A stretch of 64,000 nucleotides of DNA from Rothia gullae (GTDB taxonomy: Bacteria > Actinomycetota > Actinomycetes > Actinomycetales > Micrococcaceae), in NCBI RefSeq assembly GCF_024294905.1, contig NZ_JANCOC010000010.1:30347-94346 (forward strand), read 5' to 3'. Made by a program: the position numbers and the translations under genes. The notes under the pieces were generated by a model. The model had not been told where the DNA came from and searched no databases. It saw only the letters and a program-made list of their open reading frames with translations. Shown here in pieces: positions 1-64,000 of this stretch (position 1 is its first letter; each line of letters starts with the position of its first letter).

Positions 1-885
1 CAGGTGATTCTCACTCTCGGCGGAGCCCCGAAGCTTAGTGCAACTACTCACTATGTGACGACGATTCCGTGGTTCCGTCAGATATACCCGGACATTACGA
101 AGGTTCCGGCCCCGATTGCCGCCAATAACGACCTCAATATGGAGGCTCTACTGGCCACTAAGCCCGATGTGGTGTTGGTGTCGAGTGAGAAGCAGGCTGA
201 GGCTGTGCGTCAGGCGGGGCTGACCGCCGTACGTGTGGGCTTTAGCGATATGAACGGCCTGATGCAGACGGTGAATCTGACGGCGGAAGTTCTAGGTACT
301 CAGGGCGCCTATGAGCGTGCTCAGAAGTACAACGCATACATGCAGAAGAACCTGAAGCTGATTGAGGAACGTCTGAAGGACCTGCCCGATAGCGAGCACC
401 CGAAGGTGATGCATATCGGTAGCGGCACGAAGGTTCAGAATGTCTCTGGTAGCGGCATCGTGATTGATGAGTGGATTAAGATTGCTGGCGGTCAGAATGT
501 TGCTGCTGATCAGAAGGGCATGAAGGACGTGTCTATGGAGCAGATTACAGCGTACGCTCCTGAAGTGATCATTATTGGCGGTGACGCGTCCGCGAAGGGT
601 GTTCAGACGATTCAATCTGATGCGGCGTGGAAGGACGTTCCTGCGGTGAAGAACAACAAGGTGATTCGTAACCCGTACGGCACGTTCAACTGGGATCGCT
701 ATTCCACTGAGGAAGCTTTGCAGGTGCTGTGGGCTGCGAAGACTCTGCATCCTCAGAAGTTCACCGATATTGACATGGTGAAGGAAACCCAGGAGTTCTA
801 CTCCACTTTCTTTGGCTATTCCTTGAGCACTGATGATGCTCAGCGCATCCTCGCCGGTGAGGCCCCTGAAGGCTACACCGCTTAG
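1..885 (+). CDS. Solute-binding lipoprotein of an iron-siderophore-type ABC transporter (5' end outside window)
   Basis: Open from the first base of the window, so the start, signal peptide and lipobox lie upstream. The visible 294 residues are the two lobes of a class III (FecB/TroA-like, Peripla_BP_2) binding protein: the N-lobe has the LNMEALLATKPDVVLVSS segment typical of the family, then a long connecting helix (about 85-125) and a C-lobe with EQITAYAPEVIIIGG and TFNWDRYSTEEALQVLW. It would sit outside the membrane and hand a siderophore, haem or cobalamin-like ligand to a permease. It is a close paralogue of the next two genes in the same orientation. No permease or ATPase is visible, so the rest of the transporter is presumably upstream of the window. 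The substrate cannot be deduced. Confidence 0.85.
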   Translation, partial: QVILTLGGAPKLSATTHYVTTIPWFRQIYPDITKVPAPIAANNDLNMEALLATKPDVVLVSSEKQAEAVRQAGLTAVRVGFSDMNGLMQTVNLTAEVLGTQGAYERAQKYNAYMQKNLKLIEERLKDLPDSEHPKVMHIGSGTKVQNVSGSGIVIDEWIKIAGGQNVAADQKGMKDVSMEQITAYAPEVIIIGGDASAKGVQTIQSDAAWKDVPAVKNNKVIRNPYGTFNWDRYSTEEALQVLWAAKTLHPQKFTDIDMVKETQEFYSTFFGYSLSTDDAQRILAGEAPEGYTA

Positions 886-976
886 ACCTTGTTCTGGGCG
901 CCTCTCCTCTGCCGGTAGGGACCCTGCCGGTGGGGAGAGCCTCCTCAGAGTTTCACACATATTTGAAAGATATACG

Positions 977-2146
977 ATGACTACTTTTCGTTCTGGTATT
1001 GCACTGACGGCAGCTTTGATGCTGGCGGCGCTGACAGGTTGCGGTGCATCGAATACTGCTTCCTCCTCTCCGAGTACCTCTGCGTCCTCGAGCGTATCTG
1101 CGGCATCCTCGTCTGTCGCATCCTCTCAGGCGTGGAAGGATTTGGTTTCTGCCACCGGTGTTGAGATTACTTACAGTGCGGACGGTTCGCGTGTGCTGAC
1201 CGATAACAGCGGTCAGAAAGTTGAGCTACCCGCTACCGTCGATCGCATCGCAAACCTGTGGGATGCGAACAACCAGGTGATGCTGTTGCTCGGCTCTTCC
1301 AATCATATTGTGGCGACCACTCAGCAGATTTCGAAGATGCCTTGGTATAAGAAGGTTCAGCCGAAGATTACTCAAGCATCCACTCCTGTCTCCGGCACCG
1401 ATTTGAACGTTGAGGAGCTGCTGAAGTCTAAGCCGGACGTCGTGGTGTCCATTGACAAGACTCAGGTTGAAAAGGCGCGAGCTGCGGGCCTGACCACTGT
1501 ACAGCTGGGCTTCCAGGATTTCGCGGGTCTGAAGAAGAACGTGGTCATGACCGCGGAGGTACTCGGTACCGATCAGGCTCGTTCGCAGGCTATCAAGTAC
1601 ATTACCTACCTTGAGAAGAACCTGAAGTTCGTGATCGAACGCACTGCTTCCTTGAGCGATGACCAGCGCCCGAAGGTGTTGCACATTGCCGGCGGTTCCG
1701 ACGTGACGAAGGTCGACGGTTCCGATTCGATTATTGGTGAATGGATGAAAGCAACCGGCGCGAAGAACTCGATTGACGGCGTGGCCAACTACAAGAACAT
1801 CTCGCTGGAGCAGATTATCGCCTCTGCACCGGATGCCATTATCGTGGGCAATTCTGACGCGCAGCAGGGCATTGACTCCATCAAGGCTGACGCTGCGTGG
1901 AAGGATATTCCAGCCGTCAAGAATGACAAGCTGTACCGAAACCCTGTAGGCACCTTCAAGTGGGACCGCTACTCCACGGAGGAGGCCCTGCAGCTACTGT
2001 GGGCAGGCAAGACCCTGCATCCCGAACTGTTTACCGACGTTGATTTGGTCAAGGAAACCCGCGAGTTCTACTCAACCTTCTACGGCTACCAGCTGACCGA
2101 GGATGAGGCGCAGCGCATCTTAGCTGGGCAGAACCCGGCATCCTAA
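977..2146 (+). CDS. Solute-binding lipoprotein, siderophore-type ABC transporter (paralogue 2)
   Basis: 389 aa. The frame is open further upstream, but ATG at 977 gives a proper lipoprotein signal: MTTFRSG, a hydrophobic stretch and the lipobox LTGC at about residues 20-23. A Ser/Ala-rich linker follows (about 25-50), then a Peripla_BP_2 domain containing DNSGQKVELPATVDRIANLW, DLNVEELLKSKPDVVVS and FKWDRYSTEEALQLLWAGK. The mature protein should be tethered to the outer face of the membrane as the ligand receptor of an iron/siderophore-type importer. It lies 91 bp after paralogue 1 and 165 bp before paralogue 3. The family call is firm, the ligand unknown. Confidence 0.88.
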   Translation: MTTFRSGIALTAALMLAALTGCGASNTASSSPSTSASSSVSAASSSVASSQAWKDLVSATGVEITYSADGSRVLTDNSGQKVELPATVDRIANLWDANNQVMLLLGSSNHIVATTQQISKMPWYKKVQPKITQASTPVSGTDLNVEELLKSKPDVVVSIDKTQVEKARAAGLTTVQLGFQDFAGLKKNVVMTAEVLGTDQARSQAIKYITYLEKNLKFVIERTASLSDDQRPKVLHIAGGSDVTKVDGSDSIIGEWMKATGAKNSIDGVANYKNISLEQIIASAPDAIIVGNSDAQQGIDSIKADAAWKDIPAVKNDKLYRNPVGTFKWDRYSTEEALQLLWAGKTLHPELFTDVDLVKETREFYSTFYGYQLTEDEAQRILAGQNPAS

Positions 2147-2311
2147 TCCCCCGGGCTCGCTTTAGATTTCCGGCGGTGGTTTGGGCGGCACACAAGAGAT
2201 GCGGTAGAGGTGCCCTTTGTCTTGTGAGGGGCGTGTCCCTAGCACGCCTGCCCCACCCAGGCCGCCGCCGGGTTATTCACCTATCCGTTGTACACCGCAG
2301 AAAGACACACC

Positions 2312-3457
2312 ATGAAAATCACGAAGTTCCACACCGGCGTTGCTCTAACCACTTCCCTGCTGCTGGCTGCTCTGACCGGTTGCGGCGCCGCGAACACCGC
2401 CTCCTCCTCGGGTTCGGCTTCGAGCTCGACCTCAGTCTCGGCTTCGAGTAATTCTGCGAAGAAGCACACCAGCTTCTTCGTGAAGGACAACGGTAACGGC
2501 ACTAAGGTCATTAAGGACATTGATGGCAAGGAGGTCACCGTCCCCACAACCCCTGAGCACATCGCTGACCTGTGGCACGCAAACAACCAGGTGGTTCTGT
2601 TGCTCGGCGGGGCTGAGAAGCTGGTGTCCACCACGACTAACGTGAAGTCTCTGGCATGGTTCAAGCAGGTCTACCCCGGCATTGAGAAGGTTGACGCGCC
2701 GGTGAAGGGCACCGACGTGAACATGGAGCAGTTGCTCGCCGACAAGCCGGAGGTGCTGCTCGCCTCCTCGAAGGAGCAGATTGCGAAGGCAGCTGAGGCG
2801 GGTATCCCGGCGGTGCACGTTGAGTTCCAGAACTTCGCGGACCTGAAGCGCACCGTTGAGCTGACCGCCGAGGTTATTGGCACCGATGAGGCGATTGAGC
2901 GTGCTGAGAAGTACCTGGCGTACCTGGAGAAGAACGAGAACCTCATCAAGGAGCGTCTGCAGGGCGTCACCGAGTCCCCGAAGGTGCTGCACGTTGCGGG
3001 CGGTTCTGACCTGACGAAGGTGGACGGCTCAAATTCCCTGATTGGCGAGTGGATGAAGCTTTCGGGTGCGAAGAACTCTCTGGACGGCGTGGAGAACTTG
3101 AAGAACATTTCTCTGGAGCAGATTATTGCCTCGCAGCCGGAGTACATCATCATTGGCGGCGCGGATGCGCAGAAGGGCGTTGACGCGATTAAGGCCGACG
3201 CCGCGTGGGCTGACGTTCCGGCGGTGAAGAACAGCAAGATTATTAAGAACCCGGTCGGCACCTTCAACTGGGACCGCTACTCGGCTGAGGAGGCTCTGCA
3301 GATTCTGTGGGCGGCGAAGCTGTTCCACCCCGAGAAGTTCTCCGACGTTGACCTGGTGAAGGAGACCCGCGAGTTCTACTCGACCTTCTACGGCTACAAC
3401 CTGACTGAGGATGAGGCGCAGCGCATCATCAATGGTCAGGGCCCCGCAACTAACTAA
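2312..3457 (+). CDS. Solute-binding lipoprotein, siderophore-type ABC transporter (paralogue 3)
   Basis: 381 aa from ATG 2312, chosen because it gives MKITKFHTGV, a hydrophobic core and the lipobox LTGC. A short Ser-rich linker leads into a Peripla_BP_2 fold (DVNMEQLLADKPEVLLASS, KNISLEQIIASQPEYIIIGG, TFNWDRYSAEEALQILWAAK). It is the third receptor in a tandem head-to-tail array; all three share the C-terminal motif EFYSTFxGY-(N/Q/S)L(T/S)xDxAQRIxxG. A strong terminator follows, so this gene ends the transcription unit. Three diverged copies suggest different ligands or dosage; neither can be decided from sequence. Confidence 0.88.
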   Translation: MKITKFHTGVALTTSLLLAALTGCGAANTASSSGSASSSTSVSASSNSAKKHTSFFVKDNGNGTKVIKDIDGKEVTVPTTPEHIADLWHANNQVVLLLGGAEKLVSTTTNVKSLAWFKQVYPGIEKVDAPVKGTDVNMEQLLADKPEVLLASSKEQIAKAAEAGIPAVHVEFQNFADLKRTVELTAEVIGTDEAIERAEKYLAYLEKNENLIKERLQGVTESPKVLHVAGGSDLTKVDGSNSLIGEWMKLSGAKNSLDGVENLKNISLEQIIASQPEYIIIGGADAQKGVDAIKADAAWADVPAVKNSKIIKNPVGTFNWDRYSAEEALQILWAAKLFHPEKFSDVDLVKETREFYSTFYGYNLTEDEAQRIINGQGPATN

Positions 3458-3502
3458 CGTGATGGCAGCTCACCTGGCGACCGGCTAGCTCGTTAAACAC
3501 GT

Positions 3503-3550
3503 ACCGCCCGGAACCGTGCTCCCAGCACAATTCCGGGCGGTATTTTATTG
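3503..3550 (+). terminator. Rho-independent terminator after the binding-protein array
   Basis: Perfect 11-bp stem (ACCGCCCGGAA at 3503-3513 with its complement at 3531-3541) with a 17-nt loop, followed by ATTTTATT. It ends the plus-strand array and lies 45 bp after the last stop codon. Confidence 0.85.
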
Positions 3551-3576
3551 GTTTGTAGCCGTGGGGCGCCGCAGTG

Positions 3577-3608
3577 CTAGTTGACTGCAGGGTTAGTTGA
3601 CGGCAGCG
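3577..3608 (-). repeat. Two 16-bp tandem units repeating the stop-codon region of the neighbouring gene
   Basis: On the plus strand, CTAGTTGACTGCAGGG (3577-3592) and TTAGTTGACGGCAGCG (3593-3608) directly abut the stop of the minus-strand gene, whose end reads TTAGCGCACTTCCACG from 3609. Read on the minus strand, each unit ends in a stop triplet (TAA or TAG), like the gene end itself. Confidence 0.7.
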
Positions 3609-4937
3609 TTAGCGCACTTCCACGGTGGCTCCAGCGAGGCTCATCAGCGCCCGGTTCGTCAGCGGAAGGTACCCGTTCAGGGCGCTCAAAATCAGCTGCA
3701 TGATGCGCTCTTCATCCTCCACGCTCAGCCCGCGCGGAATACCCACACCCGGCACGCAGATGCGCTGCTTATACAGGTCAATCACCGCGCACACGGTGCG
3801 GTTCGGCACGCCCAACACCGGCAGCATGCCTCGGTGATTGATGGTGCGCAGGCCCTTACCGACCACGGCGGCGGTGCGGATATCCGGGCGGGCACTCCTC
3901 GCGAACCGGGAGGCGCCCGCACCGTTCGCAAAAGCGGCAGGGTCGGGAATACTATTCGGCACCGCACTCTTCTCGTTCAGCACAGACAGGAGCGGCTCCC
4001 CCACCGCGGCGGTGACCGCCACGTAGCGTACCTGCCGGTCCATAGCGTTGAGGAAGTCCAGTTCCACGTACTCCTCCACGCGGTAGTTATCGACCAGGCC
4101 GGCTTCACCCGATCCGGTTTCCTCCACGGTTCGGGTGATGACTTCTTCATCGTAGAAGCTTGCCACGCACACCTGCGAGGCGCCGCGTTCAATGCGGGCG
4201 CGGCATTGGTAGTCGTCGTCGAGCAGCCAGAGGGACAGATCGTAGCCATCAGGCACATCGCGCACACCGGTCGCAAGCAGCACTTCGCCGCCGCCCAGGG
4301 AGAACGGTTCCCAGCCAGCCGGTTCAAAAGCGTTGAGGGCACCGTCCAGGGCTGGGTTGCAGGATCCGAGGCTCGGCGCTTGATCAGCCGGGGTGAACGC
4401 CTCAGTGGAGGGCATGGCGATAGTCAGCCCGCGCATCCTGCCAGCAAGGCAGAGCTCAACCGCCATGAGCAGGTGACCCGCACCTTCACGGCTCAGAGCT
4501 GGGCTCTGAACCAGGTGCGCCACGCCGGAGTTGTCCAGGCTGAGGTGTTCGCCAACTCCGCGGGCGGCGTTCGAGTAGCGGTTATGCAGCCGCACCAGCT
4601 CGTCAATGGGCAGGGCGCGGCCCACGGCGCCGAACGCCTTGGCGATAGCGTGAACGTGTTCGGGGAAGACGCGGCAGAGCCTGCCGAGCTGACGGGCAAA
4701 CTCTGCCGGACGCTGCGTGAGCACGCCCAGCAGGGTGCCAAGGTTCTGCTGGCGGTAGGCGTTGAGTAGCTGGGCGACGGTGGCGGGTTCAAGCTGCTCG
4801 ATAGCGCCCCTCTTGGGGAGGCGGGATCCCTGGCGGTTGAGGGTTGCGGTGGCGTCGCGGCTGCCCGCGGACTGCTCTGATGAGTTTTTGCCTGCTTGTG
4901 CGTCTACTTGTTGATAGTAGGTTCCCAACTGCGTCAC
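3609..4937 (-). CDS. Conserved-looking hypothetical protein, possible distant link to the TerD-associated family
   Basis: 442 aa, no signal peptide or membrane segment, so cytoplasmic. The first half (about 45-170) is helical with repeated Leu/Arg patterns such as LLGVLTQRPAEFARQLGRL. The second half (about 215-330) is beta-rich with YDLSLWLLDDDYQC and a later VEEYVELDF...VRYVAVTAAV pattern. This pairing recalls a large actinobacterial cytoplasmic protein linked to tellurium/stress (Ter) genes, where a TerD-like beta domain has a 'DLSL-LLD' core. I infer that from memory of the pattern only; no ter genes are nearby. Monocistronic, convergent with the binding-protein array, with about 500 bp of gene-free DNA upstream. 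Function unknown. Confidence 0.6.
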   Translation of the reverse strand: MTQLGTYYQQVDAQAGKNSSEQSAGSRDATATLNRQGSRLPKRGAIEQLEPATVAQLLNAYRQQNLGTLLGVLTQRPAEFARQLGRLCRVFPEHVHAIAKAFGAVGRALPIDELVRLHNRYSNAARGVGEHLSLDNSGVAHLVQSPALSREGAGHLLMAVELCLAGRMRGLTIAMPSTEAFTPADQAPSLGSCNPALDGALNAFEPAGWEPFSLGGGEVLLATGVRDVPDGYDLSLWLLDDDYQCRARIERGASQVCVASFYDEEVITRTVEETGSGEAGLVDNYRVEEYVELDFLNAMDRQVRYVAVTAAVGEPLLSVLNEKSAVPNSIPDPAAFANGAGASRFARSARPDIRTAAVVGKGLRTINHRGMLPVLGVPNRTVCAVIDLYKQRICVPGVGIPRGLSVEDEERIMQLILSALNGYLPLTNRALMSLAGATVEVR

Positions 4938-5391
4938 GTTTTCACGACCTTGAGCTCTTCAGAGCGTTCGTTAGCTGATTCTTCGTAAGGTGACGGGCGG
5001 GGCTCAGCGCCTACCGGCAGATGGTTCGTGCACACACTCGACCGTCTGCCGGATCTTATAGTACCGGCATACAGCTGTGCCTCATTCCTTGAGCAACTAA
5101 GCTATATCAAGACGTCAGCATCAGGACCTCAGCGCTGAGATAGTACCCAGTTCTCCGCGCTGAGATGTCAGCGTTGAGCCCTGCCCGTCGGTGCGGGCGC
5201 ACGCGTTCCCTCGTGGAGGCGCCGGGCTGGGTTACCGCTGGTGACGAACCCCTTGCCCGTGCCGTGGAGGGGCATGTGCGTTCCGCAACGTTTTTTAGGC
5301 TATCAGCTTTAGCGGGCAATTACTAGGGCTAGAGTAACTATTAACTAAGGTTAAACTATCTTTTGGGTTTTGATGACTTTACACAGGCGCT
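4938..5391. other. Gene-free interval
   Basis: 454 bp between the unknown minus-strand gene and the tail of yigZ. It should hold the promoter of the gene at 3609-4937. A more AT-rich patch at about 5320-5375 contains TTAACTAAGGTTAA, a short inverted repeat (TTAAC/GTTAA). The minus-strand 70-codon frame at 5107-5319 has no convincing coding features. Confidence 0.5.
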
Positions 5392-5447
5392 CTAGCCCGG
5401 AAATCTAGGACCGTGAATCTAGGGGCCGGGAAGCTAGACCGGCAAAT
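5392..5447 (-). repeat. Four tandem copies of the yigZ gene end, each starting with CTAG on the plus strand
   Basis: Units of 13-15 bp: CTAGCCCGGAAAT (5392), CTAGGACCGTGAAT (5405), CTAGGGGCCGGGAAG (5419) and CTAGACCGGCAAAT (5434). The last one is the real end of yigZ (codons for L-P-V plus TAG). On the minus strand every unit therefore ends in TAG. Confidence 0.75.
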
Positions 5448-6120
5448 CCACCCACTGCGTATCCCCCCAAGCCACACTCGCCACACCGGAACTCAAGCTC
5501 ACCACCAGTTCCTCGGCACGCGCCAGTTCCTCCGGGCGGTCAAACACGCCCAGGGAAATCGTGGCACCCTCCGCACCGTACTCGGTACCCAGCACGTTCA
5601 GACCGGCAGCACGGATCTCGTTCTCCAGGCGGCCAGCATCCGCATGCGAACTGGGCACCTGACCCACACGCAAACGCTCACGCGAATCGAATAGCGCACC
5701 ATCCAGGGTCTGCACCACCGAATCAGTGTAGGCACGCACCAGACCGCCCGCGCCAAGCTTAATGCCACCGAAGTAACGCACGACCACCGCAACCACATCC
5801 GACAGGTCGGTGGTGCCGTCCTCGCGGGTCTGACGCGCCAGCAGCGCCTGCATCATCGGCACACCGGCGGTACCGGCGGGCTCACCATCATCGGAGGAAC
5901 GCTGAATATCGCGGTCAGCACCAATAATGAACGCCGAACACACGTGGCGGGCATCGTGGTAGGTCTTGCGCACCGAGTCAATGTAGGCGCGCGCCTCCTC
6001 AACGGTGCTCACGCGCTTGATGTGACCAATAAATTCGCTACGCTTAATTTCGAGGAGACTCTCATAGGGCTCATCGCCGCGCGGTACAAGGTATCGGTTG
6101 GCGCGAGTTTCTTCCTGCAT
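5434..6120 (-). CDS. yigZ: YigZ/IMPACT family protein
   Basis: 228 aa. It has the UPF0029/IMPACT domain over about residues 15-130, with SEFIGHIKRV, the DARHVCSAFIIG segment, RSSDDGEPAGTAGVPM and VVRYFGGIKLGAGGLVRAY, all hallmarks of YigZ. A smaller C-terminal ferredoxin-like domain (DUF1949 type) follows. IMPACT/YigZ proteins are linked to translation and nutrient-stress control, but the biochemical role of the bacterial members is poorly defined. The gene is divergent from coaE, the two starts being only 58 bp apart, so promoters must be packed between them. The 3' end carries the stop-region tandem repeats listed separately. Confidence 0.93.
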   Translation of the reverse strand: MQEETRANRYLVPRGDEPYESLLEIKRSEFIGHIKRVSTVEEARAYIDSVRKTYHDARHVCSAFIIGADRDIQRSSDDGEPAGTAGVPMMQALLARQTREDGTTDLSDVVAVVVRYFGGIKLGAGGLVRAYTDSVVQTLDGALFDSRERLRVGQVPSSHADAGRLENEIRAAGLNVLGTEYGAEGATISLGVFDRPEELARAEELVVSLSSGVASVAWGDTQWVDLPV

Positions 6121-6178
6121 GTGTCCTCCTCTAATCAGTACCTATCTATTGTGGCACAGCCCCTCAGGAGCACCGTCC

Positions 6179-6814
6179 ATGTCCCAGCCTTCTTTCCCCG
6201 CCTCCACTGTCCTGCGCCGTTACGCCCTCACCGGCGGCATCGGCAGCGGCAAGAGCACCATCGCATCCCTCTTCGTTGAGCATGGCGCGTTCCTGGTGGA
6301 TGCGGACGCTATCTCCCGCTCCCTCATGGAGCCCGGCGAGGCGGTGCTCACCCGCACGGTCGCGGAGTTCGGTGAGCATCTGCTCGAGGCGGACGGCCGC
6401 CTTAACCGCCCCGCCCTGGCGCGTATCGTGTTCAATGATGAGCAGGCACGCCTGCGTCTAAACGCGATTGTGCATCCCGCTATTCGTGAGCGTGCCGCAC
6501 AGCTGGTGGAGCAGGCGCAGTCCCAACCCGGTTTCAGCGGCGTGGTGTTGGAGGATATTCCTCTGCTCGTGGAGACCGGCGACCCGTCCGCCTTTGAAGG
6601 CGTGGTCGTGGTGCGCACTCCCCTGGCGACTCGCCTGCAACGCCTCGTATCTTCGCGCGGCATGAGTGAGGAGGATGCGCGCGCCCGCATCGCCGCGCAG
6701 GCTACCGACGAGCAGCGTGAGGCAGTCGCAGCCTGGATTATTGATAATGGCGGCTCGCTGGAGGAAACCGCCGAGCAGGTGTACGCCGTCTGGGAACAGA
6801 TGACCACCGTCTAA
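6179..6814 (+). CDS. coaE: Dephospho-CoA kinase
   Basis: 211 aa from ATG 6179, which has a CAGGAG ribosome site 9 bp upstream; the frame is open further upstream but that part overlaps the yigZ promoter side. It catalyses the last step of coenzyme A synthesis, phosphorylating the 3'-hydroxyl of the dephospho-CoA ribose with ATP. The P-loop GGIGSGKST is at residues 15-23, followed by DADAISR, the LNRPALARIVFND region, HPAIR and the lid segment with RMS-like SRGMSEEDARARIAAQ. Length and motif order match stand-alone CoaE; many mycobacterial homologues carry an extra C-terminal domain that is absent here. It is followed by a repeat and a hairpin before the convergent rpsA. Confidence 0.95.
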   Translation: MSQPSFPASTVLRRYALTGGIGSGKSTIASLFVEHGAFLVDADAISRSLMEPGEAVLTRTVAEFGEHLLEADGRLNRPALARIVFNDEQARLRLNAIVHPAIRERAAQLVEQAQSQPGFSGVVLEDIPLLVETGDPSAFEGVVVVRTPLATRLQRLVSSRGMSEEDARARIAAQATDEQREAVAAWIIDNGGSLEETAEQVYAVWEQMTTV

Positions 6815-6874
6815 AATCCTCCTCAGCAACACCGGGCACACGCCCCCGGAGTCCAACGAGCTCGTCCCAACCCC

Positions 6875-6908
6875 GGCTCACTCCAGTCTGAGGCTCACTC
6901 CAGTCTGA
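6875..6908 (+). repeat. Perfect 17-bp tandem duplication downstream of coaE
   Basis: GGCTCACTCCAGTCTGA occurs twice in immediate succession (6875-6891, 6892-6908), 61 bp after the coaE stop. Each copy ends in TGA. It belongs to the same class of short intergenic tandem repeats seen across the window. Confidence 0.85.
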
Positions 6909-6933
6909 CTCACCCCGGCCCAAATAACGCAAA

Positions 6934-6970
6934 GAACCCCTCACCTCCCAAACGGGAGATGAGGGGGTTC
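6934..6970. terminator. Hairpin between convergent coaE and rpsA
   Basis: Stem GAACCCCTCACCTCCC (6934-6949) pairs with 6954-6970 (GGGAGATGAGGGGGTTC, one bulge) across a 4-nt loop. It is very stable and sits between two convergent genes, so it probably ends both. The U-tract is short on the plus strand; on the minus strand the stem is followed by TTTGCGTTATTTG. Confidence 0.75.
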
Positions 6971-7044
6971 CTCAGCTCTAGGCACCCCACGCGGGGCTTA
7001 CCTATCGGCTATTACGCCTGATGAGTGCTCATCTGAGCGGCAGA

Positions 7045-8499
7045 TTAGTTGCCGGTCAGCTTCTTGCGGAGCTCAGCCAGTGCCTCATCCGATGCGAGGG
7101 TACCTGCGGAAGCGGGCTCCTCGGAGGAGTAAGAGGTCGGTGCGGGCTCAGCTGCTGCGGGAGCTGCTGCTGCAGCCTCTGCGTCAGCTTCGAGAGCCTT
7201 AGCAACCTGAACCTTGTGAGCCTCGAAGCGAGCCTGTGCCTCTGCGTACTGTGCTTCCCAAGCCTCGCGCTGTGCGTCGAAGCCTTCCAGCCACTCGTTA
7301 GCCTCGGGGTCGAAGCCCTCGGGGTACTTGTAGTTGCCAGCCTCGTCGTACTCTGCAGCCATACCGTACAGAGCGGGGTCAAACTCGGTAGCGTTGGGGT
7401 CAACGCCCTCGTTTGCCTGCTTGAGGGACAGGGAGATGCGGCGGCGATCCATGTCGATGTCGATGATCTTAACGAAGACCTCTTCACCAACGGAGACGAC
7501 CTGCTCAGCCAGGTCAACGTGGCGGGTTGCCAGCTCGGAGATGTGGACGAGGCCCTCGATGCCGTCCTCAACGCGCACGAATGCACCGAAGGGAACGAGC
7601 TTGGTGACCTTGCCGGGAACAATCTGACCCAGAGCGTGGGTGCGAGCAAATGCCTGCCACGGATCTTCCTGGGTTGCCTTGAGGGACAGGGACACGCGCT
7701 CGCGGTCCAGGTCCACCTCGAGAACCTCGACGGTAACGGGCTGGCCAACCTCGACAACCTCGGACGGGTGGTCGATGTGCTTCCAGGACAGCTCGGACAC
7801 GTGAACCAGACCGTCCACGCCACCCAGGTCCACGAATGCACCGAAGTTGACGATGGAGGAGACAACGCCCTCGCGGACCTGACCCTTCTCCAGCTCGTTG
7901 AGGAAGGAGGAGCGAACAGCGGACTGAGTCTCTTCCAGGTATGCACGGCGGGACAGAACAACGTTGTTGCGGTTCTTGTCCAGCTCGATGATCTTAGCTT
8001 CGATCTGCTGACCGATGTAAGGTGCGAGGTCGCGAACGCGGCGCATCTCAACGAGAGATGCGGGCAGGAAGCCACGCAGACCGATGTCGAGGATAAGGCC
8101 ACCCTTGACAACCTCGATAACGGTACCGGTAACGACGCCGTCGTTTTCCTTGACCTTCTCGATGTCGCCCCATGCACGCTCGTACTGTGCGCGCTTCTTG
8201 GAGAGGATCAGGCGACCTTCCTTGTCCTCCTTGGTGAGGACGAGTGCCTCAACCTCGGAGCCGAGCTCGACAACCTCAGAGGGGTCGATGTCGTGCTTGA
8301 TGGACAGCTCGCGGGAGGGGATGACGCCTTCGGTCTTGTAACCGATGTCGAGCAGAACCTCATCGTGGTCGATCTTAACGACCTGGCCGGAGACGAGATC
8401 GCCGTCGTTGAAGACCTTAATGGTCTTCTCGACTGCCTCGAGGAATGCCTGCTCGTCGCCGATGTCGTTGATTGCGACCTGAGGGATGTTGGTGCTCAT
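7045..8499 (-). CDS. rpsA: 30S ribosomal protein S1
   Basis: 484 aa. It binds mRNA on the small subunit and helps initiation. Four S1/OB-fold repeats are visible at about residues 33-105, 120-190, 207-277 and 292-364; repeats 3 and 4 carry the textbook segments GAFVDLGGVDGLVHVSELSW and GAFVRVEDGIEGLVHISELA. Four domains rather than six is normal for actinobacterial S1. A long acidic, Ala-rich tail follows (about 390-484) and ends in LRKKLTGN. The gene is downstream of polA in the same direction but is separated by about 700 bp that contain large inverted repeats, so it likely has its own promoter in 8500-8790. Confidence 0.97.
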   Translation of the reverse strand: MSTNIPQVAINDIGDEQAFLEAVEKTIKVFNDGDLVSGQVVKIDHDEVLLDIGYKTEGVIPSRELSIKHDIDPSEVVELGSEVEALVLTKEDKEGRLILSKKRAQYERAWGDIEKVKENDGVVTGTVIEVVKGGLILDIGLRGFLPASLVEMRRVRDLAPYIGQQIEAKIIELDKNRNNVVLSRRAYLEETQSAVRSSFLNELEKGQVREGVVSSIVNFGAFVDLGGVDGLVHVSELSWKHIDHPSEVVEVGQPVTVEVLEVDLDRERVSLSLKATQEDPWQAFARTHALGQIVPGKVTKLVPFGAFVRVEDGIEGLVHISELATRHVDLAEQVVSVGEEVFVKIIDIDMDRRRISLSLKQANEGVDPNATEFDPALYGMAAEYDEAGNYKYPEGFDPEANEWLEGFDAQREAWEAQYAEAQARFEAHKVQVAKALEADAEAAAAAPAAAEPAPTSYSSEEPASAGTLASDEALAELRKKLTGN

Positions 8500-8799
8500 G
8501 TAGTGAGGGCTCCAATTGGATTTCTAATAGGTCGACGCTGCCGGTTCACCGCTCAACACCTCCGGGTGGAGGCGCCGACCGGCTCACTTTTTCACCCCGG
8601 CGCGCACGGTATAGGGCCGTTAACGCCTTTGAATGAGGTGAGGAAACGTCGAGCTGACGGATACTTACAATGTGTACCACCCGCCGGAAGCAGATGCTCT
8701 AAGCAGGGTGTGCGAGCGGTCTGCGCCCGTTTTCTCCCCGTTTTCTTAAGGAGAAAAAGAGCATAGAAAACCCGTACGTTGGTACACGCGATTAATAGT

Positions 8800-8852
8800 G
8801 TACGGGAATCCCGGGCGTGTCGTCAATGGTTACGCGCCCGGGATTCCCGTAC
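8800..8852. repeat. Perfect 18-bp inverted repeat between polA and rpsA
   Basis: Arms 8800-8817 (GTACGGGAATCCCGGGCG) and 8835-8852 are exact reverse complements around a 17-nt loop. The plus-strand flank (TTATTTGCGGTTTTGTTT) is T-rich, the minus-strand flank less so. It may terminate polA read-through or an unannotated plus-strand transcript. Confidence 0.75.
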
Positions 8853-8895
8853 TTATTTGCGGTTTTGTTTGCTTGTGAAGTTGAGGGACGGCGTT

Positions 8896-9160
8896 CGTCC
8901 TCGTTCCTACAGGGGCACCCGCCCTCGCCTCGCTTCGGGCACCCTGATGTCACTACGGACGACACCGCCCCTCCACGTAAGGCCCCAAGCTGGAGCGCAG
9001 GGTAGCTATACCCTCCGGAAGCGACATCAGGGTACCCTCTCGGGTGCTCTCCGCAGCAAAGCAAGGAGAGAGCGGAGCGCCCGAGAGGGTGGGTTCCCCT
9101 GCAGGAGCGGAGGAAGGGTATAGCGTACCCACCTACCCAGCCCCTGTAGGAACGAGGACG
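8896..9160. repeat. 265-bp fold-back element with 21-bp perfect terminal inverted repeats
   Basis: The ends 8896-8916 and 9140-9160 are exact 21-bp reverse complements (core CCTCGTTCCTACAGGGGC). Inside are further matched arms: CACCCTGATGTC (near 8940) with GACATCAGGGTA (near 9022); CTATACCCTCCGG (near 9006) with GGAAGGGTATAG (near 9111); and 9034-9054 with 9072-9089. The whole element can fold into one branched structure. It holds no credible gene. It could be a non-autonomous (MITE-like) insertion or a structured RNA in the polA-rpsA interval. Confidence 0.7.
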
Positions 9161-9197
9161 ATAACCACCTTTCCAAGCAGAAACTGAGGAAACGCGC

Positions 9198-12100
9198 CTA
9201 GTGGCCCGCCTCCTGCCAGGACTTGCCCCAGCCGACCTGCACATCCAGAGGAACACGCAGGGAGGCGGCACCGCTCATCTCCTCGACGAGCACGCGTTCG
9301 GCGGCTTCACGCTCACCGGCGGCGACTTCGAGGATGATTTCGTCGTGTACCTGCAGCAGCATTCGGGTCTTCAGGCCCTCTTCGCGCAGGCGGCGGTGAA
9401 TGTTGATCATGGCGATCTTGATGATGTCCGCGGCAGTGCCCTGAATCGGGGCGTTGAGAGCGGCTCGTTCGGCGGCTTCACGGCGTAAACGGTTGGGCGA
9501 GTCCAGGTCGGGCAGCACGCGGCGGCGACCGAAAATGGTTTCGGTGTAGCCGTCCTGGTGTGCCTGCTTGAGCACGCCGCGTAGGAATCGTCCCACGCGT
9601 CCGAAGCGTTTGAAGTAGTTGGTGCGCAGTTCGCCTGCTTCGTCGGAGCTGATGTTCAGCTGCTTGGCGAGGCCGAATCGGGACAGGCCGTATGCCAGGC
9701 CGTAGGACATTGCCTTGACTTTGGAGCGCTGCTCGGGGGTGACTTCTTCGGGGGCGACGCCGAAGACTTCGGAGCCGACGTAACGGTGCAGATCCTCCCC
9801 CGCTTCGTAGGCTGCGATGAGCTTCTCGTCGGCGGCGAGGTGCACCATGATGCGCATTTCGATCTGCGAGTAGTCGGCGGTGAGCAGACCCTCGTACTCC
9901 ACACCGTCGACGGGTGCGGGCGCGACGATGAATGCGCCACGGATGCGGCGGCCTTCTTCGGTGCGGATCGGGATGTTCTGCAGGTTCGGCGCAGTCGAGG
10001 AGAGGCGGCCGGTGGAGGCGGCTCCCTGCTGGAAGGTGGTGTGCACGCGTCCGTCGTCGGCGGCTGCTTTCTGCAGGCCTTCGACGGTCTGTACGAGTTT
10101 GATGTTGTCGCGGTAGGCGGCGAGCGCACCGAGGAATGCGGCACCGTCGGACTCCGGGGAGATTTTGGTGAGCAGTTCGGTGACGGATTCGGCGTCGGTG
10201 GAGTAGCCGGACTTGATTTTGCGGGTGTGTGGCAGGGCGAGCTTGTCGAAAAGCACGGTCTGCAACTGTTTGACGGAGGCGAGGTTGAGGGGTTCTTCAC
10301 CGTCGTCGGTTTGGACGGTGTCGCCGATGATGGTGCGTGCGGCGTCCTGCGCCTGGTTAGCGCGTGCGGAGAAGGTGTCGTGCAGTTCGGTCAGGAGAGC
10401 GTCGGAGACCGCGATGCCTGCCTGTTCCATGTCTGCGAGGACGTAGAGTAGCGGCAGTTCGATTTCTTCGTAGACCTTCAGCTGGCCGTGCTCTTCCATT
10501 TCGTAGTGCAGCAGGCGTGCGAGTTCGTGGATGATGCGGCTAATTTGCGTGAAGTAGCTCAGGTTGTCGACGGGTTCGGCTTCGCCGGGCAGACTAAAGA
10601 GGGAGGGTTCTGCCTCGTCTTCTTCGGGTTGGAAGACGAGCTGCGCGTAGGGGTCCTTGGGGATCCAGAGGTAGCGTTCGGCGAGGTCTTCCATGCGTTC
10701 GGAGAAGAGTTTGCGGGTTGCGGTGGGGATGAAGCCGCACATGTAGGAGGACAGGGCGGGGTCTTCGACGGCGCCGGCGAGTTCGTAGCCGTAGGCGCGC
10801 AGGAGTTTGCGCTGCACTTTGAGGTCCATGACGATTTTGCGGGCTACTTCGTCGGAGAGCCAGGCGGCGAGGGCGGCGTCGAGTTCCGGGTCGATGGTGC
10901 GGGTATCGATCCAGAGGCTGGTGCTTTTGCTGGTGAGGAGCACGCCGAGCAGTTCGGGGTTTTCTTCGGCGGCGCGGATTTTGGTTTTGGTGACCTTGAC
11001 GGCGGGTGCGTTGCCGATGGCGGGGCGCGCTACGGGCAGGTTGGTGACCGGGTAGAGGGTCACGGCACCTTCGAGGCGTTCGGGTACGGCGATGGGCGCA
11101 CCCTGTTCGTCGTTGCCGTAGTTTTCTTCGGCTGCGGCGGCACAGAAGGCGCGGAATGCTGCTGCGTCTGCGTTTTTGGTGGGTGCGCTGGTATTGATGG
11201 GTGCGTAGACGGGGCCGGTGGGTGCCTTCTTGGTGGCCCCCTCCTCCCCTGCTTCAGCGGTGGAGCTTGCAGAGCCTGCGGTTCCGGCGGCACGTACGAT
11301 GGGGCCGAGGGTGTCGGCGGCACGCTTTCGGATGGTGCGGAACTCTACTTCGTCGAAGAAGGTGTTGAGTGCATCCAGGTCGGGGGTGAATGCGGTGTCT
11401 TCGAGAGTGACGTTCAGGTCGAGGTCGTTGACGAGCTGGTTGAGGCGGCGGTTGCGCACGACGTTGCCGATGTTTTCGCGTAGCGCTTCGCCCTTCTTGC
11501 CGCCGATCTTGTCGCTGTTTTCGATGACGGCGTCGAGGGAGCCGTATTCACCGAGCCATTTGGCGGCGAAGCCGGGGCCCACGCCGGGTACGCCGGGCAG
11601 GTTGTCCGCCTGTTCGCCAGTGAGAGCAGCAAGGTCGGGGTACATGTGCGGGGGTACTTTGGTTTTCTTTTCGACGGCGGCGGGGTCCATGCGCTGAATA
11701 CCCTTGGAGGGGCCGGTGGTGACCGGGTAGAGCAGGGTAACGTCGTCGGTGACGAGTTGGAAGATGTCGCGGTCGCCAGAGAGGATGAGGACCTTGTAGC
11801 CTGCTTCGGTGCCGCGGCGGGTGAGGGTTGCGACGATGTCATCGGCTTCGTAGTTTTCGTAGGTGAGCGCGGGGATGTTGAGCGCGCCAAGCATCTTTTT
11901 GATGAGGTCAATCTGGCCGTTGAAGGCTTCGGGGATGGCGTTGCGGCCGCCCTTATATTCGCCGTATTCGGCGGTGCGGAAGGTGCCTCCGGGCAGGTCG
12001 AAGGCTACGGCAATGTGGCTGGGCTGGTTGTCTTTGATGATGCTCAGCAGGGTGGAAAGGAAGGCGTGGACGGCTTCGGTGTGCTGGCCGTCGCTGCGCA

Positions 12101-12209
12101 CAAAGATGTGCTGCCCGGTCTTTTCGGCCATGGTGTAGATGCCGAAGAAGGAGCGTAGGGCGAGGGAGTGTCCGTCAATGAGCAGGATGGTTTTGTTCTC
12201 TGTAGTCAC
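9198..12209 (-). CDS. polA: DNA polymerase I
   Basis: 1003 aa, somewhat longer than the usual 880-930. The N-terminal 5'-3' exonuclease (about 1-300) shows LLIDGHSLALRSFF, YEADDIVATL, LSGDRDIFQLV and GVPGVGPGFAAKWL. The middle region (about 420-600) is a 3'-5' exonuclease fold in which I do not see the metal-binding carboxylate pattern, so proofreading is probably absent, as is usual in actinobacteria. The polymerase domain has motif A TADYSQIEMRI, motif B RSKVKAMSYGLAYG and motif C LLQVHDEIILE. It fills gaps in repair and removes Okazaki primers. The extra length lies in a low-complexity Ala/Thr-rich linker around residues 300-400. Confidence 0.97.
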   Translation of the reverse strand: MTTENKTILLIDGHSLALRSFFGIYTMAEKTGQHIFVRSDGQHTEAVHAFLSTLLSIIKDNQPSHIAVAFDLPGGTFRTAEYGEYKGGRNAIPEAFNGQIDLIKKMLGALNIPALTYENYEADDIVATLTRRGTEAGYKVLILSGDRDIFQLVTDDVTLLYPVTTGPSKGIQRMDPAAVEKKTKVPPHMYPDLAALTGEQADNLPGVPGVGPGFAAKWLGEYGSLDAVIENSDKIGGKKGEALRENIGNVVRNRRLNQLVNDLDLNVTLEDTAFTPDLDALNTFFDEVEFRTIRKRAADTLGPIVRAAGTAGSASSTAEAGEEGATKKAPTGPVYAPINTSAPTKNADAAAFRAFCAAAAEENYGNDEQGAPIAVPERLEGAVTLYPVTNLPVARPAIGNAPAVKVTKTKIRAAEENPELLGVLLTSKSTSLWIDTRTIDPELDAALAAWLSDEVARKIVMDLKVQRKLLRAYGYELAGAVEDPALSSYMCGFIPTATRKLFSERMEDLAERYLWIPKDPYAQLVFQPEEDEAEPSLFSLPGEAEPVDNLSYFTQISRIIHELARLLHYEMEEHGQLKVYEEIELPLLYVLADMEQAGIAVSDALLTELHDTFSARANQAQDAARTIIGDTVQTDDGEEPLNLASVKQLQTVLFDKLALPHTRKIKSGYSTDAESVTELLTKISPESDGAAFLGALAAYRDNIKLVQTVEGLQKAAADDGRVHTTFQQGAASTGRLSSTAPNLQNIPIRTEEGRRIRGAFIVAPAPVDGVEYEGLLTADYSQIEMRIMVHLAADEKLIAAYEAGEDLHRYVGSEVFGVAPEEVTPEQRSKVKAMSYGLAYGLSRFGLAKQLNISSDEAGELRTNYFKRFGRVGRFLRGVLKQAHQDGYTETIFGRRRVLPDLDSPNRLRREAAERAALNAPIQGTAADIIKIAMINIHRRLREEGLKTRMLLQVHDEIILEVAAGEREAAERVLVEEMSGAASLRVPLDVQVGWGKSWQEAGH

Positions 12210-12299
12210 TCCTCTAGTGTATCGAGTCTGAGTTTTCTTGGTGGTTGGCTTCGTGGCTGCTGGTTTTGTGGTGGCTGCAGGTTAGCCCTGTGGGGAGGC

Positions 12300-12353
12300 G
12301 CCCGCGCTGTGTTAGGTATCGGCGCCGTGTTGGGTGCCGGTGCTGTGCCATAT
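12300..12353. repeat. Three 18-bp degenerate tandem units upstream of polA
   Basis: GCCCGCGCTGTGTTAGGT, ATCGGCGCCGTGTTGGGT and GCCGGTGCTGTGCCATAT follow each other without gaps. The interval 12210-12647 has no gene: it holds this repeat, an AT-rich patch with a dyad (12465-12505), and short doublets at 12553-12580 (AGAATTCACCGGC/AGGATTCACCGGA) and 12606-12624 (CTTAACACA twice). Confidence 0.6.
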
Positions 12354-12464
12354 AGCGGAATAACGGGGTGTTTGGAAAGAGTTTTACCTCATATTTAGGT
12401 GCCGGTGGGGTGCGTTTGGTGAGTTTTCCCTCAAAAATTGTGTCCCAAGTCACTATATGAGGTG

Positions 12465-12505
12465 GATAATAATACGGTTTCCAGATAATATATAACCTTA
12501 TTATC
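12465..12505. promoter_or_regulatory. AT-rich dyad in the polA/symporter divergent interval
   Basis: GATAATAA (12465-12472) and TTATTATC (12498-12505) are exact inverted copies flanking ATATATAA. The position, between two divergent genes and about 145 bp before the symporter start, suits an operator or overlapping promoter elements. The function is inferred only. Confidence 0.35.
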
Positions 12506-12647
12506 GCCTCCAGCGTAGGAACCCCCACACCCCGTGTATTCATAGGCAGAACTCTACCCAGAATTCACCGGCAGGATTCACCGGACCGTGAGGGCTCATC
12601 CCGCGCTTAACACACTTAACACACAACGATCCCTCATTTAGGAAACT

Positions 12648-13925
12648 ATGAAGGCACTCAAAAAATTACCCCTTCTCGTATGGATTCTCATCGCGATCAC
12701 ATCGGGTGTACTCATCGGCTTGCTGACCCCCGGAATGATTAGCGGCATCAATGACGCAACCGGCGCATCCATCGCCACCGACCTCATTGTGCAGATCTTC
12801 GTCTCCTTCTCCACCGTGTTCAGCGCCTTCCTGAGCTTCGCGATTCCGCTGATTATTATCGGCTTCATCGTGCCCGGCATTGGTTCCCTCGCGCAGGGTG
12901 CGGGCAAGATGCTCGGCATCACCGTGGGTCTGGCGTACATCTCCAGCATCCTTGCTGGCTTCCTGGCGCTGACCTGCGCACTGCTGCTCTACCCCATCAT
13001 TCTGCAGGGCCAGCAGCTCGCCTCCTTCGATAACCCCGAGAACGCACTGTCCAAGGGTTACGTCTCCTTCGAGCTGACCCCGATTATGGGTGTGCTGAGC
13101 GCACTGATTCTCTCCTTCATCCTGGGCCTGGGTATTACCGCGCTGAAGACCCGTGCGATGCTGAACCTCTTCGAGGACTTCCAGGTCATCGTTGAGAAGA
13201 TGCTCGGCTACGTGATTATCCCCCTGTTGCCGGTGCATATTGTGGGCGTATTCGCGAATATGACCCTCGCCGGTCAGGTGGCGAAGATCCTCTCCGTCTT
13301 CGGTCTTGTGTTCGTCATGGTGATTATTCTGCACTGGGTCACCCTGGCTCTGCAGTACTCGGTGGCTGGCGCTATTTCTCGCCGCAACCCCATCCAGATG
13401 ATCAAGACCATGCTCCCGGCATACTTCACCGCAATCGGTACCCAGTCTTCGGCTGCGACCATCCCGGTGACCGTGCGTTCGGCGAAGAATGCTGGCATCT
13501 CCCCCCGCGTGGTGGACTTCGCGATTCCGCTGTGCGCAACCATTCACCTCTCCGGATCCATGATCACCATTACCTCCTGCTCGGTGGCGGTGCTGTTCAT
13601 GACCGGTCAGCACCCCGACTTCGGTAGCCTAATCCCCATGATTCTGGTGCTCGGCGTGATGATGGTTGCCGCTCCCGGCGTTCCCGGCGGTGGCGTGATG
13701 ACCGCAATTGGTCTGCTGCAGTCGATGCTTGGTTTCGATGCCTCCATGATTGCCCTGATGATTGCCCTGTACCTGGCTCAGGACTCCTTCGGCACCGCAA
13801 CCAATGTGACCGGTGACGCGACCATCGCAGCCCTGACCGAGCGTATCTCCAAGGCAAGCGGCGTGAACCCCGATAAGGAAATCCGCGACGAGGACATCGA
13901 AAAGGCAGAAGCTATTTCCGCCTAA
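12648..13925 (+). CDS. Sodium:dicarboxylate/amino acid symporter (DAACS family)
   Basis: 425 aa with about eight hydrophobic segments plus two re-entrant loops. The diagnostic re-entrant loop GTQSSAATIPVTVR (about 267-280) corresponds to the serine-rich SSSSAATLP motif of GltP/DctA, and the downstream helix has IPLCATIHLSGSMITIT. These residues form the substrate and sodium sites of glutamate/aspartate/C4-dicarboxylate transporters. The substrate cannot be fixed from sequence; serine/threonine (SstT) or dicarboxylate are both possible. ATG 12648 is preceded by AGGAAACT. It is monocistronic and divergent from polA. Confidence 0.9.
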   Translation: MKALKKLPLLVWILIAITSGVLIGLLTPGMISGINDATGASIATDLIVQIFVSFSTVFSAFLSFAIPLIIIGFIVPGIGSLAQGAGKMLGITVGLAYISSILAGFLALTCALLLYPIILQGQQLASFDNPENALSKGYVSFELTPIMGVLSALILSFILGLGITALKTRAMLNLFEDFQVIVEKMLGYVIIPLLPVHIVGVFANMTLAGQVAKILSVFGLVFVMVIILHWVTLALQYSVAGAISRRNPIQMIKTMLPAYFTAIGTQSSAATIPVTVRSAKNAGISPRVVDFAIPLCATIHLSGSMITITSCSVAVLFMTGQHPDFGSLIPMILVLGVMMVAAPGVPGGGVMTAIGLLQSMLGFDASMIALMIALYLAQDSFGTATNVTGDATIAALTERISKASGVNPDKEIRDEDIEKAEAISA

Positions 13926-13950
13926 TCCTCTCCGCTTCCATAGCGTTTTT

Positions 13951-13983
13951 CAGCCCCGCCTCCCCCTGCAGGAGGCGGGGCTG
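13951..13983 (+). terminator. Hairpin after the symporter gene
   Basis: CAGCCCCGCCTCC (13951-13963) pairs perfectly with 13971-13983 across a 7-nt loop, 26 bp after the stop. No U-tract follows on either strand, so it may be an RNA-stabilising 3' hairpin or an L-shaped terminator. Confidence 0.55.
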
Positions 13984-14056
13984 ACCCGTACCCGGAAGCA
14001 CTCGCAAAAAGCTATCCCGCCCAAAGCAGCAAAAACCGAGGAGTACACTGGAAGTC

Positions 14057-14563
14057 ATGACTGAAAACAACACACAGCACGCACCCGTCCGCGCGGCAGC
14101 ACCCACCACCCTCACCGCAGAAGAAATCAAGGCGCAGCTGACCGAAAGCGGCATCCCCGAGCACCTGCACCCCTACTTCCCCCGCGGTCTGGGCGAGCTC
14201 ATCCCCGCCATGGGCATTAAGTTCCAGGAACTCACCGCAGAACGCACCGTCGCGACCATGCCCGTAGCCGGTAACACCCAGCCCATCGGCCTGCTGCACG
14301 GCGGTGCTAACGTGGTCCTTGCCGAGACCCTCGGATCGCTCTCCGCGGGTGTACACGGCGGCGAAAACCTCGTAGCAGTCGGCGTGGACATCAACGCAAC
14401 CCACGTGCGCCCGGCAGTCTCCGGCGTGGTTACCGCAACCTGCACCGCCGTCAAGCTCGGACGCACCCTGTGCATCCACTCCATCGACATTGTGGATGAG
14501 CGCGGCCGCACCACCTGCACCGCACGCATCACCAACATGCTAATCCCTCGCCCCACTGCATAA
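14057..14563 (+). CDS. Hotdog-fold acyl-CoA thioesterase (PaaI family)
   Basis: 168 aa. A PaaI/YdiI-like hotdog domain covers about residues 50-165. The helix after the first strands contains QPIGLLHGGANVVLAETLGSLSA, where the HGG and the E of the ALAET-like segment are the catalytic and binding residues of this family. The rest shows alternating strands (VGVDINATHVRP, GVVTATCTAVKLGRTLCIHSIDI). It would hydrolyse a CoA thioester; YdiI-type enzymes act on DHNA-CoA in menaquinone synthesis and PaaI on phenylacetyl-CoA intermediates, and this sequence does not decide between them. ATG 14057 has GGAAG just upstream. Confidence 0.88.
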   Translation: MTENNTQHAPVRAAAPTTLTAEEIKAQLTESGIPEHLHPYFPRGLGELIPAMGIKFQELTAERTVATMPVAGNTQPIGLLHGGANVVLAETLGSLSAGVHGGENLVAVGVDINATHVRPAVSGVVTATCTAVKLGRTLCIHSIDIVDERGRTTCTARITNMLIPRPTA

Positions 14564-14676
14564 TCTACCGCAGCATAAAGTCCTACAACCTGAGCAAGTA
14601 GCCTAAAATCGTAGAAGCACGGGGTACACGGCACCCTGCCAACATCCCACCAGAAGGTAAGACCAGAAGGAGCACT

Positions 14677-14925
14677 ATGACCCGCGAGCGCACCCCCTAT
14701 TTCAAGCGTTACCCGAAGATTGTGCGCGCCAAGCGCATTGTCCTGCCCATCGCAATCGGTGTGATGCTGGTGTGCCTGGTGACCGCCATCAACAACCCCG
14801 GCAGCTTCTGGTGGCTGGGCGTGATGCTCGGTACCGGCGGAATGCTCTGGGCTGGTTCCCCCACGGACCGCCCGATCAGCGGCCCGAACAATAACGACGA
14901 CGATTTGAACCGCTACCTGCGCTAA
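14677..14925 (+). CDS. Small membrane protein of unknown function
   Basis: 82 aa. A basic N-terminus is followed by two hydrophobic segments (about 21-40 and 44-60) separated by a short NNPGSFWW turn, then a polar tail with NNNDDD. Probably two membrane helices. The start is supported by AGAAGGAGC upstream. It lies 113 bp after the thioesterase gene in the same orientation. I do not recognise a family. Confidence 0.7.
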   Translation: MTRERTPYFKRYPKIVRAKRIVLPIAIGVMLVCLVTAINNPGSFWWLGVMLGTGGMLWAGSPTDRPISGPNNNDDDLNRYLR

Positions 14926-15028
14926 GCCCGTCTGACGCTGCACCTCTTGCAGCGTTGGGTTGCCTGCAGTACCGGCGTAGAAACGCTCCGACTGCCCCGG
15001 CAGGGTGCGAGCTTCAGAAGTTAAACGT

Positions 15029-15071
15029 TAACGCCCCGTCCCTCAGCTTCATTGTGAGGGATGGGGCGTTA
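15029..15071. terminator. Terminator between convergent genes
   Basis: TAACGCCCCGTCCCTCA (15029-15045) pairs with TGAGGGATGGGGCGTTA (15055-15071), 17 bp with one mismatch and a 9-nt loop. It sits between the small membrane protein gene and the convergent pdtaR and may serve both. Confidence 0.8.
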
Positions 15072-15192
15072 GTGTGTCATGAAAAGGTGCTGGTCAGATT
15101 CTGACCAGTTGAAGGCGCATACGGGCGAATCCTAGTCTTCGCCGTAGCGTACGTTCGCACCTATACCGATATGTACTGTGTACGTCTCGTAT

Positions 15193-15804
15193 TTAGGAGA
15201 GCTGCTTGATGATGGTGTCGGAAACTTCGCGCATGGACAGGCGACGGTCCATGGAGGTCTTCTGAATCCAACGGAAGGCTTCCGGCTCGGTCAGGTTCAT
15301 CTTGGTGATGAGCAGCGACTTTGCGCGGTCAACCAGCTTACGGGTCTCGAACTGGTCGCGGATGGTACCAACTTCCTTCTCGAGGGCGCGAATCTGCTCG
15401 TAGCGGCTGATTGCCACCTCGATTGCGGGAACCAGGTCGTTCGGGGAGAAAGGCTTGACGACATACGCCATAGCGCCTGCCTCAACGGCACGGTCAACGA
15501 GTTCCTTCTGGCTGAAGGCGGTCAGCAGAACGACGGGAGCAATATGCTCCTTCGCGATTTCTTCAGCTGCGGTGATGCCGTCCATAATCGGCATCTTCAC
15601 ATCCATGAGGACGAGGTCGGGGCGGTGCTTCTGCGCTAGCTCGACGGCGGTCTTGCCGTTATCGGTTTCTGCAACAACATCGAAACCCTGGTCCTTCAGA
15701 ATTTCAACGATGTCGAGGCGAATCAGTGCTTCGTCTTCTGCTACGACGACAGTGCGGGACGGGGCCTGCTCCTCTGCCTGATTTTGAGTGGTCAGCTCTG
15801 ACAT
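15193..15804 (-). CDS. pdtaR: ANTAR-domain response regulator, PdtaR type
   Basis: 203 aa. The receiver domain (about 16-130) has the acidic pair EDE, the phosphoacceptor Asp in LVLMDVKMP, the Thr of VVLLTAF and the Lys of YVVKPFSP. A coiled linker (EQIRALEKEVGTIRDQFE) leads to a C-terminal ANTAR RNA-binding domain (about 140-200: RKLVDRAKSLLITKMNLTEPEAFRWIQ). ANTAR regulators bind tandem hairpins and prevent premature transcription termination; in mycobacteria PdtaR works with the kinase PdtaS. No kinase gene is adjacent here. Upstream is a long AT-rich gene-free stretch. Confidence 0.93.
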   Translation of the reverse strand: MSELTTQNQAEEQAPSRTVVVAEDEALIRLDIVEILKDQGFDVVAETDNGKTAVELAQKHRPDLVLMDVKMPIMDGITAAEEIAKEHIAPVVLLTAFSQKELVDRAVEAGAMAYVVKPFSPNDLVPAIEVAISRYEQIRALEKEVGTIRDQFETRKLVDRAKSLLITKMNLTEPEAFRWIQKTSMDRRLSMREVSDTIIKQLS

Positions 15805-16239
15805 TACTCTTCTCCTTTATCAAATTTGAATCACTTAAAGTCTACAGGAGGGAATAAATGTTCATCTACTTTCTCGCCTTGTCCTGGGTGTGTTATATGC
15901 ATCCTATGTGCATGTAGGAAGAGTTTTCTGACGCCATTTTGTGGCCCTCCATCAGATTTTGCATCTTAACGCATATTTTTGTTCTATGTTGCTCATAACC
16001 ACAAAGAAAAACCCTCACAACATATACATACACGGTGAAATTCACAGCCACAACACAGACCCGAAAATGACTCTGACATACACCATCGCCCCTCGGGTTA
16101 GACACAACAGTAAGAAACAAAGTATTTATATCGAAACCCCATCACGCGCCACAGAAAGTCGATACACTGAATAGATATTCTCCTCGACTTCTCCGGCACT
16201 CACACTTGACCACCCATACTCGATACCCGGAGAGGATTC
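15805..16239. other. AT-rich gene-free interval between divergent genes
   Basis: 435 bp, clearly lower in GC than the flanking genes (for example 15955-16060). It must carry the promoters of pdtaR (minus) and the PIN-like gene (plus). The frames crossing it have no coding signature. A change of composition here marks the left edge of the accessory-looking island. Confidence 0.5.
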
Positions 16240-17142
16240 ATGTCAATCACCCGTCAAGCACGTACCCTGTACTCAGACTTCGTCGAGTACAAGGAACTCG
16301 ATTGCGCCCCGCTGACTTCCATTCACCCCGGAATTCTCGTCGCTTTCGACTCCACCGCGCTTGCAAGCCTCTACAACTACCCAACCCACGTCAGCGACGA
16401 AATTCTCCGCATCTACTCGCAGCTGCGCGGACACGCATTCCTCCCCCACCAGGCACTCAAAGAATTCTGAGCAGCACTCGACGGTGCCTCCCCCGTACCC
16501 GCCGCCGCAGACCGCGTCCGCTCAGCGCTAGCATCCTTCAAAGAAACCCTGCCCGAAGAACGCAACTCCACCTGGAGCGCACTGCGTTCAGTCACGCACC
16601 AGCTGGACCACTCCATCGCGCAGATCATGAGGATCCTCGAACCCACTACCGACACCGGACCCATCAACGTGGCACACCGCGAAGATGACACAATCCTGCC
16701 GCTGCTGAACCGCATCTTCACCGGACACGTGGGTGCCGCGCCCAGCCCCGAACGCCACGAACAGCAGTGGCGCGAAGCCCTCGCACAGGGCCACCCACTG
16801 CTCGCTAACGCCAACTTTGACGCCGACTTCGCGCTCTGGAAACAATGCGTTGCCGAAGCAACCACCCGCGTGAAAGGCACCGACTGCATCTTCGTCACCG
16901 GTGGTGTGCGCGACACCTGGCTGCGCAACGGTCAGCAGGTACGCGCCACATCGGGCGGCGAACCCGTGCGTCAACTCGCGAACCGTCAGCTGCTGCGTGA
17001 ATACGCTAAGGCAACCGGAGGCGGCGTGTTCCGCATCTACACCGTTGAGGAGATCCTGCGGCTCGCCTCCAACCAGTACGGCGTGACCGTCAGCGACGCT
17101 ACCTATAATGCGATTCGCGCGGAACAGCCCGTAGCTCTGTAA
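16240..17142 (+). pseudogene. PIN-like domain (PIN_8 type) ribonuclease-like gene interrupted by one in-frame TGA
   Basis: The frame runs 301 codons from ATG 16240 to the stop at 17140-17142, broken only by TGA at 16468-16470. Both sides read well as one protein. The first part has the PIN-like strand ILVAFDSTALASLYNYP with the metal-binding Asp and ends HAFLPHQALKEF; the second has DADFALWKQCVAEA, DCIFVTGGVRDTWLR, LANRQLLREYAKATGG and YTVEEILRLA, the order found in PIN_8 proteins. The family usually has an aromatic residue after the EF, so TGA probably replaces TGG (Trp). The usual acidic pair in the VTxD segment is GG here, a second sign of loss of activity. It could also be a sequencing error or a recoded stop. 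Confidence 0.72.
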
Positions 17143-17188
17143 ATTCACCGTGGACAGTCACCGTTGAGAATAATCCCACCACCATTAA

Positions 17189-17262
17189 CCGCGAAAAGCC
17201 ACATGTGTTTCGAAAAGCCACGTCTTTGGTGGCTTCTCGAAACACATGTGGCTTTTCAGCGG
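17189..17262. repeat. Palindromic repeat, copy 1
   Basis: Core GAAAAGCCACATGTGTTTCG is mirrored by the complementary arm ending near 17258, around a centre GTCTTTGG. It lies between the convergent PIN-like gene and the 349-aa gene and could terminate both. One of five near-identical copies in the window. Confidence 0.9.
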
Positions 17263-17266
17263 CTAG

Positions 17267-18316
17267 CTAGTTCTCGCGGCTGGCGCGGTACAGCTCCGCG
17301 GCACGCTGCTCCAAGGAATCGTCATCACCCAGAAGCAGATAGCACAAGTACAGGGTGAAGGCGGCGCTGCGGTCAGCGGCGAGCGCGATGGCTCCTTCGC
17401 CGGGCTGGGTGCTGAAAGCGATAGCGTCGTGTGCCTGAGGCAGGGCGGCAATCAGGTGCGCGGCGGTTTCGTAGCCATCCTGGTCGCCAAGCAGGGTGAC
17501 GTGATGCGGCTCCGGGTTCTCGACAGCAGCGCCGGCTTCCGCACGAGCAGCGGAAAAGTTAGCCTTGAGGACGTCCTCAACACGGCTCATTAGCTCATCA
17601 TCGGGCAGGGTGCGGTCATCTGCGGCAAACGCAACGTGGATGCCGTTCAGAGTCTCGTAGGGGTGCTCACCCGCGAAGTATCCGGCGGCGAGCGCGTAGC
17701 CGGTGAGTAGCTGCGCCTCAGGGGCGGTGAAGGTGCCGCGCGCCTCACGCAGGGTGGGCAGCAGAAGCTCAGTCAGGAGGGGGTGCAGGGACTCGGGGGC
17801 GTTCGAGATAGCCTCCTGCAGGTAGTCTTCCGCCTCCGCGGTAGGCTCGGTGTTGAGCAGGGTCAGGAAAGCCTCATCGGTACCCGCCCAGCAGCGGGCA
17901 ATCAGTACGAGGGTCGCAATGAGTGCGAGAAGTTCACGGTAGTTACCCGAACGGTCAGCGCCGAAGGACTCGGCAACAACGCGTGCCAGTATGCGTGCGG
18001 CAATGTTCTCGAGGACGAACTCGTCGTAGGCGTTGTCGCCGGGCCAGTTTGCGGGGTCGGGCAGGTAGGTTTCGTCCAGGTATCGCAGCACGGGTTCGAG
18101 GGGCACGGGAGCATCCGCAGCGAGGTCGGGGCGGCACTGCTCAACCCAGCTATTCACGATAGCCTCATCAGCGATGCCGGTAGCCTCAGCCAGCTGGGCG
18201 CGTGAAAGGCTGTACGGCGCAACGAGCTTGCCGAGGTCATCGCACGCGCCGTTGGAGCGATAGGTGGGCCGGTAGTTGGGGGCGGGAAGAGTTCCGGGGA
18301 GGTTGGTGGCTGCCAT
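17267..18316 (-). CDS. Hypothetical protein, acidic and helical
   Basis: 349 aa from ATG 18316, chosen because GAAGGAGC lies just upstream on the minus strand; the frame is open 31 codons further but without a ribosome site. The protein is rich in Ala, Leu, Glu and Asp, and predicted mostly helical, without signal peptide, membrane segments or recognisable catalytic motif. Notable stretches are GACDDLGKLVAPYSLSRAQL near the start and AAHLIAALPQAHDAIAFSTQ in the C-terminal third. It is flanked on both sides by copies of the palindromic repeat, and neighbours are accessory genes. Function unknown. Confidence 0.7.
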   Translation of the reverse strand: MAATNLPGTLPAPNYRPTYRSNGACDDLGKLVAPYSLSRAQLAEATGIADEAIVNSWVEQCRPDLAADAPVPLEPVLRYLDETYLPDPANWPGDNAYDEFVLENIAARILARVVAESFGADRSGNYRELLALIATLVLIARCWAGTDEAFLTLLNTEPTAEAEDYLQEAISNAPESLHPLLTELLLPTLREARGTFTAPEAQLLTGYALAAGYFAGEHPYETLNGIHVAFAADDRTLPDDELMSRVEDVLKANFSAARAEAGAAVENPEPHHVTLLGDQDGYETAAHLIAALPQAHDAIAFSTQPGEGAIALAADRSAAFTLYLCYLLLGDDDSLEQRAAELYRASREN

Positions 18317-18774
18317 GGTAGCTCCTTCGCTGAGGTTCGGGGTGAACTGGGTTGTATGGTGTGCGATGCTCAGACCTGTTTGAGGGTCCTGTGCGTCCTT
18401 TCTACTCATCTTCTAAATTCAGAATATCCCAGAGCCCCGCATCGTGTGCTGCCCGTCGTCATTACCCGCCCACTAACCGCGAAAAGCCACATGTGTTTCG
18501 AAAAGCAACATGTTTGGTGGCTTTTCGAAACACATGTGGCTTCTGGAGACTGCTAAGAAGTGCCCGCCCGCAGGAATTCAAAGAATATATTCCCTCTCCC
18601 CCGCACCTAGTTCGACAATTTTTCGCTTACCCCGGGGTAAATCAAAAAATCTCAGCTGCCCTAAATCTCCAACATACATTTGAGACACAGGGTCACTGCA
18701 CGACCACCAACCCATCTGCCCCGGTGCAGGCCCACGCGGGATGGGGCAGATTCTTCTCATGAGGAGAAAAACTC
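18317..18774. other. Divergent intergenic region with palindrome copy 2
   Basis: 458 bp between the starts of the 349-aa gene (minus) and the membrane protein gene (plus). Apart from the palindromic repeat at 18478-18543 I see only presumed promoters for both genes. A GGAG-type ribosome site (GAGGAG, 18760-18765) precedes ATG 18775. Confidence 0.5.
18478..18543. repeat. Palindromic repeat, copy 2
   Basis: Same arms as copy 1 (CCGCGAAAAGCCACATGTG on the left) with the centre altered to AACATGTTTGGTGG. Unlike copies 1 and 4 it lies between divergent starts, so it cannot simply be a terminator. Confidence 0.9.
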
Positions 18775-19686
18775 ATGGAGTTTATCAACAAGTACGCACC
18801 GATCCTCATCCCCCTGTTCACCGCAATCGCGGGGCTCTTGACGGCCTGGTTCAAGACCCGGACTGCCCGCGCCGAAGCCAAGAAGGCTGAGGCGAGCGCC
18901 AACACCGGGGGTACCACGCAGAAGCTCAGCGTCGGCACCATCAACGGCAATGGCAACCGCGTGCACAACACCCACCAGCAGGTAGGCAACGGTTCCGCAG
19001 CCATTAGCGGCGACGGCAACCACACCACCATCGACAACAGCCAGCACACGCACAACCATGCATCCTCCAAGGATGCGCAGGCAAGTGATGACGATGCCTT
19101 CGGCAACATCGCACTTGCTGTTGGTGGCGGCCTCCTTATCGCGGGTGCATTCATCATCAGCTGGCCCACTATCAGCTGGACCCTCGCAGCCTGCTGGGCT
19201 ACTTGTCTCGCCCTCGTCTGTTGGCAGGTAAAGCTGCTTAGCACCAAGAGTGTTAGCTCCTCCGCGCACGCCATTCTGAATGTGCTCTACCCTGCTTCCC
19301 TGCTGGCGATTGTTGGTGGCGCTTGGTTCACTCTCCTCGGGGCGGGTAAGTACAACATTGCCACCATCTACACCACCATCAGCGGACACTACGAGTCTCA
19401 CCCTCAGGGTGGCATGGTTGTGCGTTTCATTGAGGCAGTTACTGCGTCATACGGCGCTGCAGGGTTCACCCTGATTATGCTCAATCTGCTTACTGTGGCC
19501 TTCCTGGCTGCGGCTTTGTTCCAGTGTTTCAAGTACTCGGTTAAGGCGCTGAACGCACTCTACCGCGGCATTCTCATTCGCCCTTCTGTTCAGGAGGCAA
19601 GCATGAGCTTCTTCCTTGCTGTTGTGAGCCTGGTAGCATGCCAGCCTGCACTTGCTGAGCTGATTGTTTCACAGTTCAACAAGTAG
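18775..19686 (+). CDS. Membrane protein with a Gly/Asn/His-rich loop
   Basis: 303 aa. An N-terminal hydrophobic helix (about 8-25) is followed by a charged helix (TRTARAEAKKAEAS), then a polar segment (about 45-95) in which the pattern Asn-Gly/Asp-Gly-Asn recurs: INGNGNRVHN, VGNGSAAISGDGNHTTIDN, ending in HTHNH. At least four further hydrophobic segments follow (about 117-137, 141-158, 170-195, 235-262). The repeated 'GDGN' polar loop recalls short beta-arch or adaptor-like segments found beside some signalling and defence proteins, but I do not recognise a family. The island context is suggestive of an accessory role only. Confidence 0.7.
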   Translation: MEFINKYAPILIPLFTAIAGLLTAWFKTRTARAEAKKAEASANTGGTTQKLSVGTINGNGNRVHNTHQQVGNGSAAISGDGNHTTIDNSQHTHNHASSKDAQASDDDAFGNIALAVGGGLLIAGAFIISWPTISWTLAACWATCLALVCWQVKLLSTKSVSSSAHAILNVLYPASLLAIVGGAWFTLLGAGKYNIATIYTTISGHYESHPQGGMVVRFIEAVTASYGAAGFTLIMLNLLTVAFLAAALFQCFKYSVKALNALYRGILIRPSVQEASMSFFLAVVSLVACQPALAELIVSQFNK

Positions 19687-19724
19687 CATCCGGTAGGTAA
19701 GGTACCGAGCCGTATTCACTCAAC

Positions 19725-19733
19725 TTATCCACA
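19725..19733 (+). promoter_or_regulatory. Consensus DnaA box
   Basis: TTATCCACA, an exact match to the bacterial DnaA box TTATNCACA, in the gap between the membrane protein gene and palindrome copy 3. A single box; its role is not evident. Confidence 0.4.
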
Positions 19734-19744
19734 TCCCTCTCGCT

Positions 19745-19809
19745 GAGAAGCCACATGTGTTTCGAAAAGCCACCAAAAACGTGGCTTTTCGAAACACATG
19801 TGGCTTTTC
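19745..19809. repeat. Palindromic repeat, copy 3
   Basis: Arms GAGAAGCCACATGTGTTTCG and its complement around a centre CACCAAAAACGTGG. It lies between two plus-strand genes, 60 bp upstream of the AbiEi/DUF559-like gene. Confidence 0.9.
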
Positions 19810-19868
19810 GGCGTAATAGCTAAACGTAACACTTGAACATAAATACTCTCATTTGATGCAATTAAAGC

Positions 19869-20792
19869 ATGATTACTAGAGAAGAACTATCAACGATGAT
19901 ACGCACCCGCACCGAACTCATCACCTCAGCTACCCACACGCGAATCACCCTAAGCCACGCTCTCAACCGCGGCGAACTCACCCGCGTCTCAAAAGGGCAC
20001 CTTCTCCCCACCCAAACCTGGAACAACCTACACCCCAACGACCAGCACTACGTGTGCATCCTCGCTCACCTCAACGAATACCCCGCCAACATCCTCGCCG
20101 CACAAAGCGCAGCCATCGCCTGGGGTGTCTCCTCCCTCAGCCCACCACGTCACGTTCAAGTACGAGGAGCCGGAGGCGGCCGCCGAGAAAACATCCAGCG
20201 CATCCAAGACACCCTCACCGCGGACAGCCCCATCGTGTACACGCCCGAGGGGATCCCCACCGTCACACCGCTAACAGCTATCACCACCTGCGTGAAAACC
20301 CTACCCTTTCGCGACGGGCTCATACTGGCCGAAAGTGCCCTTCAGCGCTTCGCTCCGGAACCGGATATGCTCACTTACGAAGAGCTCAAGAAAGAACTCT
20401 CATCTGCATCTGGCCGCGGGTGCCGAACCGCCCGCCTCGTCGGACATGAGCTCAGCCCACACTCAGAATCCGTTGCTGAAACCTGCATGCGGTTACTTCT
20501 CGATGACCAGGGAATCCGATACAAGCAGCAAGAAACCATCATCTGCGAAGGTCATGCCTATCGAGTGGACTTTCTGCTACACGCCACTAGCCTCCACGGC
20601 AGGCCCGTCATTCTGGAGGTAGACGGCAACGTCAAATACAACGCTAAAGAGGACCTGGTTCGGGAGAAAACCCGACAGGATCGGCTACTCCACGCCGGGT
20701 ATGCCGTCGTCCGTGTTTCTGCCAAGGATGCTATTTACCGTCCGAGGCGGGCCTTGCAGGTGCTGCGTACTGCTGGGGTACCCCAAATTTAA
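19869..20792 (+). CDS. AbiEi-like / DUF559 (PD-(D/E)XK-like) domain protein
   Basis: 307 aa from ATG 19869; an alternative ATG at 19896 (MIRTRTELITS) is possible, and neither has a strong ribosome site. The N-terminal part (about 10-50) looks like the winged-helix AbiEi-type antitoxin domain (ITLSHALNRGELTRVSKGHL). The C-terminal part (about 200-300) has the DUF559/Vsr-like nuclease core: SVAETCMRLLL, YRVDFLL, VILEVDGNVKY and TRQDRLLHAGYAVVRVSAKDA, where E, D, E-x-D form a plausible metal site. Such proteins are common in actinobacteria; function is undefined and no obvious partner toxin is adjacent. Flanked by palindrome copies 3 and 4. Confidence 0.75.
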   Translation: MITREELSTMIRTRTELITSATHTRITLSHALNRGELTRVSKGHLLPTQTWNNLHPNDQHYVCILAHLNEYPANILAAQSAAIAWGVSSLSPPRHVQVRGAGGGRRENIQRIQDTLTADSPIVYTPEGIPTVTPLTAITTCVKTLPFRDGLILAESALQRFAPEPDMLTYEELKKELSSASGRGCRTARLVGHELSPHSESVAETCMRLLLDDQGIRYKQQETIICEGHAYRVDFLLHATSLHGRPVILEVDGNVKYNAKEDLVREKTRQDRLLHAGYAVVRVSAKDAIYRPRRALQVLRTAGVPQI

Positions 20793-20794
20793 CC

Positions 20795-20866
20795 GCGAAA
20801 AGCCACATGTGTTTCGAAAAGCCACGTCTTTGGTGGCTTCTCGAAACACATGTGGCTTCTCGGCGG
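20795..20866. repeat. Palindromic repeat, copy 4
   Basis: Nearly identical to copy 1, including the GTCTTTGG centre. It lies between the convergent AbiEi/DUF559-like gene and ftsY and closes the right side of the island. Confidence 0.9.
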
Positions 20867-20878
20867 AGTATGAGGATG

Positions 20879-22000
20879 TTAGTCCAGCAGCGCGTCCACG
20901 AATGCTTCCGGGTCGAACGGCGCCAGGTCGTCCGGGCCTTCACCCAGGCCGATGAGCTTGACGGGAACGCCGAGCTCCTCCTGAATAGCGACCACGATGC
21001 CGCCCTTTGCGGTGCCGTCGAGCTTGGTCAGCACGATACCGGTGACGTCCACGATATCGCCGAAGACCTTCGCCTGAACCATACCGTTCTGGCCGGTGGT
21101 CGCGTCAATGACGAGCAGAACCTCGGTGACCGGCGCTTCCTTCTCGATAACACGCTTGATCTTGCCAAGCTGATCCATCAGACCGGACTTGTTCTGCAGG
21201 CGGCCCGCGGTGTCCACGAGCACGGTGTCAACGCCCTGCTCCTTGCCAGCCTTCACGGCATCAAACGCGACGGATGCGGGGTCGGCGCCTTCCTTCTCAG
21301 AACGCACGGTCTTCACACCCACGCGGTCACCCCAGGTGGTCAGCTGCTCAGACGCGGCCGCACGGAACGTATCCGCGGCACCCAGGAGCAGGGTCTGACC
21401 GTCAGCGACCATCACGCGGGCAATCTTGCCGACCGTGGTGGTCTTACCGACGCCGTTCACGCCAACGACCAGCACCACGCCGGGGTTGCCGTCGCTGCCA
21501 GCGGTCTTCAGTTCGCGGTCCATATCGGGGCGAACAATCTTCACAAGCTCTTCGCGGAGCATCTTCTTCACGGCGGCGGGGTTGCTCGTACCCTCAACGC
21601 GCACGCGCTGCTGCAGCGCCTCCACCAGGCGGGTGGTCGGCTCGGAGCCGAGGTCGGCGAGCAGCAGGGTTTCCTCAACTTCGTCCCATACGTCCTGGTC
21701 GATGCGGTCGCGGGAGAGCAGAGCCAGCAGGCCCTTGCCAAGCATATTGTTGGAGCGTGCCAGGCGGGCGCGCAGGCGCACCAGGCGACCCGCGGACGGG
21801 TCGGGCATATCAAGTTCAATAGCGCGAGGTGCCGAGCTTTCGGGTTCTTCCGCCGATCCGCCGGAGGCTTCTGCCGCCTCCTGACGCAAAGACTGCAGGT
21901 TCGCGGTCTTCTTGGGTCGGCGCAGAACGGCGAAAAGTACACCGGCGATAACCAGTACACCCAGCACGATTGCGCAGATTATCATCATCGTTTCATTCAC
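20879..22000 (-). CDS. ftsY: Signal recognition particle receptor FtsY
   Basis: 373 aa. A single N-terminal membrane helix (about 7-25) replaces the long acidic A-domain of enterobacteria. A short linker leads to the N-domain helices (about 90-160) and the G-domain: G1 GVNGVGKTTTVGKIA, the DTFRAAASEQL motif characteristic of SRP GTPases, G3 VDTAGRLQNK, G4 TKLDGTAKGG and the C-terminal GEGPDDLAPFDPEAFVDALL. It docks SRP-ribosome complexes at the membrane and stimulates reciprocal GTP hydrolysis with Ffh. The minus-strand gene is convergent with the accessory island. Confidence 0.97.
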   Translation of the reverse strand: MNETMMIICAIVLGVLVIAGVLFAVLRRPKKTANLQSLRQEAAEASGGSAEEPESSAPRAIELDMPDPSAGRLVRLRARLARSNNMLGKGLLALLSRDRIDQDVWDEVEETLLLADLGSEPTTRLVEALQQRVRVEGTSNPAAVKKMLREELVKIVRPDMDRELKTAGSDGNPGVVLVVGVNGVGKTTTVGKIARVMVADGQTLLLGAADTFRAAASEQLTTWGDRVGVKTVRSEKEGADPASVAFDAVKAGKEQGVDTVLVDTAGRLQNKSGLMDQLGKIKRVIEKEAPVTEVLLVIDATTGQNGMVQAKVFGDIVDVTGIVLTKLDGTAKGGIVVAIQEELGVPVKLIGLGEGPDDLAPFDPEAFVDALLD

Positions 22001-22168
22001 ACTACTAGCTTACCGGTTTGGGCGGTTTGGCTAGTCAAGGTTACGCGCATGCCCGGCTGTCGGCGGAGTAGACTGGAGACTGTTAAGTTTTTTAGCCGAG
22101 CACATGGTTGGTGGTTACGGGTGGAGCCTGTAACTGCCGCACGGCACCGCACGATTTCGAGGATGAGC

Positions 22169-23566
22169 ATGAGGAACCCTGCCACAACACCGCCTGTTTT
22201 TGACCCGCACACGATTGATCCGAACCGTGTGCCGACCGGTTTGAAGGTGCTGATTGCTGCGTCGTTCATGATTGCGGTGGGTTTTGGTTTGGTGGCACCG
22301 GTGCTACCGAACTATGCGCAGAATTTTAATGCGACGGTCACGATGGCGACGATGGTGGTTTCTGCGTTGGCGATTACGCGCCTGATTTTTGCACCGTCGG
22401 CGGGTCAGCTGATTACCCGGTGGGGTGAGCGTCCGGTGTACACGATTGGCATGCTGATCGTGTCGGCGACGTCGTTTATGATTGCGTTCGCTTGGGATTA
22501 TTGGGTGCTGTTGGGTTCGCGCGCGGTTGCGGGTATCGGTTCGGTCATGTTCACGGTCTCTGCGATGGGTCTGCTGGTGCGTTTGTCCCCGGCGCATATG
22601 CGTGGCCGTATTTCAGGCTACTATGCGACGGCGTTCCTGTTGGGTAATCTACTGGGCCCGGTGATTGCGAGCGCGCTGGCACCGTTTGGTATGCGTGCGA
22701 CGTTCATTATGTATGGTTTTTCGTTGCTGACGGCGGGCCTGATTGTGTGGTTTTTGATGCCGTCGCAGGCGGCGCTGGAGGCGGAGCGTGACGCGATTAT
22801 GGAGGCGGCGCTGCTGGCTGAGGGTAAGGGTACCGGAGTGTTGCCGTCAGCGGCGCCCTCCCCCGCTGGTGCATCCGGTAAGGGCGCTAAGCCTGAGTCT
22901 TCTTCGGGTAAGAGTGACCTGCCTGCGATGACGGTTCGTGACGCGTTGAAGTTCTCGAATTACCGTTCTGCTTTGGTTTCGAACTGGGCGATTGGCTGGT
23001 CGGTGTTTGGTGTGCAGTCGTCGATTATTCCGTTGGCGGCGGCGTATTTGGCGACTGGTGGCGATATGTCGAATTCGGTGGCGGCTACCCTGTTAGCGTC
23101 TTTGGCGATGGCGACAAACTCGTTTGGTAATGCGTTGACGCAGACGTTCTCGGGTCGTTTTTCGGATCGTTTTGGTCGCCGTGTGATGGCGTTTTCGGGT
23201 CTGCTGTTGGCGGGTTCTGCGGTGACGTTTATGGGTTTCGCGCCGGTGGCGTGGGTGTTTGTATCGTTGACGGCGTGTCTGGGTATTGGTGCGGCGTTTA
23301 TGGGTCCGTCGATTCAGGCTGCGGTGTCTGATGTGATTGGTACTCGCCGTAGTGGTGGCCAGGTGTTGGCTGTGTATCAGATGTGTAGTGATTTTGGTAT
23401 GATTTTGGGTCCGCTGGTGGCTGGTTTGATTGCAGATACGTGGGGTTTTGTTCCGGCGTTCATTGTCAGTGGTTTGTTGTTGGTGGCGGCAGCGTTTACG
23501 TGGGCGCCGTTCCGTAAGGCGCGCTGGCCGAAGGATATTGCGGACGCGGACTATACGGGCCGCTAA
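22169..23566 (+). CDS. Major facilitator superfamily transporter
   Basis: 465 aa. The frame is open far upstream across ftsY, but ATG 22169 (MRNPATTPPVF) has GAGGA at a good distance; ATG 22163 is an alternative two codons earlier. Twelve hydrophobic helices with the drug/H+ antiporter-1 loop motif TRWGERPVYTIG after helix 2 and its counterpart SDRFGRRVMAFSG in the second half. A long polar central loop (about residues 205-250, low-complexity Ser/Ala/Lys) separates the halves. Likely a drug or metabolite efflux protein; substrate unknown. Divergent from ftsY, with a strong terminator after it. Confidence 0.88.
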   Translation: MRNPATTPPVFDPHTIDPNRVPTGLKVLIAASFMIAVGFGLVAPVLPNYAQNFNATVTMATMVVSALAITRLIFAPSAGQLITRWGERPVYTIGMLIVSATSFMIAFAWDYWVLLGSRAVAGIGSVMFTVSAMGLLVRLSPAHMRGRISGYYATAFLLGNLLGPVIASALAPFGMRATFIMYGFSLLTAGLIVWFLMPSQAALEAERDAIMEAALLAEGKGTGVLPSAAPSPAGASGKGAKPESSSGKSDLPAMTVRDALKFSNYRSALVSNWAIGWSVFGVQSSIIPLAAAYLATGGDMSNSVAATLLASLAMATNSFGNALTQTFSGRFSDRFGRRVMAFSGLLLAGSAVTFMGFAPVAWVFVSLTACLGIGAAFMGPSIQAAVSDVIGTRRSGGQVLAVYQMCSDFGMILGPLVAGLIADTWGFVPAFIVSGLLLVAAAFTWAPFRKARWPKDIADADYTGR

Positions 23567-23583
23567 AGCTCCCTCTAACGTGG

Positions 23584-23634
23584 AAAGCCGGTGCCCGGTT
23601 CCTGCTATTGGCAGGACCGGGCACCGGCTTTTTA
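23584..23634 (+). terminator. Rho-independent terminator after the MFS gene
   Basis: A 16-bp stem (AAAGCCGGTGCCCGGT at 23584-23599 with 23616-23631) followed by TTTT. On the minus strand the far flank is TTTCCACG, so it can also stop the convergent mannosyltransferase transcript. Confidence 0.9.
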
Positions 23635-23645
23635 CCATTTGATAT

Positions 23646-25079
23646 TTAGGGAACGAGCACAATATGCCTAGTAATGAGCATATTACCCCACAGCACAATC
23701 ACCCATCCTGCAGACATAAGAATGCTCAAAACCACCAGGGCTGGGCGGTACCATCGGCTCTTCGGCAGATAGGAAGCAACCAATAGAGAGAGCGGGAACA
23801 GCGGCAGCAGAATACGCACGGTGGATGAGATCGGGAGCCAGAAGACGAAGAGGTACCCGGCGTAGCTAGCCGTCCACAACCACATCGCCGGGTGGATGAG
23901 AGTTCGGCTCAACTTATTGGAAATCCACCAGTAGAAACCCACTATCAACGCGGCAAAGAGTAGCGCAAGAACAACCTTAGGGACCGCACCCGAGAGATCT
24001 CGATAGATATGGTTTACCCATTGAATGAAGTATTGGTGTCCATCACTAGGCTTACGGTTACTCCATCCCAGCTCCGTTGCGAGATACGCATCGTGACGTC
24101 CCGTATAAAGAGCTGCATACAAAGGATGCGCAAATGCGAAAGAGCATACCAGCAAGGCACCAAGGAGCTGACCGAAGCGCCCACGGAATGCTGCCCAGGC
24201 ATCGGATAGCGCAGAGTGCGATGCATCCTCGATACGACGGCGACGGTAGTCGTTCACCGTACACCACAGCCACCACAGACCCACGAACGCACCCAGCGGT
24301 ACACCAACCGGGCGGGACAGCGCCGCTAGAAGCGCCACAGGCAGAAGCAATACATACCGACCCCGGAGTACACACCATACGCTCAAAGCAAGTAGCAGAG
24401 TCGAAAGAGCCTCCGCATAACCGGTTACAAAGATTGGGCTAGCCGGGCTCAACGCGTACACAGCCAAACCCCACAATGCGAGCCGGCTGCGAGATTCATC
24501 CCCCACCAACGCACGAGTATCAAAAACACCGCGAGCATGCCAGTTCAGCGAGCCAATGAAGAGACGATAAAGCACCACAGCCAGCACAAACCCAGCAAAA
24601 AGGCTCACAACCAAGGAAGCGATAGGGAACCTAATGCCGAATATGTTTGATATTCCACCGCCAAGAAGAGGTTGCAGAGGGTAAAAGGCCCAGTTGTTAA
24701 AATCGACCGAACCATTGGTACGAATAGGTAGCTCATGCGGATACCAGTTGGCGTAGATACGACCGTAGAAGGTGGCATCCCAAACATTCAGATAACCCGG
24801 GAAATCTATATCTAGGGGTGTTTCAGGCGTAGGATGACGCTTATGCTGGGCATAAGCTAATGCAAAAAATCCCAAGTGGAAGATACAAGCCACAGCCCAT
24901 ATCAGCAACGCCGCCGCCCACGTACGGCGAGCAGGTAACAACTTTTGTTCAGAAGAAGCGTCAGCTTCAGAAGATTTATAACCCCGATCCTCAAGAACAG
25001 GGACAGGACCAGTCAGAAAACCAGAAAAAAGCTTAGAAAAGACAGCGGACGGAGCAATTCGTCCAAGATATTTGCTCAT
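23646..25079 (-). CDS. PIG-V-like membrane mannosyltransferase (GT-C fold)
   Basis: 477 aa with about ten membrane helices. After the first helix (about 55-80) an external loop carries NVWDATFYGRIYANWYP, and the next segment has WAFYPLQPLLGG; this W-D-x2-(F/W)Y and FFPLYP-like pair is characteristic of the PIG-V/GPI mannosyltransferase-II family, whose Asp is catalytic. Later motifs include SPASPIFVTGYAEALSTLLL. Actinobacterial members use polyprenyl-phosphate-mannose to mannosylate cell-envelope glycans or lipids. The acceptor is unknown. Monocistronic; upstream 25080-25363 holds its promoter and the trpC terminator. Confidence 0.8.
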   Translation of the reverse strand: MSKYLGRIAPSAVFSKLFSGFLTGPVPVLEDRGYKSSEADASSEQKLLPARRTWAAALLIWAVACIFHLGFFALAYAQHKRHPTPETPLDIDFPGYLNVWDATFYGRIYANWYPHELPIRTNGSVDFNNWAFYPLQPLLGGGISNIFGIRFPIASLVVSLFAGFVLAVVLYRLFIGSLNWHARGVFDTRALVGDESRSRLALWGLAVYALSPASPIFVTGYAEALSTLLLALSVWCVLRGRYVLLLPVALLAALSRPVGVPLGAFVGLWWLWCTVNDYRRRRIEDASHSALSDAWAAFRGRFGQLLGALLVCSFAFAHPLYAALYTGRHDAYLATELGWSNRKPSDGHQYFIQWVNHIYRDLSGAVPKVVLALLFAALIVGFYWWISNKLSRTLIHPAMWLWTASYAGYLFVFWLPISSTVRILLPLFPLSLLVASYLPKSRWYRPALVVLSILMSAGWVIVLWGNMLITRHIVLVP

Positions 25080-25310
25080 AGTATTCTCAATGTGTCAGTG
25101 TGGGTGATAATTGGCATCTCAATCATTTCAGCTCTCCATCAAGACAGACAGCATGCACTATACAGCCGGATATACAGTGCATTTTAGTGAAATGTCCCCC
25201 ATAGAATACCAGCCACTACTCCCCCAGGCACGTATAACAAACTCTCCACATGTAATCTACCCATAGATTTACATCACAGGGCACCTGGTGGCTTGTTAAA
25301 AGACCGCAGA

Positions 25311-25347
25311 AAAGCCGGTGCCTGCGAGGGAGCAGACACCGGCTTCA
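25311..25347 (-). terminator. Terminator of trpE-trpC
   Basis: On the minus strand GAAGCCGGTGTCTGC and GCAGGCACCGGCTTTT form a 13-15-bp stem ending in TTTT, directly after the trpC stop. The rest of the 25080-25363 gap has a short dyad at 25253-25273 (GTAATCTA/TAGATTTAC) and no gene. Confidence 0.8.
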
Positions 25348-25363
25348 CAACCAGAGAAAACCT

Positions 25364-26179
25364 TTATCGGGTCACAGGCACCTTGGAGAATTCACGCACG
25401 GTACCTTCGGGGTCGCCGGAGCGAACCAGTGCTTCACCGATGAGAATCGCATCGGCACCGGCGCTGGCGTAGGCCCGCACGTCTTCGATGCCGGCGACAC
25501 CAGACTCAGCAACCTTGATGACAGATTTGGGCAGGTGCGCTGCGAGGGATGCGTAGTGTTCGTTGTTGACTTCGAGGGTCTTGAGATTACGCACGTTGAT
25601 GCCGACGATTTTGGCGCCGATGCGCTGGGCGACCTCGATTTCTTCGGGAGTGTGGGTCTCGACGAGGGCGTTCATGCCAAGCGACTCGGTGAGCTCCAGG
25701 AACTCGCGCAGGGTCTGCTCGTCAAGGGCCGCCACAATCAGTAACACCAGGTCAGCACCGTGTGCGCGTGCCTCCCAAATCTGGTACTCGTCGACGGTGA
25801 AGTCCTTGCGCAAGACGGGGATGTTCACAGCGGCGCGCACAGCGTCCAGGTCGGCGAGAGAGCCGTTGAAGCGGCGCTGTTCGGTGAGTACCGAGATCGC
25901 TGCGGCGCCACCTGCCTCGTAGCGTGCGGCGAGCGCGGCGGGGTCGGGGATTTCGCCGAGCGCACCCTTGGACGGTGAGGAGCGCTTCACCTCAGAGATA
26001 ATGCGTGCGGTCGTGCCGTTGCCGCCGCCGGGTACCTCACCGCGTAGGGAGGCGAGTGCGTCGCGGGCAGGTGCAGCTGCGAGGGCGCGCTTCTTCATTT
26101 CTTCGAGGGAAACCTGCTGTACGCGGGCGGCGAGGTCTTCGCGGACGCCGACAATGATCTCGTCGAGAACGGTGCTCAT
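25364..26179 (-). CDS. trpC: Indole-3-glycerol phosphate synthase
   Basis: 271 aa from ATG 26179 ([15 protein letters not shown]), preceded by GGAGACACC; the frame extends upstream only as an overlap with trpE. A TIM barrel that closes the indole ring from CdRP. Hallmarks are [13 protein letters not shown] (Glu and Lys of the active site, residues about 60-72), [13 protein letters not shown] with the catalytic Lys, [21 protein letters not shown] and VAESGVAG. It lies 14 bp after trpE in the same direction and is presumably co-transcribed. No other trp genes are in the window. Confidence 0.96.
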
Positions 26180-26193
26180 GGTGTCTCCTTGGG

Positions 26194-27804
26194 TTACTTG
26201 GTGGCGTTGACGGCTGCGTCTGCGTCCAGGGGCGCCAGGCCGGAGGCGGTCAGCACGGCGCGCAGCGGGGCGGCGGACTTGTTGACGGTTTCGAGGGTTT
26301 CGGAGTCCGGGTTGGAGTCCATGACGAGTCCTGCACCTGCCTGTACATAGGCGGTGCCTTCCTTGAGGACGGCGGTGCGGATGGCGATTGCCATGTCCAT
26401 GTTGCCGGCGAAGTCGAAGTAGCCGCATACGCCTCCGTAGACGCCGCGGCGGGTGGGTTCGTATTCGTCGATGAGCTGCATGGCACGCGGCTTGGGCGCG
26501 CCGGAGAGGGTGCCCGCCGGGAAGGCGACACGCAGCACGTCGTAGGCGCTGAACTGCGGGTCGAGTTCGGCGCTGACGGCGGAGGAAATGTGCATGATGT
26601 GGCTGAAACGCTCAATGATCATGAACTGGTCGACGGATACGGTGCCGGGCTTGGCGATGCGTGAGAGGTCGTTGCGTGCCAGGTCGACGAGCATGAGGTG
26701 TTCGGAGCGTTCCTTTTCGTCGGCGAGCAGTTCCTCGGCGAGTGCGAGGTCTTCTTCGCGGGTTGCACCGCGCGGTCGGGAACCGGCAATGGGGTGGGTG
26801 CTGGCGATGCCGTCCTTGAGGGTGACGAGCGCCTCCGGGGAGGAACCAACGACGTGGAAGGGGATGCCGTTGCTGTCTTCAAAGTTGAAGAGGTACATGT
26901 ACGGCGAGGGGTTGGACTGGCGCAGTACACGGTACACGTCGAGGGGCTTGGCGTTGGTTTCGGCTTCGAATCGGCGTGAGAGCACGATCTGGAAGACGTC
27001 GCCGTCGATGATGTTCTTCTTGGAGCGGTCGATGGCGTCCTTGAAGCCCTGTTCGCTCCAGGTGAGGGTGACGTCTTCGCGGACCTTACGGTCAACGTCT
27101 GCCACGCCGGAGAGAGTGGAGGTGGTTGCGGCGGCGCCGCGCTGCAGGCGGCGGAGCATGCTGTGCAGGCGCGCGACGGCATCCTCGTAGGCGCCGTCAA
27201 CGTTTTCGCTGGTACCGTTGAAGTTGATGGCGTTGGCGACGAGCAGGACGGTGCCGTCCTTGTTGTCATGGATTGCCATGTCGGAGACCATGTTGAGCGC
27301 GAATTCGGGCAGGTTCACGTCGTCGGCGGGCGGGAAGGGCAGGTGCTCCCAGTGGCGTACGACATCCCAGCCGAGGTAGCCGACCAGGCCGGAGGTGAGC
27401 GGCGGCAGGGTCGGGTCGGGTTCGGTGTAGAGCATCTGCAGGGTCTTTGCGATGGCTTCTACGGGGTCGCCGTCGACGGGTGCGCCGGCGGGGGTGCGGC
27501 CCTGCCAGTGGACTGCGCCGTCAACGGTGGTAAGGGTGGAGCGGGAGGATGCGCCGATGAAGGAGTAGCGGTCCCAGGCTGCGGATTCGCCTTCTGCGGA
27601 GATTTTGGCGGATTCGAGCAGGAAGGTGCCGTGGGCTGCTTCGACGGGTTCGCCCTGGTCGTTTTGGAGTACAAGGGATCGGTAGATGCCGATGGGGGTG
27701 AGTGAGTCGGCGAGGATTTTGATGTGTACGGGAATGACGCGGGTGCCGGCTGCGCGAGCGCGGAATTCTTCGAGGCTGGGGGTGATGGTGCCCAAATCCT
27801 GCAT
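26194..27804 (-). CDS. trpE: Anthranilate synthase component I
   Basis: 536 aa. It makes anthranilate from chorismate with glutamine-derived ammonia supplied by TrpG, which is not in the window. The N-terminal part has the tryptophan feedback-site region (LLESAKI near residue 62). The chorismate-binding domain (about 240-520) shows [86 protein letters not shown] and [19 protein letters not shown]. The start at 27804 gives the usual N-terminus. Upstream 27805-28103 has no visible Trp-rich leader peptide. Confidence 0.97.
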
Positions 27805-28103
27805 TGCTGTACTCCTTGGTGTTGGGTTGGGAGCGCGTCGGTGCGCTGTGTCCCTTAGCTGCCGCGCGGGGTTTTTACCGGTGCATGCGGTTTTACCGGT
27901 ACATGGGGGTACCGGGACATATGTGCCGGTGTGTATCTCTCTGGCGCATACCTGCCAGATTCAGATACACCCGATAATGCCTGATAAATCCCGGTAAGCC
28001 TGGTGCGCGGGTTGTTTCAGTTTAACCGGTGCTACGGCCCAGTTTCACGGTGAAGATCCAATAGTTCTCTTCGTAAAACTGAGCCGCGTACCGTTCAGCC
28101 GTG
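27805..28103. other. trpE-ribH gap with short repeats
   Basis: 299 bp. At 27868-27930 a motif TTTTACCGGTRCATG occurs twice and is followed by related GTACCGGGACAT and GTGCCGGTGTG, another degenerate tandem array. Close to ribH, minus strand, a short frame reads AERYAAQFYEENYWIFTVKL; it has no start codon and no assignable function. No trp attenuator was found. Confidence 0.45.
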
Positions 28104-28579
<476 letters not shown>

Positions 28580-28634
28580 TGTGTTCTCCTTGTGGGGTTT
28601 GGGTTATTGAAAAGTTTAGTTTGTAGGGGTGCCG

Positions 28635-29456
28635 CTACGCGCTTTTGAGTACGTGGCGCATACGCTCACGCTTAGTCTGCAGGTAGTGTGCGTTCTCGAC
28701 TCGGGCGGGAATTTCGTCCGGGATGAGTTCAGTAACCTGCAGGCCGAGGCTTTCGAGCGCCTCCTGCTTGGCGGGGTTGTTGGTCACGAGCCTCAGCTCG
28801 TTCACACCGAGTTCCTGCAGGATCAGTGCCGTCTGCGAGTAGTCGCGCATGTCGCCGTCCAGGCCAAGCGCCAGGTTCGCGTCGAGGGTGTCGAGCCCGG
28901 CATCCTGCAGCGCGTAGGCGCGGAGCTTGTTAACCAGGCCGATGCCGCGTCCTTCGTGGTTGCGCATGTAGATGAGGTACCCGCCGGTGCGGCCAATGAT
29001 GCGCAGGCCGTTCTCCAGCTGGGGTCCGCAATCGCATCGGAAGGAACCGAAAATGTCGCCGGTGGCGCATTCGGAGTGGATGCGCACCGCGGGCGCTCCC
29101 CCGTCCTCGGCGGGTACGGGGGTACCGTCACGGTCGAGGGCTCGGGCGCTGATGTGCTCGGCACCGTCTGCGAATCGCCAGGCGCGCAAACCGAACAGGC
29201 CCTGCGGGGTGGGTACGGCGACCTCTTCGGTGCTTTCGACCAGCAGCGGGCTGGGGTTGGGCACCATGTCGAGGGGGCTGACTCGGTAGCCTTCAGCGAG
29301 CTGGGAGGCGATGCGCAGGGATTCGGTGCTGAGCTCTTCAGCCTGTGCCTCAACCGGCTCGGCCAGGGTGCCCGGCTCTGCCAAGGTGACAGCCGCGGGG
29401 TTGCTCAGCTCTGCGGGGCTGCCCGGCGTTGCCTGGGTGTTAGGGGTTTCGCTCAT
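28635..29456 (-). CDS. ribA: GTP cyclohydrolase II
   Basis: 273 aa. It opens the GTP imidazole ring to start riboflavin synthesis. Zinc ligands are in SECATGDIFGSFRCDCG (about residues 128-144), followed by the catalytic loop YMRNHEGRGIGLVNKLRAY and the GTP-contact LRLVTNNPAKQEALESLG. The first about 70 residues are an Ala/Glu/Pro-rich extension not normally present. RibA is stand-alone here, whereas most actinobacteria have a RibB-RibA fusion; RibB is instead fused to RibE in the gene just upstream (8 bp before this start). Co-transcription in the riboflavin operon is likely. Confidence 0.95.
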   Translation of the reverse strand: MSETPNTQATPGSPAELSNPAAVTLAEPGTLAEPVEAQAEELSTESLRIASQLAEGYRVSPLDMVPNPSPLLVESTEEVAVPTPQGLFGLRAWRFADGAEHISARALDRDGTPVPAEDGGAPAVRIHSECATGDIFGSFRCDCGPQLENGLRIIGRTGGYLIYMRNHEGRGIGLVNKLRAYALQDAGLDTLDANLALGLDGDMRDYSQTALILQELGVNELRLVTNNPAKQEALESLGLQVTELIPDEIPARVENAHYLQTKRERMRHVLKSA

Positions 29457-29464
29457 GCGTTCGC

Positions 29465-30748
29465 CTACGCCTTAGCTACGTACTTGATGAGGTCTTCGAT
29501 AGAGATCATGGGCAGGTTGTGCTCGGTTGCGAAGGCGCGCAGTGCGTCGAAACGCATCATGGAGCCGTCGTCATTCACGACCTCGGCGATAACGCCCACG
29601 CCAGACAGGCCCGCCGCGAGGGAGAGTTCCACTGCGGCTTCGGTGTGGCCGGGGCGTTCCGCCACGCCGCCGTCAACGGCGCGCAGCGGGAAGATGTGGC
29701 CGGGGCGGGTGATGTCCGCCGGGGTCGAGGATGCATCCGCGAGGATCTGCACGGTGCGTGCGCGATCTGCCGCGGAGATGCCGGTGCTCACGCCGGATGC
29801 CGCATCGCAGGAGACGGTGTATGCGGTGCCCTTGGGGTCCTCGTTGTTGGTGACCATGGGCGGCAGGTTCATCTCGTCGGCACGCTTGTTGCTCAGGGGT
29901 GCGCAGACCACGCCGGAGGTGTAGCGGATCATGAAGCCCATCAGCTCGGGGGTTGCGTGCTCGGCGGCGAAGATGATGTCGCCTTCGTTTTCGCGGTCTT
30001 CGTCGTCGACGACGACCACGGCGCGACCTGCGGCGATAGCGTCCACTGCGGTCTGCACGCTGTCGAGGACGCTTGCGGCATCGGCGCGACGAGTCGCAAC
30101 CTGCTCAGAGGAAGATGCCTGGGGCACGCCTGCGAACGCGGTCAGACGCTGCACGTACTTAGCGAGCGCATCGGTCTCAAGGTTCACGCTGTCGCCGACC
30201 TTGAGGGCGCCGAGGTTGGTTGCCTTCAGGGTTTCGGGGATCAGGCCGACCTCGAACCATGCGGGGGTTTCACCGGGCTCAGAAACGGCAGTGACGGTCA
30301 GGGACACGCCAGAAACAGCGATGGAGCCCTTCTCAGCAAGCAGGGGTGCCAGTTCAGTGGGCAGGTTGAAACGCAGGGTGCTCCACGCCTCGTGCGCGGT
30401 GACGGATGCGAGGGTACCCACCGCATCCACGTGGCCCTGCACAACGTGACCGTCGAGGCGGCCACCGGCGGGCAGGCAGCGCTCCAGGTTGACGGTGTCA
30501 CCGGGGTTCAGGTTGCCGAGGTTGGTGCGGCGCAGAGTCTCACCCATCGCGTAGGCGCGGAACTGGCCGGGCTGCAGCTGGTCGAGGTCTATAGCGGTGA
30601 GGCATACACCGTTGACGGCGAGGGATCCGCCGTGTTCGAGGTCGGCGACAATGTCACCGGCATTGAGGGTCAGGTAGGCTGCGTCGCTACCTTCGATGGG
30701 GGTGATGGATTCTACGGTGCCGAGGGCGCCAATGATTCCGGTAAACAT
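29465..30748 (-). CDS. ribE-ribB: Riboflavin synthase - DHBP synthase fusion
   Basis: 427 aa from ATG 30748 ([14 protein letters not shown]), the standard riboflavin synthase start, although the frame is open 65 codons upstream. Residues 1 to about 200 are RibE, with its two lumazine-binding repeats ([12 protein letters not shown]...[10 protein letters not shown] and [15 protein letters not shown]...[10 protein letters not shown]). After a short linker, about 220-427 are RibB, the 3,4-dihydroxy-2-butanone 4-phosphate synthase: [49 protein letters not shown] and [10 protein letters not shown]. The reading frame is intact through the junction. The two activities make one substrate of lumazine synthase and use its product. 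Confidence 0.93.
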
Positions 30749-30889
30749 GTGTGCTTTTCCTTTTCTCGCCGTGTCCGCCGGGGCGTCGTCGTTGAGGGCG
30801 ACGGGCGGCGATGGTTTGTTCGTTGGTATAACTATACGTATTTTTCGAATATTCCCCGTGACGGGGAGTTTTTGTGCCAGCATGCGAAC

Positions 30890-31042
30890 CAGCCGGCATG
30901 AATTAGCCGGTGCAAACTCGCCAGTGCGAACCAGCCGGCACAAACTAGCCGGACGCAGGCGGGGGTTCCTTGAGGTACTATCCCCCCGCCCGCGCTCAAC
31001 CCAGGCGGAGGCTAGTCCAGCCGCTACTAGTCCAGTCTCCGT
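30890..31042 (-). repeat. Tandem repeats between ribD and ribE-ribB, including copies of the ribD gene end
   Basis: Directly after the ribD stop, CTAGTCCAGCCGCTA (31012-31026) and CTAGTCCAGTCTCCGT (31027-31042) repeat the ribD end CTAGTCCAGCCTCAGTT (31043 on); on the minus strand each unit reads ...CTGGACTAG. A second degenerate series of AACCAGCCGGCA-like units runs through 30890-30955. The 294-bp gap has no gene and is unusually long for the middle of an operon. Confidence 0.7.
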
Positions 31043-32353
31043 CTAGTCCAGCCTCAGTTCGGGCGCGTGGCAGGCATCCAGCTTCGGCAGGGTACGCCGC
31101 TGCCCGGGGGCCTGCGCCGTTCCGCGAGGTGCCGGCACCAGGTGCGTTGCGGTGTCATTGCCCAGCACGCGCACCGCCGGGAACATACCCAGGTCGTCCA
31201 ATTGCAGGCGCGGCGCCTGCGCGAGGGTGTCCACGAGCAGACCGTACACGGCGCTCTTACCCTGTCCCATAATCATGGGGGCGCGGTACCAGACCATCTC
31301 GTCGATGAGGTCTTCACCGGCGAAGAGGCCGACCATGCCGGGGCCGCCCTCAATCATGAGGTGCCGCACCCCGCAGGCGTACAGCTCATCGAGCAATTCA
31401 CGCGGGTCGTGGGTGAAGACCTGCAGGAAATTCTGCGGGTCCATCTCCACACCTTCGGGCGGGTTGAAGCCGCGCACGCGGTAGTTCTCGGTAATCTCGG
31501 TTTTGCCCATGACCACGCGCAGCGGCTGCTTCTCGAAGCGTTCCCCGTTGGCGTCGCGCGCGTCCAGGGTCGGGTCGTCCATGAGGGTGGTGCGGGTACC
31601 GATCATGACGGCGTCGGCGCGGTGACGAATCAGGTGCCCGTCAATGCGCGCGGCGGGGCCGGTAATCCACTTGCTCGTACCATCAACTGCCGCAATGAAC
31701 CCGTCCAGGGTGGAGGCGCTCTTTGCGGTAATGAAGGGGCGGCGTTCGGCGGCGGCAATGAACCAGCGCTCGTTCAGCAGGTAGGATGCGTTCGCGAACT
31801 CCTCCATGGCGTGCACGGTGACGCCCTGCGAGCTCAGGTAGGCGGCGCCTCCGGCTGCGTTTTCGGTGTCGTCGCTGTAGGCGTAGTAGAGTTCGCTGAT
31901 GCCCGCCTCGGCGACGGCGTGGGAGCAGGGGCCAGTGCGTCCGGTGTGGTTGCAGGGCTCGAGGCTCACGTACATGCGGGCGCCGGTGAGGTCAGTTCCC
32001 GCAGCCCGGGCGGCGGCGAGGGCGTCGGCTTCGGCGTGCGGGGTGCCTGCGCCTCGGTGGTAGCCCACGTGCAGCAGATGCCCGTGCGCGTCAGTGATGA
32101 CGGCGCCGACGAGGGGGTTCGCGCCGCGGATACCCTGGCGTGCCGCCTGCAGTGCCAGGGTCATGGCCTCTGCGTGGCTGAGCTCCTGCTCGGGGCTGGG
32201 CAGCTGAAGGGTGCGTGCGGCGGGCAACCCGGCGAGGTGACCGTACTCCGCGGCGGAATAGTCCGCATCGTTGCGCGGCGAAGATACGCTCGGGGTAACG
32301 GTTACGGGCAGGTGCGCGCTCGCCAGCACCTGTAGCGAGGGGTTCTGCGGCAT
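31043..32353 (-). CDS. ribD: Bifunctional riboflavin deaminase/reductase
   Basis: 436 aa. The deaminase domain (about 58-200) has the zinc/catalytic set GTPHAEADAL and SLEPCNHTGRTGPCSHAV. The reductase domain (about 205-400) has RPFITAKSASTLDGFIA, ADAVMIGTRTTLMDDPTLDAR and HLMIEGGPGMVGLF. Together they perform steps two and three of riboflavin synthesis. The first 55 residues are an extension beyond the usual start; an internal start is possible but no better one is seen. Its ATG directly abuts the pnuX stop codon, so the two are translationally linked. Confidence 0.95.
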   Translation of the reverse strand: MPQNPSLQVLASAHLPVTVTPSVSSPRNDADYSAAEYGHLAGLPAARTLQLPSPEQELSHAEAMTLALQAARQGIRGANPLVGAVITDAHGHLLHVGYHRGAGTPHAEADALAAARAAGTDLTGARMYVSLEPCNHTGRTGPCSHAVAEAGISELYYAYSDDTENAAGGAAYLSSQGVTVHAMEEFANASYLLNERWFIAAAERRPFITAKSASTLDGFIAAVDGTSKWITGPAARIDGHLIRHRADAVMIGTRTTLMDDPTLDARDANGERFEKQPLRVVMGKTEITENYRVRGFNPPEGVEMDPQNFLQVFTHDPRELLDELYACGVRHLMIEGGPGMVGLFAGEDLIDEMVWYRAPMIMGQGKSAVYGLLVDTLAQAPRLQLDDLGMFPAVRVLGNDTATHLVPAPRGTAQAPGQRRTLPKLDACHAPELRLD

Positions 32354-33085
32354 TTATGCACGGCCCTTCTGCACGTCGGTTACCTCAACGGTCACGTCGG
32401 GGAACTGGGTCTGCACCTGGGTCTTCTGCGCCTCCATGTTGCGGGTGCGCCACCAGACGAAGAAGCCGACCAGGGTGAAGCATCCGTAGAACACGTACAT
32501 GAAGGAGGTCGCGTAGTAGCCTGCGCTCCACAGCAGAGGCACGCCGACCAGGTCGACGGCAACCCAGATGAGCCAGAATTCAACCCAGCCGCGCGCCATG
32601 CCGTAGGTGGCGAGCAGCGAGCCGGTGAAGATCCAGGCGTCGGACCAGACCGGTTCGTAGGAGCCGAGGGCACGGAAGATGGGGGTGAGCAGCAGGGTAC
32701 CCGCGACCATGGCGACAACCAGACCTGCACGTTCGGTGTTGGTAGCCCACTTGGGAATTACCGCGACACCTTCGGAGGCGTCACCACCGGCGGCGCGGGT
32801 GGTGCGCCAACGATGCCAGCCCCAGATGGACACGGCAATAAACATAATCTGGCGGCCTGCCTGGCCGAGCATGGTGACGGGGTGCGGGCTGCCGACGAGG
32901 GCGCCCAGGAAGACGGTGAGGAGCAGCAGGTTGCCGAGAATGCCGACGGGCCACGCCCATACTTTGCGTCGCATGCCGCCGAGCGCCGATGCCAGGCCGA
33001 ATGCGTTTCCGAGAACTTCGCGCACGAGGAGGGACTGGTCCCCCACGTGAATTTGTGCGTCGAAGAGCCACCGCAAGATGTCCAT
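32354..33085 (-). CDS. pnuX: PnuC-family riboflavin transporter (PnuX)
   Basis: 243 aa from ATG 33085, supported by GAGAGGAAAG upstream; the frame continues 51 codons further into the leader without a ribosome site. About seven membrane helices, with the family features WPVGILGNLLLL, GRQIMFIAVSIWGWHRWR and the substrate-site region EFWLIWVAVDLVGVPLLW. PnuC proteins carry vitamins by facilitated diffusion; the one controlled by an FMN riboswitch is the riboflavin carrier, PnuX. It is the first gene of the riboflavin operon, with a leader of about 400 nt after the riboswitch. Confidence 0.9.
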   Translation of the reverse strand: MDILRWLFDAQIHVGDQSLLVREVLGNAFGLASALGGMRRKVWAWPVGILGNLLLLTVFLGALVGSPHPVTMLGQAGRQIMFIAVSIWGWHRWRTTRAAGGDASEGVAVIPKWATNTERAGLVVAMVAGTLLLTPIFRALGSYEPVWSDAWIFTGSLLATYGMARGWVEFWLIWVAVDLVGVPLLWSAGYYATSFMYVFYGCFTLVGFFVWWRTRNMEAQKTQVQTQFPDVTVEVTDVQKGRA

Positions 33086-33283
33086 TGTTTCTTTCCTCTC
33101 TGAGTTGGACCGTGTGTCGGATGCGCTGTGGGCGCATCTGCGGCGGCTCCGGGGAGAGGAACAGAAAAGGGCGGCTACCGCGGGCATCTTATGGGGTGCC
33201 CGGTATCCGTGGTGAGGCGGGAGCGGCGAATCAGCCAACCGTGGCTGACATCAGCCGGTTGCGGTCGAGGGGAATAACGTACC

Positions 33284-33302
33284 GGCACCTACGAAAGGTG
33301 CC
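33284..33302 (-). promoter_or_regulatory. Small hairpin in the pnuX leader
   Basis: GGCACCT and AGGTGCC form a 7-bp stem with a 5-nt loop in the leader between riboswitch and pnuX. No U-tract follows, so it is not a classical terminator; it may be part of the expression platform. Confidence 0.3.
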
Positions 33303-33309
33303 TCTCCCC

Positions 33310-33337
33310 TGTTTCATAGAAAGTGTTTCATAGAAAG
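33310..33337 (-). repeat. Perfect 14-bp tandem duplication in the riboflavin leader
   Basis: TGTTTCATAGAAAG occurs twice without a gap (33310-33323, 33324-33337), inside the leader RNA between the FMN riboswitch and pnuX. Confidence 0.85.
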
Positions 33338-33364
33338 CTGCCTCGCAGAAAACCGCTGTGCTCT

Positions 33365-33428
33365 CGAGTAACAGTTTTCCCAAGCAACAGTTTTTGCGAG
33401 CAACAGTTTTCTCAAGTAACTGCTTCGG
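33365..33428 (-). repeat. Four 16-bp tandem units in the riboflavin leader
   Basis: CGAGTAACAGTTTTCC, CAAGCAACAGTTTTTG, CGAGCAACAGTTTTCT and CAAGTAACTGCTTCGG follow with an exact 16-bp period. On the transcribed strand they give AAAACTGTT repeats directly downstream of the riboswitch aptamer. Confidence 0.85.
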
Positions 33429-33491
33429 TGAACCCTGCACGCAATCCCGGTTTTCGGGAGGTGCGGCGGAGTGCGCTCCTGCCTTTTTCTG

Positions 33492-33686
33492 CTCGTGCTA
33501 CCTTCCATCCAGACTGTACTGTCGGCACCGGATTTTCACCGGTTCGGCCTCTCTTGCGGGCGGGCTTCTCTAGCGGAGTCTTGGCATCCTGTGCGGATGC
33601 GAAGATTCGTACGATTTTGCCTGCTTGCGAGAGCGGTTCGCGGGCTGTGACCGCCGGTTCGGAATTTCACCGACCCCGGAGCACGA
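33492..33686 (-). promoter_or_regulatory. FMN riboswitch (RFN element)
   Basis: On the minus strand it begins GGGGTCGGTGAAATTCCGAA, continues CCGGCGGTCACAGCCCGCGA, then a variable arm, then GGCCGAACCGGTGAAAATCC, GGTGCCGACAGTACAGTCTG and GATGGAAGGTAGCAC. This is the full conserved skeleton of the RFN aptamer, which senses FMN and shuts off riboflavin genes. A CATAAT -10-like box lies just upstream (33698-33703, minus). It controls pnuX-ribD and probably the whole operon. No clear terminator is seen after it, so the switch may act on translation or through Rho. Confidence 0.95.
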
Positions 33687-34129
33687 TGTTGATACTGATT
33701 ATGCCACAGCGCATACCGGGGGTTTAATTTGTTTTCTCTGGGATAACTTCCGTGACAAGATGACGTTTTATGACCGCATTTTTGTCTGATGCGTGGGAGC
33801 TCGTCTTTGCGGTTTGTCTTCAAAAGTCGTCTTTCCGGTACCGTTTGGGGGGCTCCACTGAGTACCTTTCGAGACTGCAATGTGTACATCTTCTACTCAG
33901 CTTGGCCGTAGGGCGTTTTTGAGAGGTTTGGCAGTCTGCTGAGGGGGTGTTTTATTACGGTTTTGTAACGATGGAGAGCACCAAACAGACCAAAGAGTGA
34001 CGGAGCCTTCTGAGAGGTTACCCAGAACACATTGAACACCCATCAATACCTTTATGACAAGGAATTATAACAATAAGGTTAAATTATTGATTTAAGTTTT
34101 AATCTAGGGGTTATTTAAGGTTATTCTTA

Positions 34130-34626
34130 TCTGCAGGAGCTCCCATCACCGATAAACCGATTCCGTTGAGAGCGACATGATTCGGACCAACCGAGCACTC
34201 ACATCAAAAGCTTCTGCCATTTGAAGCTGGAAGACTACTCCATTGACTGCATTCTTTGGATAGTTTTCGACACAGCATCTGCGCGCACTAAACTGCGCGG
34301 TTTAAGCGGCATTAGATGCTGAGCTACTTCACCATCGGGAGGCAACCATACCGAATTGCTTTCTCAACGGAACCGGCGTGGGAGCCCCGTCGAAATACTT
34401 CCGGAAGAACGCGCAGCATGCGCCTTTATACACCTATGCAGGGGGCGTTGTGCGTATCGAACGGTCATAAGCTCCCGTTCTTCTGTCGTCGCCTACCGTG
34501 GTGCGCGATGGGGGTTACGGGAACCTTGCGGGATGGTTGATCCCGCGCGCTCTGCATTGTCTTGTGGAGTGTGGTGTGTTTGGGTGGCGTATTCGCAGTG
34601 CCGGAGCGGATACGCCACCCGTTTTT
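34130..34626 (+). ncRNA. Candidate structured non-coding RNA ending at a strong terminator
   Basis: The 1.1 kb between the FMN riboswitch and the fabF terminator has no convincing reading frame. From an AT-rich, promoter-like patch (34060-34130) to the terminator at 34582-34626, a series of local hairpins is visible: AGCTTC/GAAGCT (near 34210-34230), AGCATCT/AGATGCT around an inner GCGCG/GCGC pair (near 34270-34320), GCGCAGCATGCGC (near 34410) and GCGGGAT/ATCCCGC (near 34528-34548). That is consistent with a transcribed RNA of roughly 450-500 nt. It does not match tmRNA, RNase P or SRP RNA signatures. The boundaries are inferred. Confidence 0.35.
34582..34626 (+). terminator. Strong rho-independent terminator with no upstream gene
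   Basis: GGGTGGCGTATTCGC pairs with GCGGATACGCCACCC (15 bp, one mismatch), followed by GTTTTT. No plus-strand gene precedes it within the window except the candidate RNA, which is what makes it notable. Confidence 0.85.
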
Positions 34627-34762
34627 AACGTGAGGGCGTACCGGACACGCGAAGCGGGGGCTCCGTCCTCAAGGCGGCTGGGTTCTTTGAAGTTAAGGCG
34701 CCGCAGAGGGGACACTCCCCCGCAAGCGTGAACCAGTACCCCCCCCCAAACGCATCCAAAAC

Positions 34763-34806
34763 ATAACGCTCCCCCACCTACACGCAGTAGATTGAGGGAG
34801 CGTTAT
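34763..34806 (-). terminator. Terminator of the fatty acid operon
   Basis: ATAACGCTCCC (34763-34773) and GGGAGCGTTAT (34796-34806) form a perfect 11-bp stem 30 bp beyond the fabF stop on the minus strand, followed by GTTTTGG. Confidence 0.8.
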
Positions 34807-34835
34807 ATCTATATAAGGCTAGAAGCCCTGAAGGA

Positions 34836-36107
34836 TTAATCCTCTACGGAGCGGAATGCTACAACCGCGTTGTGGCCGCCGAAACCGAAGGAGTTCGACA
34901 GTGCCACAATCTCGCCGGCGGGCAGCTCGCGTGCCTCGGTCACCACGTCCAGGTCAATCTGGGGGTCCTTGTTGTCCAGGTTGATGGTGCAGGGTGCGGT
35001 GCGGTGGTGCAGCGCCAGTACGGTGAGTACGGCTTCGAGTGCGCCCGCGCCGCCGAGCAGGTGGCCGGTCATGGACTTGGTTGCAGAGACGGCAATGTTT
35101 TTGGTGTGCTCGCCGAAGGTTTCGTGCATTGCGGTTGCTTCGGGCAGGTCACCGGCGGGGGTGCTGGTGGCGTGCGCGTTAATGTGCACGACGGTCTTCG
35201 GATCGATGTTGCCGTCTTCGAGGGCTTCGCGCAGTGCGCGGGTTGCGCCGAGTGCTGCGGGGTCCGGTGCGGTGATGTGGTAGGAGTCGGAGGATACGCC
35301 GGTGCCTGCCAGTTCCGCGTAGACGCGTGCGCCGCGTGCCTTGGCGTGCTCTTCGGATTCGAGGATGAGCGCTGCTGCGCCTTCACCCATGACAAAGCCG
35401 TCGCGGTCAACGTCGTAGGGTCGGGATGCCTTTTCGGGTTCGTCGTTGCGGGAGGAGAGTGCCTGCATCTTGGCGAATGCTGCCATGGGAAGCGGGTGGA
35501 TTGCTGCTTCGGCACCGCCGACGATGACGACGTCTGCCTTGCCGCTGCGGATCATTTCAGCACCGAGCTGCATGGCTTCGGTGGAGGATGCGCATGCGGA
35601 GACGACGGTCTGTGCTGCGGCGCGTGCCTTGAGGTTCATGGAGACGGCTGCTGCGTTGCCGTTGGGCATGAGCATCGGAACGGTCATGGGGAGGACGCGG
35701 CGGGGGCCCTTTTCGCGTAGGGTGTCCCATGCGTCGAGGAGGGTCCACACGCCACCGATACCGGTACCGAAGGCTACGCCGGTGCGTTCGGGGTCGACTT
35801 CTTCTGCGGAGTCGGCGTCGGGGCCGGAGAATCCTGCGTCTTCCCATGCTTCGCGTGCGGCGATGAGGGCGAGCTGACCCGAGGGATCCAGGCGCTTTGC
35901 TTCTACCTTGGTGAGGCGGCCGGATTCGAGGGCGGGCACAGCGAGCTGGCCTGCAATGTATACGGGCAGGTCGTATTCCTTGACCCAGGGGCGGTCGAGG
36001 GTGGATACACCAGATACGCCCTTGGTTGCGTTTTCCCAGGTGGTGGGGACGTCGCCGCCAATGGGGGTGGTCGCGCCGAGGCCGGTCACCAGCACTTTTC
36101 GAGACAT
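34836..36107 (-). CDS. fabF: 3-oxoacyl-ACP synthase II
   Basis: 423 aa from ATG 36107 (MSRKVLVTGLGATTPIG); the frame is open 32 codons upstream but this is the family start and has GAAAGTGCC ahead. A condensing enzyme that elongates acyl-ACP with malonyl-ACP. The thiolase-fold active site shows the nucleophile Cys in TVVSACASSTEAM, the His residues in INAHATSTPAGD and ATKSMTGHLLGGAG, and the Gly-rich SNSFGFGGHNA. Fourth and last gene of fabD-fabH-acpP-fabF, the standard actinobacterial order. A DnaA-box-like TGTGGATAA lies upstream at 36156-36164. Confidence 0.96.
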   Translation of the reverse strand: MSRKVLVTGLGATTPIGGDVPTTWENATKGVSGVSTLDRPWVKEYDLPVYIAGQLAVPALESGRLTKVEAKRLDPSGQLALIAAREAWEDAGFSGPDADSAEEVDPERTGVAFGTGIGGVWTLLDAWDTLREKGPRRVLPMTVPMLMPNGNAAAVSMNLKARAAAQTVVSACASSTEAMQLGAEMIRSGKADVVIVGGAEAAIHPLPMAAFAKMQALSSRNDEPEKASRPYDVDRDGFVMGEGAAALILESEEHAKARGARVYAELAGTGVSSDSYHITAPDPAALGATRALREALEDGNIDPKTVVHINAHATSTPAGDLPEATAMHETFGEHTKNIAVSATKSMTGHLLGGAGALEAVLTVLALHHRTAPCTINLDNKDPQIDLDVVTEARELPAGEIVALSNSFGFGGHNAVVAFRSVED

Positions 36108-36323
36108 TGTGGCACTTTCTCTTCGGTGGTCGAGTTGGTGGTTTATCCGGTGGTGTGTGGATAAAAACCTGTTGGGCCCGGGGTTTACAGTGGGCGTTTT
36201 CACGCCGTGGAGAGTGGAGTCATCGCACCCTGTGTGTTCCCGGGAGTGTGTTGGGTTGGTTGAGTGAATAGCGATGCGGCGCGGGCCGGTGAGAGCCTGC
36301 GCCGCCTCGTTATTGGTTATAGC

Positions 36324-36566
36324 TTAGGCAGCGTTCGCGATGAACTCGACTGCGTCGCCAACGGTCTTGAGGTTCTGGACCTCTTCGTCCGGGATGGTCA
36401 CCTCGAACTTCTCCTCAGCGTTCACGACGATGGTCATCATCGAGATGGAGTCGATGTCCAGGTCCTCGGTGAAGAACTTGTCCAGCTGAACGTCCTCAAC
36501 CTCAATGCCGGTCTCTTCGTTAACGATCTCTGCCAGACCTGCGAGGATCTCTTCCTTGTTAGCCAT
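36324..36566 (-). CDS. acpP: Acyl carrier protein
   Basis: 80 aa, four-helix acidic protein. The phosphopantetheine attachment Ser is in DLDIDSISMM (about residue 41). The segments NEETGIEVEDV and FEVTIPDEEVQNLKTVGDAV are typical ACP. It carries growing acyl chains as thioesters between the Fab enzymes encoded around it. It lies between fabH and fabF, the usual place. The ribosome site is AGGAGCC just upstream of ATG 36566. Confidence 0.97.
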   Translation of the reverse strand: MANKEEILAGLAEIVNEETGIEVEDVQLDKFFTEDLDIDSISMMTIVVNAEEKFEVTIPDEEVQNLKTVGDAVEFIANAA

Positions 36567-36770
36567 TCAGGGGCTCCTTTGTTTTTTCGATGGTCATCGC
36601 ACCCGCCGGGTGGGGGTACGCGTGCATTACCGAGTTTATCGTGTCTGCGTGGTGTACGCATGGGTCAACTCGGAGTTTGTGGGGATGCTTTCCCGCTTTA
36701 TTTTCTTTCTCGCACACCGGCGCTGTGCCGGTCGTGAGGGGCGGGGAGCATCGGGCTCCGGTGGTTTTCC

Positions 36771-37796
36771 TTAGGGAAGGACGACCACCTGAGCCGCGAA
36801 TGCCAGTCCGGCACCGAAACCGATCTGCAGGGCGAACTTGCCGGAGAGTTCCGGGTTCTCCTTGAGCAGGCGGTGCGCGGCGAGGGGGACGGATGCGGCG
36901 GAGGTGTTACCGGCATCGACGATGTCGCGTGCCACTGCCACCGTGTCGGGAAGCTTGAGGGTCTTGACCATCTGGTCAATGATGCGGGCATTTGCCTGGT
37001 GCGGGATGAGTGCGCCGAGCTCGTCGGGGGTGATGCCGGCGGTTTCGAGTGCCTGCTTGGCGACCTTCGCCATTTCCCATACTGCCCAGCGGAAGACGGA
37101 GGGGCCGTCCTGACGCAGGGTGGGCCAGAGCTTTTCGCCTTCTTCGACGGGGTTTGCGGCGAAGTCGCGGTTGCGGATGTCCAGCAGGGAGTGGGTCATG
37201 CCGACGGTGCCCCAGCGGGAGCCGTCCGAACCCCATACGGTCGGGGCGATGCCGGGTTCGTCGGAGACGCCTACGACTGCTGCGCCTGCGCCGTCGCCGA
37301 GCAGGAAGGAGATGGTGCGTTCGGTGTTGTCGATGAAGTCGGAGAGCTTCTCAACGCCGATGACCAGCACGTGCTTTGCGGTACCCGCGCGGACGAGGGC
37401 GTCTGCCTGGGCGATGCCGTAGCAGAAACCTGCACACGCTGCGGAGATGTCGTATGCGGGGCACTTGGAGCCGATTGCGTCGGCGACCAGCGTTGCCAGG
37501 GAGGGGGTTGCGTAGGGGTGCGAGATGGTCGAGATGATGACCGCCTCAATGTCCTCACCGGTTACACCGGATGCTTCGAGGGCGTCCTTTGCAGCGCTGA
37601 TGGCAAGGTCTGCTACCGACTGGTTTTCGCTGGCGCGGTGGCGGGTTGCGATGCCGGTGCGCTGCTTGATCCACTCGTCGGAGGAGTTGATTGCCTCAAC
37701 GATGTCATCGTTGGGGACGATGACATCGCCGCGGGCTGCGCCGTAACCGAGGATGCGGGAGTAGCGGTTGATTTCGTACTGCTTGAGGGTAGTCAC
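36771..37796 (-). CDS. fabH: 3-oxoacyl-ACP synthase III
   Basis: 341 aa. I choose GTG 37796 (VTTLKQYEINRYSRILGYG) because AAGGA lies 8 bp upstream; an ATG 10 codons earlier has no ribosome site. It starts fatty acid synthesis by condensing an acyl-CoA primer with malonyl-ACP. The catalytic Cys is in DISAACAGFCYGIA, His in LIPHQANARI and Asn in VDAGNTSAASVPLA; DEWIKQRTGI is the family signature near the start. Actinobacterial FabH often prefers branched primers, but this cannot be read from the sequence. Second gene of the fab operon. Confidence 0.96.
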   Translation of the reverse strand: MTTLKQYEINRYSRILGYGAARGDVIVPNDDIVEAINSSDEWIKQRTGIATRHRASENQSVADLAISAAKDALEASGVTGEDIEAVIISTISHPYATPSLATLVADAIGSKCPAYDISAACAGFCYGIAQADALVRAGTAKHVLVIGVEKLSDFIDNTERTISFLLGDGAGAAVVGVSDEPGIAPTVWGSDGSRWGTVGMTHSLLDIRNRDFAANPVEEGEKLWPTLRQDGPSVFRWAVWEMAKVAKQALETAGITPDELGALIPHQANARIIDQMVKTLKLPDTVAVARDIVDAGNTSAASVPLAAHRLLKENPELSGKFALQIGFGAGLAFAAQVVVLP

Positions 37797-37912
37797 GTAT
37801 TCAATCCTTAGTGCTGATGCTCGCAAGACACTGTGTGCCTCGCAGGTCTAAAGTGCATGTCTAGTGTGAAGGGTTCCCAGCGCGGGGAGGGCGGGGTGCT
37901 CTCCCCCGGTGT

Positions 37913-38812
37913 TTAGCCCTTCAGCGAGGCGAGGTCCTCGGGAGTGTTGATGGAGGTGCCGGGCACGCCGCGCATCGCGCGCTTTGCCAGGCCGACCAGG
38001 GTGCCTGCGGGAGCGACCTCGATAATGCCGGCAGCCTCACGCTCGAGCAGGGTTGCCATACACAGGTCCCAGCGGACGGGGCTGGTGACCTGAGAGACGA
38101 GGGTCTTGACGAACTCTTCACCGGATGCCACGGCGGAACCGTCGCGGTTGGTCAGCAGTGCAGAGGTCGGGTCGGAGATCTGCAGGGATGCGGTGAACTC
38201 TTCCAGTGCGGGCACGGCGGGTGCCATTGCCTCGGTGTGGAATGCGCCAGCGACCTTCAGGGGGATGACGCGAGCGCGCGCGGGCGGGTTCGCGGCGAAT
38301 GCCTCGATGGCGGGGATGGGGCCTGCGGCTACAATCTGGCCGCCGCCGTTGGAGTTTGCTGCGACGAGGCCTGCTGCGTCGATGGCTTCGCGGACGTTTT
38401 CTTCAACACCGCCGAGTACTGCAGCCATGCCGGTCGGGGAGGCGGCTGCCGCCTCCGCCATGCCGTTCGCGCGCACGCGCACGAAACGCATTGCATCTTC
38501 GTCGCTGAGTACGCCTGCGAGGGCTACTGCGGTGATTTCGCCGACGGAGTGGCCCGCGAAGATGAGTTCTTCACCGTCGAGTTCGCGCAGTGCGAGGCGA
38601 CCGGTGACGATGCCTGCAGCCACGATGAGGGGCTGGGCGATTGCGGTGTCCTTGATGGTTTCTTCTTCGGCTTCGGTGCCGTAGTGAATCAGGTCGACGT
38701 CTGCCGCTTCGGAGAGTCGTTCCAGGTGCTCACGCACACCTTCAATCTCGAGCCAGGGGCTCAGGAAGCCCTTCTTCTGGGAGCCCTGTCCGGGGCAAAC
38801 GAGTGCGCGCAT
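37913..38812 (-). CDS. fabD: Malonyl-CoA:ACP transacylase
   Basis: 299 aa. It loads malonyl groups onto ACP. Motifs: CPGQGSQKKGF at the N-terminus, the nucleophile Ser in FAGHSVGEITAVALAG (about residue 90), the carboxylate-binding Arg in MRFVRVRANGM, and the catalytic His in LKVAGAFHTEAMAPA. First gene of the fab operon; the 250 bp upstream (38813-39063) should contain its promoter and probably the binding site of an actinobacterial fatty acid regulator, which I could not identify. Confidence 0.96.
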   Translation of the reverse strand: MRALVCPGQGSQKKGFLSPWLEIEGVREHLERLSEAADVDLIHYGTEAEEETIKDTAIAQPLIVAAGIVTGRLALRELDGEELIFAGHSVGEITAVALAGVLSDEDAMRFVRVRANGMAEAAAASPTGMAAVLGGVEENVREAIDAAGLVAANSNGGGQIVAAGPIPAIEAFAANPPARARVIPLKVAGAFHTEAMAPAVPALEEFTASLQISDPTSALLTNRDGSAVASGEEFVKTLVSQVTSPVRWDLCMATLLEREAAGIIEVAPAGTLVGLAKRAMRGVPGTSINTPEDLASLKG

Positions 38813-38988
38813 GCGGTGCGACCTTTCTGGTTTTTAATACTCGTACGCGGTGCCGTTATAGAGACGAAGACCACGGTTAGTCTGTTACCTATGCTACCTT
38901 GTTCAGCCGCCTTGCATAAACATCACTGTGCAGAAACTTTGGGCTGCGCGGGATATTTAGGCAGACATTGAACAGTGTATAGCTTAGA

Positions 38989-39030
38989 TTGAACTTGTCC
39001 ATTCGTACAACCCGAACGGACAAGGTTCAA
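38989..39030. promoter_or_regulatory. Inverted repeat between fabD start and xerC end
   Basis: TTGAACTTGTCCATTCG (38989-39005) and CGAACGGACAAGGTTCAA (39013-39030) are near-perfect inverted copies with one indel and one mismatch. It lies just past the xerC stop, so it could be the xerC terminator, or, being upstream of fabD, an operator. No U-tract is obvious. Confidence 0.45.
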
Positions 39031-39063
39031 ATAGAGAGACAGCTAACTTTCGGGTTGCCACCC

Positions 39064-40197
39064 CTATGCTCGCGGATGCGCCCGCGCGTACGTCTCCGCC
39101 AGACGCTTCATCGACACGTGCGTGTAAATCTGCGTGGTCGCCAACGACGAATGACCCAGCAGCTCCTGCACCGAACGAATATCGGCACCACCATCCACCA
39201 GGTGAGTCGCCGCCGAATGACGCAAAACGTGCGCACCCGACGCCTGAGTATTCTCCACCGTGCGCAGCAGGCGGGTCAGGTCCTCACGAATCTGACGGGC
39301 ATTCGCACGCCCGCCCCGAGGGCCAATAAACAGCGCCGTCACACCCTGCGCACCCTCCGGAATCCACTGCGGACGACCATAGGACACCCAACGATTCAGC
39401 GCCCTAAGCGCCGGGGTACCCAACGGCACCACGCGCTCCTTATTACCCTTACCCAGCACGCGCACCGTCTTATTCGCCCGGTCCACGCTCTGCAAATCCA
39501 GGCCGGTCAGCTCAGAAATACGCATACCCGAGGCGTACAGCACCTCAACCACAGCTTCCAGGCGCAGCAGGCGCGCATCACGAGAATCCTGCGCCCGACG
39601 CTCCTGCAGGGTGGTCAGCAGCTGGTTCATCTGCTCACGGCTCAGCACCGGCGGCAGGTGGTTTTCCCGCTTGGGGGTGCGCATACCGCGGGTGGGATTG
39701 GCGTACACCAGTTCCTCCTCCTGAGCCCAGGTGAAGAACGTGCGCAGGGTCGAACCGCGGCGCGCCACCGTAGAACGAGCCGCCTGCCGCAGATGCAACG
39801 AGCCCAACCACTCACGAATCAGGGACGCATCAATGCTGTCCAGATGCCGCACGCCGCGGCGCGCCATGTAGCCGAAGAAGCCCTCCAAATCGGAGATATA
39901 CGAACGGATTGTCTCTTCGGAACGGTGCTTCTCGTAGCGCAAAAAACGCTCAAAACGGTCCAGGACGGGGCGGAACACCTCACCGGAAACACCCAGTGCC
40001 GATTCGGGCAGCGCAGAATCGGGCAGGGCAGAATCTGGACCCTCAGCTTGGGTTTCGGGATAATCGGCAGCAAGGCTGCGGGTGTAGGTCACCGGCAGGG
40101 TCGTGGAGGGAGCCTCGTCCCGGTATTCTTCCTGGTTCTCAGCTCGGTTTTCTGCCTGATTTTCAGCTCGGTTTTCAGGCTGGCGGGCGGCGGTCAT
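39064..40197 (-). CDS. xerC: Tyrosine recombinase XerC
   Basis: 377 aa. The core-binding domain (about 75-165: FERFLRYEKHRSEETIRSYISDLEGFFGY) and catalytic domain (about 185-370) are complete: Arg in YASGMRISELTGL, Lys in GKGNKERVVPLG, HVLRHSAATHLVDGGAD with His and Arg, LGHSSLATTQIYTHV with His and the Tyr nucleophile. It resolves chromosome dimers at dif together with XerD. The first about 70 residues are an extra low-complexity arm with repeated ENRAENQ and SALPDSALPESAL units not found in typical XerC. The gene is followed by dprA further upstream in the same direction. Confidence 0.92.
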   Translation of the reverse strand: MTAARQPENRAENQAENRAENQEEYRDEAPSTTLPVTYTRSLAADYPETQAEGPDSALPDSALPESALGVSGEVFRPVLDRFERFLRYEKHRSEETIRSYISDLEGFFGYMARRGVRHLDSIDASLIREWLGSLHLRQAARSTVARRGSTLRTFFTWAQEEELVYANPTRGMRTPKRENHLPPVLSREQMNQLLTTLQERRAQDSRDARLLRLEAVVEVLYASGMRISELTGLDLQSVDRANKTVRVLGKGNKERVVPLGTPALRALNRWVSYGRPQWIPEGAQGVTALFIGPRGGRANARQIREDLTRLLRTVENTQASGAHVLRHSAATHLVDGGADIRSVQELLGHSSLATTQIYTHVSMKRLAETYARAHPRA

Positions 40198-40342
40198 GCG
40201 TCCCTCCTTTCGGGTTTTGGTCTTTCGACATTCTCTCCGCGCGTCTGCCGATAGCGTGGCGGCGGGGGTAGGCTCCGCGCCAGTACGCGCAAGCCTACCC
40301 CCAATTGTAGAGAGGTTCCACGCTCTCCACGTGCTGCCCTGT

Positions 40343-40378
40343 CATGACCGGCCGCCCCGTCATGACCGACCGCCACAA
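40343..40378. repeat. 18-bp tandem doublet between xerC and dprA
   Basis: GTCATGACCGGCCGCCCC and GTCATGACCGACCGCCAC are consecutive copies with two mismatches. Part of the repeat-rich 40198-40463 gap. Confidence 0.75.
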
Positions 40379-40408
40379 CCCGCTACTACCTGGGCGTTCT
40401 GCAGGGGT

Positions 40409-40460
40409 TTCAGCGCGGGCGTTCAGCTGGGGTTTTCAGCGGGAGTGTTCAGCGGGGGCT
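40409..40460 (-). repeat. Four 13-bp tandem units just beyond the dprA stop
   Basis: TTCAGCGCGGGCG, TTCAGCTGGGGTT, TTCAGCGGGAGTG and TTCAGCGGGGGCT follow with an exact 13-bp period and end 3 bp before the dprA stop codon. On the minus strand every unit contains CTGAA. Confidence 0.75.
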
Positions 40461-40463
40461 CTT

Positions 40464-42266
40464 CTACACCGCGACAGCCGGGCGGACCTTCCGCCAGCTT
40501 GTTCCACGGCTCTCCGCCAGACCGCAGCGACCCAGGTGGAACAGGTCAGCCATCACGTCGCGAGCACCCAATCCAAGAGCTGCGGCAATCTCGTCCACGC
40601 CACGGTAGGTACGCGGGCTCAAGTCGTCCCACACCCTGCCCTGTCGTTCGGTCAGCTCGTCCAGCGCGCTGGAGGATGCAGCCTGATCCCATTCGCTCTC
40701 GTGCTCGGTGCCCAGTTCGAAACCCGCGGCGGCATCGTATTCGAGGATGTCCGCGGCCTCGGTGAGTGTTTGCGCTAGTCCATCGCGTAGCAGACGGTTC
40801 GTACCCACCGAGTTCGGCGAATTAATCTGCCCCGGAACCGCCCAGAGGGTACGACCAATCTCCATCGCGTGACGAGCCGTGTTCAGGGCACCGGAACGCC
40901 AGCGCGCCTCCACCACAATGGTGTGCCGCGCCAACGCCGCAATCAGACGGTTACGCTCCAGAAAACGCCAACGCGTGGGGGTATTGCCCACGCTCACCTC
41001 GCTCATAATGAGCCCACGGTCAACAATCATGTTCAACGCATCCGAGTTCTGTGCCGGGTACAACCGGTCCAGCCCACCCGCCATGAAAGCGATGGTCGGC
41101 AGGTCGCTACTCTGCTGGGTCAGCGCCGCCCGATGCGCCGCAATATCGATGCCCATCGCACCGCCAGAAATCACCGTGTACCCGCGGCGTGCCAGCTCGG
41201 CGGCGAGGTGGGTCGTCGCCTCCGTACCGTAGATGCTCGGGTCACGCGAACCGACCAGCGCCACGCTCGGGGCAGACGCCACATCCAGCAGGTGCCGCGA
41301 ATCGCCTCGGCACCACAGCCCGTACGGTCGGTCGGGCCCTAAATCGTTCAGCTGCGGCGGCCACAGCGGATCGGCGGGAGTGACCAGCCACGCCCCGCAG
41401 GTTGCCGCCATGTGCGCCTCCGCGTTCAGGGTGCGTTCCATACGGCGGTTCCAGCGCAGGCGGCGGGTCGCGAGCGCCTTGCCGAACTTATCGCGACTCA
41501 TCTGATGCTCACCCGGCGTGTAGTAGCCATTCGCGCTACAGAACAGGGCGGACTCCCCTTCCGCGGGTGCGCCCACCGAGCGCAGAAAATCGCTGAGTTG
41601 CGTATCCGGTTCGCCGTGCTCCCAGGTGTGCTCATCCGGGATGTGCCCGGTCATCAGGTAGTGTAGGGTCAGCGGCGCTCCCAGGGTTGCGAGGGATTCG
41701 ACCACGAGCTCATCGGCGGGTTCGGCGTAGCGCATCAGCTGAGCGGTGCAGCAGCGGATGTACTCGCGGCACGCCGCCTCAACCTCCTGAGCGCTGAGGG
41801 CTGGATTGAACAGGGGCGATGGATTGAGCAGGGGTGCTGGATTGAGCAGGGGCGCAGGGTCAGAACTGCTGGAGGCTGTGCCCACCGGAGCTTCGGGGTA
41901 CACACCCTGATGCTCCGGCTGGTTCATCTCTTCCAGGTGTTTCTCTTCCAAGTACACAGGGTCATCTAAGTACACCGGGTTCAGGCAGGAGGCGAGGAAA
42001 CCCGGCAACCGCGCCGCGTTATAGGGGCTCGGCGAGGGTTCCTGCCCTAGCGACAGAATATGCGCCACCCTCTCACGCACCAGAGCGTGCGCATCCAGGG
42101 TGCGGCCTGGCAGGCGGATCTGCAGTTCCTCCTGCACAAAATCCTCCGCCGCGCGCTCTTCTGAAACATGCTCTCCCTGCGCGCGCTCTTCCGGCGCTGT
42201 TTCTTTCAGCCCATTTTCTTTCAATTCGGCCTCATCAGCTCGTTTTCTGAGCTTCTTCTCACTCAT
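40464..42266 (-). CDS. dprA: DNA-processing protein DprA with long N-terminal extension
   Basis: 600 aa, against 290-400 in most DprA. The Rossmann-type core is in about residues 300-500: SVALVGSRDPSIYG, YTVISGGAMGIDIAAHRAAL, FMAGGLDRLYPAQN, FLERNRLIAALARHTIVVEA and SGALNTARHAMEIGRTLWAVPG. A C-terminal winged helix follows (about 530-590). DprA loads RecA on incoming single-stranded DNA in transformation. The first about 150 residues are charged and low-complexity, with NPAPLLNPSPLFNP-type repeats, and look disordered; about 150-290 is a helical domain. The neighbour comM supports a DNA-uptake role. Confidence 0.93.
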   Translation of the reverse strand: MSEKKLRKRADEAELKENGLKETAPEERAQGEHVSEERAAEDFVQEELQIRLPGRTLDAHALVRERVAHILSLGQEPSPSPYNAARLPGFLASCLNPVYLDDPVYLEEKHLEEMNQPEHQGVYPEAPVGTASSSSDPAPLLNPAPLLNPSPLFNPALSAQEVEAACREYIRCCTAQLMRYAEPADELVVESLATLGAPLTLHYLMTGHIPDEHTWEHGEPDTQLSDFLRSVGAPAEGESALFCSANGYYTPGEHQMSRDKFGKALATRRLRWNRRMERTLNAEAHMAATCGAWLVTPADPLWPPQLNDLGPDRPYGLWCRGDSRHLLDVASAPSVALVGSRDPSIYGTEATTHLAAELARRGYTVISGGAMGIDIAAHRAALTQQSSDLPTIAFMAGGLDRLYPAQNSDALNMIVDRGLIMSEVSVGNTPTRWRFLERNRLIAALARHTIVVEARWRSGALNTARHAMEIGRTLWAVPGQINSPNSVGTNRLLRDGLAQTLTEAADILEYDAAAGFELGTEHESEWDQAASSSALDELTERQGRVWDDLSPRTYRGVDEIAAALGLGARDVMADLFHLGRCGLAESRGTSWRKVRPAVAV

Positions 42267-42312
42267 GACGTTCTTCTCCTCTCTTGAGTGATTCGTTCTA
42301 TAAACCGGCTCG

Positions 42313-42361
42313 CTATTTCAGCTGACCCTATTTCAGCTGGCACGCTATTTCAGCTGGCACA
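42313..42361 (-). repeat. Three tandem copies of the comM gene end
   Basis: CTATTTCAGCTGACC (42313), CTATTTCAGCTGGCACG (42328) and CTATTTCAGCTGGCACA (42345) precede the real end TTATTTCAATTGCCCC (42362). On the minus strand each reads CAGCTGAAATAG, that is Gln-Leu-Lys-stop in register with the protein end GQLK-stop. Confidence 0.85.
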
Positions 42362-43900
42362 TTATTTCAATTGCCCCTGCTGCCGCAGAAAAAGCGCCAC
42401 ATCCAGGTGCTCCCGGCTCGGGTAGGCGGCACCCTCCAAATCGGCAAGAGTCCAGGCGATACGCAACACCCGGTCGTAGCCGCGAGCCGTCAGCGTTCCG
42501 CGGTCCACGGCGGCATTCAGCTCGCCGGTGAGCTTCGCATCCAGACGCAGCGGGCCGCGCAGAATCTTGCCGTTCATCTCCGCATTCGTCTTCAACCCGT
42601 ACGGCTCCAGGCGCTCACGCTGAGCCTGCCGCGCCGCCATGACGCGCTCACGAATCTGTGCCGAACTCTCGTTCACCTGACCGCCCGCAAGCTCCGTGGA
42701 AGACACCTTCGGAACCGTCACATTCACGTCAATACGGTCCACCAGCGGGCCGGACAGCCGCCCAAAATAAGCGCGACGCTCACGCGGAGCACACGTACAC
42801 TCCGTACCGGTGCCCACGTTCATGCCGCAAGGGCACGGGTTCGCCGCCAGGATCAGCTGAAACCGCGCCGGATATGTCGCCGACGCGCTCGAACGGTCCA
42901 GGGTCACGGTTCCCGACTCCAGGGGCTGACGGAGCGAATCGAGCACCGTGCGTTTGAACTCCGGCGCCTCGTCCAGAAAGAGCACGCCGCGGTGCGCTTT
43001 AGACACGCAGCCCGGGCGGGGAATGCCGCTACCACCGCCCAGAATCGCCGGCGCGGAGGCACTATGATGCGGCGCCTCAAACGGCGGCTGACGCACCAGC
43101 TCGCTCAGGTGCTCCCCCGCCGAGCAGAGGGAACGGATCGCGGTCACCTCCATCGCGGCATCGTTGTCGAGGGTCGGGAGGATGCTCGGCAAGCGCTCCG
43201 CCAACATGGTTTTACCGGAACCGGGCGGGCCAGTCAGCAGCATGTGATGACCGCCCGCAGCGGCAATTTCCAGGGCGAAACGACCCTGCGACTGACCGGC
43301 AACATCGCTCATATCCGAGGGAATTTCAGCCGATTTCGCCACCGGGGCGCTCGCCTCCGTCTGCGGGGCGGGTGGGTAGGTCAGCTTCTTGCTCTCAGCG
43401 CCGAGAGCGGCAAAAACCTCCGCCAGGCAGCGGAAACCGCTCACCTGCGCGCCGGGAATAAGCGCCGCCTCCTCAGCATTTTCGGCGGGCACAATCACGC
43501 GGTGGTGTCCGGCATCCACGGCGGCTTTGACCGCCGGCAGGATGCCCGGCACAGGGCGTAGCGTTCCGTCCAGTCCCAGCTCCCCCAGGAAGACGCTATC
43601 ACCGCTGGGGTGCAGTTTCTTCTCCGCCTGCAATGCCGCAACCACAATGGCTAGGTCGAACGCCGAGCCTCGTTTGGGTAGGGTCGCGGGGGTCAGGTTC
43701 ACGGTGAGCCGGTGCTGAGTGAGGGTTATGCCGGTGTTCTTCGCCGCGGAGCGCACACGCTCTTTAGACTCGTTGAGGGCGGTATCGGGCAGACCCAGCA
43801 GTACGAAGCCGGGCAAGCCCTGCGAGATGTCAGCCTCGACGTCAACAATATGCCCACGCAAGCCCACGAGCGCCACGGAATAGGTGCGTGCGAATCCCAT
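42362..43900 (-). CDS. comM: YifB/ComM-family AAA+ ATPase (Mg-chelatase-like)
   Basis: 512 aa. The N-terminal Lon-like domain (about 1-170) reads YSVALVGLRGHIVDVEADIS and GLPGFVLLGLPDTALNESKERVR. The AAA+ domain has Walker A LLTGPPGSGKTMLAERLPSI, Walker B GVLFLDEAPEF and the sensor region LILAANPCPCG with a four-Cys-like cluster. A C-terminal helical domain contains RGYDRVLRIAWTLADLEG. ComM is a helicase that drives branch migration during natural transformation. The start overlaps the yraN stop by one base (TAATG), so the two are translationally coupled; dprA lies just downstream. Confidence 0.94.
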   Translation of the reverse strand: MGFARTYSVALVGLRGHIVDVEADISQGLPGFVLLGLPDTALNESKERVRSAAKNTGITLTQHRLTVNLTPATLPKRGSAFDLAIVVAALQAEKKLHPSGDSVFLGELGLDGTLRPVPGILPAVKAAVDAGHHRVIVPAENAEEAALIPGAQVSGFRCLAEVFAALGAESKKLTYPPAPQTEASAPVAKSAEIPSDMSDVAGQSQGRFALEIAAAGGHHMLLTGPPGSGKTMLAERLPSILPTLDNDAAMEVTAIRSLCSAGEHLSELVRQPPFEAPHHSASAPAILGGGSGIPRPGCVSKAHRGVLFLDEAPEFKRTVLDSLRQPLESGTVTLDRSSASATYPARFQLILAANPCPCGMNVGTGTECTCAPRERRAYFGRLSGPLVDRIDVNVTVPKVSSTELAGGQVNESSAQIRERVMAARQAQRERLEPYGLKTNAEMNGKILRGPLRLDAKLTGELNAAVDRGTLTARGYDRVLRIAWTLADLEGAAYPSREHLDVALFLRQQGQLK

Positions 43901-44343
43901 TACGCCACCGCCTTCAGATGCTCGAAGGTGAAGGTTTCACAGGTTCCGGTCACCCCAATTGCGTCAATGCGAAAGCGCGGAAAATCCAGGTTCTCACGCA
44001 GCCTGCACCAGAGAATCGCCAGCAATCGCGTGCGGCGCGCCTTATCGCGGTCAATGGAAGCGAACGGGTGCCCAAAGTCTTCGCTGCTGCGGGTCTTGAC
44101 CTCAACGAAAACCAGTTCGTCCTCGGGGTCAATGGCGATTAGGTCGAGCTCGCCGCGGATCTGTTCGTGTTCCAGCCCCGCGGGCGGTCGCCAATTCCTC
44201 TCCAGGATGCGGTAGCCGTTCGCTTCCAGGATGCGGGCGGTCAGCTCCTCACCCCACCTGCCGACGCTGTGGGCGCGAGGCGGGGTTCTGACGAGCAGGG
44301 GCCTGTTGGGTGCGCTTAGGGTTGTGGCGCGGGCTGTTGTCAT
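43900..44343 (-). CDS. yraN: YraN family (UPF0102) nuclease-fold protein
   Basis: 147 aa. The conserved UPF0102 segment is present: GRWGEELTARILEANGYRILERNWR, GELDLIAIDPEDELVFVEVKTRSSEDFGHPFASI, where Glu, Asp and E-x-K match a PD-(D/E)XK nuclease-like site. Function is not established, but the gene is usually found between rnhB and comM/dprA, as here. It ends one base into the comM start codon. Confidence 0.93.
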   Translation of the reverse strand: MTTARATTLSAPNRPLLVRTPPRAHSVGRWGEELTARILEANGYRILERNWRPPAGLEHEQIRGELDLIAIDPEDELVFVEVKTRSSEDFGHPFASIDRDKARRTRLLAILWCRLRENLDFPRFRIDAIGVTGTCETFTFEHLKAVA

Positions 44344-44421
44344 GGGTCTCTCCCCCGGTAGATAGCGGTAGTGCTTCTACTGTGCCCGCCGCGCGCGTGC
44401 CCGAAGACGGTTAACGAAAAA

Positions 44422-44467
44422 CTGTGGATAACCTCGGCTCCTAGAAGGAATTAGAGGTTATCCACAG
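44422..44467. promoter_or_regulatory. Perfect 14-bp inverted repeat containing two DnaA boxes
   Basis: CTGTGGATAACCTC (44422-44435) and GAGGTTATCCACAG (44454-44467) are exact inverted copies, 18 bp apart. Each includes a full DnaA box (TTATCCACA). It lies upstream of yraN; it could be a DnaA-controlled promoter, a DnaA-titrating site or a terminator-like hairpin of the DUF2469 transcript. Confidence 0.6.
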
Positions 44468-44539
44468 CCATTTATTTAAAATTTTGGGGTATATTTTTCA
44501 AAAACGCCGCTCGGGTGCCGATTCAACGCGTCATATTTG

Positions 44540-44592
44540 CGCGAGTTCATCGCACAGTTTCATAACGCAGCTTCATCACGCGGTTTCAACAC
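44540..44592. repeat. Degenerate 11-15-bp tandem units upstream of yraN
   Basis: CGCGAGTTCAT, CGCACAGTTTCATAA, CGCAGCTTCATCA and CGCGGTTTCAACAC follow each other. The 44344-44660 gap also holds GGCTCGGCAGCTCGGCAG and the DnaA-box dyad, and no gene. Confidence 0.6.
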
Positions 44593-44660
44593 CTGATTCT
44601 GCGGCTCGGCAGCTCGGCAGCGCACGCTTACCCCCGGCAAGGCGGTAAATCAGGCGTGCG

Positions 44661-44987
44661 CTAGGCGTTAAAGTCCGGCATTTCCGGCACGGTGAACTCC
44701 TGGTTGGGCAGGCGCTCCTCCACGTTCACGTCACGCACCGAGTAGGCGTGCACCTTCTTCACAAAGCGGTTGGAGCGAAATACATCCCACACCCACACGT
44801 CGCTCATGCTCACCTCAAAGTAGAGGGTGCCGTCCTGCACGTGCGGGGTGACGTCCACCTGGTTCGCCAGGTAGAAGCGTCGGTCGGTTTCTACCGCGTA
44901 GCTAAAGAGCGACATGACGTCTTTGTATTCGCGATAGAGCGCCATTTGGGCGTCTGTCTCGTAGTTTTCGAGGTCTTCTGCGCTCAC
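44661..44987 (-). CDS. DUF2469 family protein
   Basis: 108 aa. The sequence SAEDLENYETDAQMALYREY followed by DVMSLFSYAVETDRRFYLAN and VSDVWVWD-like MSDVWVWDVFR is the conserved actinobacterial DUF2469 family, almost always next to rnhB, as here. Small, acidic at the N-terminus, cytoplasmic. No biochemical role is known to me. It lies 98 bp after rnhB in the same direction, so co-transcription with lepB-rnhB is likely. Confidence 0.9.
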   Translation of the reverse strand: MSAEDLENYETDAQMALYREYKDVMSLFSYAVETDRRFYLANQVDVTPHVQDGTLYFEVSMSDVWVWDVFRSNRFVKKVHAYSVRDVNVEERLPNQEFTVPEMPDFNA

Positions 44988-45085
44988 TACTCTTCCTTTT
45001 CTGGGCTTTATTAGTACTAATTCAGCGGTGACATGTTAGGCTTTCGCAGGCTTCCGAGGCGCGGTTTTCAGGAGCACCGCACACT

Positions 45086-45907
45086 CTAGCCGCGCTGTGC
45101 CACAGCAGCCTCAATCTGCTCGGCGGTCGCCGGAAGTGACCATGAGAGTCGATGCTGCGGGCTGGGGCCCTGCACGCTAATCGCCTCGCGGTGAGCGGTG
45201 GATCCGTAGCCCTTGTTCTTCGCCCAGCCGTACCCCGGATAGAGGGTATCCAGCTGAACCATCAGCTCGTCACGTTCCACTTTCGCAACCACCGATGCGG
45301 CGGCGATGGAGGCACACTTGTAATCGCCCTTAATGACCATGGTCACCGGTATCTGCGCGGGCTCACCTGCACCTTCCCACGCCTGGGCGAGCAGTACGTT
45401 GTAGTGTGCCTGTGCCGGGTCCGGTGCCAGCACGCTGAACAGGTCCTCCTGCGGAGGGGTGAACCAGTCGTGCTTACCGTCCAGCAGGGCGGTGTCGGCA
45501 CGGTATCCGCAGCGCGCCAGCTCAGCGAGCGCACGCTGGGCGGCAAGCCTCAGCGAGAGGGTCATGCCGAGCCGATCAATATCTGCCGGTTCCACGTGCC
45601 CAACCGCCACGGCGCACCACTGGCGGATTTCGGGAACCAAGGATTCGCGGCGTGCCGGTGAGAGCGCCTTGGAGTCGATTAGCCCACCCACCTCGAGGGT
45701 GGCGTCCGGGGTGAGGATTGCAACGCCCACGGTGACCGGACCCGCCATAGAACCGCGGCCTACCTCGTCGATTCCGGCAACCGTGCGGGCGCCGGAGGCG
45801 AAAAGCTGCTGCTCGTACTCAAGGTCGGCGGCGGGCGGGGTTGTCTTCGCGGGCTTAGCTTGAGTGGGTTTCGTTGCGCTCTTCTGGGCGCTCACCATCA
45901 TTACCAC
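45086..45907 (-). CDS. rnhB: Ribonuclease HII
   Basis: 273 aa. It cleaves RNA in RNA-DNA hybrids and single ribonucleotides in DNA. The acidic active-site residues are in TVAGIDEVGRGSMAGPV (DEVGRG), ALLDGKHD and the later SIAAASVVAKVERDELM; the family GYGSTAHREAI is near the C-terminus. The first about 35 residues are a Lys/Pro/Thr-rich extension. The ATG is 6 bp after the lepB stop, so the pair is tightly linked. Confidence 0.95.
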   Translation of the reverse strand: MVMMVSAQKSATKPTQAKPAKTTPPAADLEYEQQLFASGARTVAGIDEVGRGSMAGPVTVGVAILTPDATLEVGGLIDSKALSPARRESLVPEIRQWCAVAVGHVEPADIDRLGMTLSLRLAAQRALAELARCGYRADTALLDGKHDWFTPPQEDLFSVLAPDPAQAHYNVLLAQAWEGAGEPAQIPVTMVIKGDYKCASIAAASVVAKVERDELMVQLDTLYPGYGWAKNKGYGSTAHREAISVQGPSPQHRLSWSLPATAEQIEAAVAQRG

Positions 45908-45913
45908 GCTCGC

Positions 45914-47116
45914 TTATTCGCTCGGGGTGGAGGTCGGTGCGGGAATCGAGGAGAACACCGAGCTCTGATCCTGCAGCAGACCAAAGTGGTTCAGCGGCCA
46001 CGCCACCACGAACACGTTACCCTGCACGTCGCCCTTGGAGATGAACGCGGTGCCGTCGCTAATGTGGTAGCGGGAGTCGGCGGAGTTGCTGCGGTGGTCA
46101 CCCATCACGAAGTACTTGCCGGCGGGCACGGTCACCTTGAAGGGAACCTCCGAAGGGTTGTTGCCGGGGTACAGGTACGGTTCGGTAATCTCTACGCCGT
46201 TGACCTTGACCTTGCCGTTGCCGTCGCTTTCGACTACGTCACCGGGAGTACCGATAACGCGCTTGACCAGGAAGTTCGAGGAGGTATCCGGCAGAATACC
46301 CGCGAAGGACAGGGCGTCCTTGAGCGGGCTGCTGGTCTTCTGGGTGGAGGGAATCCAGCCCTGAGAGTCCTTGAAGACGATGACGTCGCCGCGCTTAGGC
46401 TCGCTAAAGTAGGAGCCCGCCACGTTAATGAACACGCGGTCGTTGACCTGCAGGGTCTGCTCCATGGAACCGGAGGGAATGTAGAAGCCGCGCAGCAGGA
46501 AAGTCTTAACCAGAAATGCGATGACCAGCGCGTAGAGGATGACGGTGCCGCCCTCACGTGCCTGCACCCAAAGCCATTCACCGAGGCGGCCTTCTTCCTG
46601 CGCCTGGGAGTAGGTCAGCTCCGCCTGTTCGGCGCGCTTTGCCTTGCGGCGTTCCTTGGGGGTCATTTCGGAGAAGTCCTTGGTAGTTTCCATGTCTACG
46701 GCACTCTCCTCATCGGCGGATTCTTCACGCTCGGCATTCTTCGCTGCAGCGCTCTTTTCTGCGGCGCTCTTCTTCGCATCCTTCGCGGAAGAAGTCGCGG
46801 CGGCGCTGTTTGCGGTTGCATCTGCGGAGGCGGCGCTCGCCTCGGCGCTAGCTACCACCTCGCGGGTGCGCTCAGAAGTGCTCTTAGTATCGCTTTCGGT
46901 CGCCTCAGTAGCGCCCGCGGATGCCGCCCAGGGGGCCGCCTTCTCAGTGCCCGCATTCTCTGCGGCATTCTGCTCGGCAGCCGCCTTCTCAGCTACAGTC
47001 TTTTCGGCGGCGAGACGCGCGAAGTATTCTTCCATTTCGCGGCGCTCGCGGCGACTTTGAGGCTGGTATCCCTCAGAGAAGGGGCTGGTGTTCGCAGTGT
47101 TCTTGTCGTCTGCCAT
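45914..47116 (-). CDS. lepB: Signal peptidase I with long N-terminal cytoplasmic region
   Basis: 400 aa. It removes signal peptides from secreted proteins. The first about 185 residues are an Ala/Glu/Lys-rich, low-complexity region. One membrane helix (about 190-212: GGTVILYALVIAFLVKTFLL) precedes the catalytic Ser in YIPSGSMEQTLQ and the Lys of FLVKRVIGTPGDVVE; box E is FVMGDHRSNSADSRY. The catalytic part is on the outer face. The order lepB-rnhB downstream of rplS is the common actinobacterial arrangement. Confidence 0.95.
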   Translation of the reverse strand: MADDKNTANTSPFSEGYQPQSRRERREMEEYFARLAAEKTVAEKAAAEQNAAENAGTEKAAPWAASAGATEATESDTKSTSERTREVVASAEASAASADATANSAAATSSAKDAKKSAAEKSAAAKNAEREESADEESAVDMETTKDFSEMTPKERRKAKRAEQAELTYSQAQEEGRLGEWLWVQAREGGTVILYALVIAFLVKTFLLRGFYIPSGSMEQTLQVNDRVFINVAGSYFSEPKRGDVIVFKDSQGWIPSTQKTSSPLKDALSFAGILPDTSSNFLVKRVIGTPGDVVESDGNGKVKVNGVEITEPYLYPGNNPSEVPFKVTVPAGKYFVMGDHRSNSADSRYHISDGTAFISKGDVQGNVFVVAWPLNHFGLLQDQSSVFSSIPAPTSTPSE

Positions 47117-47258
47117 GCTGGAGTGAGCCTTTCGTTTGAGAGATACCTAGCTCGAGTGAAACGGTACCTAGCTATTGTATCGAGAGTGCTTGCGCTCTTG
47201 GGCTTTTATTTTCTGAGAGCGACAAGGTTCTCAGAAAGCGGGGTCTCAGAATATGCAA

Positions 47259-47299
47259 AAACCGCTCCTCTCCCGCAAAATGCGGTTGGGGAGCGGTTT
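47259..47299 (-). terminator. Terminator of rplS
   Basis: AAACCGCTCCTCTCCCGCA (47259-47277) pairs with TGCGGTTGGGGAGCGGTTT (47281-47299), with a 3-nt loop and a few mismatches; on the minus strand it is followed by TTTGCATATT. It separates rplS from lepB. Confidence 0.8.
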
Positions 47300-47325
47300 G
47301 CAACAGAATTCTGTATCTATAAAGA

Positions 47326-47673
47326 TTAGAACTCGCGCTTCTCGCGGATACGAGCAGCCTTACCGTGGCGGTCGCGCATGTAGTACAGCTTTGCACGACG
47401 GACGTCACCGCGGGTCACCAGCTCGATCTTCTCAATGGAGGGAGAGTGAACCGGGAAGGTACGCTCCACACCAACGCCGAAGGAAACCTTGCGGACGGTG
47501 AAAGTCTCGCGAACGCCTGCACCCTGGCGGCCAACGACGAAGCCCTTGAAGACCTGGATACGGTGGTTCTTACCTTCAACGATCTTAACGTGAACGTTCA
47601 GGGTGTCACCGGGGCCGAATGCGGGGATGTCGTCACGGAGGGACTTCTTGTCGAGGAAGTCAAGAGTCTGCAT
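47326..47673 (-). CDS. rplS: 50S ribosomal protein L19
   Basis: 115 aa from ATG 47673 ([19 protein letters not shown]), the standard length; the frame is open 12 codons upstream. It sits at the 30S-50S interface. Family segments: [58 protein letters not shown] and [20 protein letters not shown]. Transcribed ahead of lepB, separated by a terminator. Confidence 0.97.
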
Positions 47674-47890
47674 AGTTGTAGATCTCCAGAGCCATCTGCC
47701 GCAGGTCAAATAGACTCAGATTGCTCTGCCCCACTGCGGGACAGAAAACTTCATGCTTCGGACAGGATTGGTGCCCGAAGGTTGACATCGTTGGTCGCTC
47801 TTCCCCCTGCGGCAGGGGCGTGCCCGATATCAACACAATGCTCCATTATCCCAATGCACCCGCGTTTATGCAAGCATCCGGGGAGCACTT

Positions 47891-48484
47891 TTAGAAGGGA
47901 GGTTCGTCACTCTGCACTCCCTCACTCTGGGATGCGCCGTTCTGCGCTCCATCGTTCTGTACAAGGGCACCCGGAGCGATCACGCCCGGCGCCTCCGCGT
48001 TCTGCTGGGGTACGTGCGCAGGGGAATACTGCTGCGTGTACTGAGGCGCCTCCTGCAACGGCGCGCCCGAGTGCGGCATACCCTGCTGAGATGCACCCTG
48101 CAGGGAACCCTCGTTGACCATGCGCTTCTCCACGGTGCGGGCAAAGGTGCTCGTACCGTAGTTCAGGTCGTGACCGATGCCGAAGGCATCCACCTCTACG
48201 GTAGTGCCCTGCGTGCCGTCTTCGCGGTTCCAGCGGCTAATGCGCTGGCGGCCACTCACGACCAGTGGCTGCCCCTTCTCAATGGAGGTGGCAATGTTCT
48301 GGGCAAGGCGGCGGTAAGCTTTCACGGTGTACCAGTTGGTGGCACCTTCTTTCCAGGTGCCGGTGGCATCCTGCCAACGCGGGGTGCTGGCGAGGCGAAA
48401 GTTCACGACGGGCACCCCGTTGGGCAGGGTGCTCAGTGCCGGGTCGGAGGCGGTGAATCCTCGGATCAGGATGGTGTCGCTCAT
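47891..48484 (-). CDS. ssb: Single-stranded DNA-binding protein paralogue
   Basis: 197 aa. The OB fold is in about residues 1-110: ILIRGFTASDPALS, PVVNFRLASTPRW, NWYTVKAYRRLAQNIATSI, GQPLVVSGRQRISRW. A long Gln/Pro/Ala-rich linker follows and the C-terminus is DEPPF, the acidic tip by which SSB recruits partners. The N-terminus (MSDTILIRGF) differs from the housekeeping SSB of the rpsF-ssb-rpsR operon, and no ribosomal partner is here, so this is likely a second SSB, possibly for competence. DnaA boxes lie upstream at 48566-48612, between it and the divergent nuclease gene. Confidence 0.88.
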   Translation of the reverse strand: MSDTILIRGFTASDPALSTLPNGVPVVNFRLASTPRWQDATGTWKEGATNWYTVKAYRRLAQNIATSIEKGQPLVVSGRQRISRWNREDGTQGTTVEVDAFGIGHDLNYGTSTFARTVEKRMVNEGSLQGASQQGMPHSGAPLQEAPQYTQQYSPAHVPQQNAEAPGVIAPGALVQNDGAQNGASQSEGVQSDEPPF

Positions 48485-48565
48485 GGTTTCTCCTTAGAAA
48501 CTAGTGGATGGGTTCCTTCACCTTGCCAGGGCTGACCCGCTCCTGCACCCGGTGGTTACCGCTTC

Positions 48566-48612
48566 TGTGGATAACTTCGCGTTTTGCGGTTTTGGGCACC
48601 GCCTGTGGATAG
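48566..48612. promoter_or_regulatory. Two DnaA-box-like sites in the ssb/HNH divergent region
   Basis: TGTGGATAA (48566-48574, exact reverse complement of TTATCCACA) and TGTGGATAG (48604-48612, one mismatch), 38 bp apart and in the same orientation. The rest of the 48485-48828 interval holds only the expected promoters. Confidence 0.5.
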
Positions 48613-48828
48613 AGTTTTTAAACTTTTTAGCCCGTTTTTTCAAAAATCGCCCGCGGGCAACACGCTTCCTGCAGAAATATGACGGCTACGCCCCATTCGA
48701 CATCATGATAGGTATCTCAGCCTCGGGGCGGCTATTTTTACCCTCAAGTTACCTAGTTCTATCCCGCGCGCTCTATCCTTGATGATGCGGTGCACTCAGC
48801 CGCTTCCCGATCTACCCCTGGAGTTTCC

Positions 48829-49728
48829 GTGAGCAAAAAGCCCATCAACAGCAACGACCTGCCCACGCTGCAGGATCTTCAGCGGATTCAACGCAACCTG
48901 CCCAAGCTGCCCGATTCGATGGACCCGCAGAAGAAGCGCCTCATATACGGTCTGCTCGCTGTGTTTGCCGTGATCGTACTGATTATTGGTCTGGTCTACG
49001 TGAGTAAGAACGGTGTGGACGGGCTACTCGGTTCGGATAAGACGACCTCCGCCACCGATAATGAAGAGACCAACGTTCAGACCGAAACCCTCGCCGAGGT
49101 CAAAAACCCGTACAATGCGGTTGATCCCGCGACTGCGCTCGCACCGGATCTGGCGACCGCGAAGAGCGAGCTGGCGTCCCTGCAGGTGAAGGAACGCGCG
49201 TCGAAGGCTGGCTACTCTCGTGATCAGTTCGGTCCCGCCTGGGATGACGTTGACGGCAACAAGTGCAACACTCGCGACGACATTCTGCGCCGCGACCTGA
49301 CCAATGTTCGTTTCAAGGTCAGGACCCACGCATGCACCTTGATTAGTGGCACTCTGGATGACCCGTACACCGGCAAAACCATAGAGTTCAAGCGCGGCAA
49401 GAAGACCTCCTCGGCTGTGCAGATCGACCACGTAATTGCTCTTTCGAACGCATGGCAGACCGGCGCGCAGGATTTGACCGCAGAGCAGCGCCGCCAGCTG
49501 GCGAACGACCCGGAGAACCTGCTCGCTGCAGACGGCCCGGCGAACCAGCAGAAGTCCGATGCAGACGCCGCCGACTGGCTGCCGAGCAACACCGCTTACC
49601 GCTGCACCTACGTGGCACGCCAGGTACACGTGAAGGCGAAGTACAAGCTATGGGTGACCGCGGACGAGAAGAAAGTTATGGAACGCGTCCTCAACTCTTG
49701 CAAGGACACCAACCCAACCAAGAAATAG
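48829..49728 (+). CDS. Membrane-anchored HNH nuclease (DUF1524-like)
   Basis: 299 aa from GTG 48829, which has CTGGAG 5 bp upstream; a GTG 13 codons earlier lacks a ribosome site. A short basic cytoplasmic part, one membrane helix (about 39-60: LIYGLLAVFAVIVLIIGLVY), a polar linker, then the nuclease domain (about 120-295). Its HNH core is VQIDHVIALSNAWQTGA, LANDPENLLAADGPANQQKSDADAADWLP with the conserved His, Asn and Lys. By topology the nuclease faces outside. Two Cys pairs (NKCNTRDD, THACTLI, YRCTYV, NSCKD) may form disulphides. It could cut external DNA for nutrition, uptake or competition. Confidence 0.88.
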   Translation: MSKKPINSNDLPTLQDLQRIQRNLPKLPDSMDPQKKRLIYGLLAVFAVIVLIIGLVYVSKNGVDGLLGSDKTTSATDNEETNVQTETLAEVKNPYNAVDPATALAPDLATAKSELASLQVKERASKAGYSRDQFGPAWDDVDGNKCNTRDDILRRDLTNVRFKVRTHACTLISGTLDDPYTGKTIEFKRGKKTSSAVQIDHVIALSNAWQTGAQDLTAEQRRQLANDPENLLAADGPANQQKSDADAADWLPSNTAYRCTYVARQVHVKAKYKLWVTADEKKVMERVLNSCKDTNPTKK

Positions 49729-49787
49729 CCCCGGCCAAGAATTGATTCCCGCAAAGAAGTAATCCCAGCCTAGAAATAGCCGCCCGG
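49720..49787 (+). repeat. Four 17-bp tandem units starting with the HNH gene end
   Basis: AAGAAATAGCCCCGGCC (49720, containing the real K-K-stop), AAGAATTGATTCCCGCA (49737), AAGAAGTAATCCCAGCC (49754) and TAGAAATAGCCGCCCGG (49771) have an exact 17-bp period. Three later TAG/TGA/TAA triplets fall near the same place in each unit. Confidence 0.85.
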
Positions 49788-49821
49788 CACCTCGCGGCCC
49801 ACCAACGTAAAAAGCATAAAG

Positions 49822-49864
49822 AAAACCGCCCCGCACCCTGAGTTTAGGGTGCGGGGCGGTTTTT
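49822..49864 (+). terminator. Terminator after the HNH gene
   Basis: AAAACCGCCCCGCACCCT pairs perfectly with AGGGTGCGGGGCGGTTTT across a 6-nt loop, ending in TTTTT. On the minus strand it also follows the tRNA-Arg gene, so it is bidirectional. Confidence 0.92.
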
Positions 49865-49869
49865 ACATG

Positions 49870-49945
49870 TGGCGCCCCAGGAGGGAATCGAACCCCCGAC
49901 CAAGAGATTAGAAGGCTCCTGCTCTATCCTCTGAGCTACTGAGGC
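49870..49945 (-). tRNA. tRNA-Arg (anticodon UCU)
   Basis: 76 nt on the minus strand, from GCCTCAGTAGCTCAGAGGAT to CTGGGGCGCCA. Acceptor stem GCCTCAG/CTGGGGC, D-arm GCTC/GAGC, anticodon loop CTTCTAA (UCU), T-arm GGGGGTTCGATTCCCTC. The CCA is encoded (49870-49872). The anticodon stem has a C-U mismatch next to the loop. Confidence 0.93.
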
Positions 49946-50036
49946 CTTCCTCTAGGGTACATGAGAATTTATGCTTCCCATGCACCACACCTCTCACGCA
50001 GGGGCCGGTCCGCTGGCGGTGCATCCGGCTGGCGCG

Positions 50037-51710
50037 CTAGGAGCCTACCTTGGGGGCTTCCCGTTCTGCCGTCTTCACCTCGCGGCGGCGTGCACGGCGG
50101 CTAGATGCGCCGGGGAACAGCTGCCACCACAGGCGGATGGTGGTGCGGCGAATCTGCGTGGGGTGCAGGCTCACGTACACCAGGCGGCGGGTTGCCGGGT
50201 CGAGGGCGACCAGGTAGATGATATACCCCAGGCAGATGACGGTTGCGATGAGTCGACCCATGTCCTGGTTGAAATCGCGCAGGTAGGGCGAGACGTTTAA
50301 CTGGTCGCTCACACCGTACGCCATGAAGAACAGCGTGGTGATGAAGTACCACATGAGCTGAAAATGCGAACGCAGGCCGGTTGCGGCGAGCATCGGGATT
50401 GCCCAGAGCAGGTACCAGGGCTGAATCATGGGGCTGCACAGGAGCATGAACAAAATCGCGAGGCCGGCGTGACGAACAATGTTGCGGTCGCGTCCGACGA
50501 ATGCCATTGCCATGGCGCCGAGCATGCCGATGCCCTTGCCAACGGTTTCGATGAGCTTGCGGATGACCTCGAAGGCGTCGCCCTGAACGAACAGGGATGC
50601 TGTACCGATGATCAGGCCGAAGGGGGTGTACCAGATGTACTGGCCGCCGGTGGTGGACAGTGCCTTGATCCAGCCGAATTCCAGTCCGGTCACCCAGCCC
50701 ATGAGCGCCATTTCGGCAAGCAGTAGCACACCGGAAAGCGCCCAGAAGATGAACTTGCGCGGCCAGGAGGCTTCCTTACCCGCCCAGAGCAGACCCACGA
50801 ATGGCAGCACCACGAGGGCGAGCGGCTTGACAGCAACGCCGAGGGCTACGAAGGTCACGCCGAGCGGGCCGCCCCACCAGGTGTCGCGGTAGCGCTTGGC
50901 GTAGTAGAGGCCGCCGAGCATGAACATGGTCATGAGCGAGTCGTTGTGGCCGCTGGCGATGAACGATGCGATGAACAGCGGGTTCGGGCCGATCTGCCAG
51001 AGGGTGCGGACCTGGTTGAAGCCGTGTGCCTTGGCGAGTTTTGCCACGTAGAAGAGGATGCCGATGACCGCGAGCACCGAGAGCAGGCGGAAGTAGAAGA
51101 GGGAGAGGTCAATGTTCTCCCCCGCTAGGCGCACAATCCACTCTTCGAGCTTGAGGGAGACCGGGCCGTACGGGGGCGGAGATTCCGCCCACATGGGGTC
51201 CGCACCGTTCTGCATGAAGTTCGAGATTTCGGAGACACCGTGCTTGTACGGGTTGAGGCCGTGCGCCATAACCATGCCCTGCCCGTAGTAGGAGAACATG
51301 TCGCGGCTGTAGATGGTGAAGGCGAAGACCTGCGGCAGGGACCAGCTGGTGATGACGGCAATCATCCAACGCATGGTGTTGGGTTCGTTCCAGTCGCCCA
51401 TTTTCTGGTAGATGCGTAGCCATTCGCGGCACATGATCATGGCGCCGAGGGCGAGCATGATAATGCCGGTGATGACCCATGCGGCTTCGAATCGGATGGC
51501 TCGGATAATGTCGTAGCGCCAGAAGCTGGAGCTGTCGGCGAGCCAGCCGACGGCGTAGGAGCCGAGGGTGACCATGATGGAGCCGATGGTGCCGATAATC
51601 AGCGTGCGCAGACGGTGATTATTGACGTAGTCCAAGAGTTTGGGTGAGAGGGGTGCGTCGTGTGCGCCGGGGGTGGTGAGCCGGTGTGCTAGCTCTTTTG
51701 GTGCGCGCAT
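50037..51710 (-). CDS. Polyprenol-phosphate-mannose alpha-1,6-mannosyltransferase, MptA/MptB family
   Basis: 557 aa from ATG 51710 (MRAPKELAHRL), which has GGGAG just upstream; the open frame extends 51 codons further without a ribosome site. A GT-C integral membrane enzyme with about 12 helices. Family marks are the external loop SRDMFSYYGQGMVMAHGLNPY (Asp catalytic) and the motif DPMWAESPPPYGPVSLKLEE, then FIASGHNDSLMTMFMLGG and GVAVKPLALVVLPF. MptA/B extend the alpha-1,6 mannan core of lipomannan/lipoarabinomannan-type glycolipids; in Rothia-like bacteria a lipomannan is a reasonable product. Monocistronic, next to tRNA-Arg. Confidence 0.85.
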   Translation of the reverse strand: MRAPKELAHRLTTPGAHDAPLSPKLLDYVNNHRLRTLIIGTIGSIMVTLGSYAVGWLADSSSFWRYDIIRAIRFEAAWVITGIIMLALGAMIMCREWLRIYQKMGDWNEPNTMRWMIAVITSWSLPQVFAFTIYSRDMFSYYGQGMVMAHGLNPYKHGVSEISNFMQNGADPMWAESPPPYGPVSLKLEEWIVRLAGENIDLSLFYFRLLSVLAVIGILFYVAKLAKAHGFNQVRTLWQIGPNPLFIASFIASGHNDSLMTMFMLGGLYYAKRYRDTWWGGPLGVTFVALGVAVKPLALVVLPFVGLLWAGKEASWPRKFIFWALSGVLLLAEMALMGWVTGLEFGWIKALSTTGGQYIWYTPFGLIIGTASLFVQGDAFEVIRKLIETVGKGIGMLGAMAMAFVGRDRNIVRHAGLAILFMLLCSPMIQPWYLLWAIPMLAATGLRSHFQLMWYFITTLFFMAYGVSDQLNVSPYLRDFNQDMGRLIATVICLGYIIYLVALDPATRRLVYVSLHPTQIRRTTIRLWWQLFPGASSRRARRREVKTAEREAPKVGS

Positions 51711-51949
51711 AACTCCCTTTCTATCTGCGTCGTTGTTCTGGTTTTTATCATACCGGAGCCCTTGGATGCACTTGCGAGAATCACTGTTGCGAAGGCACTT
51801 GTGGACGTTCCTCACGGGCACGCAGAGTGGCGCTATTCTCCCCCGCTGCCGCCGTTTGCGCATCCTCTCGTGCCCTTCTAGCGCCCTCTTGTGCCTTTTT
51901 GTGACGTGCTGTCCGCCGGGCCGACGGCGTTTGGGGGTAGAGTGGGAGG

Positions 51950-52636
51950 GTGAGTATTTCTAGTGAACGTATTGTATGGATTGACTGCGAGATGACCGGC
52001 CTGGACGTGGAGAACGACGCTCTCGTCGAGGTGGGCGTTCTGGTCACGGATGCCGATTTGAACATTCTGGGTTCTGGCGTTGAGTTCGTCATCAAGCCCG
52101 GTGATGAGTCTCCTGCCGGTGCGCTGGAGAACATGAATGACTTTGTGCGTTCGATGCATGAGGCGTCGGGTCTGCTACCCGATATTGAGCACGGTGTGTC
52201 GATGGAATACGCGCAGGAGCAGGTGCTTCGATACATCAAGAAGTATGTTCCGGTGGCGGGCAAGGCGCAGCTGGGCGGCAACTCGGTGGGCATGGATAAG
52301 CGTTTCTTGGAGCGCTACATGCCCGAGGTCATGGCGCACCTTCACTACCGGGTGATTGATGTGTCGACCATTAAGGAGCTGGCGTCGCGCTGGTACCCGG
52401 CGGCTCGTCATAGCGCCCCGGCGAAGACCGGTAACCACCGTGCACTGGGTGATATCAAGGACTCGATTGATGAGTTGAAGTATTACCGTCGCGCTATTTT
52501 TGTGCCGCAGGGCCCGGATGCGATTGTTTCGGCGCAGATTGCGCGTAAGGTGGAGGCTGAGCGTACCGCACGCGAGGCAGCTGAGAGCGAGGCTGAGGCC
52601 TCCGTGTCTGAGGCGGCAGAGGCATCCGAGGCTTAA
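51950..52636 (+). CDS. orn: Oligoribonuclease
   Basis: 228 aa. A DEDD exonuclease that degrades 2-5-nt RNAs and pGpG. ExoI IVWIDCEMTGLD, ExoII with NSVGMDKRFLERYMPE, and ExoIII RALGDIKDSIDELKYYR are all present, as is YRVIDVSTIKELASRWYP. The C-terminal about 40 residues form an Ala/Glu-rich tail. The start is GTG 51950, immediately after GGGAGG; the spacing is too short for a normal ribosome site, so the transcript may be leaderless or start one base earlier in some other way. Divergent from the mannosyltransferase. Confidence 0.96.
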   Translation: MSISSERIVWIDCEMTGLDVENDALVEVGVLVTDADLNILGSGVEFVIKPGDESPAGALENMNDFVRSMHEASGLLPDIEHGVSMEYAQEQVLRYIKKYVPVAGKAQLGGNSVGMDKRFLERYMPEVMAHLHYRVIDVSTIKELASRWYPAARHSAPAKTGNHRALGDIKDSIDELKYYRRAIFVPQGPDAIVSAQIARKVEAERTAREAAESEAEASVSEAAEASEA

Positions 52637-52741
52637 GCACAGCATGTAACGAGCATCACGGCTTTTCAACTTGGCAGGTTTCTAAATCTCCTGTACAGTG
52701 GTATCCGTTGCATATCGCAAGGGAAACCAAGCGAAGCACAT

Positions 52742-52815
52742 GGTGGTCGTAGCTCAGTTGGCAGAGCGCCTGGTTGTGGTCCAGGAGGTCGCGGGTTCAA
52801 CCCCCGTCGATCACC
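52742..52815 (+). tRNA. tRNA-His (anticodon GUG)
   Basis: Starts at the extra G-1 (52742) of histidine tRNAs, then GTGGTCG pairing with CGATCAC. D-arm GCTC/GAGC, anticodon stem CCTGG/CCAGG around TTGTGGT (GUG), T-arm CGGGTTCAACCCCCG. The CCA is not encoded. Confidence 0.95.
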
Positions 52816-52955
52816 CCGATGGAAAGGGTCGTTATGGTTATCCGTAACGGCCCTTTCGCTTTACCCCCTCCTGTTCGGTTGACCCGCATACGGTGTACCG
52901 GAACAGAGCTTTTACACCCGCACTTTAAACCAGCGAGCGGGAACAGGGCGCACCG

Positions 52956-53026
52956 CATCTTCACGAGGTACATCTTCACGAGGCAGACACACCCGGCAAG
53001 TTCCCATTCAACAGTTCCCGTTCAAC
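52956..53026 (+). repeat. Two perfect or near-perfect doublets in the def leader
   Basis: CATCTTCACGAGGTA/CATCTTCACGAGGCA (52956, 52971; one mismatch) and AGTTCCCATTCAAC/AGTTCCCGTTCAAC (52999, 53013; one mismatch), ending 19 bp before the def start. Confidence 0.8.
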
Positions 53027-53045
53027 ACAAGCAAAGGATAATTCC

Positions 53046-53618
53046 GTGGCTATTCGCCCCATCGTTATTCACGGCAACCCCGTTCTGCACCGCCCCGCGG
53101 CACCCGTCACCGAGTTTAATGATGAGCTCAAGGAACTCGTGGCTGACATGTACGAGACCATGGACGCATCCAACGGCGTGGGCCTGGCGGCACCGCAGAT
53201 TGGTGTGGGCCTGCGCATCTTCACCTACAAGATGGAGAATGAGGACGGCGTTCCCCCGCGCGGCTGCATCATCAACCCGGTACTGACCCTGGGCAAGATT
53301 TCTACCGCTGACCCGGACCCCTACGAGGAAGAAGAGGGCTGTCTGTCCTTCCCCGGTTACGGCTTCCCCCTCAAGCGCGCCGAGTGGGTGACTGTGAACG
53401 GTCTTGACGAGCACGGCAACCCCGTCCAGTTTGAGGCGACCGGCTGGTTCGCACGTTGCATGCAGCACGAAACTGACCACCTGGACGGCAAGCTGTACGT
53501 GAACCGCCTGAACAAGAAGTGGACCGGCAAGATGAAGAAGGTCGTGAAGAAGGAAGGCTGGACCGTTGACGGTAACTCGTGGATGCCCGGCGTGGATCCG
53601 GATCCGTTCGGCCACTAA
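53046..53618 (+). CDS. def: Peptide deformylase
   Basis: 190 aa from GTG 53046, with AAAGGA 8 bp upstream. It removes the formyl group from new proteins. All three motifs are present: GVGLAAPQIG, EEGCLSFPG (zinc Cys) and MQHETDHLDGKLYV, the HExxH with metal His residues. The internal segment DVDGNKC-like insertions are absent; size is normal. The C-terminus carries a Lys-rich tail (KKWTGKMKKVVKKEG) typical of actinobacterial Def. A strong terminator follows. Confidence 0.97.
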   Translation: MAIRPIVIHGNPVLHRPAAPVTEFNDELKELVADMYETMDASNGVGLAAPQIGVGLRIFTYKMENEDGVPPRGCIINPVLTLGKISTADPDPYEEEEGCLSFPGYGFPLKRAEWVTVNGLDEHGNPVQFEATGWFARCMQHETDHLDGKLYVNRLNKKWTGKMKKVVKKEGWTVDGNSWMPGVDPDPFGH

Positions 53619-53658
53619 TCACGAGCTCTTCTAATGGTCAGAAACCTCCCGAGAATTT

Positions 53659-53709
53659 AAAACGAAGACCGCGAATGCACTCTAAAAGCGCATTCGCGGT
53701 CTTCGTTTT
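53659..53709. terminator. Bidirectional terminator between def and rnpB
   Basis: AAAACGAAGACCGCGAATGC pairs with GCATTCGCGGTCTTCGTTTT (20 bp, perfect) around an 11-nt loop. Convergent def (plus) and rnpB (minus) both run into it. Confidence 0.92.
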
Positions 53710-53747
53710 CCATTAGCCGATGATGTTTTCCGTCAGCTAACGGTAGC

Positions 53748-54164
53748 GTGAAACGGGTCATCCTATGAGCCGGGTTCTGTCTAAAACGCCGCCCGAAGGA
53801 GCGTTTTGAGGCAATCATCTATCTAGAACGTACGTTGCCGCACGTCTCAAGCAGTCTACCCGAATACGCGCCCCACCTCCGTGAAGGAAGCTGACGGGGA
53901 TCGGGCGCACTACCCTACCATGGCGTATTCTGTTTGACCTTGCTCCGAATGGGGTTTACCTAGCCGAGCACGTCACCGCGCCCGCTGGTGGTCTCTTACA
54001 CCACCCTTTCACCCTTACCGCGGCGAACCGCGGCGGTTTACTTTCTGTGGCACTAGCCTGCGGGTTACCCCGAGTGGATGTTATCCACCATCCTGTGCTG
54101 CGGAGCCCGGACTTTCCTCGAAACACGTATGCCTCGCGATTGCCCGGACGGCCCGTTTCACCCA
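53748..54164 (-). ncRNA. rnpB: RNase P RNA, class A
   Basis: About 417 nt, minus strand. The catalytic RNA that matures tRNA 5' ends. P1 is GTGAAACGGGCC at the 5' end pairing with GACCCGTTTCAC at the 3' end. CR-I GAGGAAAGTCCGGGCTCCGC and the CR-V segment AGACAGAACCCGGCTCATAG are present, and the middle has GGTAAGGGTGAAAGGGTGG followed by AGAGACCACCAGCG. The promoter shows TATAAT just upstream (about 54171-54176). Confidence 0.97.
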
Positions 54165-54269
54165 ACCCATTATACGCACAACCTTGGAGGTGGCTATGTC
54201 CCGGGCTCCCTCACGGGTGCACAGGGGCGTGTTGGGGGCACACCGGCGTCTCGCGGGTACACTGGAGAG

Positions 54270-55061
54270 ATGCTGATTCTTCTTCCCCCCTCCGAAGGTA
54301 AAACCTCCGCCCCCACTGGTAACGCGCCCGTATGCTTTGCTGACCTCTCGTTCCCTGAGCTTACGGCTGAGCGTGAGAGCGTTCTGGAGGAGCTGGCGCA
54401 GGTAAGCGCCAGCGTAGACGCTCTGGCGGAGCTCAAGGTGGGTTCCTCTCTTAAAGCAGAGGTGGAACGCAATACGCGCCTGCTGACCGAACCAGCACAG
54501 CCCGCGATCCGCACCTACACTGGCGTGCTCTTTGAAGCACTGGATTATGCAAGCTTCTCCCCCGCCGAACGCGATGCCGCGCACTGGTCGCTACTAATTT
54601 CTTCGGCGCTGTGGGGTATTCTGCGCCCCGAGGACGCGATCCCCGCCTACCGCCTGTCGATGGGCATAAAGCTGGGTTCGGTGGGTGCGCTCGCCTCCTT
54701 CTGGAAGGGCGCGTTAGGTACCGCTCTGGAGGCGACCGCGAAGGACCAGCTGATTCTGGATTGCCGTTCTGCAGCCTACGCGAAGTCGTGGGTGACTTCC
54801 CCGTCACAGACTCTGGCGGTTCGTGTGGAGCGTGTGGCGGCTGATGGGTCGCGTAAGGTCGTCTCGCATATGGCGAAGCATTACCGTGGCCTGTTTGCGC
54901 GCTACCTGATTCAGTCGGGTTTGGCGGCTCGTCCTATTGGTGGTTCCACAGCGGGTATTGCCGAATTTTTGGAGGCGGTCAGCGAGGACTGGTCGGTGGA
55001 GTGCACTCTGCCGACGGCGCGTAAGGCGGGTGTTTTGACTCTGCTAGTGCATGAGCAGTAG
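54270..55061 (+). CDS. yaaA: YaaA family (UPF0246) peroxide-stress protein
   Basis: 263 aa from ATG 54270 (MLILLPPSEGKT), the family start, with TGGAGAG upstream; the frame is open 64 codons earlier over rnpB. YaaA limits free iron during H2O2 stress in E. coli and binds DNA. Matching segments: ILLPPSEGKT, YTGVLFEALDYASFS, LLISSALWGILRPEDAIPAYRLSMG, ILDCRSAAYAK and VSHMAKHYRGLFARYL. Divergent from rnpB. Confidence 0.93.
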   Translation: MLILLPPSEGKTSAPTGNAPVCFADLSFPELTAERESVLEELAQVSASVDALAELKVGSSLKAEVERNTRLLTEPAQPAIRTYTGVLFEALDYASFSPAERDAAHWSLLISSALWGILRPEDAIPAYRLSMGIKLGSVGALASFWKGALGTALEATAKDQLILDCRSAAYAKSWVTSPSQTLAVRVERVAADGSRKVVSHMAKHYRGLFARYLIQSGLAARPIGGSTAGIAEFLEAVSEDWSVECTLPTARKAGVLTLLVHEQ

Positions 55062-55419
55062 GTTGCCCAATTATTTGTTTTCGCTTATTTTTTACATCAT
55101 ATTGAAGATTTTTTAACTATTTTTCTAGGGGCTTAAACCTGTATTTCCCCCTGTAAAACCACTTTCCCACATTTGCGGCGCTTTCGATGCTCAGCACATG
55201 GTGAGCTGGTGACTCTGATCGGCGCATTCCAGGCTCGCGCTACGTAAGGTCGTTTAGACCGCTCGCGTTCGCGGGGTGCCCCCCTCCCAGAAGTAATGCC
55301 CTGCCTTTACGTTCTTTTGAGAATCCTTGATGAAAGATTCCTGTCGGACGCGTACAGGCCGGGCTTTACTGTGTCTATTTCTTGGCTCTTGGCAGCTCTT
55401 CAGCCGCTACTTTGAGCGT
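55062..55419. other. Gene-free interval between convergent yaaA and nif3-like gene
   Basis: 358 bp. An AT-rich patch (55070-55145) contains TTTTTTAACTATTTTT, the rest is GC-rich. I see no strong hairpin, gene or repeat. Confidence 0.4.
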
Positions 55420-56364
55420 TTACTGTTCAGTCAGGCTGGTCCATGTGACGGCGGGTTCGGTGCTTGCCGAGTGCGCCTCCTGACCGGTTGCCACGCCAGT
55501 GGAGACGGTGAAGTCCCACGGGTCGGTGTTCAGCGTGGACAGCTTCGTTTCGATGGTGAAGCCGCGCTCAGCGAGCAGGGCGCGCAGGCGGTTTGCCGCC
55601 GACTGCAACCACAGGGATTCGCTGGCTGCGTGGGAACAATCAATCAGAGCGATGTTGCTGCCGTCAACTCGTGCAGTTTCACGGAATTCACTGGCGGGGT
55701 GGTGGCGCAGGTCGGCGGTGATGTACACCTGCGCGTCGGTGGCACGCACGGCGCCGAAGAGAGAGTCACCGGCACCGCCGCAGAGGGCGACGCGGCGGAT
55801 TGGCTGGTCGGCGCGTCCGGCGATGCGCAGGCCACCGGCGGTTGCGGGCAGCACCGCAGCGAGGCGTTCTGCCAGTTCCTTGAGGGTGATTTCTTCAGGT
55901 AGGGTGCCGAGGCGACCGGTGCCTACCGTGTGTTCCTGTTCGTCGAGTACCTGGGTTTGTGCTTCGGTAAGCGGTTCACAATCAATCAGGCCGATAGCCT
56001 CACAGAGTGCTTCATTCACGCCTTCAACGGCGGCATCTGCGTTGGTGTGCGCGCCGAGCAGGCCGCATCCACCTTCGATGAGGGTGTGCAGAACGTTGCC
56101 CTTATAGTCGCTGTCAGGGATGAACTTTGCGCCGCGTAGCAGTAGCGGGTGGTGGGTGATGAGTAGTTGCGCGCCTTCGGCTACGGCTTCTTCGGCGGTG
56201 GCGGTGAGGGCATCCACCGCAAAGAGGACGGTGCTCACTTTAGCGGCGCCACGTCCGGCGACGAGGCCGGAGGCGTCCCATCCGGCGGCGAGTTGCGGCG
56301 GGAAGAGCGTGTGGAAGGCGTCGACGACTTCTGCGAGGGTGGGGGTTTCTAGTTTTTCAGTCAT
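55420..56364 (-). CDS. Nif3-like dinuclear metal-centre protein
   Basis: 314 aa. NIF3/YbgI family: an N-terminal half with WDASGLVAGR, LFAVDALTATAEEAVAEGAQ and LLITHHPLLLRGAKF (metal His pair), GAHTNADAAVEGVNEALCE; and a C-terminal half with LCGGAGDSLFGAVRATDAQVYITADLRHH and IALIDCSHAASESLWL. The members form hexameric toroids with two metals per subunit; some are annotated as GTP cyclohydrolase I type 2, but the function is unsettled. It lies convergent to yaaA and divergent from msrA. Confidence 0.92.
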   Translation of the reverse strand: MTEKLETPTLAEVVDAFHTLFPPQLAAGWDASGLVAGRGAAKVSTVLFAVDALTATAEEAVAEGAQLLITHHPLLLRGAKFIPDSDYKGNVLHTLIEGGCGLLGAHTNADAAVEGVNEALCEAIGLIDCEPLTEAQTQVLDEQEHTVGTGRLGTLPEEITLKELAERLAAVLPATAGGLRIAGRADQPIRRVALCGGAGDSLFGAVRATDAQVYITADLRHHPASEFRETARVDGSNIALIDCSHAASESLWLQSAANRLRALLAERGFTIETKLSTLNTDPWDFTVSTGVATGQEAHSASTEPAVTWTSLTEQ

Positions 56365-56531
56365 ACCTCTATTGTGGCAGGTAACGCGGCGGGGCAGGTG
56401 GCGCAGTGGGGATGTGGGTGGTTTACGCCAAAGCCTGCGGTAGCGCAGGAATATTGTGCGGCCCTACGGTGTTCTTTAGGTAGTGTGGTTCTCTAAGTGT
56501 TAGTTCGAGACCCAATATTCGAGGAGGAATC

Positions 56532-57053
56532 ATGACTGATGTTGTTCTTGCCGGCGGCTGTTTCTGGTGCCTGGATGCGGTGTACCGCCAGTTCCGCGGG
56601 ATTGAGGCGAGCGTCTGCGGCTACACGGGCGGCGATACTCCCGACCCTGATTATCGTTCGGTGTGTTCGGGTGCGACCGGGCATCAGGAGGCGCTGAAGC
56701 TCAGCTTTGACCCGCAGGTCATTGGCCTGGATACGGTGCTGGATATTTTCTTCACTAGCCACGATCCGACCAGCTGGGATCGTCAGGGTGCGGATACCGG
56801 TTCACAGTACCGTTCGGTGCTTTTCTACGCGGATGAGCAGCAGCGTGAGGCGTTTGAGCGTGCGGTGGCGCGTGCTCAGCAGCTGTACTCCTCCCCCATT
56901 GTTACGCAGATTAAGCCCCTGGGTGTGTTCTATGAGGCTGAGGATTATCACCAGAACTATTACGCGTTGAATCCGGCGCAGGGTTATTGTGCGTTTGTGG
57001 TGAGCCCGAAGGTGGCTCAGGCGCGCCGTAATTTTGCGCAGCTGCTCCGTTAG
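56532..57053 (+). CDS. msrA: Peptide methionine sulfoxide reductase A
   Basis: 173 aa. It reduces methionine-S-sulfoxide in proteins. The catalytic motif is AGGCFWCLDAVYRQ at residues 7-20, with the nucleophile Cys; the usual Glu after it is Asp here. Further marks are GYTGGDTPDPDYRSVCSGATGHQEA, PTSWDRQGADTGSQYRSVLFY and FYEAEDYHQNYY. The ribosome site is GAGGAGG. The stop region is tandemly duplicated, and a terminator follows at 57105-57143. Confidence 0.96.
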   Translation: MTDVVLAGGCFWCLDAVYRQFRGIEASVCGYTGGDTPDPDYRSVCSGATGHQEALKLSFDPQVIGLDTVLDIFFTSHDPTSWDRQGADTGSQYRSVLFYADEQQREAFERAVARAQQLYSSPIVTQIKPLGVFYEAEDYHQNYYALNPAQGYCAFVVSPKVAQARRNFAQLLR

Positions 57054-57065
57054 CTGCTCCGTCAG
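57042..57065 (+). repeat. 12-bp duplication of the msrA gene end
   Basis: CTGCTCCGTTAG (codons L-L-R-stop) is followed at once by CTGCTCCGTCAG, then a weaker third copy TCGGTGCGTCCG. Confidence 0.8.
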
Positions 57066-57104
57066 TCGGTGCGTCCGGTTAAGTTGAGGCGTATTACATT
57101 GTTC

Positions 57105-57143
57105 ACCCCGTAGCTGTCTTTTGTTGTGTGGCAGCTACGGGGT
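57105..57143 (+). terminator. Terminator after msrA
   Basis: ACCCCGTAGCTG and CAGCTACGGGGT form a perfect 12-bp stem with a 15-nt loop, followed by ATCTTC. Confidence 0.75.
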
Positions 57144-57268
57144 ATCTTCATATGCGCCCGGCTATTTGTTGTTCGCCGGTGCTTTACGGTTGCTCTAAGG
57201 TGCGACGGATATGATGGGGGGGGTCGACTCACTCCTCCTTGTCCGTTGACTTCACCAAAAGACTGCTG

Positions 57269-57831
57269 ATGACTAGCTCCGCTTCTAAGCCCATCGCCTT
57301 GAGCCGTCGCACCGCGCTGGGTGCGGGCGGTGTTGGTCTTGTTGCCGTGTTGTCTGCGTGTGCGCGTACGGTGTTGTCTGCGTGTGCGCGTACGGTGTTG
57401 TCTGCGTGTGCGCGTACGGTGCATCCGCCAGTTGATATTGCTTATTCTGAATCGGCGAGTGCGAGCCCGTCTGCTTCGCCGGCGTTGCCGTCTGCGAATA
57501 CGTCGTATAAGGGTAAGGTCCCGTTCGATAACTTTGAGAAGAACGGCGAGTACATTCCTGCCGCTGCGAGAAGAAGGCACAGAACTTGCCCAAACCGATC
57601 ATGCCGGAGAAGGCGCAGGAGCTGAGTATTGACGGTATTTATGCGCTGATTGGCTAGAGGCATCTGATGGAAGGCGATAACCGCAATAAGTCCCTGGTTG
57701 GGGCAGAAGGTTCGCAGGGCCAGGCGATGAGAATCGTTGTGGAGTATAAGGAGGGTGCTTGGTTTATGAGCATTCAGGAGGATAAGGATGCTGATAAGAG
57801 CACGGAGTCTGCGAGCCCCTCAGCGTCCTAG
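57269..57831 (+). pseudogene. Decayed Tat-type lipoprotein, family member 1
   Basis: Starts like its intact neighbours (ATG 57269, SRRTALGAGG twin-arginine signal), but the lipobox region is a triple 24-bp repeat coding for LSACARTV three times. The conserved block NFEKNGEYIPAA then loses one base near 57560 compared with the neighbour; the restored frame reads KPIMPEK...SIDGIYALIG and meets TAG at the point where neighbours have YWLASF. About 100 codons are missing, and the 3' end (RIVVEYKEGAWFMSIQED) resumes up to TAG 57829-57831. A deletion, a frameshift and a stop make this a clear pseudogene. Confidence 0.85.
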
Positions 57832-57972
57832 GGCACTGATTGCAACTTTTTAACCTTTTCTTCGCAAAATAATGCAGATGGAAACATTTGATACATATTT
57901 GCGTACTTTAGGTTATGATGGGGTTGTCAACTCACTCGATCTCCTTTGTTGACTTCCTTTGAAAGGCTGATT

Positions 57973-58755
57973 ATGACGAGCCCTTCCCCTACCTCTGCTG
58001 GTATGTCCCGCCGCGTGGCACTGGGTGCGACCGGTGCCGGCGTACTGGTTGCATTGACTGCGTGCGCTAGCGATATTCGCCCGCTGGCTGATAGTTCCCC
58101 CTCCGGTGAGGCTTCCGCGAGTGCGTCCGAAAGCGCATCCACGAGCGCCTCGGCTAGTGCTTCCGCGTCTGCCTCTTCCGGCAAGTCCTACAAGGGCTTC
58201 GTGAAGTTCGATAACTTCGAGAAGAACGGCGAGTACGTTCCTGCTACGGCTGAGAAGAAGGCACAGAATGTGCCCAAGCCTCTCGTTCCGGAGAAGATGA
58301 ACGAGCAGAGCGTTGATGGTATTTATGCGTTCATTGGCTACTGGCTGGCGAGCTTTAACTATGCGCTAATGACCGGTAATACTGAGCCGATGAACAAGGC
58401 TGACCCTGCAGATGTGTATGTGAAGGGCCTGCAGGAATTTACGTTCATGTACGAGAGCGATTTGGGATGGATGTACGGTACGGATACCCCGATTACTCTT
58501 GAGCTGATTTCTAGCGCGCCGCAGAAGCCTTCCGGTAGCAGCACCCGTTACAGCTGGGCGACCTACATGAACTACAGCCCTGATGCAAAGATTCATCGTG
58601 AGGGTCAGTCTGATATACCTTTTAAGACGGACTCTAGCCCGAACGGCAAGCTGATGAAGGCTGCTGTGGAATACAAGGACGGTAAGTGGTTTATGCTCAC
58701 CGGCAATGAGGACTCTTCTTCGTCTGGTTCTTCCTCGAGCTCTTTTGCTGTCTAG
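57973..58755 (+). CDS. Tat-type lipoprotein, family member 2
   Basis: 260 aa from ATG 57973 (MTSPSPTSAGMSRRVALGATG). The signal has a twin-arginine motif and the lipobox LTAC at about 30-33, then the strictly shared block ASDIRPLADSS. A Ser/Ala/Glu low-complexity linker (about 45-75) leads to a domain of about 170 residues: NFEKNGEYVPAT, KPLVPEKMNE, GIYAFIGYWLASFNYALMTGNTEPM, and a final EYKDGKWFML. The helix 'GxxAFxxYWxxxxNYxxxTG' recalls the actinobacterial lipoprotein family DUF6318, an NTF2-like fold. Function unknown. Best-preserved copy of a six-member tandem array. Confidence 0.82.
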   Translation: MTSPSPTSAGMSRRVALGATGAGVLVALTACASDIRPLADSSPSGEASASASESASTSASASASASASSGKSYKGFVKFDNFEKNGEYVPATAEKKAQNVPKPLVPEKMNEQSVDGIYAFIGYWLASFNYALMTGNTEPMNKADPADVYVKGLQEFTFMYESDLGWMYGTDTPITLELISSAPQKPSGSSTRYSWATYMNYSPDAKIHREGQSDIPFKTDSSPNGKLMKAAVEYKDGKWFMLTGNEDSSSSGSSSSSFAV

Positions 58756-59071
58756 GCCCCACCTAAACGGTTCAGGCCTAACGGTTTGAGATAGGCTTCT
58801 CCCCCCGCCCGCGGTAATACACCATAGGCGGGGCCTCTTTGTCCCGAAACTGTGCCGAAACTTCGCCAAGATTCTGCTGGAACTCTGCGGAAACACAGGG
58901 AACGCAGGGAACACTCAGGCGGAAACCCTGCGGATGGCCGGGGTCGGCGGAGGGTGCCTCGGGTACGCTTAACGTATATACATTGAGGTACTACATGTGG
59001 TCTTTACCTACAGGTTGTGAGCTTCGTGCTGACGGTTTTTGGGGGATGAAGGATCCGACGAAGGACTTCCG

Positions 59072-59828
59072 ATGACTACTTTCTTCACTCGATGTACCAC
59101 CCTGGGTGTTACTGTTGCTGGCGCGCTTTCTGCGTTGACTGCGTGCGCTAGCGATATTCGTCCGCTGGCCGATAGTACCGGCTCGGCTTCTCCGTCGGAG
59201 GCTGCGACCGCCTCCGAAACTGCTTCCGCTTCAGCGTCTGCGAGTGCTTCTCCTTCGGCATCTGAGAGTGCTTCTGCTGCTTCGGGTCTTCGCTCTTCGG
59301 GCGGGAAGTATAAGGGCATCATCACTTTCGAGAATTATGTGGAGAACGGCAAATATGTTGTAGCGACCGCTACGAATCCGGCTGATAACGTGCCGAGGCC
59401 TGCCCCTCCGGAAAATATCAATGAGCACAGCATTGATGGTGCGTACGCTTTCTTGAGTTTCTGGCTGGCGAGATTGAACCATTTGATGATCTCGGGTGAC
59501 CCGGGCCCGATTGAGACGGTTTACTATAAGGGCTACAGCTGGGAGAAGTACCAGAGCACAATCAAGCTGTATGCGTCGCACTGGTTGGGTGTACGGTACA
59601 GAAACTCCGTATATTGTTGATCTGCTGGCTGATGCTCCTCGGGAGGTGCCCGGCAGCAATAACGTTGCCTTCATTTGGGAGGGCCTCGCCCATATGGACC
59701 CCAAGATGATGCGGCAGTATAGGAGTCAGCCTGAGAAAGCGACGAGTACCGATGAGTCGAAGAAGAAGGTGGCGAGGTTCCGACTGGAGTACAAGGACGG
59801 CCAGTGGGAGCTGTCTAGCGCCGCGTAG
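59072..59828 (+). pseudogene. Frameshifted Tat-type lipoprotein, family member 3
   Basis: ATG 59072 opens MTTFFTRCTTLGVTVAG: compared with member 4 (MTTFFTRRTLLGVGATG) the second Arg of the twin-arginine motif is Cys (CGT to TGT). The lipobox LTAC and ASDIRPLADST remain. The domain reads normally (KYKGIITFENYVENGKYVVAT, SIDGAYAFLSFWLARLNHLM) to about 59580, then the frame shifts: the family continuation GWVYGTETPYIVDLLADAP to LEYKDGQWELSSAA is in the next frame, ending at 59828. Loss of both the export motif and the frame argues for real decay rather than a sequencing error. Confidence 0.82.
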
Positions 59829-60073
59829 TTGCCGCTTTGCAGGGGGTCGTTCCGTAGTGACTTCTCGTGCCCTAAGACCCCGCGCCTGGTGAAACGATGA
59901 GTGTGGGGTCTTATTTTTCTGAACATTCAAGGTGGTCGCGGGGCTATTTGGTGGCTCTCGGGTAACCTTAAAAATATATACATTGACGTACTGATAGGTC
60001 TGTACGGGGTGCGTATGCCTGCCGCGGTGTGTGGCGTTGTTTGCTCTGTATTGGCTCCAACGAAGGGCTTCCG

Positions 60074-60814
60074 ATGACTACCTTCTTCACTCGACGTACT
60101 CTCCTGGGGGTTGGTGCGACCGGTGTTCTTGCGGCGCTGACTGCGTGCGCTAGCGATATTCGCCCGCTGTCGCAGAGTTCCGGCGGTTCCTCTGGCTCGG
60201 CTTCCGATGCTGCTTCTGGCGTGGCTTCCTCTTCTGCGAGTGCCTCGGCGTCGCCTTCTCCGACGGATGGTCACACTCCCGGCTCGTATGTTGGTCCGGT
60301 TAAGTTCAATAACTATGAACGGAACGGCACCTACATTTCTGCGAATGCGGATGCGCCGGCGCAGAACGTTCCGAAGCCTCTGGTCCCGGAGAAGATGAAG
60401 GAAAACAGCTCCGAAGGCGCCTACGCTCTGATGGGTTATTGGCTTGCCTCCCAGAATTATCTGATTCTGACCGGCGATGTTAAGCCGCTGATGAAGGCGG
60501 ATCCGGCGAAGGCTTTTTTGAGGAACTCTAGGACCATAATTAGGCTCTATGAGTCGGGTCTGGGTTGGATTTACGGTTCGGATCAGCCGTACAAGATTGA
60601 GATTGCGGAGAATGAGCTTCAGCCGGTTGCTGATAAGCCGGACCGTTATGAGTGGCTTGTGACCGTCGCGTATGATCCTGCCGCTAAGTACCACATTGAG
60701 GGTGAGCCTGATGCAACTATCGTTGAGGAGGAAAAGACGATTCCCCGCACGACGAAGTTCATCATGGAGTATAAAGAAGGCATGTGGCGCATGCTTTTGA
60801 ACAACAATAGTTAG
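60074..60814 (+). CDS. Tat-type lipoprotein, family member 4
   Basis: 246 aa from ATG 60074, preceded by CGAAGGGCTTCCG. Twin-arginine signal (FTRRTLLGVGATG), lipobox LTAC, ASDIRPLSQSS, a Ser-rich linker, then the family domain: PVKFNNYERNGTYISAN, KPLVPEKMKENSSEGAYALMGYWLASQNYLILTGDVKPL, SGLGWIYGSDQPYKIEI and a final MEYKEGMWRML. It shares its upstream region with member 3: TATATACATTGANGTACT occurs at 58975 and 59975, which points to a recent block duplication of 1 kb. Function unknown. Confidence 0.8.
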   Translation: MTTFFTRRTLLGVGATGVLAALTACASDIRPLSQSSGGSSGSASDAASGVASSSASASASPSPTDGHTPGSYVGPVKFNNYERNGTYISANADAPAQNVPKPLVPEKMKENSSEGAYALMGYWLASQNYLILTGDVKPLMKADPAKAFLRNSRTIIRLYESGLGWIYGSDQPYKIEIAENELQPVADKPDRYEWLVTVAYDPAAKYHIEGEPDATIVEEEKTIPRTTKFIMEYKEGMWRMLLNNNS

Positions 60815-60854
60815 TTTCCCTCATCTTCTGATACGCACTACTTAAGGATTTTTC

Positions 60855-61628
60855 ATGGCAACTTTTCTTTCTCGACGTGCCGCACTAGCTGCTGCTACCG
60901 GTGCCGGCGCGGCTGTAGCGCTGACTGCTTGCGCTAGCGATATTCGTCCGCTGGCTGATAGCTCCGCTTCCGGTGAGGCTTCGGCGAGTGCCAGCGCTTC
61001 TGAATCTGCGAGCGCATCCGCCTCGGCATCTGCTTCAGCGACTGAGTCTGCTAAGAAGTCGTACAAGGGCACGGTGAAGCTCGACAAGTACGAGAAGAAC
61101 GGCGAGTACGTTCCTGCCACGGCTGAGAAGAAGGCGCAGAACGTACCTAAGCCTATTGCTCCGGAGAAGATGAATGAGGCGACCATTGAGGGCATGTACG
61201 AGTTCCTCTGCTACTGGGTGGCAAGCTTCAACTACATGTTCATGACGGGCGATTACGAGCCGCTCAAGAAGGCTGACCCTGCCGGTGAGTTTGCGAACGA
61301 TCACAACAATGTTGTTCTTGTGTACTCCATTGCCAAGGGCTGGGTGTACGACACGGATGCACCGGTTACCGTTCAGCTTCTGACTGATGCCCCGAAGAAA
61401 GCCGCTGGTGGCCGCAACCGTTACGATTGGATCGGACGCTTCATCCAGGACCCCAAGGCGAAGCTCCGCGTTGAGGGCCAGGCCCCCATTCCCCTAGCCG
61501 AGGAAGGATCTTCCAAGAGCGAAGTAACTAACTTTACGATGGACTACAAGGACGGCTCCTGGTTCATGGTCAGTGAGGAAGATTCCTCCGATGTGGATTC
61601 TTCCAAAAAGAGTGAGTCTAAGGCCTAG
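60855..61628 (+). CDS. Tat-type lipoprotein, family member 5
   Basis: 257 aa from ATG 60855, only 40 bp after member 4 and preceded by AAGGA, so probably co-transcribed with it. Signal LSRRAALAAATGAG with lipobox LTAC, ASDIRPLADSS, a Ser/Ala/Glu linker, then KLDKYEKNGEYVPAT, KPIAPEKMNE, EGMYEFLCYWVASFNYMFMTGDYEPL, KGWVYDTDAPVTVQLL and DYKDGSWFMV with a charged Ser/Lys tail. Most similar to member 2. A strong terminator follows. Confidence 0.82.
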   Translation: MATFLSRRAALAAATGAGAAVALTACASDIRPLADSSASGEASASASASESASASASASASATESAKKSYKGTVKLDKYEKNGEYVPATAEKKAQNVPKPIAPEKMNEATIEGMYEFLCYWVASFNYMFMTGDYEPLKKADPAGEFANDHNNVVLVYSIAKGWVYDTDAPVTVQLLTDAPKKAAGGRNRYDWIGRFIQDPKAKLRVEGQAPIPLAEEGSSKSEVTNFTMDYKDGSWFMVSEEDSSDVDSSKKSESKA

Positions 61629-61683
61629 AACACCAACGCCTCTTGCAGGCGGTCACTTTTATATTTAGAGGAAGAGATACAGG

Positions 61684-61732
61684 GGAAGCTCCCGCATGTA
61701 GTTGAGGCTGCCTGCGGGAGCTTCCTTTTTTT
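61684..61732 (+). terminator. Terminator after lipoprotein members 4 and 5
   Basis: GGAAGCTCCCGCA (61684-61696) pairs perfectly with TGCGGGAGCTTCC (61713-61725), followed by seven T. The remaining 61733-61987 shows no gene. Confidence 0.92.
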
Positions 61733-61987
61733 GGTTTGTATGGCCTGCGTTGGGCAGTCAGCCCTGCTGGAGAAAGTAACGTAGCAAATTCGATCAAGCC
61801 TACGGCAAGCAGTTCTTCTCCGACATAGAAAGCAATGATGTACCTCACAGGGTCCCGTGTGTTTCATCATCTACCGCCACTTTTACGGCGTTGGAGACGC
61901 ACACAACATTGGGCTGACCACTCCCCTGCGATATTCTGGAATTAGTTTATTTCCGGCACACACTTTATTCACCTCAGAAAGAGCCCC

Positions 61988-62755
61988 ATGTCTACCATGT
62001 ATACCCGCCGCACCGCCCTGACCGCACTGGGTCTGGGAACCGCTGCACTTCTTGCCGCATGTTCCTCGAAGTCTTCCGAATCTTCGGCGACCGCGAGCGC
62101 GTCCACTACCGACTCTTCGACCGCAAGCACTACCGCGTCCGTCTCCCCCACCGCGGAGGCAACCGCCACCGTTGAGGCTGGCCCCAGCATGAAGGGCAAG
62201 GTCGTTCTTGCCGACTACTCCTCCACCGGCACTTTTGAGCCCGGCACCAAGGAGCACAAGGCTGTAAACGTTGCGATTCCCTTGGAGCCGGCGAAGCTGC
62301 GTGAGAACAGTGTTGAGGGTCTGCACGCGTTCATTGCATACTGGCAGGCTACCTTGAACTACCTGCTGCTGACCGGTGACGATGTACGCTTCACGAACAT
62401 TGACCACACCGGCGACTACTCGACTGTGGCTGAGTTCTTCCAGAGCATGTACGCTTCGGAGAGCGGCTGGGTGGTCGGTTCGGAGCATCCGATGATTCTG
62501 TCGCTGACTGCTGATCGCCCGACCAAGGACACCCGCACCGGCTACTACACTTGGGCAACCGAGATGGTGATTGATGGTGCTGAGGGTTCTGGCGTGTACA
62601 GCAAGACTAATAATCGTGTGCAGCCGCTGACCGAGGTGTTCAAGTACCCGGGTAAGCCGGTGGCTGGCCAGATTGTGGCGCACTACCAGGACGGCACTTG
62701 GCGTATGGTGCGTCGTGCTCCGGGTACTGCGTCTGCTTCGCCGGTTTCGTCGTGA
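61988..62755 (+). CDS. Tat-type lipoprotein, family member 6 (divergent)
   Basis: 255 aa. Signal MSTMYTRRTALTALGLG with twin arginines and lipobox LAAC; here ASDIRPL is replaced by SSKSSESS. The domain is more distant but collinear: MKGKVVLADYSSTGTFEPG, VNVAIPLEPAKLRENSVEGLHAFIAYWQATLNYLLLTGDDV, ESGWVVGSEHPMILSL and AHYQDGTWRMVRR. After the TGA at 62753-62755 a Ser/Ala/Glu-rich coding-like stretch continues in another frame to 62865, so the tail may have been cut by a frameshift. It has its own ribosome site (GAAAGAG). Confidence 0.8.
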   Translation: MSTMYTRRTALTALGLGTAALLAACSSKSSESSATASASTTDSSTASTTASVSPTAEATATVEAGPSMKGKVVLADYSSTGTFEPGTKEHKAVNVAIPLEPAKLRENSVEGLHAFIAYWQATLNYLLLTGDDVRFTNIDHTGDYSTVAEFFQSMYASESGWVVGSEHPMILSLTADRPTKDTRTGYYTWATEMVIDGAEGSGVYSKTNNRVQPLTEVFKYPGKPVAGQIVAHYQDGTWRMVRRAPGTASASPVSS

Positions 62756-62888
62756 GCCCGAGCGGTTCGGCTGAGTGTGCTGCGTCTGCGGAGGTGACCG
62801 TTGCAGGTTCTGCTGAGGGTTCGGCGGAGGCTACTACTGCTTCCGCTGAGGCGTCGGCACAGTAGAGTCCGGATCCCCTATATCGCCT

Positions 62889-62953
62889 GAGAAGCCACAT
62901 GTGTTTCGAGAGGCCACCATAAACGTGGCTTTTCGAAACACATGTGGCTTTTC
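62889..62953. repeat. Palindromic repeat, copy 5
   Basis: Arms GAGAAGCCACATGTGTTTCG and its complement with the centre CACCATAAACGTGG, most like copy 3. It lies directly downstream of the lipoprotein array, 42 kb from the other four. Confidence 0.9.
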
Positions 62954-62987
62954 GCCTTTACTCTTTCTTGAAAAGACAGGTATAAAC

Positions 62988-63021
62988 AAAAAGCCTGGCT
63001 TCCGAAGAAACCAGGCTTTTT
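62988..63021 (-). terminator. Hairpin next to the duplicated tRNA fragment
   Basis: AAAAAGCCTGG and CCAGGCTTTTT form a perfect 11-bp stem with a 12-nt loop. It stands in the same position relative to the tRNA 3' fragment as the true tRNA-Glu terminator does to the tRNA. Confidence 0.8.
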
Positions 63022-63054
63022 CCTAGTGTGACCCCAACCGGATGTGAACAGGTG
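63022..63054 (-). repeat. Duplicated 3' end of tRNA-Glu with flank
   Basis: 33 bp, identical in 31 positions to 63229-63261, which is the 3' part and flank of the tRNA-Glu gene. The rest of a tRNA is not recognisable upstream (63055-63190), though two hairpins are (63059-63103 and 63122-63149). Either a degenerated second tRNA gene or an attachment-site-like remnant. Confidence 0.7.
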
Positions 63055-63190
63055 ACGGAGGGGCATGATGCCGAGCGCGCGAGGAAATCCATCATGCCCC
63101 GCAGTGCCGCGACGTAAGGAGCGGTGCCGTGAGAGGCTCACGGCGGCACCATAGAATCTAAAAGATCATCCGACAGATACAGATATAAAC

Positions 63191-63228
63191 AAAGAAGCTC
63201 CCCAATCTTTCGACTGGAGAGCTTCTTT
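63191..63228 (-). terminator. Terminator of tRNA-Glu
   Basis: AAAGAAGCTC and AGAGCTTCTTT plus CC/GG pairs form the stem around TTTCGACT; on the minus strand it ends in TTT right after the tRNA. Confidence 0.7.
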
Positions 63229-63235
63229 CCTAGTG

Positions 63236-63308
63236 TGACCCCAACCGGATTTGAACCGGTGTTGCCGCCGTGAGAGGGCGGAGTACTAGGCCGCTATACG
63301 ATGGGGCC
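63236..63308 (-). tRNA. tRNA-Glu (anticodon CUC)
   Basis: 73 nt, minus strand, beginning GGCCCCATCGTATAGCGGCC. Acceptor GGCCCCA/TGGGGTC, anticodon stem CCGCC/GGCGG around CTCTCAC (CUC), T-arm CCGGTTCAAATCCGG. The CCA is not encoded. Confidence 0.94.
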
Positions 63309-63560
63309 ATGAGACTTGCATCTCTTTTACCAGGTCTCCCTAGCAACACATATAACTATACAGAGGTTCCCGGGAACAGCCAAATCGAAAAGCGGTGAAT
63401 TGAGTCACATATTTTACACCGAGTGCAAGACCCACCGTATAGACTCTTGTCCAGCTAAACAGCCCCCCCCCCCGGCAGCCATCCGGCAACTCCCCAACAC
63501 CCACCTCCCCACCCACGCCTGCCCCATTCAGGCACGACGGCATCACGGCATCAAGGGCAC

Positions 63561-63594
63561 AAAAATGCGCCCCGCACAGTGTACGGGGCGCATC
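63561..63594 (-). terminator. Terminator of the surface-protein gene
   Basis: ATGCGCCCCGCAC (63565-63577) pairs with GTACGGGGCGCAT (63581-63593, one mismatch); on the minus strand it ends in TTTTTG. It is 20 bp after the stop codon. Confidence 0.88.
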
Positions 63595-63615
63595 CGCTCA
63601 AACTAGAGCAAGAAA

Positions 63616-64000
63616 CTATGCCTTGCGGCGGCGCACCATCAGAGCAGCACCCGCAATCAGAGCCACCGAAGCGAAAGCAACCAGCGGCATCACAGCGTTA
63701 GCACCGGTGTTAGCCAAAGGGCCACGCGAAGAGCCAGCGTCGCTCTTAGCAACCGAGGAACCACCGTTGGAAGAATCGGACTTATCATCCTTCACAGCAT
63801 CCGGAACAGACTTGGAGTCAGACTTAGAGTCCTGTGCACCGGTCTTAGCGTCAGACTTCTTATCTTCTGCCTTCTTGTCCTCAGCCTTCTTGTCCTCAGC
63901 CTTCTTGTCCTCAGCCTTCTTGTCCTCAGCCTTCTTGTCCTCAGCCTTCGGGTCAGCAGGCTTCGGGTCAGCAGGCTTCGGGTCAGCAGGCTTCGGGTCA
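63616..64000 (-). CDS. C-terminal part of a sortase-anchored repeat surface protein (5' end outside window)
   Basis: At least 128 residues, minus strand, stop at 63616-63618; the gene continues past the window edge. It shows DPKPA repeats, then AEDKK repeats five times in a row, a Ser/Asp/Lys-rich stretch, the sorting signal LANTG followed by a hydrophobic segment (VMPLVAFASVALIAGAALM) and the basic tail RRRKA. Sortase would cleave LANTG and link the protein to peptidoglycan. The repeats form an extended stalk. LANTG differs from canonical LPxTG at position two. The function of the missing N-terminal part is unknown. Confidence 0.88.
   Translation of the reverse strand, partial: DPKPADPKPADPKPADPKAEDKKAEDKKAEDKKAEDKKAEDKKAEDKKSDAKTGAQDSKSDSKSVPDAVKDDKSDSSNGGSSVAKSDAGSSRGPLANTGANAVMPLVAFASVALIAGAALMVRRRKA

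Follow-up and report, generated by a model that had tools for sequence, protein, structure and literature searches.

Why do several unrelated genes of one oral bacterium end in tandem copies of the sequence around their own stop codon? A preliminary description of a 64,000-nt stretch of Rothia gullae DNA (the window), which comes from a member of the Rothia mucilaginosa group, had reported such repeats at six gene ends and had considered duplication tolerated in 3' UTRs, back-up stop codons or a 3' UTR signal as their meaning. Taken together with related genomes, the arrays look like an unusual mutation habit, not like a stop-codon device.

Six gene ends in the window

At each of the six gene ends a periodic repeat sits on the stop codon or immediately past it (p 0.001–0.013), as judged by the best lag in the stretch from −20 to +70 around the stop against 1000 dinucleotide shuffles. 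The arrays are thereby confirmed as real, as had been claimed, for the unknown gene 3609 (best lag 16, p 0.001), yigZ (14, p 0.013), ribD (16, p 0.011), comM (17, p 0.001), the HNH gene (17, p 0.001) and msrA (12, p 0.001). When mismatches were scored more harshly over a longer stretch, with 100 shuffles, the signal weakened at two of these ends, yigZ (p 0.03) and the HNH gene (p 0.069). Gene limits here and below are codon-usage ORF calls made for the analysis and not annotation.

3571–3612, minus strand: array at the 3' end of the unknown gene 3609–4937 (minus), period 16, spanning −4 to +38 from the stop end; 3578–3612 in TRF
5392–5440, minus strand: degenerate array at the 3' end of yigZ, 5434–6120 (minus), period about 14–15, limits set by eye
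31012–31058, minus strand: array at the 3' end of ribD, 31043–32353 (minus), three CTGGACTAG units, period 16
42307–42369, minus strand: array at the 3' end of comM, 42362–43900 (minus), four CAGCTGAAATAG-like units, period 17, TRF score 84
49713–49781, plus strand: degenerate array at the 3' end of the "HNH nuclease" gene, 48829–49728 (plus), four AAGAAATAG-like units, period 17, found by TRF
57040–57075, plus strand: 12-nt duplication of CTGCTCCGTTAG at the 3' end of msrA, 56532–57053 (plus), found by TRF

The statement that the last 12–17 nt of each coding sequence are repeated holds roughly for comM, ribD, the HNH gene and msrA; it fails at gene 3609 and yigZ because only the last 4 coding nucleotides lie in the array and the match starts at +10, respectively. 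The gene 3609 array starts at these 4 nucleotides and contains more TAA and TAG in its later copies, the yigZ units carry a CTAGATT-like core (best ungapped match +10 to +37), and at msrA the 12 nt added relative to the single-copy relative G016 sit directly after the stop codon. The protein of gene 3609–4937 (minus) had no match in Pfam and NCBIfam searches, and that of 48829–49728 (plus), initially read as an HNH nuclease, matches Pfam GmrSD_C (E 6.4e-25). No relative of ribD was found in IMG/VR, four records of a phage collection hold distant RibD matches, and a similarity search in E. coli returned no match.

Across the window, p ≤ 0.01 was reached by 8 of 49 called 3' ends, 5 of 48 5' flanks and 1 of 49 mid-gene stretches, and p ≤ 0.05 in the harsher-score test by 12 of 49, 12 of 48 and 5 of 49, respectively. 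Periodicity at the gene 3' ends in the window is thus above chance, but the 5' flanks have it too.

Placement and turnover of the arrays

Further arrays of the window lie past a stop codon or away from one, and all of those listed here except the dprA array are without stop contact in TRF (for the 5' flank of the gene at 12648, the interval 12559–12584).

40392–40459, minus strand: array downstream of dprA, 40464–42137 (minus), period 13/26, about 5 degenerate units, beginning 5 nt past the stop; TRF
33370–33420, no strand: 16-nt intergenic array of 3.2 units, not at a stop, adjoining an FMN riboswitch at 33491–33688 (minus; Rfam); TRF
30887–30952, no strand: 14-nt intergenic array of 4.7 degenerate units in the gap downstream of ribD, past the stop array; TRF
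6875–6908, no strand: perfect 17-nt intergenic duplication, 61 nt beyond a stop at 6814; TRF
12559–12624, plus strand: two short duplications (13 nt and 9 nt) of the same kind, in the 5' flank of the gene starting at 12648; TRF
52999–53027, plus strand: duplicated 14-nt unit ahead of the gene that starts at 53046; TRF

In 1.2 Mb of the relative G016, 195 of the 263 arrays in non-coding DNA are separated from every gene 3' end by more than 10 nt, so the arrays are not confined to stop codons. The description of the repeats as stop-codon regions therefore stands in that arrays do occur at stops and falls short in that most are elsewhere, with in-frame ones inside coding DNA. Intergenic density is 1.30 per kb in the first 400 kb of G016 (112 arrays in 86.0 kb), where shuffling leaves 1.3 arrays (0.02 per kb; all shuffled values for this group are means of three shuffles); 500 kb of G017 hold 118 arrays in 107.5 kb (shuffled 2.3) and the window 25 in 17.7 kb (shuffled 0.7). 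The corresponding values are 11 arrays in 83.7 kb for R. aeria (shuffles 5.0) and 12 in 43.7 kb for R. aerolata (shuffles 1.3), that is, 0.13–0.27 per kb, and within the group itself G001 and G015 reach merely 0.47 and 0.40 per kb. Coding arrays follow the same pattern: 335 in G016 (0.370 per kb) and 110 in G017 (0.289 per kb) against 22 in R. aeria (0.106 per kb) and 12 in R. aerolata (0.080 per kb), the density in G016 being 3.5–4.6 times that of the latter two. Among the genomes sampled, the array process is restricted to the R. mucilaginosa group. A genome-wide scan had been proposed as a check on the stop-codon reading, and of its two refuting outcomes one is seen here: enrichment over shuffled sequence is strong, but the repeats are also placed independently of stops. 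Inside the genes of G016 the lag is a multiple of 3 in 327 of 335 arrays, with a peak at 15, and no array runs over a start-codon edge where 4.8 (G016) and 6.2 (G017) are expected.

Unit length peaks at 14–15 nt. Over the 263 non-coding G016 arrays no common 6- or 7-mer is significant, in line with the claim that units differ between genes, and no single related unit dispersed over loci, as in arrays of the VNTR/MIRU type, was found. The DNA of the arrays is still non-random, since two 5-mers reach a corrected p of 0.01–0.04 in the same set and, by occurrence, CTAG is enriched 2.9-fold and ACAG 2.1-fold. Among 77 perfect two-copy arrays outside gene interiors (G016 and G017 orthologues counted apart), the repeated run exceeds the lag by 0, 1, 2 and 3 nt in 21, 12, 4 and 1 cases, which by our own arithmetic is about chance without microhomology, a comparison blurred by the 37 of 77 arrays whose run is shorter than the lag (decay or imprecise joining).

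As the preliminary description had suggested checking, unit number varies between strains: at each of the six sites copy number differs among G016, G017 and G001, whose gene ends are 91–97% identical. By eye, gene 3609 has about 3 units in the window and G017 and 1 in G016 and G001; ribD 2 in G017 and G001 and 2 or 3 eroded ones in G016; comM 3 in G017 and G016, 2 in G001 and 1 in G015; the HNH gene about 3 in G017, 2 in G001 and 1 in G016 and G015; and msrA 2 in the window and G017 and 1 in G016, G001 and G015. Unit number also varies, by eye, at yigZ (G017, G016, G001 and G015) and at dprA (G017, G016 and G001). A genus-wide comparison showed the comM array only in G001 among 17 usable genome rows of 30, the remainder comprising 11 without an ORF, one strand having been read, and G017 and G023 with the wrong ORF.

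Adjacent near-identical copies thus face a single copy in a close relative, as expected of short tandem duplications. Over 767.7 kb aligned between G016 and G017, indels of 6–40 nt number 418 in non-coding and 252 in coding DNA; 28 and 37 of these, respectively, are of the duplication type, with lengths again peaking at 14–15. A strict indel classifier detected few duplications, since degenerate copies do not pass it. With units of at least 9 nt, the 22.0 kb lying no more than 20 nt from a 3' end hold 6 duplications, compared to 22 in the remaining 144.1 kb of non-coding DNA and 25 in 601.6 kb of coding sequence. Per kb, events are thus denser around 3' ends than in the rest of the non-coding DNA, but they are few. 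Indels of 9–24 nt are lag-periodic (p ≤ 0.05) in 12 of 17 cases at −20 to −1, 4 of 22 at 0 to 19 and 1 of 15 at 20 to 39, and farther out in 11 of 27 at 40 to 79 and 13 of 42 at 80 to 149. Of 385 orthologous ends, 13 carry a stop array in both genomes and 37 in one.

Stop codons as signal or as target

Selection of the copies as extra stops against read-through is very unlikely. The stop triplet is indeed retained in second copies above the flanks (139 of 149 columns against 779 of 919, p 0.005), and TAA and TAG are more frequent right after stops than 60–90 nt downstream; however, CTA and TTA, the same words on the opposite strand, rise there too, in both genomes the first 15 nt contain the fewest stops in frame 0, and retention is absent in a second region of G017 (25 of 29). 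By our own arithmetic, retention equals one-sided decay: stop columns of stop-spanning arrays agree in 93% and columns of far arrays in 86% (3184 of 3696), and the higher value is what half the divergence would give if the first copy were constrained and only the second free to change. Fail-safe stops (Ho and Hurst, 2019; PMC6764699) resemble the arrays in placing extra stop triplets shortly after the true stop, whereas the arrays do so in random frame: lag modulo 3 at stops is 17/15/15, which is not the pattern of in-frame extra stops and gives back-up stops no support. In eubacteria, the same study finds that extra stops in frame are not selected for (PMC6764699). Scarcely more credible is a signal or spacer in the 3' UTR, by which arrays would space the terminator from the stop or bear an RNA-binding motif. 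The median distance from stop to hairpin is 57 nt with arrays and 43 nt without (p 0.034; a hairpin was found in 23 of 47 array ends and 246 of 594 other ends), but it falls to 43 nt, equal to that of array-free genes (p 0.60), once the duplicated length is subtracted, which does not support a spacing role. A 3' UTR signal is further opposed by the fact that the arrays share no 6- or 7-mer and by their fast turnover, with only 13 of 50 array-bearing orthologous ends sharing the array.

A different matter is whether duplications form or persist preferentially across stops, for example because DNA or RNA past the end of translation is exposed during transcription, which we hold to be improbable. 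A uniform rate combined with constraint does not account for everything, and an approximately twofold excess at stops is left over: across 641 ends, 47 array starts fall in [−20,−3] compared to 25, 18 and 17 in equal downstream bins, where a neutral simulation, modelled without terminators or 3' UTR constraint, expects bin ratios of 0.79–1.07 (observed against the adjacent bin, p 0.0002–0.014). Furthermore, arrays spanning the stop edge number 29 (G016) and 27 (G017) where uniform intergenic placement predicts 8.8 and 9.7, copies at least 90% identical favor the stop bin (15 against 7, 9 and 3 in 800 kb of G016; 14 against 7, 5 and 5 in G017), and between the window and G016, G017 and G001, 8 of the 16 duplication-type indels listed, and thereby 8 of the 10 at 3' edges, start in [−20,−3], the same sites recurring between genome pairs. 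The excess comes nearly entirely from the 400 kb that contain the counterpart of the window, far from dnaA (28 starts against 6, 9 and 5 in G016 at 0–400 kb), but at 400–1200 kb the stop bin equals the adjacent one (19 against 19, 9 and 12). Targeting is also opposed by the events between G016 and G017, of which 6 of 53 are near 3' ends and 5 start in [−20,−3] as compared to 0–4 in other equal bins, and by the 195 of 263 arrays away from gene 3' ends.

A probable mutational process and its meaning

The arrays are probably footprints of an ongoing, lineage-specific and homology-poor process of short tandem duplication in the R. mucilaginosa group. We infer that the arrays arise by mutation and that little homology is required for a copy to be made. 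Such a process would copy about 10–20 bp in tandem (mode 14–15) of any sequence, coding or non-coding, and selection would act as the filter, with genes keeping almost only multiples of 3, start codons being spanned almost never and intergenic DNA accepting any length. A unit across a stop codon would be retained because its first copy still ends in the stop and the protein is unchanged; the second copy would carry its stop triplet in random frame, and copies may afterwards be gained, lost and eroded. Of the earlier proposals, a recurring process as opposed to a single repeat family and the tolerance of duplications by 3' UTRs are both supported by copy-number variation between strains, array density, the G016/G017 indels and the placement and motif counts of the G016 arrays.

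Small tandem duplications need little homology. They are best known in eukaryotes, where, according to one article, they arise by break-end fill-in followed by non-homologous end joining (PMC8355091); the arrays resemble them in that a short segment, whatever its sequence, is copied next to itself. They differ in that the eukaryotic events rely on this joining (PMC8355091), whereas Ku was found in none of nine Rothia genomes in a search that matched B. subtilis among 14 control genomes. Fill-in with end joining is rejected for this reason, and another route is needed. A lineage-specific loss of MutS is likewise rejected, as MutS1 was found in none of the nine genomes; NucS was found in all nine, and no MutS or NucS difference among them explains the arrays. 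Loss of release factor 2 is rejected too, its gene being present in nine of nine, and no gene causing the arrays was found. A lineage-specific, Ku-independent activity of R. mucilaginosa making blunt 14–15 bp tandem duplications, preferentially across the ends of translated regions far from the origin, is a tentative and rather unlikely idea.

Among bacterial systems, VNTRs or minisatellites and MIRUs are intergenic tandem units of variable copy number, some of which overlap a stop codon, and MIRUs form one related family of longer units; the units here are mostly 10–20 nt and share no significant 6- or 7-mer. Slipped-strand contingency loci are likewise polymorphic in unit number between strains, as the arrays are, and start from short pre-existing repeats, whereas single-copy sequence seems to be duplicated here without clear microhomology and no phase-variable gene is implied. 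Among the papers listed for Rothia together with repeats or tandem, none describes the arrays in its title or opening abstract lines, and among those listed in a further search none concerns bacterial duplications by title.

The repeated stop codons caution against a regulatory reading, and the 263 non-coding arrays in 1.2 Mb of G016 represent hundreds of candidate strain-typing markers. A bacterium in which duplications of almost uniform size remodel the non-coding DNA would be a natural system for finding the origin of Ku-less, seemingly homology-free short tandem duplication.

Tandem arrays at gene ends and elsewhere in the window

Direct reading of the sequence places a short tandem repeat (array; units mostly 10–20 nt) at the stop codon or just 3' of it at the ends of all six genes singled out in the preliminary description, namely gene 3609, yigZ, ribD, comM, a gene labelled HNH nuclease and msrA. 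The repeats exceed dinucleotide shuffles of their own sequence (p 0.001 at four sites, 0.011 at ribD, 0.013 at yigZ), and other settings of the first test gave weaker values for yigZ (p 0.03) and HNH (p 0.069). Among all called window genes, p ≤ 0.01 was reached at 8/49 3' ends, 5/48 5' flanks and 1/49 mid-gene stretches, and TRF found several intergenic arrays without contact to any stop. The original claim, which tied the repeats to stop codons, is therefore right but too narrow. Further features of the window are:

about 17143–17266, 19687–19868 and 20793–20878: a dispersed palindromic element (GAAAAGCCACATGTGTTTCG-like plus complement), shared by several gaps between genes within 4 kb
33310–33420: two tandem arrays between an FMN riboswitch (33491–33688) and its downstream genes, ribD included
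48829–49728: the gene labelled HNH nuclease, matching Pfam GmrSD_C (E 6.4e-25), a domain found C-terminally in GmrSD restriction endonucleases
57347–57421: 24-nt unit repeated perfectly, 3.1 copies (TRF score 150), in a stretch where both strands carry overlapping ORFs
63851–64000: a pair of 15-nt arrays side by side (6.6 and 3.9 copies by TRF), reaching the window end; possibly a repeat-rich coding region

Array density and unit number among relatives

We infer that the window and its close relatives (G016, G017, G001, G015) belong to the Rothia mucilaginosa group, as the window's ComM shares 99% identity with its counterpart in Rothia sp. RSM386 (81% in R. aeria) and the GC content of 59.7% compares with a published 59.5% (PMC12352080). 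ComM identity to the window is 99% in G016, G017 and G001 and 94% in G015; 28/32 syntenic blocks >1.5 kb shared with the former three are over 90% identical (range 79.5–98.1%).

Intergenic arrays of period 8–30
G016, first 400 kb: 112 in 86.0 kb (1.30/kb); shuffle mean 1.3
G017: 118 in 107.5 kb; shuffle mean 2.3
Window: 25 in 17.7 kb; shuffle mean 0.7
G001: 11 in 23.5 kb (0.47/kb)
G015: 9 in 22.3 kb (0.40/kb)
R. aeria (G002): 11 in 83.7 kb
R. aerolata (G005): 12 in 43.7 kb

The array rate may thus differ inside the group, being 1.1–1.4/kb in G016, G017 and the window and lower in G001 and G015. Higher-GC actinobacterial controls also reach 0.54–1.28/kb; their shuffles are richer too (0.07–0.23/kb), and two of three groups carry more arrays in genes as well. 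What these controls lack is arrays spanning the stop (stop arrays), seen at 5/554 ends, versus 12 starting in bin [5,22], in a set that includes 47 Rothia loci, partly of the species of G002 and G005. In G002 and G005 together the count is 1/235 ends, versus 47/641 in G016.

Unit number varies among the relatives at each of the six sites.

Units per site, counted by eye
comM: window 4, G017 3, G016 3, G001 2, G015 1
msrA: window 2, G017 2, G016 1, G001 1, G015 1
ribD: window 3, G017 2, G001 2, G016 two or three (eroded), G015 1
HNH (about): window 4, G017 3, G016 1, G001 2, G015 1
gene 3609: about 3 in window and G017, 1 in G016 and G001
yigZ: multi-unit arrays in all

With G015 as outside reference, these changes, over few sites, would be mostly gains. 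Contig C1 of G016 (2292716 bases) carries yigZ at 3416 and again at 2287233, which points to a circular assembly whose overlapping ends were left untrimmed.

The excess at stop codons

At 641 gene ends (≥90 nt free) in 1.2 Mb of G016, 47 arrays start in bin [-20,-3] around the stop, 9 in [-2,4], 25 in [5,22], 18 in [23,40] and 17 in [41,58]. The ratio of first to third bin is 1.9, compared with 0.79 to 1.07 predicted by a neutral simulation (uniform duplication, frozen stop, constrained CDS) that leaves out terminators. When arrays are placed uniformly within their own intergenic region, those across the stop edge are likewise in excess, and none crosses the start edge (expected 4.8 in G016, 6.2 in G017, 1.2 in the window).

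Arrays spanning the stop edge
G016, 0–400 kb: expected 8.8 (sd 2.8), observed 29
G017: expected 9.7, observed 27
Window: expected 1.3, observed 3

In G016 the excess stems from 0–400 kb (28 at stops versus 6, 9 and 5 downstream; 400–1200 kb, 19 versus 19, 9 and 12); under this split, chosen after viewing the data, stop counts differ (p 0.0003) and downstream bins are alike. With dnaA located at 1015 kb, the region rich in stop arrays is remote from the origin. Over twelve 100-kb bins, distance from dnaA correlates with stop-array frequency (Spearman 0.67, p 0.017), with all non-coding arrays at 0.57 (p 0.051) and with coding arrays at -0.26 (p 0.42).

Two functional readings proposed at the outset, back-up stop codons and a 3' UTR signal, are not supported by these data. 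Copies agree at the stop triplet in 139/149 columns versus 779/919 in the flanks (p 0.005), as selection for a second stop would have it, and this excess recurs in a first G017 region (p 0.02), of common ancestry with G016, and is absent in a second (25/29, p 1.0). Copies of far arrays, however, agree in 3184/3696 columns (86%), and one-sided decay, in which only the second copy is free to change, halves the divergence and predicts 93%, the value at stops, so that selection on the copy need not be invoked. Stop-array periods are evenly spread modulo 3 (17, 15, 15), and in the first 15 nt past stops frame 0 is poorest in TAA/TAG in G016 and G017 alike, becoming marginally richest at 15–29 nt in G017; the reverse complements, CTA and TTA, are also raised in those first 15 nt. 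Ho and Hurst (PMC6764699) report that additional in-frame stops are not under selection in eubacteria. As for a signal, the words shared among 263 arrays include two 5-mers that stay significant after correction (stop-like CTAAA, p 0.01; CAGGG, p 0.04) and no such 6- or 7-mer. By occurrence, array DNA shows a 2.9-fold enrichment of CTAG, as it should if stops are part of many arrays. Between the stop and the first strong hairpin (found in 23/47 array ends and 246/594 array-free ends) lie a median 57 nt where an array is present and 43 nt where there is none; subtracting the added length brings the former to 43 nt. Of 385 orthologous ends, G016 and G017 share a stop array at 13, and a further 22 have one in G016 only and 15 in G017 only. 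The motif, distance and turnover results are the pattern given by neutral insertion.

Stop usage (TAA/TAG/TGA) is 228/188/10 in an 800-kb G016 sample (426 ends), 28/21/3 in the window (52 ends) and 67/58/28 in R. aeria; in the first two TGA is nearly unused and the share of TAG is very high for an actinobacterium of 60% GC. RF2 was found in 9/9 genomes searched.

The proposed duplication process

Coding DNA of G016 holds 335 arrays (0.370/kb, versus 0.106 in G002 and 0.080 in G005), with a period that is a multiple of 3 in 327 and peaks at 15; non-coding periods peak at 14–15 and fall off beyond 19. Coding arrays are the outcome of the same process filtered by frame. Across 767.7 kb aligned between G016 and G017, a strict rule classes 65/670 indels of 6–40 nt as duplication-type (non-coding 28/418, coding 37/252; mode 14–15), 53 of them with a unit of at least 9.

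Duplication-type indels, unit at least 9
Within 20 nt of a 3' end: 6 in 22.0 kb (0.27/kb)
Other non-coding: 22 in 144.1 kb (0.15/kb)
Other coding: 25 in 601.6 kb (0.04/kb)

Most events thus lie away from stops, with a somewhat higher rate at stops, on six events.

Slippage between pre-existing short repeats would leave extra matching at array ends. Among 77 perfect two-copy arrays outside gene interiors, 0, 1, 2 and 3 extra matches occur in 21, 12, 4 and 1, about chance, which would speak against slippage, within the limits set by erosion of the ends (37/77 negative). Schimmel et al. (PMC8355091), working on human and mouse cells, ascribe small tandem duplications there to fill-in synthesis and end joining; in Rothia, by contrast, Ku was found in 0/9 genomes, which makes the known form of this route, the joining of staggered breaks after fill-in, unlikely. 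Neither MutS1 (0/9) nor NucS (9/9) sets the mucilaginosa group apart.

Among the matches listed, the literature on Rothia repeats, tandem or intergenic, gives no account of such arrays in the parts available. The arrays probably reflect a lineage-specific, homology-poor process of short tandem duplication, whose copies would be tolerated where the first copy keeps the protein intact.
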